Source: Deroplatys truncata
Taxonomy: Eukaryota > Arthropoda > Insecta > Mantodea > Mantidae
Direction of reading: 5' to 3'
Assembly: GCA_030765065.1 (NCBI GenBank)
Contig: CM060985.1
Location: 6,882,001-6,946,000, forward strand
Length of the DNA: 64,000 nucleotides
This document shows, one piece after another, positions 1 through 64,000 of the stretch. Under the pieces are notes generated by a model. The model had not been told where the DNA came from. It did not search any database and saw only the letters and a list, made by a program, of their open reading frames with translations. The translations under genes were made by a program, and so were the position numbers. Numbering within the stretch: the first letter of the stretch is position 1; each line of letters opens with the position of its first letter.

Positions 1-290
1 ACACATCCATAATCGCCATGGCCAAAATCAATGAGTTAAAGTTCGAATTGTTTCCTCATGCACCCTATTTGCCAGATTTAGGCCCCTCTTTTGTTTCCAA
101 AGTTGAAGAAATGGTGGTAAAAGATTTGCCAACAGTGAAGAAGAGCTGGAGTCTGCAGTTGATGGCTATTTTGAGAACTTGGGGGGTTCTCACTATAAAC
201 AGAGTATCGAAGCTATTGAACACCACTGGGAAAAGTGTATCAAACTGAAAGGTCGGGTACTTCTTTCTGGGACAGCCCTCGTATATCAAC
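1..290 (+). mobile_element. mariner-like transposase 3' end (relic)
   Basis: The reading frame from 18 to 248 matches the C-terminal third of mariner (DD34D) transposases: a PHAPYLPDLGP segment corresponds to the usual PHPPYSPDLAP around the third catalytic aspartate, and after a frame change the YKQ-IE-IEHHWEKCIKLKG ending follows. The aspartate expected a few residues after PDL is lost in this frame. The element ends near 290 in GGGACAGCCCTCGTA, which resembles a mariner terminal repeat. It is cut by the left edge of the window and looks dead. The family call rests on remembered motif similarity. Confidence 0.7.
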
Positions 291-299
291 ATTGTAATC

Positions 300-1140
300 A
301 ATATGAAAATTTGATACTGTTGTATCATTGAGCTGATATGAAGAGTAAAGAAAAGAAAGAAAAAAAAAAAGAGAGAAGGGAGAGAAGATTATTTTGAAAA
401 AAGGCCTGTGCAGCATTTTCCAAAATCCCCCCCACTCCAAACTACCATTTAAACCAAAATTTTAATACCCTTTGTTCTTGTTCTTGCTACTTCCGCTGGT
501 GCTAATCATGGTAACTCCAATAGCTCTGGTGAATGTCACTACTAAACATGTAGCAAACCCTTTTTAATCAACATACTGCTGACATTATAATGCTTCTGCT
601 CGTGAGTCCCAGGGAAGAGACTTAACCTTTAATTACAGTAGCACATTCAGCTTGCATTTGCAGAGGAAAATGCCAACCGTGACATGGCTGCTTGACAATA
701 CTCAATTGTTCGACTGGTACAGAGTAATGATTCTCAGAGAGGCAGGTTCACCACATTTGAAAAGGGAGCTGCGTGCATAAATATACCTAACACTATATAT
801 CCAGTCATAAAAAATAACAATTAATGCGAGATTTGAAGCAAGCAGTACCGTAGCATTGTTCTGCGCTCTGTTTTCAGTAGATTATAAAGTGATCATAGGC
901 GTCGTGAACACAGCTGTTACAAAAGTACAATCAGCACATCGGGGTGACTCATTTGTTTTGTCCACGGTGTACATTTTTCATGTAACAGGTCTTTTGTCTA
1001 CTTTTATGGTTTACCAGTTACACAAAATTAATTTAGAATGAAGAGGACCACACAGGAAGATACATAATAAACTTGTTGCACTGGTATCTCAAACTTAAGG
1101 TATTTTAACCAAAATGATTAGTGTCATTTTAGATTAGATA
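300..1140. other. intergenic or intronic stretch, nothing recognised
   Basis: AT-rich sequence with a short purine run near 355-380. No coding segment, RNA gene or terminal repeat was recognised on either strand. Confidence 0.5.
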
Positions 1141-1144
1141 GAAA

Positions 1145-1330
1145 ATAACAAAAATTCTTCTATGTAAAGGGTAGTTTGGAGTGGAGGATTTTCTTGAAAA
1201 ATTTTGTCTGTGCTTAAAAGTGTCTCATTCCAAAATTTTGTCTTTACTGAGCTTTGCATTTTTGAGTTATACTATTAACAGATACACATTAATTTTTTCT
1301 AGCTGTTTTGAGGGGGGGCTGAAAATGTGT
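1145..1330 (-). repeat. fragment of the unclassified 0.8-kb interspersed family
   Basis: The stretch containing TATGTAAAGGGTAGTTTGG and the following TTTTGTCTGTGC...CATTTTTGAGTTAT matches 47565-47690, part of a longer copy of the same family. It lies just downstream of the last visible MYBBP1A exon. Confidence 0.6.
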
Positions 1331-1438
1331 GTTTCTGGCAAAAACAATATTCGCTCTGAAAGGCAGACAAATGGGACTAATAGCCAGGAGTACGGTTAAT
1401 ACTCAGGAAGTGAGGACAAAAGTGGACTCTCTGCTCAC

Positions 1439-1667
1439 CTTGATAATCTCATTTGAGATTGTGCGTTCAAGTTGTGCGACATGTGTTTCAGAACTGAGTC
1501 TGCGGTTTCTGCACAAGACCACCAGAAACTCCAGGGCTTGCTTTCTCCTGAATGGCCTCACGTTCTTGTCAAACGCGTACTTCACTAGAAGAGGTGCAAG
1601 TGACCAGTTGCCAGTCCACGTAGTCTGCAGTACACTTCTGAATAACGCCGGCTGGTGCAAGCACTCC
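1439..1667 (-). CDS. MYBBP1A: MYBBP1A exon, C-terminal ARM block (last exon visible)
   Basis: The exon follows a TTTCAG acceptor and encodes about 76 codons beginning with ECLHQPALFRSVLQTTW and including RPFRRKQALEFLVVLC, which resembles the late helical region of MYBBP1A just before the basic tail. It starts with one base that completes the codon split from the previous exon (4733-4984) and ends at AAG before a strong GTGAGC donor, in phase 0. Reading on would meet a stop at about 1403, so a retained-intron end is possible, but the donor is good and vertebrate MYBBP1A continues with a lysine-rich tail. Following exons must lie left of position 1. Confidence 0.85.
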
Positions 1668-1739
1668 CTGAAAGTCATCATTTCAATCATACATTTACAG
1701 CCTACAATTTGCACTAAAATCTGGGTTCAAAGTATGAGT

Positions 1740-2340
1740 AGGGATTATTTTTGAAGTTTTTAAGGCAGCCTATAAAGTCCTAAAACTTAAAATCAAACAT
1801 CCACAGATTGCTTTCAACATAAAACATATAGTGCACACAAGCTATGTCAAACTGTTGTTAAAAAATGCTCCTTGCACCCTACGCTCTTTAATCTGAGCAA
1901 TATAAACAAATTCTTGTGCAGCGTTTGTTAATTTCCAACTACATACAGTTTCAAGCTATGATACATAATGTAAGCTTATCTACTCTCAGTATTATCTTTA
2001 TAAACTTGCCTGTCTAAATATATTCAGTGCCAACACACACAACCACACATATTCACACTCCCTCTTGTTCATTCTTCTCTCACTTTACAATACTCTTGCT
2101 CCTTTTACACTGGCTCGCCAACATACATTCCTACAAAACAGCTGCCTTGCATGCTCACACCTGGTGGGTGGCTGCGAACGTCATGTAAAACACTGTACAA
2201 TTTGCGAAAGTCATAAAAAACCTGAAAAGTGGACCTGTTGGTGAGTTTTAACATTATTTGCTTTTCACTGCAGTTCCTCTCACCGAACAATTTCCAGAGT
2301 ATATAGCTGAACTTGTTCTCATTTCTACATACGTCATATA
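1740..2340. other. region after the last visible exon, nothing recognised
   Basis: AT-rich sequence with CACACA-rich text near 2030-2060. On the minus strand 2105-2389 stays open for about 94 codons, but its translation matches nothing I know and it overlaps the Penelope relic on the other strand. Confidence 0.4.
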
Positions 2341-2700
2341 CAAGAAAGAATGCAGTGGCCATGGAATCAGCTCTTTCTATATGGAACACAGTCTGCTATG
2401 TGGATGACACAGTTTTGATTTCGCAGCCCCAAAACACCTCCTCTCGCACATTAATAGTATTCATCAAAACATTAAATTGAACCTTCAGATTCTCTTTCAT
2501 TCTTGGACACTTATGGAAAACGACGACATAGCATCTACAAAAAAGTTGCACGTACAGATCGTTATCTTGATGCACCAAAAACCGTCCTCACTACCTTATT
2601 TCATCATGTCTATGAAATTGTGGAAAAAGACCACAAAATAAATCACTTGGAATGCTTACACAAACAAAGAAGTTCATCAATAACAGAAACACACACGAGG
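2340..2700 (+). mobile_element. Penelope-like element, reverse transcriptase relic
   Basis: A broken frame reads CYVDDTVLIS at about 2394-2420, with the YVDD catalytic pair of reverse transcriptase intact. After frame changes it gives IYKKVARTDRYLDAPKT and YEIVEKDHKINHLECL, the palm-to-thumb segment typical of Penelope-like elements (the YRKPTHTDRYLH-type motif). The piece lacks both ends and is joined near 2705 to a pogo/Tigger relic. Identification is by motif recall. Confidence 0.75.
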
Positions 2701-2704
2701 ATGC

Positions 2705-3577
2705 AAGAGTTCATGGATGACTTTGGAAATATTTTTTAAATATCTATGAAGCCTGGGTACCAAATGGGATCTTAGGGAAGAAAGATTGCTCTGGTGCAAA
2801 ATTATCTGTCTTTCATGCCCAATATAGAATGGGACGCTAAGGACCATGACAGGTAAAGAGCATCCATAAATAAAACTTAATTTATGAGAACCATCATTCT
2901 TACGGAAAATAAAGGTAATCTTTTTACCAGCAAACTGCAGTCTTTAGATTTGGGAATTATTCATTCTGTTAAAGCAAAGTACAGGAAAGCCTTGTTGCAT
3001 TTGAATGTACTTGAGGCTGTGAGGCAGTTACTTGCACCAGGAACCATACAGCATTGCTGGTTGTTGCACCGATGTGATAAGGAATAAATTTGTATGCAGA
3101 TGCTACAGAGGGGCACTCAGAAGCATCTGTTGAGCTATGCAATCAGGAGAAGAGGAATCAGATTGAGATGGTACCTATGCTCTTAATCACAGGATTGTAA
3201 GTGTCAGATACCTAGGCAGGAGGAAGCAAACGAAGATTAGTAACTTTAGCAGTTTGCATTCACATATAAGTAAATCTGATATCCACTTTCATTTTGTTTG
3301 TTGTAGATTAAGTGCAAATGGCTGCCCATGACGCAGTGTAAATTTATAACTATTGTAGCATTTTAATTGTTTAATTTACTGCATTTTATTCATTAATCTT
3401 TAAATTCCTTTCTTAGTATTTATTACATGTGTACATAATGATATAAAATTTCCCAAAATGATAAAACGTGATTTGCATACTATTTCTGGCAATTAAATGC
3501 TCAACCTCCTTTTAAGGAAAACCCCTTTCAAAGGAAACAATTTTAATTCCCTGAGATTCATTAAATATTGTAGTTTT
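2705..3577 (+). mobile_element. pogo/Tigger-like transposon, 3' part (copy 1)
   Basis: This copy matches the inverted element at 25639-26740 over almost its whole length. The open stretch 2884-3087 contains SKLQSLDLGIIHSVKAKYRK, the pogo/Tigger segment around the third catalytic residue (the usual form is LQPLDQGII). The right end is TTTTACTG followed by TA, the expected pogo terminus and target. The N-terminal half of the transposase is missing, the frame is broken, and the copy lacks the 208-bp block present in copy 2 at 26444-26651. Confidence 0.75.
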
Positions 3578-3841
3578 ACTGTACGTATTTCATAATTCTT
3601 GTAATAATTTTGTTCTTGCTGTAGTTGTAGGTTCGCTACCCACCAACGATGCTGTTGGAAACTTGTTTACAGACAGCTCTGTATAGCTTCAACTGTGGCA
3701 TGCTCTTACAACACTCCTGGTTGTTGCCATTCATTTTAATTAGTTTAAGAGAAAACTTTTTTGTCCACAATTTATCAAATTTGTTACTTTTTCAAATTCA
3801 GTTATGCCAAGTATTTAATTTCAGCTGAAGTATTTTGTATT

Positions 3842-4643
3842 TTTACTTGCTCCACTACGTATTGTAAGCAGGAAAAGATTTGTATTCTACCTAAAAACTT
3901 GATATCGAGATTTCACTGAAAATAGATGTTATAAAAATAGCATTTTTAAAAAAGATCCATGTGTGTGTCTGTAAACAGTATAAGTAAAAAACGAAGATTC
4001 AGAAAAATACCAAACTTGATATTTAAGTTCAGTATGTTCCAAGGATGCGACACAAAGATTTCCAAAAACTTCTCCCACCCCAACTACAGCTTACATTTCA
4101 AAAACTTTGATTTTCTAAAAAATGGCTATAACAATTTTCATTAAAATCCTATATATTAAAGATATCTACATGACAAATAATACGTATACCTTGAATTTTC
4201 TGGAAATAGCCTTTGAAGTTCTCTTCATTGGGAAGGAATTTTGTATAATCTTGTATAATTGGCAAATGTTAAGCAATAACACAAAAACGTACTACACAAA
4301 ATATGTAGATCTCTTTAATATACACAACTTATTATAAATAAATTTTTTGTGGCATAAGCCATTTCTGAGATATCTGTTGAAACCGTTCATTACTTGGTCA
4401 TTCTTTTAAAGACCTGACAACATTCAGTTGTTCCTTATAATGTCACAGAATTTTAAGGCCAGCATATAGCGTCCAGTTGTTAAACATTTGACTCGCTGTT
4501 CTCTATAACGATATGTGTAATGTAGCTGTTTTTGTAAAGGTTTATTTGGATTAAAATGAATAGATAGAAAAATAAGCTTTAGTAAGAATAGTTTAGTGTT
4601 GCTAGTAATAAAGAAGGCATGTGAATGTGTTACATCAGATTTT
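3842..4643 (+). repeat. unclassified interspersed repeat, near-complete copy
   Basis: It begins with a hairpin-forming segment, TTTTACTTGCTCCACTACG followed by TAAGCAGG, and ends with GTGTTACATCAGATTTTTT. Blocks such as ATTAAAGATATCTACATGAC, GTTCTCTTCATTGGGAAGG and GCATAAGCCATTTCTGAGAT recur at 12660-13340, 13380-13700, 28000-29100 and, inverted, at 30590-30840 and 46845-47825. No open reading frame longer than 71 codons and no known transposase motif is present. Confidence 0.75.
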
Positions 4644-4732
4644 TTAAATTCATAATTCCTGAAAATTTCAAGTTAGTGATCCAAGGAGCATTTTGGAGTT
4701 TTACCTAAATGGTAGAGGAGCAATTTGCTGAC

Positions 4733-4984
4733 CTTTTAGTGAAGAAGTTTACAAGAGCGTCTCTGTAGATGTTGTCCACCAGGGAACTGTCCTCAAGTTG
4801 CTGGGCACAACGGACAAGGAAGGTACAACACTCGACCAGTTTGGGACCCATGTCTATCACTACCGCCCCTGATGTCTTCTCTCCCTTACTCAGCAGCTTC
4901 TCCACAGCTTCGGCTATAGTCTCGTCCGTCACACCTTCCAGCGAGAGGTTCTTGCCACAGGAAGCCAGCTTTTTCAGACACGAT
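4733..4984 (-). CDS. MYBBP1A: MYBBP1A exon, late ARM block
   Basis: The exon follows a GATTGCAG acceptor; its first base completes the codon split in the previous exon (AG + A, arginine). It encodes about 84 codons including SCLKKLASCGKNLSLEG and GPKLVECCTFLVRCAQQLED, amphipathic helices as expected for the C-terminal ARM region. It ends in phase 2 at AAAAG before GTCAGC, and the next exon (1439-1667) begins with the single base needed. A Penelope-like insertion starts only about 40 bp upstream of the acceptor, leaving a short native 3' splice region. Confidence 0.82.
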
Positions 4985-5024
4985 CTGCAATCACTTCCAA
5001 AGCTAGTCCTATTTCTGAAACTGA

Positions 5025-5800
5025 AATTGAGGGTTGTATGGCTACAAAAAATTTTTGGTGGATAGGTTAATCAAAAAATTCAAGCAACAAAAACTGATAA
5101 AAGAAAATACAACCCTCAAACCACACAAACAAAATCTGACATACAAAAAAGTCAGATTTCAACCATGGGCGCATAACAAATTCAAGAAAATGTTTAATGA
5201 TAGCAATGTGCCACTCATCCCCGAAAATAAATTTGGCATAAAATTCCTTATAAATGCAAACCAAAAAGAAAAAATGACAGCTCATAAAAAATCTGGGATT
5301 TATAGAGTAGATTGCAAGGATTGTGAACAAATCTATATTGGTCAAACTAAGCGTAACATACAAACGAGGCTTAAGGAACATGTTCGTAACATCAAATCCA
5401 GGGAAGAAGAAAAATCAGCAGTCGCAGCACATTTTTGAATACAGGGACATGAAATTAAGGACACAGTATCACTTATCAAGCAGGCACAAAAACCCACGGA
5501 ATTAAACATTTCGGAGAAAATATTTCTTTGGAAATTTCGTCCAAGGTTAATGAATTTCGACATCCCTATGGACAAAAATTTGATTACTAAACTTGTAGAA
5601 CCACCACTAGAGGGACAAAGAGACATCGTAACCATCAGAGGAAAGCCAACCAGTTGCAATCAGCTGACGATGAGGAAGTGATTCCTCGAAACTAGTTCTG
5701 AGGTATTGAACCTATTTTAGTGAAATTGTATATTTGCAACCACTTCTATATATTATATTTAATCTTTTCACTGTGCCTTCCGATTTAAAAGTAATGAACT
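5025..5800 (+). mobile_element. Penelope-like element, endonuclease end with 3' terminal region
   Basis: The frame from 5034 encodes a PLE linker (FQPWAHNKFKKMFND) and the GIY-YIG endonuclease: GIYRVDCKDCEQIYIGQTKR followed by LKEHVRNIK, at about residues 90-125 of this stretch. A stop after AAHF at 5438 interrupts it, after which the frame resumes with a typical PLE ending to about 5680. The 3' region holds a hammerhead-like motif (5664-5700) and ends near 5795; the same terminal sequence occurs twice, inverted, at 48735-48990. The reverse transcriptase half is missing, so this is a 5'-truncated insertion in a MYBBP1A intron, in the orientation opposite to the gene. Confidence 0.85.
5664..5700 (+). 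ncRNA. hammerhead-ribozyme-like motif, PLE lineage 2
   Basis: CTGACGA, one T, then a perfect 6-bp stem GAGGAA/TTCCTC with loop GTGA, then GAAAC. The A of GAAA opens the palindrome ACTAGT, which would serve as a self-complementary stem III, followed by T then C where cleavage would fall. A four-base stem I (TCAG with CTGA) is possible. The T between CTGACGA and stem II departs from the canonical core, so self-cleavage is uncertain. Confidence 0.55.
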
Positions 5801-6535
5801 GTTATGATTTTGTGAATCCTCTATCGGCTTTTGCTTGAAAGGAATGCTGATTTGAACCAATTTTGTAAGACCGTTTCATTTTATTAATTCATATCTTATT
5901 GTTTGTTATAGTAGCATTTTAAATGTTCCTATTTTAGTTTATATTTTTTGTTTCCACGGTTTAAGGGCTGTTTCATTTTATTCATTCATATATTATTGTT
6001 ATAGTACCATTTTCAGACGTTTCTGTTCTATGTTTACTGGTTTTCGTTTTAAGACTTCTCATAATGACTAGTAAGAAACAAACCACTTTTAATTTTAATG
6101 TTAAGAAGTTGTTTTCCGTGAAAGCAGCCAAAGTGATTGCTGGCACCTAGAGCCAAAATAACAACATATTTGGTGAGGTTAAAAATACGCAGTGCACAAG
6201 CAACTCAGTGATGGCGTTATGTTTTTCAACTGTAATGCTTGGAGTTCTGATAAAATTCTTCTTTTACGCAATGATTTGCACTTAAAATCAATTACAAATT
6301 ATGATGGTGTTATGCCATATCCCCTTACTTGTGCGCTGATGAAGTTTGGCTGCAGGATATTGTAATTGATGGTGTAAAAGTAATCTGCAATGCAGTGAGA
6401 AATAATTTTGCATTACAAGGGATCATACCGAGGGATTTAGGCAGTGTGTTAAAAACATTTTTCCAGTGCTATCACTACGCTGTGTTTAGTGCATAGTTAA
6501 AATCTATAGCTGTTATTTTTTTTTTTTTTTTGTCC
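5800..6535 (+). pseudogene. decayed coding stretch of unknown family
   Basis: Between about 6065 and 6490 a protein-like translation survives across at least one frameshift: it starts MTSKKQTTFNFNVKK near 6063, resumes around LHLKSITNYDGVMPYPLTC near 6290 and then DEVWLQDIVIDGVKVICNA near 6340. I do not recognise the family. A poly-T run follows at about 6518-6531. A mobile-element origin is likely from the context. Confidence 0.35.
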
Positions 6536-6800
6536 TGGTAATGCAAAGAGAGTGGAATACTACACATAGCAACCAGCTCTTAAAATATTTGACTATCGCT
6601 TAAAACCTACCAATTCCCCTTGCATCTACAAGAAAATTAGCAATAAGATTAACATGAAGTATATGGAGAATAAGCATTTGTAAGAATAGTTTGTACAAGA
6701 GTAGAGAAAGTCATGTGAGTGTAAGACATCAGATTTGAATCCTTGAAGACCTGGTAGTAGTGCCTCTGAAGTTACTCCTAGAACATGTACTAAAGCAAAG
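6535..6800 (+). repeat. fragment of the unclassified 0.8-kb family (distal end)
   Basis: TTAAAATATTTGACTATCGC, AAGCATTTGTAAGAATAGTTTG and GTGTAAGACATCAGATTTG match the distal end of the family seen at 4480-4643 and 13160-13336. Confidence 0.6.
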
Positions 6801-7054
6801 AACATCACCTTCTAGGCTACACACACATTGCTTGTCCACATTTTATACTTCATAACATCAACTATCACAAAAACTGTGAAACATATCCCACAGCCACAAC
6901 ATGTGAATAACAAATAATTTATGTGAGGGCGTTGACTTTAAAATTCAGGTCGTCTATTACTATGTTTGCACCCTGGTTAAAATAATGGGATTTTACTGAG
7001 AGTGGCAGGGAGACTAGCATGCTGATGGGGGCAACAGTCTCTGAAACATGTCCC

Positions 7055-7800
7055 ACTAAGTTGAGGCAGTATTTTTAACACTTGAATAATTTCAGTCTAA
7101 TTATATAATATGTAAATTAAATAACAGCCAACCTTGAAGCAATATGTGTATGTAATATTATATAAAAAGTGTATATTACAGTCATTTTAAATTTTATATT
7201 ATTGTATCCATGTGTAATAATGTTATGTGAATATATTGCATGATTTAATAATGTAGGAGCTGTGAGAAATAGGTTTAAAGTTGCTAACAATGAGGTAACC
7301 TTGAGGCAATAATGAGTAAGGAAGTTTAAATACTACTACTCATTATTAGAGCAGCAATAATGTAAATTTTGAGACAGTTTAAAAATAGCCAATCAACAAC
7401 CAGAAAAAGCTTTAGTTAAATGAAGGTATTCTATTGGAGCCAATCAGAAACTTGAAATACAGAAATTTACAAATTAAGGAGGTGGAAAACATTGTCTCAA
7501 AACAGTGCTCATAACCAGACGCGAGATGTGTCCTCGAGAAATTAAATATGTATTTGTGTGAGACAAAAATAGTTTACATGTTAAAAAGTGCAAGTAATTC
7601 ATAAAAGAATCTCTCTCTCTATATCAGTGAACTGTTATTTAAATCGTGTCAAGGAGTGAAGTAAAGTTATAATCTGTGTAAGTCTACATTCTTGTTGCAC
7701 CACAACCCTGCTAAGAGAAACGTGTCTCTAACAATAATACTGCCGCAGCCGAGGCAAACATAAATATTCAATACTTAAAGAAACAGTCAAATTATAAAGT
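7055..7800 (+). repeat. dispersed direct repeat, copy A (LTR-like?)
   Basis: This stretch is collinear with 29392-30120 in the same orientation. Shared text includes TTGAGGCAGTATTTT / TGAGGCAGTATTTTAATAC, ATAACAGCCAACCTTGAA, AATAATGTTATGTGAATA, GCTAACAATGAGGTAAC and CAGCCGAGGCAAA near the end. It carries two CCAAT-type motifs near 7389 and 7440. The two copies differ clearly, so they are separate old insertions, not the LTRs of one young element. Confidence 0.6.
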
Positions 7801-8165
7801 TTATATTTTTTAAAATTGGGGCGAAGGCTACCGGAAACTGTTTACCAAATGTGCGGTTGCAACTACTTCATGTTTGGCTCTCCAACAGTTGAAATATAGT
7901 ACAACTACTTCAAATTGACGCCCAAAGCGTGGTACAAATAACGTAACAAACCATCTTTCTCAAAGTTCCGGTACAGAAGTGAAGCTAGAGTGATTAAAAA
8001 TTCATTTTGAGTATGTAATATGTCAAAAAGCTTCAACGTATATTCCCAAAAGAGAAGAATTAAAAAAGTTGGTATAGCAGTTTTTGATGTTGCACTGGAC
8101 CCAATTTTCTCCCTCATAATTACTGGTTGTCTTGCCCAACATTGCTTTAAGAACCTCAAATAATT
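7800..8165 (-). pseudogene. possible decayed coding stretch next to repeat A
   Basis: On the minus strand the text around 7925 reads RFGRQFEVVV; the corresponding part of the second copy near 30290 reads TRFGRRFEF. The conserved peptide beside two copies of the same repeat suggests remains of one element. The family is not recognised, and frames are broken. Confidence 0.3.
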
Positions 8166-8589
8166 ATTTAATTAACTTCATTTACTCTCAGCCCCTGCTA
8201 TTCACAATGAATTGTCTGCTTATAGCTATATTTTATAATCTGTAATTAAGAATGTAAATACCTCTTGTATTTATAGAAATGACAGTATTTGTTAGTATAT
8301 CATCGAGTACTTTCTAATGTTACAGTCACAAAAGCTGCAAATATTTAATTCCAGGCAATATATAGTGGATAATCATGATTTAGCAATTGAGAAAAATCAC
8401 AGCTAAACAAAATACAATCAAATGTACTTACAAAAGTACGTCACGTATGTCAAAACCTTCTAATAACTCTTAAGTAAGAAAGTTTTGTTGTACTTCCTCT
8501 GCATGTTATAATCAAGTTCATTACCAAAATATACTAAAGTTATAAAAAGAGAACATTTGTGTGCCTTAACAGTGCTATTCTGTAGCGCA

Positions 8590-8619
8590 CACGCGCACGC
8601 TCACGCACACGCGCACACG

Positions 8620-8664
<45 letters not shown>
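8590..8664. repeat. (CA)n microsatellite
   Basis: About 75 bp of alternating CA, with CG interruptions in its 5' part. Confidence 0.95.
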
Positions 8665-10350
8665 CCTTTTAATGTTGCTGTAAGAGGAAAAGCATACTAG
8701 AAGCTTGTCATTTTAATTATGAAATGTTTATTTATTCGTTTTACCATAAAATATAAATATTATGGATAATACTTGAGTAAGCCACATTCTGTGTGATACC
8801 ATTGCTAAATGATTCTCCCAACATAACTTTTAAGACATACATTTTAATAGGAAAATAAATATTTTGTAGTGTCATATTGTAATAAAACCTAACAGTTATT
8901 GATTTAAGAATTTTAGGTTCAAACAGTGATAAATCTTGTGTTTATTTGCATGGTTCACAAATTGATTTGCCTCATTTTTAGGTTAGAGTTATGAGGATAG
9001 TACAGCAATACGTTTTCCTTCTGAGAATTATTTTAAGATAATTTCCAATGCACTAAGAGAATTGGCTAACAAAAAGCTATTTACCAGAAACTGAATGTAT
9101 ACTGATGCTGCTGCAACACAGCAGTCAGTTGGGTTATCAAATCATGCGTAGTATGTAGTAAATTCAATAAAATAGTACTGGCTGAAACATTCTGAAAGGG
9201 GATATATATATAAGAATTGTACAAAGCAGATTGTAAGAAACGGGCAAGCTAGCAAATTCCAGGTAGAGCCCACCTTTCACCAAGCTAATGAACAGGGAGC
9301 CAGTAACAGTAAGGAGAAAGAGATGCAGATATTGAATCTGGTTCCTGGCGCGTCTGCGCAAAACTTTAGAGTAGAATATTCTCATACATGTTAAGGTAAC
9401 GCAGTCTGAGGACCAATTAGAAATGTTGTTATATTTTGAGGCGCAGAGGTAAGCGTCACTAGGCTTAGGTATATAAAGGGGAACAAAGCCCCAGATTTTC
9501 ACTCTCTTCCAGAATCTAGTTGACACAAAGTGCCACTCTCTGGACGACAAATGCACGTGTGCGCATATGGGTGGGAAAATGTGAGCAGTTAGTTTAGGCT
9601 CCTGATTTATTCAAATGGTGGGAATTGGTATAATGGGAAAAACTAGTGGCCCATAAATATTTGAATTGATAATAAACCACATTTATTAAGGGAAATGCAG
9701 TATATTTTAATTTGCCTCACCTGAGAGTCAAGAATTAGCTATATAGGTAAAGATTAGGAATGGGAAATACAGAAGCCGAGGACAAGAACACTCCAGCAGG
9801 GGGCATCAACTAGAGGAACGACACTTTCCAGATCAACGATTTCCCGCTACAATTCCCCCAGATAACATAACTAGTGCAATTAACCTTTCACTTAACAAAT
9901 ACCTAAAATAATATGGAAATTATCAGTTACCAATAATGATTTTCATTCAAAGAACATTTCCTCAGAGAACTGAACATTGCCAAATCATGAATAAAAGAAT
10001 AACTACCTACTTATGCTTGATGGTATACATTAAAATTTGCATGACCACTGGTATCTTTAAAAAGTATAATTAAAAGTCAAAAAACCATAAAGAAAATAAA
10101 TCAATAATTGTTAGTTGATACGAATTAGTGAAACCTCATAAAAACAATATGAAACTGCATTGCTTATTGTTTTGTCTGTCTTTCTTAACCTAAAATTAAA
10201 CTCATTTTATAGGGCCACAGTTGTTCAACAGTTTGGTGAGTTTTCCACCATAAAAAACTAATTTTTTGGGGTCGCGAGAAGATGTAAGTCTTGCTATCCT
10301 AAGTAATGGGTGTAAATTTTAAAAATCCATATATATAGAAATAAATAAGT
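8665..10350. other. intronic stretch; possible LTR-type promoter inside
   Basis: Mostly AT-rich intron without recognised genes. At 9471 a TATATAAAGG box is followed by a purine/pyrimidine-balanced leader resembling an arthropod LTR leader, but no paired LTR, primer site or polyprotein was seen. A 130-codon open stretch on the minus strand at 9164-9556 resembles nothing known. Confidence 0.35.
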
Positions 10351-10680
10351 AATTAAATAATGTTAAACAACATTTCAAAAGACAGCAGAGACTTGATGAA
10401 GATGATAGAGATTATAAAAATATTAAAGATAGAGTTGATATACAAAAAATGCCAAGGAAGACTGCAGTGGGCTTATTTAGGATGGCAACTGCCTCGCAGA
10501 ACACCTCTACAAGATACCATGTCTACCTACACCCAAGTGCACTCTCTGTGAAGAAGATGTCATCCTGAACAAACAGCATCTCGCCAAATGCAAAGGCCTT
10601 AAAAGTGATAACTTACAGACTTTATATTGGGAAGAAGCCAGAGGGAAAATGATGCAGATCAATTAATCCCCAGTGCCATT
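10340..10680 (+). mobile_element. Jockey/I-like non-LTR retrotransposon, 3' end (5'-truncated)
   Basis: A broken frame gives RMATGHDCLAEHLYKI-type text, then CTLCEEDVILNKQHLAKC and GLKSDNLQTLYWEEARGK, the cysteine/histidine cluster that closes ORF2 of RNase-H-bearing non-LTR elements. The same ending occurs inverted at 44050-44310. Only the last few hundred bases are present, as usual for 5'-truncated LINE copies. It lies in a MYBBP1A intron, antisense to the gene. Confidence 0.75.
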
Positions 10681-10989
10681 GGTGAACAACAACAACATAT
10701 ATTTTATATTTTTTGTGTGACTTTTCACAGTACACTTTTCCTTCATCTCGGCATGGAAAAGTAACAAAAGCATTTCGGTGCTGGCAGCAGTGTGAAAACA
10801 AAACGCTGTCGCAGAGCACACAAATTTTCAATTAGTCACTCCAGCAAGCTAACAAACCATGTGAAAGCAAATATCCGATAACAAGCAAGTTATAGAATAC
10901 CAAACAGCAACACATTTGTTAAGAATAGCCTGTATGTAGGTTAACATCAAAAAGCACTCAAACAATTTTGATAATTCCTTCATCATTGA

Positions 10990-11045
10990 AAAGCCCTATT
11001 TTTACTTTCTCTACTACGTATAGTAAGTAGGGGAAGTATTTCTGA
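10990..11045 (+). repeat. terminal fragment of the unclassified 0.8-kb family
   Basis: TTTTTACTTTCTCTACTACG followed by TATAGTAAGTAGGGGAAG; the two halves pair into a hairpin. The same terminus occurs at 16167, 59492 and (inverted) 47780-47825. Confidence 0.7.
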
Positions 11046-11059
11046 TGGCTACGAAGCAC

Positions 11060-11640
11060 GTAATTTCAATTCATAAATTACTGAGAGACTATAAGGGCAG
11101 CATATGAACACAATGCAATTATAAAAGAACATACTGCAGCACAGCTGCTACGGTCCAAGGTTATTAGCAGGTTGTTGCCAGGCAATGGAGCAGTAAACAG
11201 AGATAAGTCATGCTCTCACCCAGCCAAAAGTGCTGTCGATAGTTAGCCACAATCTTTTCTTCCCCCACCTCCAGAACAAGCATCCAGAAAGCCCTAGAAT
11301 TTTCTGTGGAAGATTCCATCAGGTATATAAGCAAGTGTTCCCGTAAGTCAGTCAGTCAATGAGTGAGTTAAAGAGTGTTCTTCTGGTGCAATGAAAAGTG
11401 GCATTCTCCGAGCGAGTTTGTGATGTGCAGAGAGTGCTGTTTCTGCGAGATATTGCAGAAGTCTTGTGCTGACTCCCCAGTGAGTGAAGGGACAATTGAA
11501 GTAGTTCATATTAGTGAAAGTTGAACTAGATCAAAACAATGAAAAACTGGACACCGAAGGCTTTGACCTTTTGTTGAGAATGCCATGGAGTAGAAAATAG
11601 TTATTGTTGCTGCCGAAATTTAATTCCCAACAACATATAC
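11060..11640 (+). mobile_element. possible solo LTR
   Basis: A TATATAA box at 11324-11330 is followed about 20 bp later by AGTCAGTCAATGAG, an initiator-like repeat common in arthropod LTR retrotransposons, then a long leader without open frame. No partner LTR, target duplication or gag/pol sequence was identified, so the call is tentative. Confidence 0.3.
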
Positions 11641-12003
11641 AGATAGATAATCAGCAACTAAGAGAACTGAATATGTTTACAAGCTACCATATGCATGCGG
11701 CAGCAGTGTCAACATTTTTAATAACACTCCTGTAAGAAAGTTTTGCTGTATTTTGTAATCAAGTTTGTTAGCCTGACTTGTTAAATAATTGCACAAGGAG
11801 AGAAAATAGCTAATATTAACAGCTCAGAAGATTATTTTTCTCGATATCTTTTCCAAAAAGATTAAGTCTTTCTCTATGGGACCAAACAGTTACTCGACCA
11901 TTCTGATTGCTCCAGCACTATTGCAGGGGGGTTTCACATCCTTATGTTATAATTATAAGGGATTGGAACGTCAAGTAAATCAGATACTGTAACTAAACGT
12001 CAC

Positions 12004-12311
12004 CTTATTTTGTTTTCCAAAGGTTTCTGATGAATGTCCTTGATGCAGAACTCTAAGACATCGAACAGCACCAACATGATGTCTAGGTAAGTGGATAACG
12101 CAGTTTCGGTGCCTGCATGCTCTGACTTGAGGTACATCTCCAACAAGTCCACCACACGTATTCGGAAGTGCATCAGAACTCGTTCATCCTTGGGCTGTTT
12201 CCTACTCTTCTCATCTTTCTTGGTCTTCTTCAGCATGCTGAATGCCTGAGATAAGGCCTCGTCCAGACGTCTTCCTTCCTCCTCGTCCATTTCATCTATG
12301 TCCACAGATTC
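12004..12311 (-). CDS. MYBBP1A: MYBBP1A exon, helical region after the acidic segment
   Basis: It follows a CCTTGCAG acceptor and encodes about 102 codons: ESVDIDEMDEEEGRRLDEAL, a short charged segment (KKTKKDEKSRKQ), then RVLMHFRIRVVDLLEMYLKS. The DEALSQAF...FRIRVVDLLE layout matches the part of MYBBP1A where, after the acidic stretch, ARM repeats resume. It ends in phase 2 at ATAAG before GTGACG. The next exon (4733-4984) opens with the one base required. The upstream intron is only 75 bp, the shortest in the gene. Confidence 0.9.
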
Positions 12312-12386
12312 CTGCAAGGATAACCATGATAAATGTCAGCACAAGGTCTCGTTGACAGGCAGCACAATGATTGCTGTGTTACTTAC

Positions 12387-12557
12387 TGTGTCAGTGAGGG
12401 GCGCTGCGGTACCAAGAGCATCTCGTACAGCCATGCGCAGCTTGTCATTCACCGTGTCATCCTCTAGGTCAGACACTGCACTGTCACTTGGCGATTCTGA
12501 TGATCTATCATCATCACTGCCACCTAAAGGGTTCTCTTCTGCATTGGGATCCAGTAC
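12387..12557 (-). CDS. MYBBP1A: MYBBP1A exon, acidic region
   Basis: It follows a TTTTGTAG acceptor and encodes 57 codons: VLDPNAEENPLGG followed by a serine/aspartate-rich tract (SDDD, SDLEDDTVND) and KLRMAVRDALG. Acidic, probably disordered, as in the central part of vertebrate MYBBP1A after the CPHL helical block. It starts and ends in phase 0 (donor GTAAGT). Neighbouring introns are 75 bp (downstream) and about 1.3 kb (upstream). Confidence 0.88.
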
Positions 12558-12659
12558 CTACAAAATATAACGTCTCATATTCAGCTTCCTTCCACTCAAA
12601 CACCAGAAATACATGTTTTGAAGTCCCTTGGATTACTAATTGTGCACATGCAGGTCTGG

Positions 12660-13340
12660 AACAGATATAAATAAACACCGAAACTTCGTATTTAGGTTCA
12701 GCACTTTCCAAAGATGCAAAATGAATATTTTAAAGGAAATCCCCCCCATTCCAAAGTACCCTTTACATGGAACATTTTTTGAAACTTTTATATTTTCTAA
12801 AAAATTGCTGTTTAATGATTTTGATTAAAATACCATATATTAAAGATATTTACATCACAAATAAAATGTATATGTTGAATTTTTAGAAATAGCCTGTGAA
12901 GTCCTCTTCATTCTGAAGGAATTTTGTATAATCCTGTATAACTGGTACACGTTAAGGAATAAATGAAAATACAGTGTACAAAGTATACAATTTATTCAAA
13001 TTAACTTTTTTTCTGGCATCAGCCATTTCCAAGATATTGATTATTAATGGTTCGAATTGCACATTACTTTGTTGTTCTTTGAAAGTCCTGGACATCCAGT
13101 TGTTTCTCGTGATGTCATGGAAACAGTGTGGAATTTAAGACCAGCATATAGCATCAGTTGTTAAACATTTGACTATCGCTATTCTCTTTGTATCTATAAC
13201 GAAATGTGTAATGTAGCTGTTTCTGTAAAGGTTTATCTTGATTAAAATGTAGTAGATAGAAAAGTAAGCTTCAGTAAGAATAGTTTGTATACCTGCTACA
13301 GGGTACAGAAAGTCATGTGAATGTAACACATCAGACTTAC
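12660..13340 (+). repeat. unclassified 0.8-kb family, 5'-truncated copy
   Basis: It matches 3990-4643 in order: TTTAGGTTCAGCACTTTCC, CCCCATTCCAAAGTACCC, ATATTAAAGATATTTACATC, GTCCTCTTCATTCTGAAGG, GCATCAGCCATTTCCAAGAT and the terminal ACACATCAGACTTA. A second, more diverged partial copy follows at about 13380-13700. Confidence 0.7.
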
Positions 13341-13379
13341 TTATTTGGAAAAGCTACAATTGGTTTGTCTACTGAAATT

Positions 13380-13740
13380 TGTTCCCTGCTACAAAGTTGG
13401 TCCACACTTTTCATTATTTTCTCAAAAACTGCTAATGATTTTTAATAAAATACGGTTAGTTTAAGGTATTTGCCTGTGAGGTCCTCTTCATTCTGAATGA
13501 CTTTTATATAATTGGTAAACCATAAGAGATAGACAAAATCTTACAACACAAAAATGTAGGTCTCATTAAATCCAACAATTTATGCCAAATAGACGTTTTC
13601 TTGTGTTAACCTTATCCGAGACATTTTTTGTTATTGCTTTGCATTCTAAAGATTTATACTTTTTTCAAGTGGTAAGTTGCTATTCTTTTTTTTTTCTCTC
13701 ATGGTTATACAAAGAGCATGGAATTACAAAGGTATATAAA
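13380..13740 (+). repeat. unclassified 0.8-kb family, partial diverged copy
   Basis: GAGGTCCTCTTCATTCTGAA, an internal CTTTTATATAATTGGTAA and CCTTATCCGAGACATTTTT resemble the central part of the family. No target duplication was found between it and the preceding copy. Confidence 0.5.
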
Positions 13741-13840
13741 ATCTATTACTTTCTTCTTATGTGTAATGAAAGTTTATCTGTGTGAACAACAAGTAGACAG
13801 AAGAATAGGCTTTTGTAGAAGAGTGAGTGAGTGTGGGTAC

Positions 13841-14041
13841 CTGCAGAATCTGCTTCACGGCCGGCTCTGTCAGATGAGGACACAGATGGAAGAAGAACAT
13901 GTCAACCATATTTTTTGGGATGCTGGAGGTGCCAGACAACAGAGATAGAATGAGGTCCACTGAGACCTCAACCCAGCCTGGGTCATCACCATCAGCATCC
14001 TTCCTCTCCAGTTGGAAATGTTGGTAACAGCTGTACAGTTC
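13841..14041 (-). CDS. MYBBP1A: MYBBP1A exon, DPGWVEV block
   Basis: It follows a CTGTTGCAG acceptor and encodes 67 codons: ELYSCYQHFQLERK, then DPGWVEVSVDLILSLLSG, NMVDMFFFHLCPHLTEPAV and KQILQ. This is the most diagnostic block of the gene, since vertebrate MYBBP1A carries a nearly identical D/EPGW-E--V--LLSLL and CPHLT pattern. Phase is 0 on both sides, joining LATDALN from 21226-21397 to ELYSC here and KQILQ to VLDPN from 12387-12557. The donor is GTACCC. Confidence 0.92.
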
Positions 14042-14221
14042 CTGCAACAGTACACAGTTGTTACCCCTGATTGCATTCATCCTTTTATACAGTTGCAGGT
14101 GTTCAAAATGTCACCAGTCATTGTATTAATACAGTAATTACAACAGCATTTAATTGTTACGTTTTTAGTTATTATTAATTATCAGATCTTACCTTAACAT
14201 TTAACGTGAAATTTGAAATAC

Positions 14222-14620
14222 TCTAGATTTTCTCGAGCTTCCAGGTGTAGAGTTGGTTAGAAACCGTTGTATCTGGAACATACATTGTTCCCTTCTTCAG
14301 GGTAGCTGAATGATAGTCCTCCTGTGGAGCTAAGTTGGGTACACTGAGCTGGGAAAAAGCTCAGACACAGAAAATTGTTTACTTAAGTAGCTGTCTGATG
14401 GTTTTTATACAATTTTTAGGTCAGTTTCCAGGCTGTAGTACAGAATCTCAGATGAGATGGCTAAAGCTTCCTTCAGCTGCACACTTGCTCCGAAACAGTG
14501 TTCTGCTGACCTGAGTGCATCTGACGTGTTCAGCAATCCTGATGGATACTGTTCTTCTGGTTTGGCCTATGTAGGCAGCGCTGCATTCTTAAGGGATATG
14601 GTGCTCTCAATTCAAGGTTG
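14222..14620 (-). mobile_element. Penelope-like element end, minus-strand half of an inverted pair
   Basis: On the minus strand the text reads AAYIGQTRRTVSIRIAEHVR, a GIY-YIG endonuclease motif, followed after frame changes by EHCFGASVQLKEALAI and a 3' region with CCTGAAGAAGGGAAC near 14300. It abuts at about 14620 a second PLE piece running the opposite way, so the two 3' ends face outward. Confidence 0.65.
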
Positions 14621-15335
14621 TCTTTGACCGGTCATGCAGACCTCTATCTCAACACCAACAGCTTCCATCACAAGTCTCACCCACAAAGCAGTCGCCATCT
14701 AAAAGAAGAGTTACACTTTCTGGCAGAACAGCTATGCAATAGACATCAAAGCCTCATAAAAAAACAGCATATGACTCAGTACAGAAAAACTAACCACTTC
14801 AGTTGTATTACTTTTACTGGCAACTTATCAAATCGTTAGCTAAACACAATATCAAGACAATCCAGTTCAGAAATCTTATCAGACCAGTCAAAGACTGCGG
14901 CGCTGCCTACCAGAAGAACAAGTACTGCTGAGCACAACACAAGTTTACGTCTTATGCAGCCAGAAAAATCAGGTCAGCAGAACACTGTTTCGGACAAGAC
15001 CACATGGTCAACTTTGGTGGAACAGCTGTATTAGCCAAGTGAGCAGTTACTAGCAATGGAGGATGAGGGAAGCTTTGTCCGAGTGAGGTACCTGAATCGA
15101 GATTACAGACTACAGCTCAGCACGACCTTAAACTAGCACAGAAAGAGAAAATCATCACATCAGACAGTTACTTGACTAAACGATTTTCTGTGCTCTTTAC
15201 CACCCAGTGTACCTGACTTAGCTCCACAGCCTGAAGATGGGAACGCTCTACGTCCCCGCTCTACACCTGGCTGGAATCTACAGTATTCACAATGCCTGCC
15301 AGGAAAGCTTCAGCTCATATTTTAGAATTTTTGGT
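14620..15335 (+). mobile_element. Penelope-like element, plus-strand half of an inverted pair
   Basis: It begins with TDLYLNTNSFHHKSH-type text (the reverse transcriptase thumb of PLEs; compare the YRKPTHTDLYL motif), continues through a heavily broken endonuclease region, and ends with GCCTGAAGATGGGAACG near 15230, the counterpart of the motif at 14300 in the opposite strand. It is multiply frameshifted. Confidence 0.6.
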
Positions 15336-15789
15336 GTAAGTGTACAGAAGTCCTATTAAAACATAACTATAAGCTGTTCTTTATTATTATTACAGTAGAG
15401 TAATTTGCACAGTTTATGCTTAATTTAACACTTCAGGTTACAGATAATCAGTGGTTATGACGACAGTGAAGAAAAGAATATTACAGAGCAGTATATAAAA
15501 CTCATAATAGTGCATCTTTCATATGAACCGGTGCCAAACATGGATCAAATGTTATAGCAGCACATCTTGGTAACCAGCATTCCTTACTCCGCCGCTACAC
15601 TAATGCTATGAACAATAATTTTGTATTTTAACAAAGCACACACACATTGTTGATTGAGGACTAAAATGACAAGATAATTAACTTCATTTGCCTCCCCCCA
15701 GATGTAGAAAGTCTGACTTCCAAGTTGTGGTCGAGTAATTTGTTAGCAGGTTTTGTAACATATCACAGAAACTCAATGACTGCTGAATA

Positions 15790-16120
15790 TGAAGTTGAGG
15801 GTGGTTTGAAAACTATTTTTATTTCTCAATGTAGTGTCCATCAACATTAACTATATCAAGGAAATCTTTCAGCTTAGGGAAGACGGTGTTGCAACAATTC
15901 GTACCTCAGTTCATCAATTTTTGCCATGTGTGGGCATGCACTGTCCTCGTGGAAGACGACTTCCTGGCTTTATTTTTTCTTTTTGCATATGTTTTGCTGT
16001 AGTTGGTCCATAGTGTTCTCCCGCGGGAAGAATCCTTTGCTTTCTCTGGAGATGGACAATGACTGTTGCTGTTTTGTCTGTGGGTTATAGTAGTGGACCC
16101 ATACGTTGCTCAGACATTTG
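15790..16120 (-). mobile_element. mariner-like transposase relic, internally deleted
   Basis: Minus-strand text includes TYGSTTITHRQN near 16100 (as in mariner TRIxHYTPETK), VHAHTWQKLMN near 15930 and FPKLKDFLDIVNVDGHYIEK near 15850, matching the middle and C-terminal end of mariner transposases in order but with large gaps. It lies in a MYBBP1A intron. Confidence 0.5.
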
Positions 16121-16164
16121 CACTTTAATGTGCTTTTGTTAACAGTAACCGCACCCACCTAGCA

Positions 16165-16300
16165 GATAACTTTTACTTTCTCTACTACATATAGTAAGTA
16201 GGGGAAGTATTATATTCCACCCAAAAATTTGATACCGAGATTTCACGGAAATACATGTTTTGAGACCCCCTGAATCCAAAAAAAAACGTCCATGTGTGTT
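16165..16300 (+). repeat. terminal fragment of the unclassified 0.8-kb family
   Basis: ACTTTTACTTTCTCTACTAC then TATAGTAAGTAGGGGAAG, followed by CCACCCAAAAATTTGATACC and ACATGTTTTGAGACC, also seen at 59492-59600. Confidence 0.65.
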
Positions 16301-17135
16301 CAATTTTTGAAGATTTAGAAGCTTGTAACAGTGATGTGTCATAATTTAAAATAGAGAGTTGAGGGTTGTTACACTACATCACTATGATATTCTTACTTGA
16401 ACGCGTTTCGGGAGACGGCTTGTTCCCATCGTCAGCATGTCCTCATCTGATTTTGCCGGTCATCGTCTGGGGGATGTGTGTGGTTAGTGGTGTTCTCTGG
16501 TGTTGGGCTGATGAACCTCCAAAGGCTGTTGGGTGGCGGCAGTTCGAAATTCATTAGGTGATTCCTGTGTTTGACAATATGTATTTTTCCCAGATGTCCA
16601 ATTCATTACTGCTGTTGATCGGTTTTAAGAGTTTTATGTTTGGAGTGATATCATGGTTTGAAGACCAGAAATGATGTGCTACTGCTGATTTATCTTGCTG
16701 CTTTTGGTAAATGCATCTCATATGCTCTTTAAGTCTTATTTCAAGATTTCTTTTTGTTCTTCCTATATATACCAGGTTACATTCATTACAATCAATTTGA
16801 TATATACCAGCTGATTTATCGTTGGGGATAGGATCTTTTGTTCTGTTGCATAGTAGTTTCTGTATGTTGTGGTTATTCTGTGGAGACAGTGATGTTGTAT
16901 TTTTTGAAAATCCTTTGAAATTTATGATGTGTCCAAGGGTGATAAGTGAATTTTCTATATGCTTGTGGTTTTTGTTGTCTGAGTAACGTAGTCATTTGTT
17001 GGATGTATTTCTGTCCTTCAAACCTTTTTATCTTCTTATCTATTGTTTTTTTCTGGTATCCATTCATAGTGGCTATGTTGATAATGTGTTGGTATTCTTT
17101 CTGGTATTCCTCTTTCTCCATTGGTATATGTACTA
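16300..17135 (-). mobile_element. Penelope-like element, endonuclease half, lineage 1
   Basis: The minus strand from 17121 reads PWTHHKFQRIFKKYNITV, then after a stop GIYQIDCNECNLVYIGRTKR with LEIRLKEHMRC, a clear GIY-YIG endonuclease, then SAVAHHFW-type text and an ending MNFELPPPNSLWRFISP near 16530. The 3' region has a hammerhead-like motif (16400-16435) and a terminal part ending near 16300 in AGCTTCTAAATCTTC. The reverse transcriptase is missing and at least one stop interrupts the frame. Same terminal sequence as copies at 24329, 35436, 42905 and 47003. Confidence 0.85.
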
Positions 17136-17499
17136 ACCTGTTTGTAATACTAAAATTACAAAAAATGGAACCCCCCCCCCAAAAAAAAATCCATTGTTAT
17201 ACTAGACATAACACAGATTATTTTAGAAGAGGTTTCAACAAGAAAATATCTCAGAAAATTGTAAATGTCTAAGGTCTAATTTTCTACAATAAATTGCCCA
17301 CTGACACTAAACAACTAACTGGCGATAAAAATTAACGTTTTTTTCTTCTTAATAATAAATGTTAATATAGTTTAAATGAGTTGTAAATACTTTTCCTGTT
17401 AGTTTTTTATCTTAATTCTGTCTAGATCACATTGTTTATTTTATTTTAATTAGTCTATTCTTAAACTACTAACTGTGACAATGTCAGAAAATATTATTA

Positions 17500-18010
17500 T
17501 TTGGATGGTACTGAACCTAAATATCAAGCAACATTTATGCACCGATTCAAGAGAATATTTAACACAGTTTTAGCTAAAAAAACAAAATTCTGTCTAGGAA
17601 ACTTGTTGAATTCTAATAAAACGAACAAACCTCCAACAAAAGAAGCTCGAGTGTAAGACTGAAAGAACATTTTAGGAATATAAAATACAAACAAACAGAT
17701 AAATCTGCAGTAGTCAACCATTTCTGGGAAAACAACCACAACATACAGAACGAAACAAAAACACTAAAAACCATCAGAATTAGATCTTTATCCTGAAACA
17801 TGAGGAACTTGTAATGAATTTTGAAATTCCGACAGAGATAAATGCATGAAATTTTCACCACCAGAGGGAGCCCTTCGGTCAAAGGCAGCTGATGATGTAG
17901 GCAAGAGGCTACGAAAATGTTTCTGCATAATGTGGGCGTGAGAATGAAACCTGCTCTCAGTTGTATTAACTATGTTTGGTTTTTGAGTTATATGCGCTTT
18001 ATTTAGATTC
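17500..18010 (+). mobile_element. Penelope-like element end, lineage 4
   Basis: Plus-strand text gives SAVVNHFWENNHNIQNET near 17700 (out of the frame open elsewhere), then LVMNFEIPTEIN near 17815, the C-terminal region of a PLE endonuclease. A hammerhead-like motif follows at 17889-17921. The upstream part (17500-17640) is highly decayed. Confidence 0.6.
17889..17921 (+). ncRNA. hammerhead-like motif, PLE lineage 4
   Basis: CTGATGA, a single T, stem GTAG/CTAC around GCAAGAGG, then GAAAATGTTT. This is the same architecture as the other lineages including the extra T, although the stem III palindrome is imperfect here. Confidence 0.4.
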
Positions 18011-18870
18011 GGAAGTCTCAAAACAAGTATTTCTGTGTATGTTCATTAAAACTTGCTGCTACATGTACACACATCTATCCTATGTAATATTTAACTGAGA
18101 CAATTTGTATATACATAATTTCAAAAACCAATCTACAGATTTTTATAGTTCTTTCTGATGGACACAGGGCTATCAAACACCACCTAATTTCAAGTCTTAA
18201 ATTACTAAACATGGTTTACAAAGCATTTGCTGAGAAACAAAAGTATTTTATTCCAAGCATGTCACAACTTATCAATTGTTGCAAATGTGTGTGTGTGTGA
18301 AAACCTTGGATGTTAGCACCTTTGTACTTATGTTTGTTAGCAGCACTTGTTCAACTCATGCTTTATATTAACAACTGAGAAGATTAGTTTTAGCAGACTA
18401 TGCACTTGGCGGCCTGGGAGTGCAGATTCACCTCTATTGTTGTTTCTCTTGTATGTTATAAAGGGCCAAAGGTTTAACATTTCATCCACTACAATTATCT
18501 AAACAATTACTTGATCATTCTGACTAATGATTGTTCCACTGCCAAAGGGTACTTGAAGACTATGCAGCATTTGCAGAAGTTGTAAGACCACTGGGGGGAC
18601 GTTGAGGAAGTCAGACATTCTGCCAATGTTTCACATCCTTTTGCGTGAATATCAGGGAATGTTTAAAGTTATTAGAAATAGCTAGGGTTCTACGAAATTA
18701 CTACTATAAGGGGTAACCATACAAATGTTCTAGATCATTGTACAATTACAGGGGAAGGGGGGCTAAATGAAATTAATTCATTTGTCATTTGAGTTTAAAA
18801 ACATAACTGCAACATCCGTTTAACCCCTAGTAGTTAATATATTTCTTAAAATCATGCTGCAAAAATTAGC
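18010..18870. other. intronic stretch, nothing recognised
   Basis: AT-rich intron with a short (GT)n run at about 18287-18300. No coding segment or terminal repeat recognised. Confidence 0.45.
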
Positions 18871-18880
18871 AAACCTTTAA

Positions 18881-19262
18881 CCCTTTTGGGGATATGGACG
18901 TCATATGATGTCCACGTTAAAATGCAGGAGAAAGAATATGGACGTCAATAGACGTCCTGTGTATACATGCACTTAATGCTTATTTAACCCTAATTATTAT
19001 AATTTTTCTCTTTTAAAATAAATTTAAATAAATTCTATAAGATATCAAGGCTTACCTTTAAAGGTTTCTTCTTGAATGGTATACCTCAAAACATGGATAA
19101 ACAGACAAGGGCACATCCCATTCACGGCAAATCATATTGGTTTCCTTGCGAGCACCTTTTTTGCAACACACCAGACACTTTCGAAATGGTCGCGACTTTT
19201 TTGCGGTGTTTTCCTTCAAGTCTGAAGGGTGCAGGGGTTGTGGATTTCTTACCCCCAGTATA
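18881..19262 (-). mobile_element. piggyBac-like element, 3' end with cysteine-rich domain
   Basis: TTAA at 18877-18880 is followed by CCCTTTTGGGGATATGG and two inverted-repeat motifs, GGACGTCATATGATGTCC and GGACGTCAATAGACGTCC, as in subterminal binding sites. On the minus strand 19200-19060 reads CLVCCKKGARKETNMIC, then PLSVYPCFEVYHSRRN. These are the spaced cysteines and the C-terminal CFE-YH ending of piggyBac transposases. The rest of the element is absent, replaced at about 19290 by a PLE fragment. Confidence 0.7.
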
Positions 19263-19284
19263 AAGAGGCCACAGAATTTATTTA

Positions 19285-19475
19285 AAGGTGAGTCGGAATT
19301 GTTACACTAACATCACTTAAGTTTACTCACTTAACATGTTTCGGGAAATGGTTGTTCCCATCCTCAGAAGCTAATCCGACTGGCCCGTGTTGTTGGTGTT
19401 TCCGTTTTGTGGACTGGATACTGTGGTGGCATCTTGTGGTGGTGAAATGTACTTCCAGAGAGGATTTGGTGGCGG
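19285..19475 (-). mobile_element. Penelope-like 3' end, lineage 3 (minus)
   Basis: The reverse complement matches the 21500-21735 copy: a C-terminal PPPNPLWKYISPPQD peptide, then CTGAGGATGGGAAC, TTCCCGAAACATGTTAAGTG and a terminus CAATTCCGACTCACCTTTAAA. It is truncated at 19475, exactly where the exon-donor tandem array begins. Confidence 0.8.
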
Positions 19476-20157
19476 GGGTCCACCAGACCCATATCATTCT
19501 GTGAATGCCCTGATATTTACTCTAGTTGTAAAAGAAACGATGGTACACCACACTTACATTGAGAGCATGTCGCCAGTTTGGGGTCCACCAGACCCATTTC
19601 ATTCTGTGAATGCCCTGATATTTACTCTAGTTGTAAAAGAAACGATGGTACACCACACTTACATTGAGAGCATCCGTCGCCAACATGGGGTCCACCAGAC
19701 CCATATCATTCTGTGAATGCCCTGATATTTACTCTAGTTATAAAAGAAATGATGTTACACCACACTTACATTGAGAGCATCTGTCGCCAGTTTGGGGTCC
19801 AGCAGCCCCATATCATTCTGTGTATGCCCTGATATTTACTCTAGTTATAAAAGAAACGATGGTACACCACACTTACATTGAGAGCATGTCGCCAACTTGG
19901 GGTCCACCAGACCCATATCATTCTGTGAATGCCCTGATATTTACTCTAGTTATAAAAGAAACGATGGTACACTACACTTACATTGAGAGCATCTGTCGCC
20001 AACTTGGGGTCCACCAGACCCATATCATTCTGTGAATGCCCTGATATTTACTCTAGTTGTAAAAGAAACGATGGTACACCACACTTACATTAAGAGCATC
20101 TGTCGCCAACTTGGGGTCCACCAGACCCATATCATTCTGTGAATGCCCTGATATTTA
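19476..20157. repeat. tandem array of 105-107 bp units carrying an exon end and 5' splice site
   Basis: Seven units (anchor GGGTCCACCAGACCC at 19476, 19581, 19688, 19795, 19901, 20007 and 20114) read on the minus strand as ...GGTCTGGTGGACCCCAAG, TTGGCGACAGATGCTCTCAA, T|GTAAGTGTGGTG, then about 65 bp of intron. Two more units (about 21146 and the true exon at 21252) lie beyond an interruption at 20158-21076. The repeated exon part corresponds to the VDPKLATDALN end of MYBBP1A exon 21226-21397. Units differ at only a few positions. Confidence 0.92.
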
Positions 20158-20967
20158 AGGCTGGTTCACAACCAACGAGAACGGTAACCAGAACGAGAAC
20201 GGTAACCAGAACGAGAACGGGAAAGTTGAAATACATGTATTCAAATGGGAGTGTCCACAACCGACGGGAAGCCTTCCCGGGCCCCGGGAACGGGAAGAAG
20301 AGTTGCCCAACTTTTAACTTTCACGTTCTCGTTCCCGGGCACGGCATATTAGATACCTATTGTGCATATTAGACTCTTCACTCTAGAGGTTATTCTAAGC
20401 GGCCGTGACATGAAACAGCCACTAGTGCTCTCTATAGTCGCAAGCTGGAAACATGAAACTGGAAGGAATTAGTAGTAAATGTGCTTCCTAACCTCACCCC
20501 GGCACCCACGAATCTAATCAACGGTGGTTCCTCTGGTGAAGGAATCATTTGTAGTTTGTTTATATGCAACTCAAAACTGGTTATTACCTAAAAAACAATG
20601 GCAAAAGCTACAAAGAACAGCTAAAACCGGTGGAAATGAAAAAAAGAATAAACAATTTTAATGTATGCCATTAAATAGAGGAATGTAAGTTTGGCATAAG
20701 TAGAGGAATCGTAAATGTAATGAATATGCATTTAGATAATGTTTACTCTATCGAATTTTGACGTTGGCTTGGCTAAATTGGAAGTAGGTGAAAAAATGTC
20801 ATTGGTCAGTTAAAAACAAATGAAATCCCAATGCGCAAAATCGACTTTCACTTAGTGATCGATATGCATTCCCATTCTCGTTACCGGGCTGTTGTGAATC
20901 AAAATTTCTTGCTTCCCGTTCTCGTTTCCGTTCTGGTTACCGTTACCGGGTGGTTGTGAACCATCCT
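20158..20967. mobile_element. 810-bp non-autonomous DNA transposon with 6-bp target duplication
   Basis: The ends are AGGCTGGTTCACAACC (left) and its near inverse GGTTGTGAACCATCCT (right), flanked on both sides by TATTTA. The subterminal region has tandem CGAGAACGGTAACCAGAA units, mirrored on the right side as GTTCTGGTTACCGTTACCG, so the inverted repeat is long and internally repetitive. No transposase is encoded. A 6-bp duplication excludes Tc1/mariner, piggyBac and hAT; superfamily not assigned. It splits the exon-donor array. Confidence 0.8.
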
Positions 20968-21076
20968 TATTTATATAAGGTATAATAACCTAAAGGGGAA
21001 ATTTTTAGAGGGTTTAAGTAGTGATGTTCGGTTATCTACTTCAAGTGAGCGCATGTTATATAGATTTAACTCATTT
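20968..21076. other. unique stretch inside the interrupted array
   Basis: About 100 bp with no match to the array unit or to the adjacent transposon; the array resumes at 21077 with TACTCTAGTTG. Confidence 0.6.
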
Positions 21077-21225
21077 TGTACTCTAGTTGTAAAAGAAACG
21101 ATGGTACACCACACTTACATTGAGAGCATCTGTCGCCAACTTGGAGTCCACCAGACCCATATCATTCTGTGAATGCCCTGATATTTACTCTAGTTGTAAA
21201 AGCAATGATGATACACCACACTTAC
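21077..21225. repeat. proximal units of the exon-donor tandem array
   Basis: One full duplicated unit (GAGTCCACCAGACCC at about 21147) and the intronic part of the authentic unit, ending at the true donor at 21225. Confidence 0.85.
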
Positions 21226-21397
21226 ATTGAGAGCATCTGTTGCCAGTTTGGGGTCCACCAGAAGCTGCAGTCCCATGTATAATATCATTGTGTGAAACAC
21301 TCTGGTCAAGGACTGCTGCTTTGTTGCACTCTGCATTGTGTTGTCAGTTGACATCACCTGTTGCCAGGTGTCCATTGTTTCCTTCGTTAGGGATTGC
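21226..21397 (-). CDS. MYBBP1A: MYBBP1A exon with tandemly duplicated 3' end
   Basis: It follows a GTTGTTACAG acceptor; the first base completes an arginine codon split after 23477-23606. It encodes QSLTKETMDTWQQVMS, then TRVFHTMILYMGLQLLVDPK and LATDALN, 57 codons, ending in phase 0 before GTAAGTGTGG. The FHTMILYMGLQL helix matches the MYBBP1A block preceding the DPGWVEV exon. Its last ~35 bp plus donor are copied about eight times in the downstream intron (19476-21225). It lies between two outward-facing PLE 3' ends. Confidence 0.88.
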
Positions 21398-21494
21398 CTG
21401 TAACAACATTCATATTGTGGAATTCCTTTCCTTCATACTCTACTGTTTACAATCCTTACTTATTGAAATATTATCTAATTACGTATATATCACC

Positions 21495-21735
21495 ATTCTA
21501 AAACACAACACAAATCTAATGAATTTTGATTTGCCGCCACCAAATCCTCTCTGGAAGTACATTTCTCCACCACAAGATGCCACACAGGATCCAGTCCAAA
21601 AAACGGAAACACCAACAACACGGGCCAGTCGAATTAACCTTCTGAGGATGGGAACAACCGTTTCCCGAAACATGTTAAGTGAGTAAACTTAAGTGATGTT
21701 AGTGTAACAATTCCGACTCACCTTTAAATAAATAT
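21495..21735 (+). mobile_element. Penelope-like 3' end, lineage 3 (plus)
   Basis: It encodes the C-terminal peptide MNFDLPPPNPLWKYISPPQD followed by the hammerhead-like motif (21642-21680) and the terminus CAATTCCGACTCACCTTTAAA. It is 5'-truncated at about 21500. Together with 19285-19475 it brackets exon 21226-21397 in inverted orientation. Confidence 0.85.
21642..21680 (+). ncRNA. hammerhead-like motif, PLE lineage 3
   Basis: CTGAGGA, a T, stem GGGAA/TTCCC with loop CAACCGT, then GAA followed by the palindrome ACATGT and T. Three bases on each side (CTT with AAG) can pair as a short stem I. Confidence 0.5.
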
Positions 21736-21879
21736 TATCTAATTATTTGTGGTAATTTTATTTAAAAAAGATTAATGTTTGTACTATAAAACACATATAA
21801 GCACATGCAAGTATCTGTTTCAAAATTTGAACATTTTGGCACTTTGTTGTTAATATAGTAGAACTTTGAACTATCATTC

Positions 21880-23228
21880 CTAAACCTTTTTCACTATAAG
21901 CTGAAAGGAGAAGTAAACAAAACCACATGACAAGAGAGCACCTCATTGGCTGGTGGGCAAACTACAACCTTTCTCGCTTAGCATGTTGCCTCTTCTTCTA
22001 CAAAAAACAGCTCAGCTTAGATCGTAACATTTTGTTGTTATTCTCGAGCACATCCATTACTGTAACAGTTAAATTTATGAAACTAAATGTGTTTGTTCAG
22101 ATTCACCTATAACTAAACGAACTGTTATAGCAGAGGATTAAGTTCATTTCCAGATGAGCCGCCAGTGTTGACAAAATCATTACGTTTCCATGGAAAATTG
22201 AAATTGATTTGAGTCCAATTCCATACTGAATACGAACCGCATTTCCATGTTAAACTCAATACGTATTGAGATCTACTTAGATACATAAAATTCGAGAATT
22301 CAAGCTTTTATTGTTGGTCAACTTGGATATAGGTTGCGAAACCTATTAAGCATATGTTAATTTGTTTTTCTGTATATTCTGGGTTGTGAGGTTAGTGCAT
22401 GTTTTTGAGAAGAATAAATTGCGAATTATGGAAACATAAAAGTGGCTCTGCTGTGTATTTTATTACACATGTGATTAACGATTTCCGCTAATAAAAACAA
22501 AATGACGAGCGTGCAGCATGTTGCGTGTATAGTAGAGGGTAGTATCTTTGGCATATTCAAAATGATTTGAATATGGTAGATGTCTCCATGCAACAAATTT
22601 TCTCAATGCGATCCAAATCTGCATTTCAATACAGAAAGTGTACTCAAATCGATCTCAATTCCCCATGAAAACGTAGTATTACTTTTGAGATTCCTCTACC
22701 ACTGTGGAAAACATAAACGTGGGAAATAAGGAAGATGAGTGTGTGAAAAGTACCCACCTTTAATGGACAATGTTTAGCAATAATTAAACTTCTTTCTTGC
22801 TCGGATAGCTTGGGTCGCATTTGTTTTCTGTTGTGTTTTAACCTATAGTGCTGATCGTTTTTTTTAAGTTGTTGACTCATAAAAGGTTCAAGCAAAGGTG
22901 GTATATTGATATTAGTCATTAAATAAAGCCTGAACTTAAGAACAGTTTAATCCAGTACCTTTAATCACAGATGCTGAACTGTTCAGGTACAACTTTTATT
23001 TGTCTACTCGTAGTATTATGTGTAGAAGTTTATGATGTAAGGCAAAATATAGGAATAAGACATACAATGTTTAAAAGCTAATGATCCCCAAGCTGCGCAA
23101 TATACTTTAATCGCATTCTGTATGAAGCAATTTCCTCTCAGGGTATGTGATGCTGCCATGTGCTCGGCAGAGTGATATATTTAAATTTTGTTTACTTCTC
23201 CTTTCAGTTTATAGTGAAAAAGGTATAG
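21880..23228. mobile_element. segment bounded by a 43-bp inverted repeat
   Basis: CTAAACCTTTTTCACTATAA at 21880 continues as GCTGAAAGGAGAAGTAAACA; the inverse stands at 23186-23228 with two mismatches in 43 bp. It is a 1.35-kb unit without recognised coding capacity, containing a smaller inverted-repeat element (22181-22675). Target duplication not seen, so ends are uncertain. Confidence 0.5.
22181..22675. mobile_element. 495-bp MITE-like element
   Basis: The left end TACGTTTCCATGGAAAATTG is mirrored by CAATTCCCCATGAAAACGTA at the right end, with similarity extending about 60 bp inward (GATTTGAGT...). A second, left-truncated copy lies inverted at about 36769-37148. No coding capacity. Confidence 0.75.
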
Positions 23229-23476
23229 CACAATGGTTTTCAGGAACTTATTACTTTCTCTAAGTATTGCATTTATATGTTTTTTATGGTGTATTTGCTA
23301 ACTGGAGGCAATCAGATGAATATCTTTTTGAAAAATCACAAGATAAATGTGGAACCAAAAGTATTAAAACTCGAATTGTGAATGAGAGCAGATTTTCATG
23401 TGGAAAAATAAGAACTGAGTCATTAATTTTGATATTCTCCAGAGCAATGTTAAAAAGTAGAAGTTTTCTGTGTTAC

Positions 23477-23606
23477 CTTGGCAGAAACTCCCTCCCCTGT
23501 AGCAGAGAGTGTACATGGAGCACCAGAGTACGCAGCAACTGACGAACATCCTCCATTTTGGGCAGTCTCTGGTTCAGCACCCTCAAGAGACCCGCCTTCA
23601 GTGTAT
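23477..23606 (-). CDS. MYBBP1A: MYBBP1A exon
   Basis: It follows a CAACCAG acceptor; AT completes the split codon (G+AT, aspartate). It encodes DTLKAGLLRVLNQRLPKMED then VRQLLRTLVLHVHSLLQG and REFLP, and ends in phase 2 at AG before GTAACA. It belongs to the helical repeat region. Only 88 bp of intron separate it from 23695-23988. Confidence 0.87.
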
Positions 23607-23694
23607 CTGGTTGCACGCAGACACGAGGAAAGTTAGCACACAGTTACAACAACATGTTCACAACTGCACTCATGAGGAGGAGATGATACCATAC

Positions 23695-23988
23695 CTGCTA
23701 ACATGTTACCAACAGGAATATTGTCGCTGGAGGTCGGAGTGAAGATACTGTACTGCAACAAGAGCTTGGCCTGGTCCGTCCGCCACTCCACGTCTGTCAC
23801 TAGGCTTGGACTACCCACGATCCTTACAAACACGTCGCAAGCGTACATCCTCTCCTTGCTGCTCCACTGTCGGGGCTCCTCCCCAGGCTTGGTGCTTATG
23901 CAGCACACAACATCCCAGAACAGTGCTGCCACATTCTTGGCATGATGTGGCTTCAGTTGGGATATCAAGTTGTGTGTTACTCTGCTTC
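23695..23988 (-). CDS. MYBBP1A: MYBBP1A exon, EWRTDQ block
   Basis: It follows a GTTGTTTCAG acceptor and encodes about 98 codons: SRVTHNLISQLKPHHAKNVA, then QWSSKERMYACDVFVRIVG and VEWRTDQAKLLLQYSIF. The RQWS-KER-YA----R--G and EWRT-Q--FLL patterns are characteristic of MYBBP1A. It enters in phase 1 (G from MFDRITG of 37826-38054 plus GA gives glycine, so the join reads RITGSRV) and leaves in phase 1 before GTATGG. The upstream intron is 13.8 kb. Confidence 0.92.
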
Positions 23989-24328
23989 CTGAAACAACGC
24001 ATTCCACGAGTTCTAGCAAGTATTGCATTTTTAGAGAAATGGATCATGTGTATGTGCAGCACATGAAAAGCTGGTTACATTTCAAAACATCACTTTCTCT
24101 CCATTTTAGTTACATCTTTTCTACACATGAAGTAAATGGACATGTATTTTATATTTTGTGCAAAATCAAATTATTTTAGGGTTTACAACAAAACATTTTT
24201 CTTATACACGCACAACATTACATAAAAGCAATTTATTTTTGAAATACAGAATGGTCAGGGATAAGAACAGTATGTCGCTTTGTAGACAAAAACATTGTCG
24301 TTTTTCTTATTCAAAATACTTTTTAAGT

Positions 24329-24595
24329 TGACTAATTTTGAAGATTTAGAAGCTAGTAACAGTGATGTGTCATAATTTAAGATAAAGAGAGTTGAGGGTT
24401 GTTTCACTACATCACTAAAATATTCTTACTTGAACGCGTTTCGTGAGACGGCTTGTTCCCATCGTCAGCATGTTCTCAAGTCATACATGTTGAGAACATG
24501 CTGACGATGGGAACAAGCCGTCTCCCGAAACGCGTTCAAGTAAGAATATTTTAGTGATGTAGTGTAACAACCCTCAACTCTCTTTATCTTAAATT
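24329..24595. mobile_element. 267-bp palindromic PLE derivative with 11-bp target duplication
   Basis: ACTTTTTAAGT flanks both sides (24318-24328, 24596-24606). The insert is two lineage-1 PLE 3' ends in inverted orientation around 24470-24482: left arm TTGAGGGTTGTTTCACTAC...GAACGCGTTTCG and right arm the inverse ending CAACCCTCAACTCTCTTT. The left side carries a longer tail (TGACTAATTTTGAAGATTTA). Each arm has one hammerhead-like motif (24421-24470 minus; 24501-24540 plus). It encodes no protein. Confidence 0.9.
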
Positions 24596-24599
24596 ACTT

Positions 24600-25630
24600 T
24601 TTAAGTATATATACTTTTTTTTAAGCATGAATATTTTAAAGTGCAATATCATATTTAACGCCATAATATTAAAATCTGGAAAAAATACAGATGGAATCTG
24701 TGACATATTTTGTTTTAAACCTACCAATATCACAATGGGATCTTCTTTAGAAGAATACTTTTTAAAAATTTTATTTATGTTAGCGCATAGCGTTTCAGAA
24801 CAAACTACTGCCGCAGCGATGCGTTATGCAGTAGGCTATCACTTCCAGTGTTTGGTATAACTTAGCAGCTGGAATCTGATTTTCTATGAGGCTTCTCTCC
24901 ACTGTTTCATCTTAAATGTTACATTGCTCTCTGATAATGAGTGAACTGAAGAAACGGAGCTATGACTATTGCTACCAAGCTGAAATCATTAAGTTTAGTT
25001 ACTCACAATATGCTTAGAAAATTAAAAATGCAGAATGTAAATTTGTCATTAGACCTAAAACTACGTAATGCATGTTGAAAAAAAAAATCCCAAAGTACCA
25101 CCCACTGCTGACAGTGATTGTGTGCTACAAAGTACCAATGCTGTGAATAATCAAGAAGTGGTTTTGAATGTAGTAACCATTTTGAGGCAAGATAAAGCAA
25201 TCTGAAAGTGATCTCTGGCACCTTAGAGCTAAATTCATTTATTCCATTAACCAATAATAACCAGATAGTATTTATTTGAGCCTCAAGGGAAGAAACTGCA
25301 CATTTAAATTGTAGTTAAGTTGCCTCCCATAGGATAAGATTGCTGAAAGATCGACTGTTTCTCACTTGTATGCCACATGTGAACAAACTAGTGCAACTAA
25401 AGCGCTGTGAACAATTGATAAGGCCGCTGCTATTCAACAGCCTCACCTGCTACGCACTGCTTTCTAAGTTATTTTATTTAAAATTAACTATACAAGATCC
25501 CATCTTTGTTTTATGCAAATATATACAAAAAACTACATGGAATTTATTTATAATTTTTATAGAAACTTAAACATGCAGGTTAATAGGGATATACACTTTT
25601 TAAATGTTTGGATTCTAAAATCCTGATGTA
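24600..25630. other. intronic stretch, nothing recognised
   Basis: AT-rich intron without motif-bearing reading frames or repeats recognised. Confidence 0.45.
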
Positions 25631-25638
25631 AATTACTA

Positions 25639-27757
25639 CAGTAAAATCTTATTTAATGAATTTCAGAGGAATTAAAATTGTTTCCTTTGAAAGGGGTTTT
25701 CCTTAAAAGGAGGTTGAGCATTTAATTGCCAGAAATAGTATACAAATCACATTTTTTTTAAGTATTTTAATAGCAAAACTTATCATTTTGAGAAATTTTA
25801 TATCATTATGTACACATGTAATACTAAGAAAGGAATTTAAAGATTAATGAATAAAATGCAGTAAATTAAACAATTAAAATGCTACAATAGTTATAAATTT
25901 ACACTGCATCATGGGCAGCCATTTGCACTTAATCTACAACAAACAAAATGAAAGTGGATATCAGATTTACTTATATGTGAATGCAGACTGCTAAAGTTAC
26001 TAATCTTCGTTTGCTTCCTCCTGCCTAGGTATCTGACACTTACAATCCTGTGATTAAGAGCATAGGTACCATCTCAATCTGATTCCTCTTCTCCTGATTG
26101 CATAGCTCAACAGATGCTTCTGAGTGCCCCTCTGTAGCATCTGCATACAAATTTATTCCTTATCACATCGGTGCAACAACCAGCAATGCTGTATGGTTCC
26201 TGGTGCAAGTAACTGCCTTACAGCCTCAAGTACATTCAAATGCAACAAGGCTTTCCTGTACTTTGCTTTAACAGAATGAATAATTCCCAAATCTAAAGAC
26301 TGCAGTTTGCTGGTAAAAAGATTACCTTTATTTTCCGTAAGAATGATGGTTCTCATAAATTAAGTTTTATTTATGGACGCTCTTTAGCTGTCATGGTCCT
26401 TAGCGTCCCATTCTATATTGGGCATGAAAGACAGATAATTTTGCTCATAGGCCTCTTTATTAGCTTGAGGTTGTTTTACATGCCATAAATCTACGACACG
26501 GGACCACCAGCTTTACTTCCCTTCCGAAGGAAGCCATGCTAAGGATTTTCATGCCCAAAAAAATCCATTGCCCTACCCGCAACCTCAGGAACAGCATGGT
26601 AACTGCTACACCACGGAGGACGACAGTGGATGAGCTTGCGCACCTGTCTATCACCAGAGCAATCTTTCTTCCCTAAGATCCCATTTGGTACCCAGGCTTC
26701 ATAGATATTTAAAAAATATTTCCAAAGTCATCCATGAACTCTTCTGGAAATAGTATTCACGGAAGTGTATGAGTGTTTTTGAAACACCTTGGGTTTTTTA
26801 ATTTTCCTATGATTAGCAGAAGTAACTTTTCAGTTGCGTACAGCAGAGCTGTGAACCTTGCTTTGCTTTTTTCACCGCAAACTGCACAAGTCTTGTTGGG
26901 TGGCAAGTTGAAGAACACTCCCATTTTGTCCTTTGTATTGAAGCCACGGAGGAGATTAGGCAATGGAGTCATCTTTAACATCTGCACTTTCACAGTGCAT
27001 GCTTTGCCATGAAAGGTTATGCTCGTTCTTGAAATGATCAAGTGCAAAAAAGTTGATCACGTGTAAAGTTAGCGCTATTTGGTGAGCTTTTTCTTTTAGG
27101 ATGTTACATTTCATTAAAACTTTTTTCATTTCTTCAAATGGAGAGCTGCAAAAATTCTTTCACTTCTTCACAGCGGATCCACGCTTTACTTCCGCGGCCA
27201 GAATAGCATCTTTCTGTTTAAATACCCTGTGAAACATGGAAGGAGCCAAATGATATTTCTTTGTCATAGAAACTGCGCTGTTGTTTGCCACGTCTTGAAT
27301 TATTGTAATCTTGTCATGGATGGTAAGCAGCAATTATTTCGATTGAGAAACATAAATCACTATCACAACTTAACATGCTGCCCGGGAACTAAGTGGAAAT
27401 CAAACAGAACTCGGAAATCACAGATATGAAGTTACAAACAGGTTTGAAAATGTGATTGCAGAGCTGCCAACTTTTGCAGTTTAATGTGAACTAAAGCAGA
27501 ACACAAAGTGACATGCAGAGGCTAATGAATTTGAAAGCATCCAAAGAGGCATAACATTGCCCATTACAGCAGAGGAGCATTAACTGTATTCTGAAAATCT
27601 TAAGAAGAAGCTGAGCGATCATAAATTTGAGAAAAATATTGTCATTAAACACAGGATTTTCATTGCAGGTTTAAATAACATTACACTTATAGCAAGGGCT
27701 TCCAAAACTGTTCGTTAAAAATGGAATTTGTTAAAAGCAGGCTCATTGTTTTACTAT
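25639..27757 (-). mobile_element. pogo/Tigger-like transposon, near full length (copy 2)
   Basis: The low-coordinate end CAGTAAAATC is preceded by TA, and the high-coordinate end is TGTTTTACTA, the expected pogo-type CAGT termini with one base decayed. On the minus strand the order is: HTH text (SMTKKYHLAPSMFHRVFKQK near 27240), CENP-B-type domain (ILKEKAHQIALTL near 27090), catalytic region (CGEKSKARFTALLYATEK, GKLKNPRCFKN near 26800-26880) and SKLQSLDLGIIHSVKAKYRK near 26300. Many stops and frameshifts. It contains a 208-bp block (26444-26651) absent from copy 1 at 2705-3577. Confidence 0.8.
26444..26651 (-). mobile_element. 208-bp SINE-like insertion inside Tigger copy 2
   Basis: Comparison with the empty counterpart around 2797 shows a clean 208-bp block between GCTCTGGTG and CAAAATTATC. 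On the minus strand it contains TGGTGTAGCAGTTACCATG and GAGGTTGCGGGTAGG, resembling tRNA-type A and B boxes. No obvious target duplication, so deletion in copy 1 remains possible. Confidence 0.5.
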
Positions 27758-27999
27758 AATTATAATAAATATTAAGTAAAAGATTACATATTAAGCTTTG
27801 CATTGCACTTTATAACATAATTTTATCACCTGTGAGATATTCCATTTTAAAGGTAGAGAGTTGCGGCACTTTTCACAAATTGGATTGCACAGTATTGCGG
27901 ATTAAACAAAAGAATTTAAAACATAATTCACTTTGTTTTTGTAATCCATGGACAAAATTTGAAGTGAATTGAAGACATGATGATTAAATTTTGTGAAAC

Positions 28000-29110
28000 T
28001 TTGTGCGACTTGACGTGGAATGAATCAAATACAACAAAGATTTTCAAGAAAATCCCTCGCCCCAAGTACCTTCTACATGTAAAATTGTAAAACTTTTTAT
28101 TAAAATTACAAATATTTAAGATGTTTACATGTCAGTTTGATAGAGATATTTTTTGTTGGAGTTCTAAAAGGTTCATTGTGCAGCCCCATTGTAAAGGATG
28201 CCTTTATTGTTTCCCAAAATCTGTTCCTTGAATAAGTTGCAATGTTTTCAAAGCCTGAACAGAGAAGCTGGGTTCCAGCATTGCAACAAAGACATGTCAC
28301 TCTCCATGTACAGACGTTAGTGCAAGATACTTGACTGGTGCCTTCGACAGTGTTTCACCCCTGAAGGACCATTGAAAATTTGGAAAGCTGGGTTTCGTAT
28401 CAGTTAACGGACATGCAGAAATGCAGCAGTATGAGGTGGAGGAGTTAATGCTTATCATTACCTGGCCCAAATCTTATGAACGACAGCTTAAATGCCAATT
28501 GGACAAGTGGCAGACCTCCACCAATGAGAAGGCAATGCTGATTGGGATGGTACCAGAACGTTAATGTTCACTTTTTAAAAACAATCTGCTAGCAGCTGTG
28601 AGAACAACTTCATAGATAATCCACCCATTGTTCTGCACGACACATACAGCAGGAGTTGTGACTCTATCACCTTCCAGATTTAAGTCCTTGCAATTTCAAT
28701 CCCATCCCTAAGATGAACCTTCTGCTCAGTTGAAGATGTTTTACAGGCAGTGTTGACGTGATCCGCATCGCTGGTGACTACATTGAACGTCTACAAAATT
28801 TAGAACCATGTGTATGGAGAAATAAAATAGTTGCCAGAATTAACAAACCACCCCTTGTACATGCCAATCTTGCATTTTCTTGAAGTTCTCTTCGTTTGTA
28901 TCGAAGTTCATATGATTTTGTATAACTCAAAAACCACAAGTAGTAGATAAAAGCTTAGCACACAAAGAACATAGATTTGTTTAAATGTGAGTCTAACACA
29001 TCAGATTTATTTCTCTACCTACTTCATGTTAACGTTTACAGAAACACTTTCATTACACATCTCGTTGTAGATACAAGAGGAAATGATAGTCAGATGTTTA
29101 AAAAGTGGGT
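28000..29110 (+). repeat. unclassified 0.8-kb family, interrupted copy
   Basis: Matches begin at 28030 (AGAAAATCCCTCGCCCCAAG, ATTTAAGATGTTTACATG) and resume at 28880 (TTGAAGTTCTCTTCGTTTG, GTATAACTCAAAAACCAC), ending near 28985 with TCTAACACATCAGATTTATT. The middle (28150-28850) is foreign and includes a possible Tc1/mariner relic. Confidence 0.55.
28590..28810 (+). mobile_element. possible Tc1/mariner transposase relic
   Basis: Broken plus-strand text includes TAGVVTLSLSRFKSLQFQSH and, near 28750, RIAGDYIERLQNL, resembling the catalytic-domain end and the GDYVE-like C-terminus of mariner-type transposases. Weak evidence. Confidence 0.35.
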
Positions 29111-29391
29111 CACTATATACTAGCTTTGAAATTCCACACTCTTTGTATGAACATCACGAGAGACAAAATAATGTTGACAGCACTTAAAACAGCACATGGA
29201 AAATTGCAACAAATAATAAATTCTTTTGACATTTATATTCTGTTTTAACTAAATGTACATTTCCGTTATCTCCAGTGGTTTATGAAGCTATAGAATATTC
29301 AACTGTTTTCATGATACAGAAACGGTGTTAGTAACTTTTAATGTCAGACCCAAGGCTTCGTTAAGAATGTTGTTTAGAAAATGTAAGATAC

Positions 29392-30120
29392 TATGAGGCA
29401 GTATTTTAATACCTAAATAATTTCAATTGTATTATATAATAAGTAAATTCAATAACAGCCCACCTTGAAACAATATGTATGTAATAATTATTTAAAATGT
29501 ATGTAACAGTCATTGCATATGCTTATTTTTATTGTAAACATGTTTAATAATGTTATGTGAATACATTACATACTTTAATAATGCAAGAGCTGTGAGAATA
29601 ATAAGTTTTAAGTGACTAACAATGAGGTAATAATGAGGTAACCTTGTAGCAATAATGAATTTGAGAATTTGAATGTTACTAGTCATGATTACAGCAACGA
29701 TATTGTAAATTATATAACAGTTTAAAATTAGCCAATCCACAGCAAAGTAAATGCAGATATTCTATTGGACTAAAATTAGCCAATCAGAGACTTGAGATAC
29801 CGAAGCTTACGGGTTTAACGGTTGAAATAATGTTCAGTTGCTGGCAAACCTTGGTAGTGACCAGATGGAAGATGTGTTCTCTACACAAATATTATGTGTG
29901 AATCGTAAAATATGTCTACGCGTTAACTAAGTGAAAGTATTAAAGAATCTCACAGCTCTTAAAAAGTGTAGTGCTTTATTAATAATGTGCAAAGGATAAA
30001 ATAAAAAGAAGTGAATTTAAAAACTTAAAATTTGTGTATGTCTACAATTATTGTCATACCGCACCCTGCCTAAGAGATACATGACTCTATAAACATTACT
30101 GACACAGCCGAGGCAAATTC
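29392..30120 (+). repeat. dispersed direct repeat, copy B
   Basis: Collinear with 7055-7800; see that entry. The shared peptide-like text on the minus strand (TRFGRRFEF near 30290) lies just beyond its end, as in copy A. Confidence 0.6.
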
Positions 30121-30584
30121 AAACATAAATAATATATATAGAAGCAGTTCTTAATAACAAAGTTAAATAATATAGTGTAAAACTTGGAGTGTAACAACAT
30201 AAAATACATATTAAAATCACCTTCTCATACGTAGCAGCATATTGCATAACAACAGTAACTATTACATAATCAACAAATTCAAACCGACGCCCAAAGCGTG
30301 TTGCAAACTTCTTAAACAAAGTAAACTCCAAGAACAATACTTCAAGTTGGCTTCCCAAGCGAGAAGCTAATAAATAATTTACATAAAATATATTACGTAA
30401 CAAAACATCAATCTCAACTATGTCTAAGTGGTCTGTTGATAACACAGCTATATTTTATAAGAAGTGTCAATTTTAGATAACAGCTAGACAAAAGAATAAT
30501 GTTCAAGACTGCCACATATCTACAAGCAGAACTGTTAACAAACGTCCCCACCATGTGGTAATTCTAAAAATGGAAACATTTAAA

Positions 30585-30845
30585 ATCTCTTTAAAAAAAT
30601 TTAAAAAACAATCATTTTATAATTATTATTTTCCAATGAATCTGTACGGCAAGAGACATCTAGTTTAATCAAGGGACTTCACAGGCCATTCCCAAAAAAT
30701 TCAAAATCAACATTTTATTAGTCATGTAAATCCTAAAACACATTGTATTTTAATGAAAATCTTACAGGCTAGTTTGGGGGGGGGAGATTTTTTTCACAAA
30801 TTCTGAACTTAATCTCTCTCTACTTCAGTAGAGTAGATACACATT
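30585..30845 (-). repeat. fragment of the unclassified 0.8-kb family
   Basis: GACTTCACAGGCCATTCCC, AAAATTCAAAATCAACATTT and GGCTAGTTTGGGGGG are the reverse complement of the central family blocks. Confidence 0.6.
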
Positions 30846-30849
30846 TTGT

Positions 30850-33800
30850 TAGTAGCGAAATCTTTATACGCTGGCTTTGTATGAGTATCCAAGTATGTCT
30901 AAACGTTGCATTATTGAAAGTTGTTACATTTAAGTTGATGACATTGCCTCATACTGGACTATATTGATTGCTTTTCCTGTGCAACATTCCATAGACTCCT
31001 GTGTCTAAATGAAAACAATGGGGGAGGTACTCATTTGACATGCAGCGTTAACTGAGTTGTGAATGAAGCAATAGCCTGACCACTCGCAGCCATTACATTT
31101 ACCAAAATCTGTGAGTCCAGCAGAAACTAATCAGACGTGAGATAATACATCTGTTTGTTTGTGTATACGCAAGTCAAACTCGTAGCTTACAGGTATACTG
31201 TACAATTAATTTCCAGATATGGATAGAAAAACCTTTAAAAGAAAATTTTCGGCACAAAATGTAGTTACACAAAATGGGAAGAAAAGAAATAATAACAATA
31301 GGGGATACATTATCAGGATAAAAAGGTCGCTGCCAATTGGAGGATGTCAAACAGGAACAATTGGTTATATGTGTTTATACACAGAACAAGCTACCACCTT
31401 TACTGAGTATCGAGAAATAGTGGTACTGTCCCACCACTAAATAAAACAATAGTGACAAAGAAGAAGTAAATTGTGATAACTAAATCAAATAGGTAGGTAC
31501 CCTAAAAATGAAATGGAAATTTGTTCTGAAAGAAGCACACACAGAAACACAGCAGTTAATACAATTTTGTGACATGCCACGTTTAAACACAGAGCAATGA
31601 TAAATAAGACAGATGGAATGCCATATATAACATTGTGTACTACTTTAATCTAAATGATCGGCATACGGTCCTTGGAGCCATCCATTGCAGTCTTGTTGAA
31701 GCTCTTTGTGATACTTTCTTGTTTCATGTGGAGGGCCACCTTTACTAAGAGGTTGTAGCCCTCCAGGAACTGTGTTATTGTTATTTCACTGGTTCTCCTA
31801 AACAAGCTAAGGAAGAGAGAAGAGCTCCACACTGCAATGCCATCATTTCTTAGTTTCACACCATAATCTAAGCTTCTTGGTAAATGTCTTGGGCCACAAA
31901 ACGATCTCTCTGTTCCCTCCAGTAATGAATCAATTTGGGTCCTAACTCTCTTCCCTCCATAATTAACTACTTCAAGTTTAAATTTTGTCGTGTAAGTATT
32001 CTTCTTTGTTCCCTTTGTGTATAAGTGCTTAATGCTTTCAGGACAGGAAAGACTGAAGTTTAAAACAATTTTCATAAGGAGAATAACAATTACTACGTGG
32101 CACAGCAAGCACCTATATGAGAAGCTGTTCCAGCAACTCTAACAAACGAATTGTACTTGGGGGGGGGGGGGATTATGCAAGTAAATACGGTATACAGTAT
32201 TTAAAAATGAATAAACAATTTTATTTGACAAAAATTGTATGTTTTAACATGATTTTCTCTATCTGTTACGGTTTACCACCTATACACACTGTTTGGTATT
32301 TATCTTAGTTTTTGTTTGCACACAGTGAAATGTTGATATCAAATTGTTCTATAGAAAGCTGGTAGAGTAAGTTAAACAACACAACCAGATGATTACTGCT
32401 ACTACATGTTTTCAAAGACAGATGTTTCCTTCCCAAGTTTACATTACACACGCCATTATTTTGGTTGGTTAGCACTGACAAAGTGTGAGCTACGTTCAAG
32501 AGGAGTTCACTTTGCAGAGAAACTGTAATGTGTGACATCACGTTCATGTAACCCTCGCCAGGTAGGGCTATACACTGAAATCTGGTAATTGTTATCAGTG
32601 ACATTGGATTTCTGTGCACTAACAATATCTAAATAAGCTCTATAATTTAAAAAATGTGCAATGAAGTTAGAGGAGTGGCTGGACATTATATGTGAGCCAC
32701 TTAACGGCCGACATGTTACCCTCAATTCCAGAATGTGAAGGTTACATGTTAACAAGCAGCGGATTTCCTTTCCAAGAATATTGAGAATGAAAATCGGTTT
32801 CCAGGATGTACAACACAGCTTGTTTAATTGCAAAAGCAGTGTACAGTACAACCAGTGGATGTTTGCTCATTGATGTGACAGTATTTAGTTTCATGGTGGC
32901 AGTGATTGTCCAATTACAACTGCTAACTTCAAGCTCTTACCTTTTCTTCGTTAGACAACATTCCGGTCGTTGTAATTTCTTTTGCAGTATACAATCATCA
33001 TTTTGTGCAAATGCTCAAGGTGTAAGTGTATCAACTAACACAAGTGTGTATGCTGGGGAGATTTCTTCAGGAAGCAACAATGTCAACATTTCTTTCCAAA
33101 ATAATTTTTCAAGTTTACTCTGAACTGCTGTTGATCTAATGTGCAGGATCCCTCAGTTTTTCCCTAAATAGCCAAATTGTGTATATTCCCATCTGGTACT
33201 GCTACCAAGCAGGCAGCCACTGAGGAGCCTATGAAAACATAGCGCTACCTCCCATCACCCTACAATATTTCCATCAAGGGTAGGTACAGACCAGAGTTAA
33301 GTTGGTACAGCTTTCCTCAATTGCTAATGTGAAATGAGCAACGGCTTCTTTCCTTGGGACATTTTTTTATTTTTTGTACTATTTCTTTTATTTTGGAGTA
33401 ATTTTTATTAGTAATTTCCTTTTGAATATTATATTGGTATTTTTGTTCTATATTAATTTTGACATTTTTTAGTTTCATATCTAGTCCACAAGACTTTATA
33501 GTATAACACTGCAACCTTTTTGGCCAGAAAGTCTGCAGTCTCTCCCACATGTGCTGGTATCCAGTAATATTATCTGTTGAAATTTTGTTTGGAGTAATAT
33601 ACAATAAGATCTCACATCCTTAATATTATAAGATTCATCGTTCTATTGCTTGAATGGCAAAACTGAGTCTGTGAGAACTACTTTATATCAGTCCTGTAGT
33701 ATATCTGTTGTAATGCAACAACTTCACCATCAAAATTTGTGGATTGTCTAGGCAATGTAAAATAATGTGAAAAGTATTTACAGTATATACCACCTCCCAC

Positions 33801-33860
33801 ATTATTTCTCAATTTATCTGCAGAACCATCTGAACGTTCATAGTATTATTTTGTCACTAA
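30850..33860. other. intronic stretch with unrecognised open frames
   Basis: A 152-codon stretch on the minus strand (31650-32108) and a 73-codon stretch on the plus strand (31219-31440) are open but show no family signature I can name. The first contains TTKFKLEVVNYGGKR, faintly like the N-terminus of pogo-type transposases. A G-run of about 14 lies at 32159-32172. A lysine-rich 95-codon minus frame at 33317-33604 is also unrecognised. Confidence 0.35.
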
Positions 33861-33869
33861 TTGTTAAAA

Positions 33870-34560
33870 TAATATATTCTCCCTAAGAGAAACACTAGAC
33901 AGAGGAAACAGTGTATGCCTTGGATTTTTACACTTGAAAGGAGCATTTGACTCAATACCTAGAGAAGAAATCTGGAAAACTTTAAAGAATAAGAGGATCT
34001 CTACAAATCTTATTAAGGCAATACAGTGTAGCATGAGCCGAATGGACAAGAATCCGAGGTTTTTCTGAGGAGTTACACAGGGAAAGTTTAGCGCATTACT
34101 ATTTATAATTATGATGGATGAAATACGGAAAATTTGTAAAAGAACAATAGTACTTGGATACAGCTTGGGCACAATGATATTGTACTGATTACAAACAACA
34201 AGAACAGAATGAAAGGAGCAGCTGCCCAGGACTGCAATCGAATACAGCTAAAAGTAAAATAATGCTGTACAAAGGGAAGATGCAGAGGTAGAGGAGTGTT
34301 GATAAGTGAACATGGGAAAATAGAATCAGGAAAGCCATTTCTGTTTATCATCAAATTGCTGTTTTTAAAACAACAATATTACTATATGCAGCAGAAACAT
34401 GAAAATAAAATAACAGCTATGGAAACAAGATATGTGAGATGAGTTGTGGGGAATGGTTAGAAAAACAGCAATAAGATCCTCTCTACAACTTAAATGGTGA
34501 GGATAAGAAACACAGGAATGAAATTGAAATGTGCAGTATAAAAGTTTACATACAAGCACA
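33870..34560 (+). mobile_element. non-LTR retrotransposon, reverse transcriptase relic
   Basis: Plus-strand text gives LKGAFDSIPREEIWKTLKNK, then GVTQGKFSALLFIIMMDEI, matching RT motifs with F-D and the LSPLLF block (the usual R/PQG-VLSP is degraded to TQGKFSA). The catalytic F/YADD region is reduced to LGHNDIVLIT around 34165-34190, reached through a frame shift. Dead copy. Confidence 0.65.
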
Positions 34561-34959
34561 GAAGAAAATGAAACTTAATTCCATAAGCTGCGATGTCTAA
34601 TGGTAGTGACATGCGTTTCCTAGGCAATGAAACCAGGCTACTTGACATCACAAAATAATACACAGCATCTGGAGGATGCTATCAGTGTCTGTGGGAAGGG
34701 AGGGAGGAATGGCTCTAAGCTCTATCATCAACCAGCAAATGAGTCTAATATGGCATGTTTCCATGGCGTTTTCTATAACTTGATGCCATGGAGGAGACTG
34801 ATGGTTCTGAGAAGTGTGACTGGAAAATACAAAAATCTATCTGCAGAATCTGCATTTGTTTTAAAAATGTCAACCTATTCAATCTGCCAAGTCAGTACGA
34901 GAATAACAATAAAGCTCGAATGACCAGATCTCCTGAAGATTCAACAACAAATGGCTGCG

Positions 34960-35990
34960 AGAAAGAGGAACATTTTGCTAACTTGCTCGGCACATCAGTT
35001 CGATGACCTGGAACTTTTGAACATAAAAGTTGTCTTCTTACTAGCTAACACTACGAGCCGTCTGCAACCATTGGATCAAGGAATAATCGCCTCAATGAAG
35101 CATAATTACCGACACCGACTGGTTAAGGCTGCCATCAGTACAATAGAACTACAAGAAACAGTTCCACATTGGAATGTACTGCAAGCTATCTGCTGCTTGG
35201 GATGAAGTTGCAACACACACCTTAACTGTTTTAAGAAGACCTGGACAGCAACAGGAAACCAATGATCCAACATCTGAACTTATAATGTGGATACAACCAT
35301 GGATTCTGATAATGCTCTTCTACACGCTTGGTGCCCTCTTGTACCGTCATTATGGAAGAATGGACGTAGGTAGACAACAACATCTGCACTGTTGAAGAAC
35401 CAGTCATCTGCTGATGCTGCAAGAGAATGATAATTGACTAATTTTGAAGATTTATTGACTAATTTTGAAGATGGATTGGACATCTGGGAAAAAATACATA
35501 TTGTCAAACACAGGAATCACCTAATGAATTTCGAACTGCCGCCACCCAACAGCCTTTGGAGGTTCATCAGCCCAGCACCAGAGAACACCACTAACCACAC
35601 ACATCCCCCAGACGATGACCGGCAAAAATCAGTTGAGAGAAAATGCTGACGATGGGAACAAGCCGTCTCCCGAAACGCGTTCAAGTAAGAATATCATAGT
35701 GATGTAGTGTAACAACCCTCAACTCTCTATTTTAAAAAAAGAATGATAATTCTTTACTATCATCTTCTGAGGAGGAACATAAAGATACGACACTGTGACC
35801 CCACGCTGAAGTTGCAGCTGTCTGCCACTTCTGATGTCTCCATGGCATTTCAGGCTGCCCTGGATGTGGTATCTTCAGAGAGTGCCATAATATTAAGACC
35901 AACGGTCCGCCAACAACAATTAATGATCTTTTCAAATTATAGAACTGAAATGTGTAATGGATAAGAGTTGTAACTAAAACATGTGTTGCA
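34960..35990 (+). mobile_element. pogo/Tigger-like transposase relic (different lineage), split by a PLE
   Basis: LLNIKVVFLLANTTSRLQPL and DQGIIASMKHNYRHRLVKAA near 35010-35130 form the classic DDE_1/Tigger segment; upstream CSAHQFDDL is the usual DNCSAHP region with the aspartate lost. The C-terminal continuation EEEHKDTT...FQAALDVVSS resumes after 35752. A 304-bp PLE insertion (35436-35739) interrupts it. Confidence 0.75.
35436..35739 (+). mobile_element. 304-bp PLE insertion with 12-bp target duplication, lineage 1
   Basis: AGAATGATAATT stands on both sides (35424-35435, 35740-35751). The insert starts with a short tandem of GACTAATTTTGAAGAT, which is the inverse of the lineage 3' terminus, then carries the last codons of the PLE ORF (MNFELPPPNSLWRFISP), a hammerhead-like motif (35646-35682: CTGACGA, T, GGGA/TCCC, GAA + palindrome ACGCGT + T) and the terminus CAACCCTCAACTCTC. 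It lies within a Tigger relic, so it is younger than that copy. Confidence 0.92.
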
Positions 35991-36098
35991 ATTAAAACTT
36001 AGTGTTAAAAGAACAGTATATTTAAAGTGCTTCTTGAGGTTATTGTTTGTTGTATTATATAACTCACTAATTCAATAAGTACAATACTGTTCCAAATA

Positions 36099-37274
36099 CA
36101 GTGGAATCTCATTAGCATGTTCCTCATTAACACGTTTTCCCGTGTATTACGTTGAATTATAAAAGTCCCGGTACCAAATCACCAAATATAATAAATAATG
36201 TTTGCTTAGTGCGTTTTCCCGGTCCCGCTTACTACGTTTGAAGTTTGACGTCCTCATTCGCTGTTTTGGCCAATCCTTGATCGGTACAGTGGGAATAGGC
36301 ATTTAACACGTTCATAGTTTGACGTCCTCATTTGCTACTTTGGTCAATCCTTGGTCACAGGGTGGATATTGGCAGCCAAATACATACATGCATTTAAATA
36401 TTTGTGTGACACGATTTCTGTGGGCGGGATAGAGAATGCTTTACCTTGGCATGGTAAACGCGGTAAACGCTAACGATATTTTTTCTAATGTTGAGTGATG
36501 ACCAAACAACTATAGATTGTATATTAACTTTTCATTTACAATGAAAAAAAAAAGAAAGTGTAGTAGGTAAATAACCAACAGTGGAAAACTGAAAATCCTT
36601 GATGTAATCACAATCCAAATATAAAACATGTCGATATAGTGCGGAAGTTAAACATTCCTCCGTCAATCTTAAACACGATTGTTAGCAAACCTAAATTGAT
36701 TGAAACTGTTTTTAAAGAAGGGAAAAATACTAAAACAAAACTTTTCTCTTGGAAAATAGGATCAGAAGAGGACCGGAATGAAATTTGTTGCATGGAAACA
36801 CCTCCGTATTCAAATCGTCTTGTATACACCAAAGATAATATCGTCTATTGTACTCGTAACACGATGCACGCTCATAATTTTTGCTTTTTTAGCAGAAATT
36901 GTTATCACGTGTGTAATAAAACACACAGCAAAACCACTATTGCCACTTCCACAATTCGCAATTTATTTTCTCAAAAACATTCATAACCTAAAAAATCCAA
37001 GTTGACCAAAATAAAAGCTTGAATTATTTATTCTCAGGCTTTGTGTATCCAAATCCATTTAAATATATTGAATTTAACATGGAAACGCGGATTGTATTCA
37101 GTATGAAATTGTACTCAAAATTGATTTAAATTCCCCATGGAGACGTAGTAATTATTAGATTTTTATTACCTATGTTCTTAAATTGCAGATTTTGCATTTT
37201 CGTTAACACGTTTTCCCGCCTATGACGTCCAAATCCTTAGGTCCCTGCAAAAACGTACTAACGAGATTCTACTG
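36099..37274 (+). mobile_element. pogo-like DNA transposon, 1176 bp, with nested MITE
   Basis: The ends CAGTGGAATCTCATTAG and (inverse of the right end) CAGTAGAATCTCGTTAG are flanked by TA; the repeat extends inward with AACACGTTTTCCCG on both sides. Inside, after degraded SGKLKILDVI text, RKLNIPPSILNTIVSKPK (about 36640-36690) is the helix-turn-helix of pogo/CENP-B-type transposases. The catalytic domain is missing; from about 36769 the sequence is the MITE also present at 22181-22675. A right-end fragment of the same family occurs at 53090-53195. Confidence 0.85.
36769..37148. mobile_element. MITE-like element, left-truncated copy nested in the pogo element
   Basis: Inverted relative to 22181-22675 and matching it from AAATTTGTTGCATGGAAAC through AAAACACACAGC to the terminus CCCCATGGAGACGTAGTA. 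Confidence 0.7.
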
Positions 37275-37279
37275 TAGTA

Positions 37280-37820
37280 CTGTTTTAAAAAACATTATGA
37301 CAAGCATTTGACAGTATGCTTTCTGAATTAAACAAATCCCAGAAATACCTACACAGCAGTTATTTATTTTTACTTTTTCTTAGAGGTCATGAAAGTGGAA
37401 CACCCTCATTCGTTGGTACACACAACAAGAGAGAAAGTGAACTAAACAGTTGTATTTTACCATTTCAGATCATACAGGATTATTTTTACAAAACCTTGTT
37501 AATTCAAACTTCATTAAACCAAATTGGCTATTTTTCGGTCGCTTGGAATTCTACTGTATTAAGGAAGGGGCAAATAGGTATCCATCTTTCTGCCTCTTAC
37601 AGTCAACATGGGAAGGTAACTAGCACACATCTAAAACCAGCTCTTGATGTTATATTGTTCTACAATAAATGTCTCTAACTGCTTTCTTTTATTTCCTTTC
37701 TGTAAACGTAACAAAGACCGCATAATTCATTAGGATGCTTTAGATTTCACATATCAGACCCTGTTCCAAACAGCTCTGCCATCTAAATTCTTCTGGGGCA
37801 TGAAAATATTCAACTCATGA
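37280..37820. other. intronic stretch, nothing recognised
   Basis: A plus-strand 120-codon open stretch (37316-37678) has no family signature. Otherwise plain intron upstream of exon 37826-38054. Confidence 0.4.
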
Positions 37821-37825
37821 CTTAC

Positions 37826-38054
37826 CTGTAATTCTGTCAAACATCAACTCCCCTCCTGCTTTGAAAACAAGGTGTTTGATAATTTTGACAATGGTTTTCC
37901 CCTTTGCTTCCTTCACAGCTGTGTTGACCATGTAGTTGATGACCAGCTGGGTGTGACCACATGAAACATCAGTTTTGCTGAGCTGTTTATGTGCCAACTT
38001 CTCCAGGTTCTTTACAATCAAGTCCACAAACTTTGGTATCAGCAGGGATGGAAT
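37826..38054 (-). CDS. MYBBP1A: MYBBP1A exon, MFDRITG block
   Basis: It follows a GTGTTACAG acceptor and encodes about 76 codons: IPSLLIPKFVDLIVKNLEKL, CGHTQLVINYMVNTAVKE and KHLVFKAGGELMFDRITG. The closing helix and FDRIT/FDKIT motif match the end of the first ARM block of vertebrate MYBBP1A. It enters in phase 0 after 53268-53462 and leaves in phase 1 before GTAAGTC. Introns of about 15.2 kb (upstream) and 13.8 kb (downstream) flank it. Confidence 0.88.
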
Positions 38055-38393
38055 CTGTAACACAACAAGTACTTTAAATATTAATTATATTTTCCTACTG
38101 GGGAAGTATCAGAAATATCATCTTAAATTGGCACAATGTTCACTTTCATTTGTTTGGTTGATATAGCATACTGGTACCTCAATGTAAATCTCAGCATTAA
38201 TGCAAATATTATTATATAGGTATAAAGTGCGTTATATTCTAAATGTAAAGGAAGGCATGCAACATTGCAATTTAGATGTCCGAAGTCATGTGGTACCAGG
38301 CAGAGACATCTCCAGGGCTGAATATGACAACAGAGGTAGGGGAGTATGGGAGGGGGGTGCGTGCGTGTGCATGTGTGTGTGAGAGGGAGGGAG

Positions 38394-38394
38394 G

Positions 38395-38441
<47 letters not shown>
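38394..38441. repeat. (GA)n microsatellite
   Basis: About 45 bp of GA repeats following a G-rich, GTGT-rich lead-in. Confidence 0.95.
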
Positions 38442-38443
<2 letters not shown>

Positions 38444-38444
38444 A

Positions 38445-39400
38445 AAAGTGATAGAGGAAGGCCAGCACAGAAAACGGAAGTTGAATCCGTCATGGAACAG
38501 AAGTGTAGAAGAAACCAGAGTACATATTCTCATACGATGCTAATGTGATCAGGTAATCACATTATTGCTTTATGATATAGTAGGAAAAGTAGCATCTTTA
38601 GTGGGGTGTATAATTAAAATGGAGCTCCAGCAATTAAATGACATACAATTTACTCATGGGTGAACTTCATGCTTCAGATGGCTGAGTATGTGAAGGAGCT
38701 GTTAGCAATTTAGAAAAGCAACATACGATGGGAGGTACAGCTTGATAAATAGGCCCCATAACCCAGTGAAACAGTTGTGGAATAGAATTCATGGCTAGCT
38801 GCAAACGAGTGCGAAAATAAAGTACAGTTAAATTGAACTTCAAGTTTTTAATTTCGTCTCCTATAACCACTCCTGAGATAAGAGTAAAAACGTATAGGCC
38901 AACACAGAAATGTTGTAGGGCATTGTTTTATAGCAATTCACCACCCACACCAGAAGGAAAACAGCGAGCAGTCCGTCTCTGTTGTCATATTCAGCTGATC
39001 AAGCCTGGTAACGCATGGCTTCAGGCATCTAAATTTTAATGTTGCAAGCTTCCTTTACATTTACCATATAACATACTTTACACCTGTATATTCCCACTAC
39101 AGGATGTGGAATTTAAACATCTCATAATTAATGACAAACCTCCAGTTATACTAAGACTGTTGTGAAGATCACAGATGTAAGCTTGCTGACATTATTACTC
39201 GCGCAAAACTTCTGGAATCGTGACCTTGATTGCCAGCCCAGCTGCCGAACCTAGGAATGGTTTATGTTCAGCTTAATCAACGAAAGCGATATAACACCTT
39301 TGCTTACTCACAGTGGTAACACATACAGTCTGCATAGAAAGTGTCTGCATCTGGTTGTAATTTTAAAGAGACCAGTATCTAAATAGTACTTACTTTATAT
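38445..39400. other. intronic stretch, nothing recognised
   Basis: No coding segment, terminal repeat or RNA gene recognised on either strand. Confidence 0.4.
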
Positions 39401-41060
39401 TTGTTATATTTATAACCATGGCTCCTACGTTTTCAAAGTTGAGTGCTAAGTTGTTAAACAGTCAAAGTAGGAAAATAATTGCAAATGTCCTCGACTTCAT
39501 GAAGCAAGAAGCAGAGATGAAGGAAGAAAATATATGTTCGTCCGAGTTCCACAAAAGCCTTAAGAGAGTGAAAGAAAGAGTAGTCAAAGCAACTGGTGTT
39601 TCACCGAGTTCCGTTTCCAGAGTTCTCAAAGATAAGAGAAAAAAACATATGGATGAAAGAATGCCATTTGACACGCCTGGGGTCTCTAAACGTATTACAG
39701 AAATAGACGATTTCGAATGCGTCATTCGGCGCACGATTCACAATTCCTATGTGGAAGAAAAAACTGTGCTAATAATAAGCAGATTGCTCATCCAGCTGAA
39801 ACACAGCAGAAACTTCCAAGGTGGTGCTACAAATCTCAGAAAAATTATTAAAGATTTAGGGTTCATGTGGAAGAAACCGAAATCAAATAGAAGAGTTCTA
39901 ACAGAAAAGCAAAATAAATAAATAAATAAATAAAATGAAATAATAATAAAATAAAAAAATAGAAATAAAAATAAAAAGTAAATGTTCTCATGATAGCTTA
40001 GTCGGTTAGAGCAACGGCACGGAAAGCCTAAGATCTGTGGTTCAAATCCCGGCTATGGCATTTAATTTTTCAGTCTGATTCTACCTTTCCAAATGACTAA
40101 TTTTATATGTACTTATATCAATGTGTACTTATATCAGCATCAATTTTCAAGGTGGTGCTACAAATTTCAGAAAAATACTATAATGTATGAAGATGAGTCA
40201 TACAGCATCTAAAAGTTGGAGTGACGATAGCGAATTAGGTTTGCAGGCACCTGTTGCCAAAGGGCAAATACTTATTATCGTTCATGCTGTTGGAAAGATC
40301 GGCTTTGTTCCAAATGCCCTTCTTTTACAAGTCGCAACAAACAACAGGAGATTTTCATCAAGAAATGAATACAGAAAATTACATGAAGTGAATCAACGCC
40401 ATGTTGATACCTAATATGCCTGCTGGATCTGTTCTGGTCATTGACAATGCTTCACAATGCGTCAACACTCAAATTCACAAACCACCTACCTCAACTTCCT
40501 TGAAAGAAGAAATGAGAGCTTGGTTACTTAGACATAATAAAGCTTTAGATGAAAGCATGAGAAAAACAAAGCTATATAACTTAATTAAAGCCAACAAACA
40601 GCTTCAGAAGTCATACATACTTGACCAGATAGTAATACATCGTCATAATGTACTTAGACTGTCATATCGCCCAGATCTAAAGCCAATCGAATTAATCTGG
40701 GCTGATATCAAAAAATGGGTGGCATGCAGAAATATCACTTTTAAATTAAAATATGTGGAGCAGTTATAACGCCAGCAATTTGCTGAAATTGGAAGGCCAG
40801 AATGGGAAAATGTATGGCGACATGCTGAATAAATTAAGAATCATTATTCCGAAAAATACGGAATTGCAGAAAATCAAATAGAAATAATTCTCATCCAGGA
40901 TAATGGTGCAGAAAGTAGTGAAGCAGTGATGACGGCAATAATGTGAGTGATTCCGCAGAAGAGGAAGGGTTGTTAGATGTGGAAGAATTGGAGGCAATGA
41001 TTGACAGCGTTTTTTATATTAAGCGCTTTTTACAGCGTGGATTTTAATATACTGTATATA
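39400..41060 (+). mobile_element. Tc1/IS630-like transposase pseudogene interrupted by a tRNA-like sequence
   Basis: A 167-codon N-terminal frame (39418-39921) has a helix-turn-helix (ATGVSPSSVSRVLKDKRKK) and the FECVIRRTIHNSY...FMWKKPKSNRRVL linker typical of an insect DDE_3 family. After a tRNA-like insertion the catalytic part continues in broken frames: MYEDESY near 40185 (first D), SVLVIDNASQ near 40425 (second D) and YRPDLKPIELIWADIKKWVA near 40670 (third, E). The C-terminus WENVWRHAE and an acidic tail close it near 41030. Stops and frame changes show it is dead. Ends not mapped. Confidence 0.8.
39985..40066 (+). mobile_element. tRNA-like sequence, probably a SINE head
   Basis: TAGCTTAGTCGGTTAGAGC is a good A-box/D-arm and GTGGTTCAAATCCCGGC a good B-box/T-arm, separated by an anticodon-arm-like stretch, but the acceptor stem does not pair well. 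It follows an AAATA-rich run (39908-39978). About 80 bp downstream, at 40147-40180, a near copy of 39817-39850 of the transposase occurs, so the interruption duplicated about 33 bp. Confidence 0.6.
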
Positions 41061-42900
41061 ACTAAGTTTATCAGCGCAAAGCAGTGCATAACCGTTGTGG
41101 ATATTTGACGATAACTGTCCCACGCACTCTTGCAGCATGGAGACGACCGGTCACCACCTGATCTGGTAAGCAACTCGCATCATAGCTCTCATTAAGATTT
41201 TCACGTGTCTAGAACTGTTGCGCCGATTATACCAAGATCTTGTGTCCGAAACATTCACACATGAGAAGGCTCACAGTGATACCATAATTATTGGCAGGCA
41301 GATATAAGTAACGTGTCAGAAATGATTAATTTGCTGATAGAGCTAGAGAATAACAAACAAAAGTCTGAGGTAGAAATGCAATGGAAAGTTCACATTTCTT
41401 TGAGCAAGCGGCACAGTTTCATAGAAATGGAAATCAAAATGAAGTTAGGGCCATTTCCTAGACCAGAACCAACACAATGGGAAAGGAGAAACAGAAATTC
41501 AGACAGAGGTAGGCATCTTCAGGTTATGGGAAAATCTGATGAGGAAATCAGCAGTTTAGAGGTAGACATAACTCAAATGATGAATATTGAATTTTGAAGT
41601 AGATCGTCTAGACAATAGGACAGAAATAGAAGTGGGAGAAATTCACCAATAGAAAGAGATAGGGTAGAAGCAACAGAAATAACAAGGCAAATGGTAGGAA
41701 ACAGCTTAAATCAGATAAGGTCAAAATAACAGTTTAGCAGGAACAGGTGCAGTCAGATGCTTCTTTCGATAATCAAAATCTGTGGGCACAATTTTGTTTT
41801 AAAATATGTGGAAGATAAACGTGTGAAAACTGGAATAGGTAATAAGTGCAAGATTATAAAAATTAGGATTAAGCAGAAAACAGTGAATGTAACAAAATTA
41901 GAACCAGTGCTTTGGCCAAAATACTCAAACAAAGACAAAATGAAAACAAACTGTTGGAAATTTAAATATATTTACAATGTAAAGAAAACTAGCCTAGTAA
42001 ATAATCTGGTATTAGGTGTATGTAAGCATAAGTGCTATACAAGAGGAAATTGAAAGAGTTTCCAACAGGGGATCAGATAAATTTTATTCAGGCAAACATG
42101 TACACTCTTTTACTATTTACAATAATAAATGAATGTAAGAGGGCATTATGAACCATAATTATTGACGGGCAGATATAAATAATTGAAATAGATACTTTCA
42201 GTATATAATGTAACAAGTTTGAGTTGAAATGTTTGTCTGCAAAGATGAAGGTAATTAGGAACTCAGGTTAGCGAAAATCATTAGGTATTCAGCTGAAGTA
42301 GCCAACGCATTAGCTAAACACTCTGCGAATTCAGTTAGCTTATAAGTTTGGTACGTTTGCAGTCACGTAGGCCAATTCTGAAATTAGAGAGGCAAAAGAA
42401 ATTCTGAGAAAGTGAAAAACTAAGTTCGCAACAAAGTAAGAGATGTGCATTGGCCTGGGAAAGGCAATAATATATAGGCGGAGCTAAAATTAATAAATGT
42501 TTGTACAATTGAAATCAGAGAGTTATTCCGGCAGCACGTACTGCTCATGTGACTAAGATTTTGCGAGAGGTCTAGCCGATAAGCATCTTAGCTTCTTGAT
42601 ACTACGCAAGTTCAGTTGTTACAATTTCATACATTCAATTATCAATATGCCTGAGAGAAAGATCTCATATCCATACAACATGAGATGAGACAATGAGCTT
42701 CAAACTGTGGTATCACTGATCAGACAAACATTACTTCATTCTTCACCAGCAGTCCAAGCAATGACTGCTAGAGGGTAGTGTTCCTCCAGCAGGTGACACT
42801 GCTAGACCAAAACCATTGACACAGCTTTGCTGCAGACAAACCTCCACCAAGACAATATGCCAGCACACACTTCTTCAATTGAGATCACAAAGTTGCTCCC
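41060..42900 (+). other. possible retroelement debris, unrecognised
   Basis: Short plus-strand open stretches (41313-41597, 94 codons, charged; 41757-42053, 98 codons) may be retroelement gag-like remnants, but no protease, RT or integrase motif is visible. A repeated phrase (ATAATTATTGGCAGGCAGAT near 41285; ATAATTATTGACGGGCAGAT near 42155) suggests an internal repeat. Confidence 0.3.
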
Positions 42901-42904
42901 AGTG

Positions 42905-43145
42905 ACTTCTTCCTCTCCCAAAATATGAGAAAAAATACATATCGTCAAACACAGGAATCACATAATGAATTTCAAACTACCACCACCCAGCACCAGAGAA
43001 TACATTCCCCAGACAGTAACCGGCAAAATTAGTTGGAAACAAGCTGACGATGGAAGCAAACCGTCCTCCCGAAATGCATTCAAAGTAAGAACCTTTTAAT
43101 GATGTAGTGTAACAACCTCCAACTGTCTTCATTTTAAATTCAAAA
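42905..43145 (+). mobile_element. Penelope-like 3' end, lineage 1, diverged
   Basis: Matches 35450-35739: AAAATACATATCGTCAAAC, a degraded MNF-LP-P peptide, CTGACGATGG, CCTCCCGAAATGCATTC and GTAACAACCTCCAACTG. In the hammerhead-like motif the stem III palindrome is ATGCAT instead of ACGCGT, still self-complementary. Confidence 0.75.
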
Positions 43146-43439
43146 AATAGGTTTAGCATGGATGTGCACAGGAGTAATATTTTTAAAACAATTAGTAGTT
43201 TTTGTACAGAGAGATGCATTATGTGTGAAATGGTTAAAAGATGGATGGAATGAAAAACGCTGGCAGATCCTATTAGAAAGTGTAAGAGATAGTACAGAAA
43301 ACCAGTGGTTCAAGTATGTGAGAGCTAAGATGCATGCAATGAGGGAAACAAGAGATATAGTATGGCCACTTTAGCGCTGTTAATTTCCATAGTAACTGAG
43401 GCTATTCTGTTGACAAACTTATGTCTGCTTATTAAAACT

Positions 43440-43830
43440 AGGAACAACATCGTCAGTTTTGTCCTCAGCTCTTTTCTTGATCCCAGGTGCTTAGTTCTTT
43501 ACTCTTCCAATTATTTTAAGTTGTGTTAAATGACCAAAAGTGATGCGCTACAGCACACTTGAATTTTATGCTCCTCAAATGTTCTTTCATCGTGACCTCT
43601 AAATTTCTTTTGGCTTTTCCAAAGTATATTTTATCACAATTTTGTCAATACATTTGATAGATACCCAAAATTGGGTTTTTGATCTTTTGTTTTTAAGGGG
43701 GTTCTTGAGGCCACATTTATTTTGTGGCATTAGCTTTATTTTCAACTACATGAAAAATGTTCTCAAACTTCCAAAAAAGTTTTGGATGAAAGGAGAATTT
43801 GCTGTAGTTAAGTTTAAGTTTCTCTAAAGA
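43440..43830 (-). mobile_element. Penelope-like endonuclease relic
   Basis: The minus strand reads GIYQM then, across a stop, KIYFGKAKRNLEVTMKEHLR near 43600-43660, a degraded GIY-YIG endonuclease (YIG changed to YFG), followed by CAVAHHFWSF. No 3' terminal region. Confidence 0.65.
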
Positions 43831-44039
43831 GGTGATTACTTTTGTGTTTACCAATCAGTTCAGTTCAGCGACATGATGTATTGTATCTGTCTTATGAATA
43901 TGGCGTGTTGCATTCAACTAAACTGGTTACGCCAGTCAACCTCATGGTCTTTAAGTAACTTCAACTGTGAGTTTGCAAGTGGGGATGACACAACACTTGA
44001 GAAATGTCAAACTGAAGTATATGACCAAGTTGTTCTTCA

Positions 44040-45990
44040 CCAGCGATCTGCATCATTTACCCTCTGGCTTCTTCCCAATATGAAGTCTGTAAGTTATCAC
44101 TTTTAAGGCCTTTGTGAGATGTTTGTTCATCTTCTTCACAGAGAGTGCACTGGGGTGTAGATAGACATCGTATCTTGTAGAGGTGTTCTGCGAGGCAATC
44201 GTGGCCAGTTGCCATCCTAAATAAGGCCACTGCACTCTTACTTGGCATTTTTTGTATATCAACTCTATCTTTAATATTCTTATAATCTCTATCTTCTTCA
44301 TCAAGTCTCTGCTGTCTTTTAAAATGTTGCTTAATGTTATTTAATTGTTTATTTATTTCTATTTGTCCTACAGGTTTTAATTCTTGAATTCCACCTTTCT
44401 TTGCTAATTGATCTGCAAGTTCAATGCTCAAAAGTCCGACATGAGCTGGGATCCATTGTAGAGTGACATGATTTTTAGTTTCAACTGCTTCTTTAATATT
44501 TCTTGTTGTTTTACTATTCCATCTATGTCTGATAAGATGACTATTTGTTCTTTAGATTAGATTAGATTAGATTGTATTCTGTGAGTTCACTAGCAGCCAT
44601 AAAGACTTGTGAACATAGAACATGTCAAGGAAATGTACAAAAATTATATATAAACATAAATATTACATAGAATATGGAACATTTGAAATAAAATACAAAT
44701 ACTATATGCGTGTTAAGGAAATGTACAATAAAGTTACATATATACATAAATATTACATAGTATACAGAACATTTAAAATAAAATAAGGACATATTATATA
44801 CAAAATGAAACAAATCAAGTATGGTTCTGTAATGCTGCTTTTATAGCTGTTAATTCTCCATCATAGTGGTTTGATGTTTCATCTAATGTTAGATACTGTG
44901 CAACAGTATACTCCTGCACCAGCATTTTTTTTATTGATGAGGGATCCATCTGTATATATTCGGAGCCATTCTTTTTCTAAGTATCTTTCATTTTCCGTAG
45001 CTATTGCTGTGGTTCTCATTTCATCTGGTATATTGTTTTGTTTGTGTATTGTATATATCAAGTCATTCTGATATTGTATATCAATGTATTCTATTGGACT
45101 CGTTACCTCTGTTGCAATTATATTTGTTATAATTATATTCTTGTATTTTAAGTTATTAATATATGTTCTGAAGCTTATTTGAGTTTTTAAATTACTTATA
45201 GTATCTGCTGTGTGGTACCACTTGTATCTGTTTCTATTGACTTGCAGTTTCTGTGCTAGAGTAATTGCTTTCAACTCATGTTCCAATTCTATAGCCATGT
45301 TTTTTGTGAAGCTTTGTAGTACTGTGATTGGTGTTGTTTTTACAGCTCCTGTTATTATTCTTAATGAATTATTTTGTGAAATTTCTGGTTTACTTTTAAG
45401 TCTCTTGTTTACTGTTGCTGGTAGTTCTCCTCCATACAATATGTTAGGTTTTATATGTATTATATTCCTGCTAAAAGTTTTAAAATGTTCTGTTTGTTAA
45501 TTTTATTTGTTACATTGTTTACATGTTCTTTCATTGATAGCTTTTTATCTAATTCTATCCCTACATATGTAGCTGTAGTTTTTTATTGTTGATTTGCAGG
45601 CATATATTTTCTGTTTTATGCTGCATTGTGAATAGTTGACATTGAGTTTTTCCTGTATTTATTTCATATTGTTGCTATTAGTTCACTGTTCTAGGATTAT
45701 GATTGTATTCTCCATTGTTGTTTGTAGTTTTTTTAATGTTTCCCAGATCTTATGTTCCTTTCTGAAGTCGATATTACCATGTCATTAGCAAACATTCCTA
45801 CTTGTATGTTACCTATTTTCTTTAGTACATCTACTAGATTGTTTATGTTCGTATATATATATATATATTGAACAGAATAACACTTGTAACAGATCCTTGA
45901 GGTAGTCCAACTCTCATTTGTTTCCATTTAGATGTGGCTGTTTTATATTGTACTGCAAACCATCTTTGGGATAGGAAGGTTTGAAACCAG
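44040..45990 (-). mobile_element. Jockey/I-like non-LTR retrotransposon, RT end plus RNase H
   Basis: Reading down the minus strand: RMRVGLPQGSVTSVILFNI-type RT text near 45900 (across a TA-repeat and frame change), then VGMFANDMVIST near 45800, the FADD catalytic box with the first D changed to N. A 186-codon frame (44879-45439) follows, containing LRIITGAVKTTPITVLQ and the RNase H opening RIYTDGSLINKKNAGAGVYC. After an inserted block (about 44550-44840) come LSIELADQLAKKG near 44420 and the C-terminal CTLCEEDEQTSHKG near 44160. The copy is defective and shares its 3' end with 10340-10680. Confidence 0.82.
44550..44840. mobile_element. insertion inside the non-LTR element, TTAGAT-edged
   Basis: The block interrupts the RNase H region. 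One edge is a TTAGATTAGATTAGATTG run; inside, a roughly 75-bp segment (GTCAAGGAAATGTACAA... to TTTGAAATAAAATA) is tandemly duplicated with divergence. It is probably a LINE or SINE tail with a short simple-repeat end. Confidence 0.5.
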
Positions 45991-45994
45991 TTTA

Positions 45995-46840
45995 GCATGT
46001 TCTACCTTTTGGTCATTAAACACATAAAGAAGCCGTTAGAACTAAGGACTTGGAAGAGCATTTTTATCATCAAGAACAGGTTATGAATTGTCAATACCCT
46101 ACGATTGATGACATCAATGATTAACCAAAAGAACGGAGGGCAGCACAATATCAAGTAGGATCAAACCGTGCACAGGAACATCAGTCGACCCACAATAGGG
46201 AAATAGTGGAGAGAAAATGAGTTAACATTGTAACACTGATGTCACTTGATTTAACATAAGGCTATCCTGATTCAATTCAATGATAAATCTGCACTCGCAT
46301 TTTTAATAAAAACGATGACAGTTTTAATCCAGTCAACGACTAGCTATTGTCCTTTTTCCTGGGCTCTCATCAGGACTTCAGGAGGAAAATCCTCTTCCTT
46401 GGGAATGACTTTCTGCTTAAAATGTTATGAACAGTGGAAGTTTCCTGCCATCAGCAAGCATAGTGTACATATTGCTGCAGTCGTGGTATCACATGGCATT
46501 TGATTGGTGTTTCCTATTTGCAAAATCAGACATTCATACTGCTTACGTTGACATCTGGCATATGTTGCACTATTGTGGTACACAAGAAAGCATGTTTGCT
46601 TTGAAATTCTGCACAATGCCAATCTCTCGCACAATATTCATTGCTTGAAGCTGCACATTTCTGTGGTCACATCCTCACTTCTGGATACATGGCTGGCAAT
46701 GTAATCCCTTACATAAGATCAGCAGCGAGTGAAAGTACACTGAGGTGTCAACACAAATACATGTGTAGGACTATGCAAGTCAAAAGCAATGCCTCCAACA
46801 TAACAAATTCAAATAAAACATGCACCCCCAATTTTCAAAA
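45995..46840. other. intronic stretch, nothing firmly recognised
   Basis: Minus-strand CCTGATGAGAGCCCAGG at about 46377 resembles the start of a PLE-type terminal motif but lacks a GAAA partner. No coding domain recognised. Confidence 0.35.
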
Positions 46841-46844
46841 AATC

Positions 46845-47825
46845 TGATGTGTTACAGTCAGATTCTTTATTAGTGGGTATACAAACTATTCTTACTAAAC
46901 CTTATTTTTCTATCTACTTCATTTTAATCCAAATAAACCTTTGCACAAACAGCTACATTGCACATTTCATTATAGATACAAAGGGAACAGCGATAGTCAA
47001 ATTTAAAATAAAGGGAGTTGAAGGTTGTTACACTACATCACTAAAATACTCTTACTTAAACGCGTTTCGGGAGACGGCTTGTTCCGATCGTCAGCATGTC
47101 CTTCAACTCTCGTTATTTTAAATTATGACACATCACTGTTCCTAGCTTCTAAATCTTCAAAATTAGTCGATAGTCAAATGTTTAAGAACTGAACGCTATA
47201 TGCTGGCTTAAAATTCCATACTGCTTCCATGACATCGCGAGAAACAACTGAATACTTAAGGGAATGTGACCAAGTAATGAACAATTTGTACCTTTATTAA
47301 CAGTTATCTCAGAAACGCCTTATGCCACAAAAAAGTTATTTTAAATAAATTGTATGCTTTAAAGAGCTCTACATGTTTTGTATAGTATGTTAATGTTTAT
47401 CAGTTAAACAAAATTCCTTCCAAATGAAGAGGACTTCACAGACTATTCCCAGAAAATTCAAGACATACATTTTATTTGTCGTGTAAATATCCTTAATATG
47501 TGGTATTTTAATTAAAATTGTCAAGAGCCATTTTTCAGAAAATAAAAAATTTCGAAAATGTTCCATGTAAAGGGTAGTTTGGGGAGAGGGAATTTCCTTG
47601 AAAATCTTGTCACATCTTTGGAAGGTACTAAACTTAAATAACATGTTTGGTATTTATCAACTTTTCATTTTTGAGTTATGCTATTTACACACACATACAC
47701 GCACAGACCTTTTTCTAAAAGTGCTAGGTTTTGGATTCAGGGGCCCCCGGAGAAAACTGAGTATCAAATTTTTGAGTCGAATACAATACCTTCTCTACCT
47801 ACTATGTACATGGTAGAGAAAGTAA
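46845..47825 (-). repeat. unclassified 0.8-kb family, near-complete copy with PLE insertion
   Basis: Minus-strand copy running from the hairpin terminus (inverse of CTTCTCTACCTACTATGTAC...GGTAGAGAAAG at 47785-47820) to AAAATCTGATGTGTTACAG at 46845. Removing the 165-bp PLE derivative and its duplication leaves about 0.8 kb, taken as the family length. Confidence 0.75.
47003..47167. mobile_element. 165-bp PLE derivative with 12-bp target duplication, lineage 1
   Basis: CGATAGTCAAAT on both sides (46991-47002, 47168-47179). The insert holds the minus-strand 3' region with hammerhead-like motif (47056-47094), then at once the opposite-strand terminus CTTCAACTCTCGTTATTTTAA and the tail ending AAATCTTCAAAATTAGT. 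Most of the inner arm is deleted. No coding sequence. Confidence 0.9.
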
Positions 47826-47943
47826 AAAGGTGCATGTGGTATACAAGTTATTACAGCAATGTGCTTAGTGGTTCATTAGAATCAAAGAAAACAATCAGCT
47901 CTTACACAGTCGTGAACTTGGCTAATTAAAAAAGAATACTGTT

Positions 47944-48102
47944 TTTATTTAAGGTGAGTCGGAATTGTTACACTAACATCACTTAAGTTTACTCACTTAA
48001 CATGTTTCGGGAAAGTGATGTTAGTGTAACAATTCCGACTCACCTTAAATAAATTCAATACACATCACTGTTTCTAGCTTCTTTTCATTACAATATATAC
48101 GT
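47944..48102. mobile_element. 159-bp PLE derivative with 12-bp target duplication, lineage 3
   Basis: AAGAATACTGTT on both sides (47932-47943, 48103-48114). The insert is an inverted repeat of the lineage-3 terminus: AAGGTGAGTCGGAATTG... on the left and ...CAATTCCGACTCACCTT on the right, joined at TTTCGGGAAAGTGATG, so the hammerhead core is partly lost. The right arm extends with CACATCACTGTTTCTAGC. Confidence 0.9.
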
Positions 48103-48189
48103 AAGAATACTGTTATTTATTTTTCAGTGAAATGATAGAAGTAGTGTATGAGTTTCCTTGTCTATGTAAAAGCTGCTAGAAGCACTGGG

Positions 48190-48480
48190 TTTTTGTTTAA
48201 TTGGCTGCACCAAGAATCAAGATTTGGCGTCTTAGATCAGCCAATCTCATAGCCTGCAACTACTTTTTGTGGGGTTCATGCTCCCCCGTTGCCATAGGAC
48301 TTGGAGGATTTGAAGCAACGCATCTCCGACAAAGTAGTGGAGCTATAATGAAGGACATGTTAGAAGTGTCTGCCAAGAAATTATGAACCATTTAGACGTC
48401 TGTCATGTAACATAATGTCCATTTATCATTTCGTACGTCATTTCAGTGGAAAATAAATAAGCTTTACTTTTGAATTATCC
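48190..48480 (+). mobile_element. Tc1/mariner-like transposase 3' relic
   Basis: Plus-strand text IKIWRLRSANLIACNYFLWG corresponds to the WPPRSPDLTPCDFFLWG segment with substitutions at both key acidic positions; DLKQRIS-like and DMLE-V-EIMNHLDVC-like text follows across frame changes. Only the C-terminal third remains. Confidence 0.6.
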
Positions 48481-48734
48481 TGTATTCAAGCTAGCTTTGA
48501 GAAGGAGCATGAGATCTCGTCTTCCAACGGCAGATAGAGCTTGTGATGACTGCTTCTAGCGGCAACACTGCCGCTCTCGGTCATGCGAAACATCAAGACC
48601 TGGAGACAAAGTGGCTGGACTACATTGAAGGTATAAAAAACAAAGCCTCATAATTAAGTACACACAATTTTAACAGTGTTTCAAACAGTTATAACTTGCG
48701 TGCCTACTCAGATGGCCAATTATTTATTTTGTAA

Positions 48735-49140
48735 TGTTAATGTATAATATTTAGAAGTGGTTGCAAATATACAATTTCACTAAAATAGGTTCAATACCTC
48801 AGAACTAGTTTCGAGGAATCACTTCCTCATCGTCAGAGGAAAGCCAACCAGTTGCAATCAGCTGACGATGAGGAAGTGATTCCTCGAAACTAGTTCTGAG
48901 GTATTGAACCTATTTTAGTGAAATTGTATATTTGCAACCATTTCTATATATTATACTTAATCTTTTCACTATGTCTTCCGATTTAAAATTAATAATAAAT
49001 TAACTGTTAATGCATTGAATCCTCCGGTTTCTAATAGTGAAGCTATCCAGCATTTCAATAAAGACTTGACTCACCTCATATCTTCTTGGAATTCACAGAA
49101 AGGAAAATCTGCTAAGCAAATCCTGTGCAGATGTTCTTAT
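48735..49140 (+). mobile_element. Penelope-like terminal region, lineage 2, inverted pair plus 5' part
   Basis: A 100-bp arm (48741-48836) and its inverse (48862-48965) surround a 25-bp spacer that is the end of the lineage-2 coding region. Each arm carries a complete hammerhead-like motif (48800-48836 minus; 48862-48898 plus). Beyond the right arm the text ATGTCTTCCGATTTAAA begins what may be the element's 5' region. The terminal sequence is nearly identical to 5700-5795. Confidence 0.8.
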
Positions 49141-49164
49141 TAATATACACATTATTATGTTATA

Positions 49165-52012
49165 CAGAGTGAATCACCTAAAACTTGCACCACAAATATT
49201 TCGGAAATGGAAAGTGGTATTGATGTGCAGTTTTCACAGTCAGGGGCTCGTACATTTAGCCTATAAACAGATTTTAATAATACTGAGAAAAAGTATTTTT
49301 TGAGCAAACATAGAACTTTTTAAATGGAACAATGCCTAGTTACATCAACAGAATAAAGGTAGGGTAAATTAGTATGTCAATGCTCTTTGTTGCAGGATTC
49401 TAGTGCAAGTGGTTTACAAGAAATCTTATTTTGAAACTTTTACGCACTGACACTTGTACAACCTGTGGTAGACAAACTAAAGAAAAAGAAAAGGGAATTA
49501 CAATACTTCTGTGGATTCTTACAAGTAAAGAGAACATAGCCCTTCAAAGGTTGTGTTCAAAATGACCACCAGCAGCTTCAATACATGCTTCCAGTCTGCT
49601 ATGGAAATACTGCTGCATTTCAGTGGAAATTTCAGACCAGGCAGCAGTAATATGTTGTTTATATGCTCTGGTGTAATTGGTACATCCTTGTACACAGTGT
49701 CTTTCAGCCTTCCCACCAGTAAAAAGCCTAAAGGGGATCAGATCCGGTGAATGGGCCGGCCAAGGAACAGGTCCTCTTCATCCAATCCAATGATTTGGAA
49801 ACAATCCGTTAAGACAAGCTGTAGTACTTCATGCACTATGGACTGGACAGTCATCATGTTGGTACCACAGGTTCCTCCTAGTCTGCAAAGGAACGTCTTC
49901 TAGCATCTGTGGCAGATGGTCTGTCAGGAGGCTGCGATACTTGTGTGAGTTCATTATTCCTTCTATGAACAAAGGGCCTATGAGCTGATGGTTCACTATC
50001 CCACACCACACGTTTTAACTCCATGGACGCTGACGTTCCACCTGACGAAGCCAACGGGGATTGTCAACAGACCAATAGTGCATGTTTCTGCGGTTTACCT
50101 GCCCATGATTAGTAAATGTTGCCTCATCACTAAACAAGATACATGATGAATCTGGAGTATCATGTCTTAATGCCCATGTACAAAAGTTAACACGATTCTC
50201 AAAATCCTTTCCATGCAGCTCTTGATGGAGAGAGATGTGATAGGGATGGAACCTATGTTGATGGAGAATGCGCAGTACACTTGCCTGACTTATGCCATTT
50301 CCACGTGCGGTTGTGCGGGAACTAATTTGCGGATCTACTGCAATGGCAGCCAAAACATTAATTTATGTCTCTTCTCCAGTCACTTGTTTGTTTCTGTTAC
50401 GTTTTCTAGGTGTTACAGTACCACTTTCACATAATTGGTTGAAAAGGTTGATAAATAATTGCTGAGATGTTTGACGTCTATTGGGATACGTTTCCGCATA
50501 CACCGTACAGGAATAAACTGCATTCTTCCTACACTCTCCATACACCATGAGCATGTCTGCATTAATAAACCCTATCTTCCACTCACGACTTACTGCTTGA
50601 ACTGTCACAAACTTTATGACCAGAAAGTCGCAATGCAATCAATGAACAGAAAGCACAATGCAAACAAACATAACAACATCGTACCCAGCAACTAAGCAGG
50701 TTGAATGGGACAAACAATTGTCGGGGTGGAAACTTTTCAAAATGCGATTTCTCGTAAACCACTTGCACTAGAATCCTGCAACAAAGAGCATTGACATTCT
50801 AATTTACCCTACCTTTATTCTGTTGATGTAACTATTATCTATTCCAAACCAGAGTGCCTTTCACTGAAAACAAACTCTTTGTATTATCCACGCGAAAGTA
50901 GTTCGCAATCCCCGCCCATAATGGCTGCTTGTTCCCCTCCCACGTGCTTGTTGAACACTATTTAATCTATAAAAAGGCGCCCTGCATGAGAATCATGGTT
51001 CAAAATGCAACCTGAGGTAACAATCGATTTTATAAGTATGCGGCAATGAACACTTACGTTAATCACAATCCTCGGGCAAAAGTGCAACACCCAAATCCGA
51101 ATTCTCCGAAGGTAACTCAGCTGACATATCGGAATCGGAACTACTCTCCAAAATAATGACAAGCTTATCCACAAATCCATAGCATTGTTGCACTTAAAAC
51201 TTTATCCTCTTCTATGTTGTATTATGTCTGTTTGTATTCCAAGTTGAATTATGAAGTATTGTTTGTTTTTAGCCACTTTTTAACTGTTTCCCGCTTCTGT
51301 GTTTGACCAGTTTATTCGCACTACACGCACCTTCCTCTGCCATATGAGCTCAAATACCAACTGACTAAATCACAAGATTTGACCTGAGCTGAGCTGTGTA
51401 TTAGTGTATTATGAAGGACTATTCGCTTATCATATATCCTGTGTTACGCAAAGTGTTTATTCGGTACTCAGATAGCACCTCTGGGAATTCATTGCTGCAT
51501 TTCTTGTGCATGTATGAGATTGGCAGTCGTTTATACGGTTGGTATTAACAACTAAGATGCTCTCAGCGTTAGCGCAATAGCAGGCGAAAGTCATATTTTG
51601 TAATCTCTTAACAGCTAGTATATATTCATTATATTTAACGACGAGTTCTTATGATAACCGCAATAAAATGTGCAGTTCTATACCTTTCCTGCTCTAATAT
51701 TTCATAATACAATACATGTATTAAGGAGCTATTTACGTTGGCGTAAGAGTATATTCTTGGGTTCGTGACAAGCCGAAGCACGTGCTTCTGTTTACATCAG
51801 AGGGAACTCTGGTTTGGAATGGACAATAGGCATTGTTCCATTTAAAAATTGTATGTTTGCTCAAAAAATACACTTTCTCAGTATTATTAAAATCTGTTTA
51901 TAGGCTAAATGTACGAGCCTCTGACTACCAATCAATGCTGTGAAAACTGCACATCAATAGCAATTTCCATTTCCGAAATATTTGCGGTGCAAGTTTTAGG
52001 TGATTTACCCTG
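49165..52012 (-). mobile_element. Tc1/mariner-family transposon with long inverted repeats (nested insertion inside)
   Basis: Both ends read CAGRGTRAATCACCTAAAAC and are flanked by TA. The inverted repeat is over 250 bp long, containing AGCCTATAAACAGATTTTAA and TTAAATGGAACAATGCC on both sides. The minus-strand transposase runs from about 50640 to 49520: a YPNRR-type HTH region, FSDEATFTNHGQVNRRNMHY (first D, near 50130), WYQHDDCPVH (second D, near 49860) and PAHSPDLIPFRLF (49750), where the third acidic residue expected after PDL is missing, then HFEHNL. A few stops and frameshifts. The element's own length without the nested insertion is about 1.85 kb. Confidence 0.9.
50835..51826. mobile_element. 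992-bp TA-flanked non-autonomous element
   Basis: It interrupts the right inverted repeat of the 49165-52012 element; the uninterrupted left repeat shows the empty site GTAACTAGGC. TA is duplicated at 50833-50834 and 51827-51828. The ends TTATCTATTCCAAACCAGAG and (inverse) TTGTCCATTCCAAACCAGAG form a 20-bp inverted repeat with two mismatches. No recognisable transposase; it resembles a Tc1/mariner MITE. Confidence 0.92.
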
Positions 52013-52039
52013 TATATGTGTTGGCACACATTGTATCTT

Positions 52040-52540
52040 AAATCATACTACACAGAGAGTACCACTTCTTCAAACAAACAGAAAATGATGAGCACTAACA
52101 GTTGCCCACCATTGGCGTCGATACACTTCTGAGTACGTTCAACTATTGAGCGAGCAAAAGTGTCCTCAGCGATTGCAGCACATGCTGTTTTAATTTCTTC
52201 CCAAAGTGCTGCCGGTTTTCTACAGCACACAGCATCGTTAAGGGTTCCCCTTAGGAAGTCCAACGTTGGAAACTCTATCGGAGCTCTTCATCATATTCAG
52301 TGCCCTGGAAGAAGTCTCACATTTCTGTGGTGAGTGCTCAAAACATGTGGCGCTCTTGAACATCACATGTGGTACCACGAGTCTCGAATGCGTGCAATTA
52401 TTACTCACGTTGCTGGTTCCGTTCTGTACACAAGTCTCCATTGCCTTTGAACTTCAACAACATTCTCGGTTTTCCAATATCACTTCAAAATTGCTTTCTG
52501 CTGTTTAAACGATAAACTTGGCTCCATTTTGTTGTAGCAA
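52040..52540 (-). mobile_element. mariner-like element with internal deletion
   Basis: The minus strand gives PSLSFKQQKAILK, a stop, then VEVQRQWRLVYRTEPAT near 52450 (N-terminal DNA-binding region), then after a jump DFLRGTLNDAVCCRKPAALW and SIVERTQKCIDANGGQL near 52110-52260 (C-terminus). The catalytic domain is absent. It directly abuts the preceding Tc1 element. Confidence 0.65.
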
Positions 52541-52859
52541 CGCTAGCATATAACATATGTGAGTCACATCATACTACACATTACAGTTGTTTTTCTGTCC
52601 AAGTTTGAAATATATTAAATAGATATCTCCTGACAAAGTGTGTATACATTGTTTTGGCACCCTCTGTATTTGAAATTCCATGCTTATTGTATAATAGTGC
52701 AAGAAATAAATCAATGTTCAAGTACTTAACAAAATATAAAGGATTGTAAAAATCAAACCATAACAATGAATATCTCCAAAATAATAGAAAGTGCTATTTA
52801 GAAGTTACAAACAGTGAAGCAATTCAATAATTGAACTGAATCTTGAGTCGATGGATACA

Positions 52860-52998
52860 TTGAAACTTCACTTACTTTAAACCAATGAAACATGTTCCAT
52901 TAATTTAAAGTAAGTGAAGTTAAGTGATGTTAGTGTAACAATTCCAACTCACCTTTAAATAAATTCAATAACACATCACTGTTTCTACCTTCTTTTTC
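52860..52998 (+). mobile_element. Penelope-like terminus, lineage 3, short fragment
   Basis: GTGATGTTAGTGTAACAATTC and CAACTCACCTTTAAATAAA match 21690-21735 and 48015-48060; a short hairpin (ACTTCACTTACTTTAA / TTAAAGTAAGTGAAGT) with GAAACATGTT in its loop lies just upstream. Confidence 0.7.
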
Positions 52999-53087
52999 AA
53001 ATATTCAATGTATAGATATGTACTTCAAACGAGCGTAAATAGTGTGCATATGTCACATCTGTTTAGGAGGTAAGATGTATTATCACA

Positions 53088-53196
53088 TTTTATTGCATAA
53101 TTGCAGATTCTGTATTTTCATTAACACGTTTTCCTGTCTATGACGTCCAAATCCTTGGGTCCCTGCAAAAACATACTAACAAGATTCTACTGTACA
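53088..53196 (+). mobile_element. pogo-like transposon right-end fragment
   Basis: TTGCAGATTCTGTATTTTC to AGATTCTACTG|TA matches 37185-37276 nearly base for base; no left end is present. Confidence 0.8.
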
Positions 53197-53267
53197 TCTG
53201 CCACCTGAGAAACAACAAGCTGATGATGAACGTGCTCTGAAAAGAAAGTGAAGTAAACAGCTGTTAC

Positions 53268-53462
53268 CTCACTCTTGTCCTTAGAGACCTGTAGCATTTT
53301 ATGGAACATTTCCATCACCAGATACCTCTTGGAGTTGCTTGGTTTCTCTAAACTCTGGTCCACGAGTGCTTCCCAGAACTGTGTCAGTAGTGGTGATTCA
53401 ACAAGTTGGAGACATAACTCTTCATATACTGGATGGTACAGGTCTGAAATGTGCCGTATGGT
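53268..53462 (-). CDS. MYBBP1A: MYBBP1A exon with tandemly duplicated 5' end
   Basis: Taking the acceptor nearest the body (TTTACAG at 53463-53469), the exon encodes 65 codons: TIRHISDLYHPVYEELCLQL, VESPLLTQFWEALVDQSLEK and KRYLVMEMFHKMLQVSKDKS. HP-YEE and the FW--LVD helix fit MYBBP1A. Phase 0 at both ends, donor GTAACA. At least 26 further acceptors lie in the array upstream (53463-55955), and the frame is open from 54539 to 53187, so a longer exon is possible; which acceptor is used cannot be told from sequence alone. The reverse strand is also open, a consequence of the repeat. Confidence 0.85.
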
Positions 53463-55955
53463 CTGTAAACACAAACAAAGACTGGTCAGTAACAGTGGCT
53501 CAAGAAGTTGGAGACACAACTCTTCATATACTGGATGGTACAGGTCTGAAATGTGCCGTATGGTCTGTAAACACAAGCAAAGACTGGTCAGTAACAGTGG
53601 CTCAAGAAGTTGGAGACACATCTCTTCATATACTGGATGGTACAGGTCTGAAATGTGCCGTATGGTCTGTAAACACAAGCAAAGACTGGTCACTAACAGT
53701 GGCTCAAGAAGTTGGAGACACATCTCTTCATATACTGGATGGTACAGGTCTGAAATGTGCCATATGGTCTGTAAACACAAGCAAAGACTGGTCAGTAACA
53801 GTGGCTCAAGATGTTGGAGACACAACTCTTCATATACTGGATGGTACAGGTCTAAAATGTGTCGTATGGTCTGTAAACACAAGCAAAGACTGGTCAGTAA
53901 CAGTGGCTCAAGAAGTTGGAGACACATCTCTTCATATACTGGATGGTACAGGTCTGAAATGTGCCGTATGGTCTGTAAACACAAGCAAAGACTGGTCAGT
54001 AACAGTGGCTCAAGAAGTTGGAGACATAACTCTTCATATACTGGATGGTACAGGTCTGAAATGTGCCGTATGGTCTGTAAACACAAACAAAGACTGGTCA
54101 GTAACAGTGGCTCAAGAAGTTGGAGACATAACTCTTCATATACTGGATGGTACAGGTCTGAAATGTGACATATGGTCTGTAAACACAAACAAAGACTGGT
54201 CAGTAACAGTGGCTCAAGAAGTTGGAGACACATCTCTTCATATACTGGATGGTACAGGTCTGAAATGTGCCGTATGGTCTGTAAACACAAGCAAAGACTG
54301 GTCAGTAACAGTGGCTCAAGAAGTTGGAGACACATCTCTTCATATACTGGATGGTACAGGTCTGAAATGTGCCGTGTGGTCTGTAAACACAAACAAAGAC
54401 TGGTCAGTAACAGTGGCTCAAGAAGTTGGAGACACAACTCTTCATATACTGGATGGTACAGGTCTGAAATGTGACATATAGTCTGTAAACACAAACAAAG
54501 ACTGGTCAGTAACAGTGGCTCAAGAAGTTGGAGACACAACTCTTCATATACTGGATGGTACAGGTCTAAGGTATGCCATATAGTCTGTAAACACTAACAA
54601 AGACTGGTCAATAACAGTGGATCAAGAAGTTGGAGACACAACTCTTCATATACTGGATCTGAAATGTGCCGTATGGTCTGTAAACACAAACAAAGACTGG
54701 TCAGTAACTGTGGCTCAAGAAGTTGGAGACACAACTCTTCATATACTGGATCTGAAATGTGCCGTGTGGTCTGTAAACAAAGACTGGTCAGTAACTGTGG
54801 CTCAAGAAGTTGGAGACACAACTCTTCATATACTGGATCTGAAATGTGCCGTGTGGTCTGTAAACAAAGACTGGTCAGTAACTGTGGCTCAAGAAGTTGG
54901 AGACACAACTCTTCATATACTGGATCTGAAATGTGCTGTATGGTCTGTAAACACAAAGAAAGACTGGTCAGTAACAGTGGCTCAAGAAGTTGGAGACACA
55001 ACTCTTCATATACTGGATCTGAAATGTGCCGTATGGTCTGTAAACACAAAGAAAGACTGGTCAGTAACTGTGGATCAAGAAGTTGGAGACACAACTCTTC
55101 ATATACTGGATCTGAAATGTGCTGTATGGTCTGTAAACACAAAGAAAGACTGGTCAGTAACTGTGGATCAAGAAGTTGGAGACACAACTCTTCATATACT
55201 GGATCTGAAATGTGCCGTATGGTCTGTAAACAAAGACTGGTCAGTAACTGGCTCAAGAAGTTGGAGACACAACTCTTCATATACTGGATCTGAAATGTGC
55301 CGTATGGTCTGTAAACAAAGACTGGTCAGTAACTGGCTCAAGAAGTTGGAGACACAACTCTTCATATACTGGATCTGAAATGTGCCGTATGGTCTGTAAA
55401 CAAAGACTGGTCAGTAACTGGCTCAAGAAGTTGGAGACACAACTCTTCATATACTGGATCTGAAATGTGCCGTATGGTCTGTAAACAAAGACTGGTCAGT
55501 AACTGGCTCAAGAAGTTGGAGACACAACTCTTCATATACTGGATCTGAAATGTGCCGTATGGTCTGTAAACAAAGACTGGTCAGTAACTGGATCAAGAAG
55601 TTGGAGACACAACTCTTATATACTGGATCTGAAATGTGCCGTATGGTCTGTAAACACAAACAAAGACTGGTCAGTAACTGTGGATCAAGAAGTTGGAGAC
55701 ACAACTCTTCATATACTGGATCTGAAATGTGCCGTATGGTCTGTAAACACAAACAAAGACTGGTCAGTAACTGTGGATCAAGAAGTTGGAGACACAACTC
55801 TTCATATACTGGATCTGAAATGTGCCGTATGGTCTGTAAACAAAGACTGGTCAGTAACTGTGGATCAAGAAGTTGGAGACACAACTCTTCATATCCTGGA
55901 TCCTGAGATGTGCCGTATGGTCTGTAAACAAAGACTGCTCATAAGTAGACACACA
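53400..55955. repeat. tandem array of about 27 splice-acceptor/exon-start units
   Basis: Anchored on CTGGATGGTACAGGT, 12 units of exactly 102 bp run from 53431 to 54553 start-to-start; about 15 units follow from 54653 with a 9-bp deletion (93 bp), a further 6-bp loss (87 bp) or a further 2-bp loss (85 bp, at about 55198-55620). On the minus strand each unit reads TTTGTTTGTGTTTACAG (or a shortened form), then exon text ACCATACGGCACATTTCAGA through GTCTCCAACTTCTTGAGCC. The 102, 93 and 87-bp forms keep the frame; the 85-bp form does not. Confidence 0.95.
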
Positions 55956-56280
55956 TCAAATACAAAGAGACCTCAGTTGCGCACCACTTCTAGACGACCA
56001 ATCACAGCATCACACATCAAACATAGCACTTCCAAAAGCTACAAAACACACAACTGAGTTCAATACTTGGGAAAAGATTTTAATCACAAAACATAAACTT
56101 TGTATAACGAATTTTGAATTGCTGCTACCAAATCCACCACTAGATGTCACCACACACCACCAGGAACCAGTCAAGCACTTCTGATGATGAGAGCAAGTCA
56201 AGACAAGTGTTTCAATTCTGACTTAATTTTTCAAATTCACATTGCTTATAAACATGTCTGACTGAGTGTAGAGCAGTTAC

Positions 56281-56493
56281 CATGAGAATTTTGGCCCAAT
56301 GCTCAATCGCAGCTTCGTCGAGGATCTCAGGAGTACCCAAATGGCTGCTTAGGAACTTCTTCTTAACAACAGCAGGATAGCAGTTCCTTGCCCAGAGCAA
56401 GATATGTAACATCTCCAGTGTTGGTTCTGGCCACTGCCTCACTCTCACTTTCACCTGTGGCCACAAGACGTCTCGGAAACACTCCTCGTCGAC
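56281..56493 (-). CDS. MYBBP1A: MYBBP1A exon
   Basis: It follows a TTGGTGCAG acceptor and encodes 71 codons: VDEECFRDVLWPQVKVRVRQ, EPTLEMLHILLWARNCYPAV and EILDEAAIEHWAKILM, helical and matching the N-terminal block of MYBBP1A. Phase 0 at both ends; donor GTAACT. The intron to the previous exon is 76 bp. Confidence 0.9.
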
Positions 56494-56569
56494 CTGCACC
56501 AAGAGCAATCAGCTTGTTAGTCAGGAACACAGACAGCAGCACACAACTAAAGAATGCAACAGCAAGTAC

Positions 56570-56752
56570 CTTGTGAAACATCTTCATTACAAATGTGTGG
56601 GACAATACCCTCAGGTAACTACGCTTGGCACCAGCTTCCCACAGCAGTTGTACCAACTTGCCTACTTCCTCTGCTGGGGTTTCCGACATTCTGTTTGACT
56701 CAACCAATGCTCCGTACACCAGCACCTGACCCATGAGAACATCTGCTTCCTC
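56570..56752 (-). CDS. MYBBP1A: MYBBP1A exon, MGQVLVYGAL block (first exon visible)
   Basis: It follows a TGTTTTAG acceptor and encodes 61 codons: EEADVLMGQVLVYGALVES, then EVGKLVQLLWEAGAKRSYLR and LSHTFVMKMFHK. This corresponds to roughly residue 150-210 of a typical MYBBP1A, so two or more exons with the start codon should lie further right. Phase 0; donor GTACTT. I could not identify the upstream exons with confidence between 56.8 and 64 kb. Confidence 0.9.
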
Positions 56753-57079
56753 CTAAAACACACGAGGAAGGAACCTGCTCATTTAGTAGGAAAAAAACAA
56801 GAGAAGAGTGACATCTCAGACATTTTAAACCAGCATGAACTGAAACCTCATAGATATCTAACTAACCAAAGCACTCATATTTATGCCAAAAAAACGATTA
56901 GTTCCAAATCTTGCCAACACAAAAATTTGCCACTATAATCACACAAAACAAAGCATGGGTGCAAAAAGGGACAGACATATAATAACAGTAATTCTGGCAG
57001 TATATTACGAACTATAGTTACAAATACTGTTCAATTTGGCCTTCAGCAACATTTTGCATGATTGTCAGTTGCTTGCGGT

Positions 57080-58950
57080 ACATGTGGTGAAATGAGAGTG
57101 ACATATTGTTGTGTGCTAGCCTTTATGTCCCTGATAAATACAATCTTTCAGATATCTCCACAACCAGAAGTCATGTGTTTGACAGTTCCAGTATATCTGG
57201 TGAAATGAGAGTGACATATTGTTGTGTGTTAGCCTTTATGTCCCTGATAAATACAATCTTTCAGATATCTCCACAACCAGAAGTCATGTGTTTGACAGTT
57301 CCAGTATATCTGGTGAAATGAGAGTGACATATTGTTGTGTGCTAGCCTTTATGTCCCTGATAAATACAATCTTTCAGATATCTCCACAACCAGAAGTCAT
57401 GTGTTTGACAGTTCCAGTATATCTGGTGAAATGAGAGTGACATATCATTGTGTGTTAGCCTTTATGTCCCTGGTAAATACAATCTTTCAGATATCTCCAC
57501 AACCAGAAGTCACGTGGTTGACGGAGAATATCTGGTGAAATGAGAGTGGCATGTCATGTGCTAGCCTTTATGTCCCTATTAAATACAATCTTTCAAATAT
57601 CTCCGCAACCAGAAGTCACGTGGTTGACAGTTGGAGTATATCTGGTGAAATGAGAGTGGCATGTCGTGTGCTAGCCTTTATGTCCCTATTAAATACAATC
57701 TTTCAAATATCTCCGCAACCAGAAGTCACGTGGTTGACAGTTGGAGATATCTGGTGAAATGAGAGTGAGATATTGTTGTGCGCTAGCCTTTATGTCCCTG
57801 ATAAATACAATCTTTCAAATATCTCCACAACCAGAAGTCACGTGTTTGACAGTTCCAGTATATCTGGTGAAATGAGAGTGGCATGTCGTGTGCTAGCCTT
57901 TATGTTCTTGATAATTACAATCTATCAAATATCTCCACAACCAGAAGTCACGTGCTTGACAGTTGGAGTATATCTGGTGAAATGAGAGTGGCATGTCGTG
58001 TGCTAGCCTTTATGTTCTTGATAAATACAACCTTTCAAATATCTCCACAACCAGAAGTCACATGTTTGACAGTTCCAGTATATCTGGTGAAATGAGAGTG
58101 GCATGTCGTGTGCTAGCCTTTATGTCCCTATTAAATACAATCTTTCAAATATCTCCACAACCAGAAGTCACGTGGTTGACAGTTGGAGTATATCTAGTGA
58201 AATGAGAGTGGCATGTCGTGTGCTAGCCTTTATGTCCCTATTAAATACAATCTTTCAAATATTTCCGCATCCAGAAGTCACGTGGTTGACAGTTGGAGTA
58301 TATCTGGTGAAATGAGAGTGGCATGTCATGTGCTAGCCTTTATGTCCCTATTAAATACAATCTTTCAAATATTTCCGCAACCAGAAGTCACGTGGTTGAC
58401 AGTTGGAGTATATCTGGTGAAATGAGAGTGGCATGTCATGTGCTAGCCTTTATGTCCCTATTAAATACAATCTTTCAAATATTTCCGCAACCAGAAGTCA
58501 CATGGTTGACAGTTGGAGTATATCTGGTGAAATGAGAGTGGCATGTCGTGTGCTAGCCTTTATGTCCCTATTAAATACAATCTTTCAAATATTTCCGCAT
58601 CCAGAAGTCACGTGGTTGACAGTTGGGAGTATATCTGGTGAAATGAGAGTGGCATGTCGTGTGCTAGCCTTTATGTCCCTATTAAATACAATCTTTCAAA
58701 TATCTCCGCAACCAGAAGTCACGTGGTTGACAGTTGGAGTATATCTGGTGAAATGAGAGTGGCATGTCGTGTGCTAGCCTTTATGTCCCTGTTAAATACA
58801 ATCTTTCAAATATTTCCGCATCCAGAAGTCACGTGGTTGACAGTTGGAGTATATCTGGTGAAATGAGATTGGCATGTCATGTGCTAGCCTTTATGTTCCT
58901 GTTAAATACAATCTTTCAAATATCTCCGCAACCAGAAGTCACATGGTCAG
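57080..58950. repeat. tandem array of about 17 units of about 110 bp
   Basis: Each unit contains GGTGAAATGAGAGTG, GTGCTAGCCTTTATGTCCCT, AATACAATCTTTCA and CCAGAAGTCACGTGGTTGAC. Units at the left (57090-57480, 113 bp) carry CATATTGTTGTGTG; those from 57530 on (110 bp) carry GGCATGTCGTGTG, so at least two subfamilies are arranged in blocks. No conserved splice site and no frame that fits MYBBP1A; open 70-codon frames are simply the unit read through. Confidence 0.95.
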
Positions 58951-59429
58951 GGCATCTTGAGGGCCATGCATATGGAAGTTACCTAGAGATGATACAGTCG
59001 TTACTGAACGTCTCTTGCAGCAAATCTTTCACCTAGCAAGCAAGATGTGGTGTTGCCCCATCTTGTATTTAAATAATGGCGTGGTCACATTGTTGCATAC
59101 TTGCTTACAGCGCCTTATTTTCAGCTAGTGGCAAGATTTGAAAATAATTATTTTTTTATATAATTTATTAGAGCACTGTTTAATTAGTATATTTATGAGG
59201 TTTTATACCTTTTGATCATTACAGTCTGTATAACCACCCAATGTGAACAGGAACAAAAACCTGCAGTAGCAGCTCACTCTTGGCAAGAAATCCGTGAAAT
59301 TTTGACTGGAATTGTTACTTTTGAAAAACCTTTTAAATGACAACAACAACAACTAACAGTCTGGGAGAACGTATCATCTTGGAAAACAAAGATCACAGTC
59401 TTCAAGTGACATTGCCAGAAAATTCCTCA

Positions 59430-59480
59430 AGGAGCCAGTTGAGAACTGGTTGATGATGGGAGAGTTGAGCTCTCAAAATA
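59430..59480 (+). other. degenerate hammerhead-like motif
   Basis: GTTGATGATGGGAGAGTTGA then GCTCTCAAAATATG: same layout as the PLE motifs (extra T, GAG/CTC stem) but with TTGATGA for CTGATGA and CAAAA for CGAAA. Confidence 0.25.
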
Positions 59481-59486
59481 TGTTAC

Positions 59487-59770
59487 AGTTTTACTTTCTC
59501 TACCATGTACATAGTAATTAGAAAAAATATTGTATTCCACCCAAAAATTCAATATCAAGACTTCACCACAAAAGCATGTTTTGAGACACCTGAATCCAAG
59601 AAAATGGCATGGGTATGTTTGTCTGAATGGCAGCTAAATGCCAAACTTGGTACTTAAGTTCTGTATCTTCCAAAGATGTGACACAAAGATTTTCAAGAAA
59701 ATCTTTCCACCCCAACTACCGTTTACCTGGAACATTTTTTTTTTAATGTTTGATTTTCTCAAAATCTTGC
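59487..59770 (+). repeat. unclassified 0.8-kb family, 5' terminal part
   Basis: TTTTACTTTCTCTACCATG then TACATAGTAATTAG, CCACCCAAAAATTC, ATGTTTTGAGACACCTGAAT and AGATTTTCAAGAAAATC follow the order seen in other copies. Confidence 0.7.
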
Positions 59771-59910
59771 TGAAGATTTAAAAGTTTGACTCATGTACAG
59801 TTTATTCATTTATGAAGCAAACATATAATTATGCCAGGTCTTAAATGCTGTCATTGCACAGCGACTTGTTATAACATCCCTTCAATTGCCTCAAACTTAC
59901 AGTTACATGC

Positions 59911-60137
59911 CTTATCATAAGAGACGTTGTCCTTCTCTAACCACACATTTCTGGCATCTTCTTCTTAGGAAATTTTCATTCACATCTTGCCTGATGTTTT
60001 CTTTTAGTTGACACAATGTTTGTTGTGAAGAACAGACTCGTGTAAATTGACCCATGCTCAATCTGAACCCTCGACTGTGAATGAAAATTTTCTGAGAGGA
60101 AGTTGCCAGAAATGACAAGGATGTCTTATGATAATGT
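59911..60137. mobile_element. small foldback element
   Basis: The left arm (CTTATCATAAGAGACG...TTTCTGGCATCTTC...GAAATTTTCATTCACA) and right arm (TGTGAATGAAAATTTTC...GTTGCCAGAAATG...TGTCTTATGATAATG) are inverted copies of about 70 bp around a 90-bp centre. No coding capacity. Confidence 0.75.
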
Positions 60138-60540
60138 ATGTGCTTATTATCATTTAATTGTAACTAAGAGGTGGTATTATAAGTGTTTTGGCGGAAGTCT
60201 GAGCTGTGCAAGCCACCATGTGAAGGAAAAGCTTTATACCCCCGCCGCTGTAACGTTGCACTTGACAGCTAGCGTTTAAGTTGGTACACTCGCAAAAAAA
60301 ACAGATGAAAAGCTTCAACCGTTTGACTTCCTAAGCCAATCACAAGGCAGCATTCCAGATGGTCGATGACAAAGCGGAACCGGAACTAGAATCGGCTCTG
60401 TTGCCAGATGTAACTATTCCCAACCACGTGCTTCAATTTGTGAATCTCTAGCATGAGCGTTGAGTTGTTCTTTGCAAGCTACATATTGTTCATTGTTATT
60501 TATATTTGTGGTTATTGTTTGATAGTTTTGTTATTGTTTG

Positions 60541-60590
<50 letters not shown>
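60541..60590. repeat. (TA)n microsatellite
   Basis: About 48 bp of alternating TA inside the 60237-61399 element. Confidence 0.95.
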
Positions 60591-60594
<4 letters not shown>

Positions 60595-60715
60595 ATATAT
60601 ATTTCATTCATATTATTTATTTAAACAAAACTTAAGTGCGACAATGTCTTAAAAACGACGCCGATCACCGAGAGGTGATTCATTTGCGCCAAGGTGTGCC
60701 ACTTAATAGTCAGGC

Positions 60716-61039
60716 ATGGAACTATTAAGGAGAACCTGGGAATTCTTTGAACAGGAAAGGGAGTATGTGAATCTTCACAGCAATCCCTCTATTCCTGCTG
60801 AAAAAGCTGTACAACGAACTGCAGCAGCTCTTGGACTAAGCATAAGAACTGTTATTCACAAGGCTACGGTGGACGCGGCTTCGTGGAAGAAGAAAGCATA
60901 TCATGTGAATAAGCTAATACGAAAAGCACAAGAAATAGACGGAATTATTAGTGACTGTGAACCATTGATGATATGCCTTGGTGAAGATGATGATGACGAC
61001 AACGGGGATTTGGATGGAATTGAGCCATTGCAGTTTTAA
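60716..61039 (+). CDS. truncated transposase-derived ORF, 107 codons
   Basis: The reading frame of the 60237-61399 element. It keeps the N-terminal helix-turn-helix (about residues 25-50: AVQRTAAALGLSIRTVI) and the acidic C-terminus ending GIEPLQF but lacks all three catalytic acidic motifs. If expressed it could still bind the element's ends, but no evidence of expression is visible. Two in-frame stops precede this ATG, so the original start is lost. Confidence 0.6.
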   Translation: MELLRRTWEFFEQEREYVNLHSNPSIPAEKAVQRTAAALGLSIRTVIHKATVDAASWKKKAYHVNKLIRKAQEIDGIISDCEPLMICLGEDDDDDNGDLDGIEPLQF

Positions 61040-61544
61040 ATGGGCTGGTGAAAATAACTTTGTTATGGCTTGCTTATAATTTGTTTTATTTCTCCTCATT
61101 GTAGCAGGAAGTTTGTATTATTTTGTTTCTATATTGCCAAAAGTGCGTAATTTATTCTACATACGCTGCAATGTTTATGCAGAGTTATTTTCAATTAAAA
61201 ATAATAATAAGAAATAGTTATTATTCATTTATGTTCGCTACTTACGTACACTTTTTGTATGCGGCTTAGACATGATAGAAAGGAGAACAATCAACTGTTG
61301 TTGTTTACTAGCCATTCTGGCAACGTCGCAACCACAATGTAGCCAACCTTACGCGAAGCCACAGGAACTGTCAAGTGCAAAGATACAGCGGCGGGGATAT
61401 AGTAATATCGGTCTCAAAGTTGCTCATGTGCAGATTCACCAAAAACAGAGATAGACGGTTGGTTACCCATGGCTAGACTGTTTCCTATTTATAGAATCTG
61501 CCATTGATACAGCTTTTTGTTGCACTTGTTAGCCATTCTTGCAA

Positions 61545-62065
61545 ATAAGTTAGCATTCCTTGGTCTTCAGAATGCTAGGAATAAGAGATTTGACATTGTA
61601 CAAAACAAATTGCTCACTTGAGGAAGTTTTACATTAACTCCATCAAATTATTGATATTGTGACGTTTTAACAAACACAGAAACTTATTATTTATTATTGG
61701 TTGCATGCTGTTTCTAGGTAGCCCATATATTCTAGCTATTGTTGGGTTTGAAGCCGACACTTGAAATTGCTCATTACCTGGAATATTTTGCTGTTCTTTA
61801 CCAACTGAATGGGGTATCTTTATGAAATAGTCACATCCAAATAGTCTGTTAGGATAGCTACTTTATTACCCGCATCTGCTTTTGTATAAATTACATCCTT
61901 TTCGCTGAATGTTTTGAATGAGATGTACTGATTCATCCGTCCTATCACGTCTTCACATTTGTTCATTAGTCCATCGTATTATAGTTTCTATGTCTATTGT
62001 GTTTTTGCTGAACATAAACGCAAGAACACTTCAGAAATCAGTCATGGGGAGAAAATGATAAACAG
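61545..62065 (-). mobile_element. Penelope-like element, N-terminal RT relic
   Basis: Minus-strand text gives DVIYTKADAGNKVAILTD near 61890 (the ADKGN--VI motif of PLE reverse transcriptase) and, in another frame, ARIYGLPRNSMQP near 61715 (the LYGLPKIHK motif). Heavily frameshifted, neither end present. Confidence 0.65.
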
Positions 62066-62069
62066 CCAA

Positions 62070-62815
62070 ATTGCTAAAATCAGTACATAACCATGTAGAA
62101 CAGAAATTATGGGAAAGAAGATAAGTTTTTAACGACGAATATGAATTTTGAAATTCCAAGAGACAGTAGTTTATTTACCAGGGAATGACAACAAGAATGT
62201 TAAAACCTGACCAAGTCTTGTTTCCCATTCCCAGAACTGATAATTGTGAATGCTTACATTAACATTCTAGGTTATTGTGACGTCAGACGAGCACGTCAAA
62301 GTTTCTGGAAACCATGAAAGTAACGCAATTCAGTGAGTAGCTTGAATTATTATTTATTCCACTTAGGAACCTAACAATCACTGTTCAGAATGCAATATTA
62401 GTTAAATAAAAAAGTGAGTTTATGTTAGTAAAATTTATTAAATACTATCGGCACCATCCTCCAGGCATGCCACATCATCGTAATCACAGGTGAGGCGGGT
62501 CTAGCCACACTCCACCAACAGTATATTTCTGGCCATGAATTAAAGGCAGCAAGTATACATATATGTCTGTCAAAGTTGCCAGTTGTAATCAAATTAAAAA
62601 TCACAGCAAAATAAACTCAACAAAAGGTGTAACTGTATCATTTAAGTGTTAAAGTTACAGAACAAAAATAAAATGAGTTAGCGACAGCAGCTTTATAGAA
62701 TGACAAACCATTAAGAAACCCAAAGCAATAATAATGGATATCTCCAAAATGGCTCATGCCAGAAAGAAAGGCATAACTCTGACATTTATTTCTTAAAATA
62801 AATGTATTGTAACAA

Positions 62816-62872
<57 letters not shown>

Positions 62873-63180
62873 TTTTAAAAAAAAAACATGATTATTACCA
62901 CAGTAAACCTTAATGGAACAATAAATCATTTTTTCAAGGTTCTTTATATTAACCATCTTATTATTTTCTTTTTAGACAACATGGCCTAAAAGTAGAACTT
63001 CTAACACAGTGCACAGAGCTAAGAGCTCATTGTTTCAAGTCCAATCACTCTTTGTATTTGCACATGTTTAATAACTCAACTTGGTTTGACTAGGTTTTAC
63101 TTTTCATTATATCTTTTTACATGGTCAATTTCTGTTCACAATACAAATCATTAATTTATATGTTATATTTTTATCTAGTA
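62070..63180. other. intergenic or intronic stretch; one microsatellite
   Basis: AT-rich; near 62735-62790 a short inverse piece of the 0.8-kb family (ATATCTCCAAAATGGCTCATG). A (TAA)n run occupies 62818-62872. No gene recognised. Confidence 0.45.
62818..62872. repeat. (TAA)n microsatellite
   Basis: About 18 perfect TAA repeats. Confidence 0.95.
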
Positions 63181-63189
63181 TAACCTGCA

Positions 63190-63556
63190 CACAAAACAAT
63201 AATGGAGTGGAAGGAGAAGAGAAACACCACATAGCATGTAGATTCAAGGGACAACGATGGATTGGAAAATTGAGGAACCGGCAAGAAAGGAGATGTAGTC
63301 CTGAGTGCCGTAAAAAGGTTTGTACATTGCAAAACCAAAACAGCTACAGAAACATTAAATGGCAGAAATTATTAATTCAGAAGGAAGTGAACAAAAAATC
63401 CAGAAAGCAATATGATACAGCATTTAATCGCTTCATTGACTGGTGTAAAGCAAAACATGTTGAAAATAGTTTCACTGAAAATGAATGCAAGCGAATCAAC
63501 AACACATCTTGCCTTTTTAATGCCATTTCTCTTGTTTCAAGAAGCACGTTCTAAAT
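63190..63556 (+). mobile_element. possible tyrosine-recombinase (Crypton-like) N-terminal fragment
   Basis: The 115-codon frame (63207-63554) contains EVNKKSRKQYDTAFNRFIDW followed by CKAKHVENSFTENE, a layout like the SAM-like N-terminal domain of tyrosine recombinases found in insect Crypton-type ORFs. No catalytic R-H-R-Y segment is present and the frame ends shortly after. Family assignment is weak. Confidence 0.35.
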
Positions 63557-63559
63557 GTA

Positions 63560-64000
63560 ATCTGTGTTAGTTTCAGGAATCAATATAATATTATCATTGT
63601 CTAAAAAAATAGTATATGCCACATGTGTTAAAAAAGGTTCTATTTTGCTCATAGGATTGCGAAACTCGGTCATTTCATTTCGCAAACATTCCTACTCGCA
63701 AAATAAAGTCCTACTTTTACCCCTTCTATCATAATATACCATTAAATTACTTACTAGCCTGAGTGTACAAAGCCTGACTGGCAGCGTACATAAGCTCAAC
63801 AACACAATAAATCAAAATCATCGTTATTTTTAGTAGAGTATTTGTGTTAACTTTTTCAATTGCCACATTGTGCTGTGCAAGCCATCTGAGCTTCCGTTAC
63901 CAATTTTAAATTTTCTTTTTGCAATATTTCTCAATATGAATGACATTGCTATCTCTACATGTGGGGTTTCAGTATGTGCTGTCTTTTCATCTTCAGAGTT
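63560..64000. other. right edge, nothing recognised
   Basis: No coding segment or repeat end recognised; missing 5' exons of MYBBP1A were looked for and not found. Confidence 0.4.

Follow-up and report, generated by a model that had tools for sequence, protein, structure and literature searches.

The window, by which is meant the whole 64-kb stretch of mantis DNA that was analysed, contains three short palindromic insertions (i1, i2 and i3), lying where an earlier sequence-only reading had placed them, together with a further palindrome and other PLE copies (Table 1). The PLE copies of the window are truncated. They show the optional tail of 30-40 bp, the inverted repeats and the short target duplications of PLEs, and the GIY-YIG frame of the copy at 16303 matches PF01541 (GIY-YIG endonuclease; 28.4 bits against a cut-off of 22.6), the lineage A leader following it.

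Table 1. Palindromes, target duplications and other PLE copies in the window (S and T, inner and outer edges of the PLE tail).
Feature	Position	Strand	Details
i1, lineage A palindrome	24329..24595	-	T arm 24329-24479, filler, S arm from 24490; two hammerhead-like cores
i1 left target duplication	24317..24328	.	second copy 24595-24606
i2, lineage A palindrome	47003..47167	+	S arm 47003-47102, T arm ~47100-47167; one core
i2 left target duplication	46991..47002	.	second copy 47168-47179
i3, lineage B palindrome	47944..48102	+	S arm left, T arm right; core cut short
i3 left target duplication	47932..47943	.	second copy 48103-48114
Lineage C palindrome	48743..49004	+	S left, T right; 8-bp flank repeat TGTTAATG; right boundary uncertain
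Lineage A copy	35436..35739	+	S end right; inverted tail tips (two successive starts) left; 12-bp duplication AGAATGATAATT
Lineage A PLE fragment, 5'-truncated	16303..17190	-	T end left; GIY-YIG frame 16554-16991
Lineage B inverted pair	19277..21732	.	S ends both sides; foreign sequence between
Lineage B copy	52857..53014	+	T end right; 10-nt inverted T tip left (by eye)
Older lineage A copy	42923..43140	+	S end right
Lineage C PLE fragment	5300..5795	+	hammerhead-like core at 5664; upstream GIY-YIG-like frame by eye only

The target duplications of the three insertions are perfect, as had been claimed, with exactly 12 bp at i1 (TACTTTTTAAGT), i2 (CGATAGTCAAAT) and i3 (AAGAATACTGTT); that of i1 had been given as 11 bp, but a reading of 12 is possible because one base also belongs to the element end. 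Among random placements with the same geometry (n = 2000), a match of at least 12 bp occurred in 5 and one of at most 6 bp in 1990. An unguided inverted-repeat search recovered i1 (24373-24479/24490-24596, 107 nt, 98% complementary) and the i3 region (47937-47984/48013-48060, 48 nt, 94% complementary), and the short-armed insertion i2 was absent from its arm list, for which the minimum arm was 35. The arms of i1 stop at one and the same point on either side of a 10-nt spacer; in i2 and i3 one arm is much longer than the other on the inner side, and the arms of i2 overlap by 3 nt (CCT, by eye).

The two lineages recognised before (A and B) are present, and the palindrome at ~48743-49004 adds a third (C). 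The similarity of two lineage C copies beyond T scores 21 against a shuffle 95% level of 22, yet it is collinear, so the boundary stays uncertain. A target duplication was looked for and not found at the 52857..53014 copy, and candidate duplications were rejected for the 16303 copy, where the match is poly-A, and for the 19277 pair, where it lies inside the arm.

A core with a stem of at least four pairs occurs at 8 places, compared with 0.06 expected in shuffles, and the units carry two cores (i1), one (i2) and a shortened one (i3). These cores are putatively hammerhead-like, by motif and stem spacing; no Rfam hammerhead model hit the window, whether at gathering scores or with E relaxed to 10, and the exact core pattern had no match in the viral_contigs and genome_contigs collections. 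Rfam miRNA models match i1 and i3 at low E-values, below gathering scores, and a miRNA identity was dropped for both as a hairpin artefact. Annotators should be aware that palindromes of this kind can match miRNA models.

Outer ends, leader and inner point

The S end corresponds to the inner edge of the PLE tail, at around +85 to +90, counted from the ATG of the hammerhead-like motif, and the T end to its outer edge, near +133 to +135 (+127 in one copy); some of these ends were set visually, the alignment having continued into flanking sequence there. The two edges correspond to the internal sites, also two, at which an Anolis PLE protein starts reverse transcription, as given in the part of the source available (PMC11167929). 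The two inverted PLE 3' ends described for each palindrome are indeed inverted PLE ends, but the halves end differently, one at S and one at T. All five window insertions with a flush repeat have S and T as outer ends. Similarly, 29 distinct loci selected from the 4.29-Gb assembly by similarity to i1 each consist of two inverted copies of a ~155-nt PLE leader, with S/T ends in 28 and T/T ends in one (L014), a set in which S/S copies would rank lower because it was chosen by likeness to a T/S palindrome. Exact flanking repeats of at least 11 bp were found by script at 21 of the 29, and the exact duplications listed range from 8 to 15 bp. Other pairings also exist, namely S/S (19277), probable T/T (52857) and T/T (L014), and for none of the three was a duplication accepted. 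The end of the lineage B insertion in L004 falls within the hammerhead-like motif, and no duplication was seen there.

A structure-blind sample, the first 100 of the 418 genome places of an exact S-edge 23-mer, yielded 26 close pairs, 18 tiny and 8 long, every one in head-to-head orientation. Pair gaps in it run from 30 to 181, the next being 382, and two full leaders make 166; in five of the 18 tiny pairs the length suffices for both arms to extend to the fixed inner point, and 13 are too short. Few PLE ends turned up when the genome was sampled at random (20 x 10 kb).

In the i1-like loci the arms mostly extend to one fixed inner point, which in lineage A reads AGTTGAGAAC on the sense strand; i2 and i3 stop earlier, and L026 and other loci have sequence upstream of it. 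In 21 of the 29 loci the first base of the T arm is the A of AGTTGAG, and in 27 the start lies within three columns of it. The two arms of one insertion share 9 non-CpG variants, compared with a mean of 0.94 and a maximum of 6 in shuffles (0/2000), and the fillers are patched from the arms (96 against 62.1; 0/1000).

Body-linked copies carry the same leader as the palindromes, and one (L058) equals the palindrome consensus across 153 columns. Among the ten body-linked arms read, only column 100 leans towards a diagnostic difference (C 50 and T 8 in palindromes, C 4 and T 6 in body-linked arms). Exact leader sites with coding context number 598. Among pairs with coding context, 20 are head-to-head and 2 direct; of the first 100 exact leader sites, 43 lack the coding context ATC upstream.

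Junctions between the arms

The junctions of i1 and i3 occur once each in the genome and that of i2 twice. The second i2-junction copy has an S end instead of T, a different flank and no shared derived variant over the 150 bases read, and it looks independent; the i2 junction as a sign of replication was dropped after L061. Among the 29 i1-like loci there are 28 different junction strings. One string occurs at 10 places, of which two were read, and slippage together with a 3-nt overlap can explain it.

Copying of the units as such, which identical internal junctions were proposed to reveal, is not supported by i1, i3 and, by appearance, i2, and the 10-place string counts against this result. 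The junction test is also weaker than was thought: if the junction lies upstream of the point where the RNA starts, every insertion would make it anew. What is supported is a class of non-coding, inverted PLE ends that recurs, each unit made in a single insertion; of the suggested non-autonomous, PLE-dependent class, copying through the junction lacks support and a parasite made of the leader is the less likely alternative.

Origin of the palindromes

Here it is proposed, from the fixed outer ends, the S/T split, the duplications, the shared arm variants, the fixed inner point and the patched fillers, that the palindromes are probably independent two-ended target-primed PLE insertions and not a family copied through its junction. 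A staggered cut of ~12 bp would leave two 3' ends at the target. Each would serve as a primer for copying PLE RNA from an internal start site, as a rule with S used by one end and T, ~45 nt further 3', by the other. Both cDNAs would grow in the direction of the 5' end of the RNA; many of those in lineage A would reach the fixed point, taken as that end, and others would halt sooner, as in i2 and i3. The cDNAs would then be joined via short overlaps, with filler patched from the arms, and RNA with coding sequence upstream of the leader would yield longer inverted copies, every palindrome being an independent product. We infer one RNA per insertion, a fixed point equal to the transcription start, the order of the steps and the joining enzyme.

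As far as the available text of the Anolis study goes (PMC11167929), the PLE protein cuts and extends both strands in vitro from two internal sites, and the PLE tail is the interval between them; the start site did not differ between strands there, which counts against the explanation. Also counted against it were the choice of the 29 loci by likeness to a T/S palindrome, the existence of S/S and T/T pairings, the 13 of 18 tiny pairs that are too short, the 10-place junction, the sequence upstream of the fixed point in L026 and other loci and the end of the lineage B insertion in L004. Gene conversion between arms could produce the shared variants as well. The pair gaps of the structure-blind sample and the leader common to palindromes and body-linked copies speak for the explanation.

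It is rather unlikely, but worth weighing, that the palindromes form a PLE-dependent non-autonomous family whose own short RNA is copied in trans, the junction being remade at each insertion. The presumed RNA start lies in the T arm together with the hammerhead-like motif and the two start sites, which would let such an RNA be copied, and the leader is complete to T, within three columns, in T arms of 27 of the 29 loci. The leader sites lacking coding context, the excess of tiny over long pairs and the column 100 frequencies point the same way, whereas the leader shared with body-linked copies, one identical to the palindrome consensus, the 598 sites with coding context and the want of a clear diagnostic difference in the ten body-linked arms argue against it. 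The leader from its fixed start to T might then, tentatively, be a minimal self-sufficient PLE parasite with an RNA start and a hammerhead-like fold of its own, always inserted as an inverted pair with the junction rebuilt; two reverse transcriptases would work on a single RNA simultaneously, one from each start site. Unique junctions are compatible with its replication, since the junction would lie outside the RNA and be rebuilt every cycle.

Self-priming, in which a single cDNA would fold back on itself and serve as template for its complementary strand, giving the palindrome, is improbable. It agrees with the variants shared between arms and with the i1 arms meeting around their spacer, and was proposed earlier for Adineta PLE palindromes, according to the portion of that paper available (PMC3846280). 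However, copying would have to end at S, before the target is reached, although S is also where copies not joined as palindromes end (35436); the i2 and i3 arms are very unequal on the inner side, and the far-side target repeat requires a second primed end. A foldback or MITE-like DNA transposon family copied by transposase would fit inverted repeats with target duplications and the junction found at 10 places, but is very improbable given unlike ends (S against T) where identical termini are expected, duplications of inconstant length, and the single i1 and i3 junctions and 28 junction strings in 29 loci.

Comparison with known elements

The palindromes seem to record both cDNAs of single events, a few hundred bases holding, it appears, both priming sites, the cut and the join. 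They make testable the idea of one PLE RNA copied from both target ends at two start sites, and two-ended priming offers a simple origin for inverted pLTRs.

Plant and animal retrozymes are small, non-coding, hammerhead-bearing and presumed to depend on other elements, and have direct-repeat hammerheads and a circular RNA. The palindromes share with them the small size, the lack of coding sequence and the presumed dependence, but differ in inverted arms and in reading through the motif; the likeness to retrozymes suggested earlier is not borne out, the arms being inverted and not direct repeats (26/26 close pairs head-to-head). Self-cleavage is not needed to explain the copies, since i1-like copies run through the whole motif, and hammerhead cleavage as the origin of the arm ends was rejected for these loci. 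In LINE-1 twin priming, the second target end serves as primer and gives an inverted copy of the same RNA, with a variable second priming site; priming by the second end and the inverted copy are common to both systems, and the palindromes differ in that both outer ends are fixed.

A literature search of titles and abstract openings, with subscription literature mostly outside it, found no such palindromes described, and the portion of PMC12910113 available held nothing on them. As described in the available part of PMC3846280, Pen2a_Av of Adineta vaga has inverted pLTRs with one side 37 bp shorter, a tail on one of them, 8-10 bp target duplications and microhomology at the joins, in all of which it resembles the palindromes. 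The Adineta Penelope insertions described there have coding or captured sequence between the repeats, whereas the mantis palindromes consist of two leaders only, are abundant and have a fixed inner point and patched joins. For Poseidon of Anolis carolinensis, the available part of PMC11167929 reports single-strand products in vitro, shows no joined two-ended ones and gives no strand difference in the start site, unlike the situation proposed here; the likeness lies in two internal start sites that bound the tail, in the cutting and extension of both target strands and in A+T-rich targets.

Outer ends and target repeats in the window

One S end and one T end, the inner and outer edges of the tail of the Penelope-like element (PLE), were present in all five window insertions with a flush repeat (table), the 8-bp repeat at 48743 being the weakest of the five. 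These include the three small insertions of the sequence-only reading, which exist as it described them and have exact 12-bp flanking repeats by script; at 24329 the length is 11 or 12 bp, depending on how one base common to repeat and element end is counted. The arms, or inverted leader copies, of 24329 (107 nt; complementarity 98%) and of 47944 (48 nt; 94%) were recovered by an inverted-repeat search run without guidance; the single short arm of 47003 is under that search's minimum. When the window's ends of lineages A and B are aligned, the outer ends recur at two positions counted from the ATG in the hammerhead-like motif: S lies at about +85 to +90, and T around +133 to +135 except for one copy at +127. 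Some ends were placed by eye, the alignment having run into flank. The S-to-T interval is the PLE tail.

Palindromic insertions and neighbouring features of the window
Position	Feature	Left end	Right end	Flanking repeat	Remarks
24329-24595	Palindrome	T	S	12 bp
47003-47167	Palindrome	S	T	12 bp
47944-48102	Palindrome	S	T	12 bp
48743-49004	Third-lineage (C) palindrome	S	T	8 bp
35436-35739	Non-palindrome	T (inverted tips)	S	12 bp, AGAATGATAATT
19277-21732	Lineage B pair	S	S	none accepted	Interior also with tandem repeats, unlike PLE coding sequence
52857-53014	Apparent T/T insertion	T	T	none accepted
20170-20970	Apparent terminal-inverted-repeat insertion				I16 of inverted-repeat search; nested inside 19277-21732
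39987-40060	tRNA-like sequence				Rfam score 28.8 vs gathering 29; possibly a SINE head
44057-45496	Non-LTR retrotransposon remains				Weak RNase H and zf-RVT matches, under Pfam cut-offs
49161-52016	Several nested inverted repeats				I1, I5, I6, I14 of inverted-repeat search; probably other transposons
53187-56057	Long minisatellite-like stretch				Several frames open on both strands

At 35436-35475 two inverted tail tips, of about 20 and 17 nt, stand in tandem, as would be left by a second start of reverse transcription at T. The source of the insertions is identified from its sequence as a PLE, because at 16303 a GIY-YIG frame scoring over the Pfam cut-off is followed by the same leader. 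The Rfam miRNA precursor models MIR6201 and MIR6145 match 24433-24536 and 47954-48043 (E 7e-09 and 5e-06, under gathering scores); these matches on palindromes are likely hairpin artefacts and could mislead annotation.

Palindromes across the genome

The 4.29-Gb assembly (818 contigs) of the host, probably an arthropod, was searched with the 24329 insertion as query, giving 613 candidates, of which 40 were scored and 30 loci read, 29 of them distinct, with L014 and L015 at the same place. Every one of the 29 is a palindrome, with T/S ends in 28 and T/T in one (L014); the absence of S/S among them says little, since S/S copies would score lower. Exact repeats of at least 11 bp were found by script at 21 of the 29, of 8 bp at three (L007, L013, L029) and of 7 bp at two (L009, L016). 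L008 has a flush 12-bp repeat by eye, the script having chosen a longer, non-abutting match, L011 has an imperfect repeat alone, by eye, and L014 has none. The 25 listed exact repeats (L008 included) are 76.8% A+T, compared with 63.9% in 200 kb taken from elsewhere in the genome. In DNA from elsewhere, 12-bp repeats were also seen by eye at a 2.6-kb T/S insertion (L032) and at a lineage B insertion with little beyond the tail (L048:5534-5595). Another lineage B insertion (L004) ends within the motif, with no repeat seen, and counts against the pattern.

A structure-blind sample was taken with the exact S-edge 23-mer, which occurs at 418 places in the genome. Among the first 100 were 26 close pairs, every one head-to-head: 18 have gaps of 30-181 nt and eight have gaps of 382-2266, with no gap falling at 182-381. 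Two full leaders measure 166 nt; five of the 18 tiny pairs (gaps 159-181) fit two nearly full arms and 13 are shorter. Tiny pairs are thus common, with a sharp upper edge, and most have at least one shortened arm, as in 47003 and 47944. The leader with coding context upstream has 598 exact sites, the first 100 of which gave 20 head-to-head (start-to-start distance 90-4119), two direct and no tail-to-tail pairs. For a second leader pattern (802 exact sites), ATC lies upstream in 57 of the first 100 and not in 43.

Inner ends, joins and probable common template

In 21 of the 29 loci the T arm begins at the A of AGTTGAGAAC, in 27 it begins no more than three columns away, and in 20 the S arm begins in column one or two; because these loci were picked for likeness to the query, this fixed inner point carries a selection bias toward full arms. 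Ten body-linked copies (leaders attached to PLE coding sequence) were read; in nine, ATC is followed by AGTTGAG at the same A, with coding context preceding, and the tenth (L052) has a palindrome join instead. TCAGTT at this point fits the arthropod initiator, from which we infer that the point is the RNA 5' end. TCTCAACT is present in 20 of the 29 loci, followed by C in 12 of these; six loci have CTCAACTCAAC, apparently the result of slippage where the template ends.

The fillers at the joins contain arm-derived sequence: the summed longest pieces reach 96, versus 62.1 in shuffles, with none of 1000 shuffles reaching 96 (15 fillers delimited by eye, those of the other 14 loci being short or unclear). 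Among the 29 loci there are 28 junction strings, the one in common (L017 and L020) lying between different target repeats; it occurs at 10 places in the genome, two of them read, and slippage with an AAC overlap can explain it. The sequence-only reading had proposed that copies sharing internal junctions would show the insertions to replicate as such. By exact count, the junctions of 24329 and 47944 each occur once genome-wide. The junction string of 47003 does recur, at one second place (L061), but that copy ends at S in another flank, and its 150 bases read hold no derived variant shared with 47003.

Summed over the 29 palindromes, nine non-CpG differences from the consensus are common to both arms; when the arms were re-paired 2000 times, such sharing averaged 0.94 and never exceeded 6. 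The mean arm distance is 2.87% within palindromes and 3.41% between. Therefore, barring homogenization by gene conversion, the two arms were copied from a single RNA or a single source copy. Palindrome arms diverge from the consensus by 1.8% and the arms of the ten body-linked copies by 3.0%, a gap partly due to the choice of loci.

Comparison with known PLE activities

According to Frangieh et al. 2024 (PMC11167929), a purified Anolis PLE protein cuts and extends both strands, starting at two adjacent internal RNA sites whose interval is the tail, with no difference in start site seen between the strands. The present insertions would be in vivo products of such both-strand extension, in which both cDNAs were kept and then joined, and by this analogy they are consistent with the Anolis activity. 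Searches of an open-access library gave no description of such insertions, which does not prove that there is none. For Adineta PLEs, a pLTR that is inverted and shorter, and a tail present on one side, have already been described, and self-priming was proposed there (PMC3846280). To judge from the searches, the present insertions are new in occurring in bare form in quantity, in having S at one end and T at the other of a single insertion, in carrying variants common to both arms, and in their fixed inner end and patched joins.
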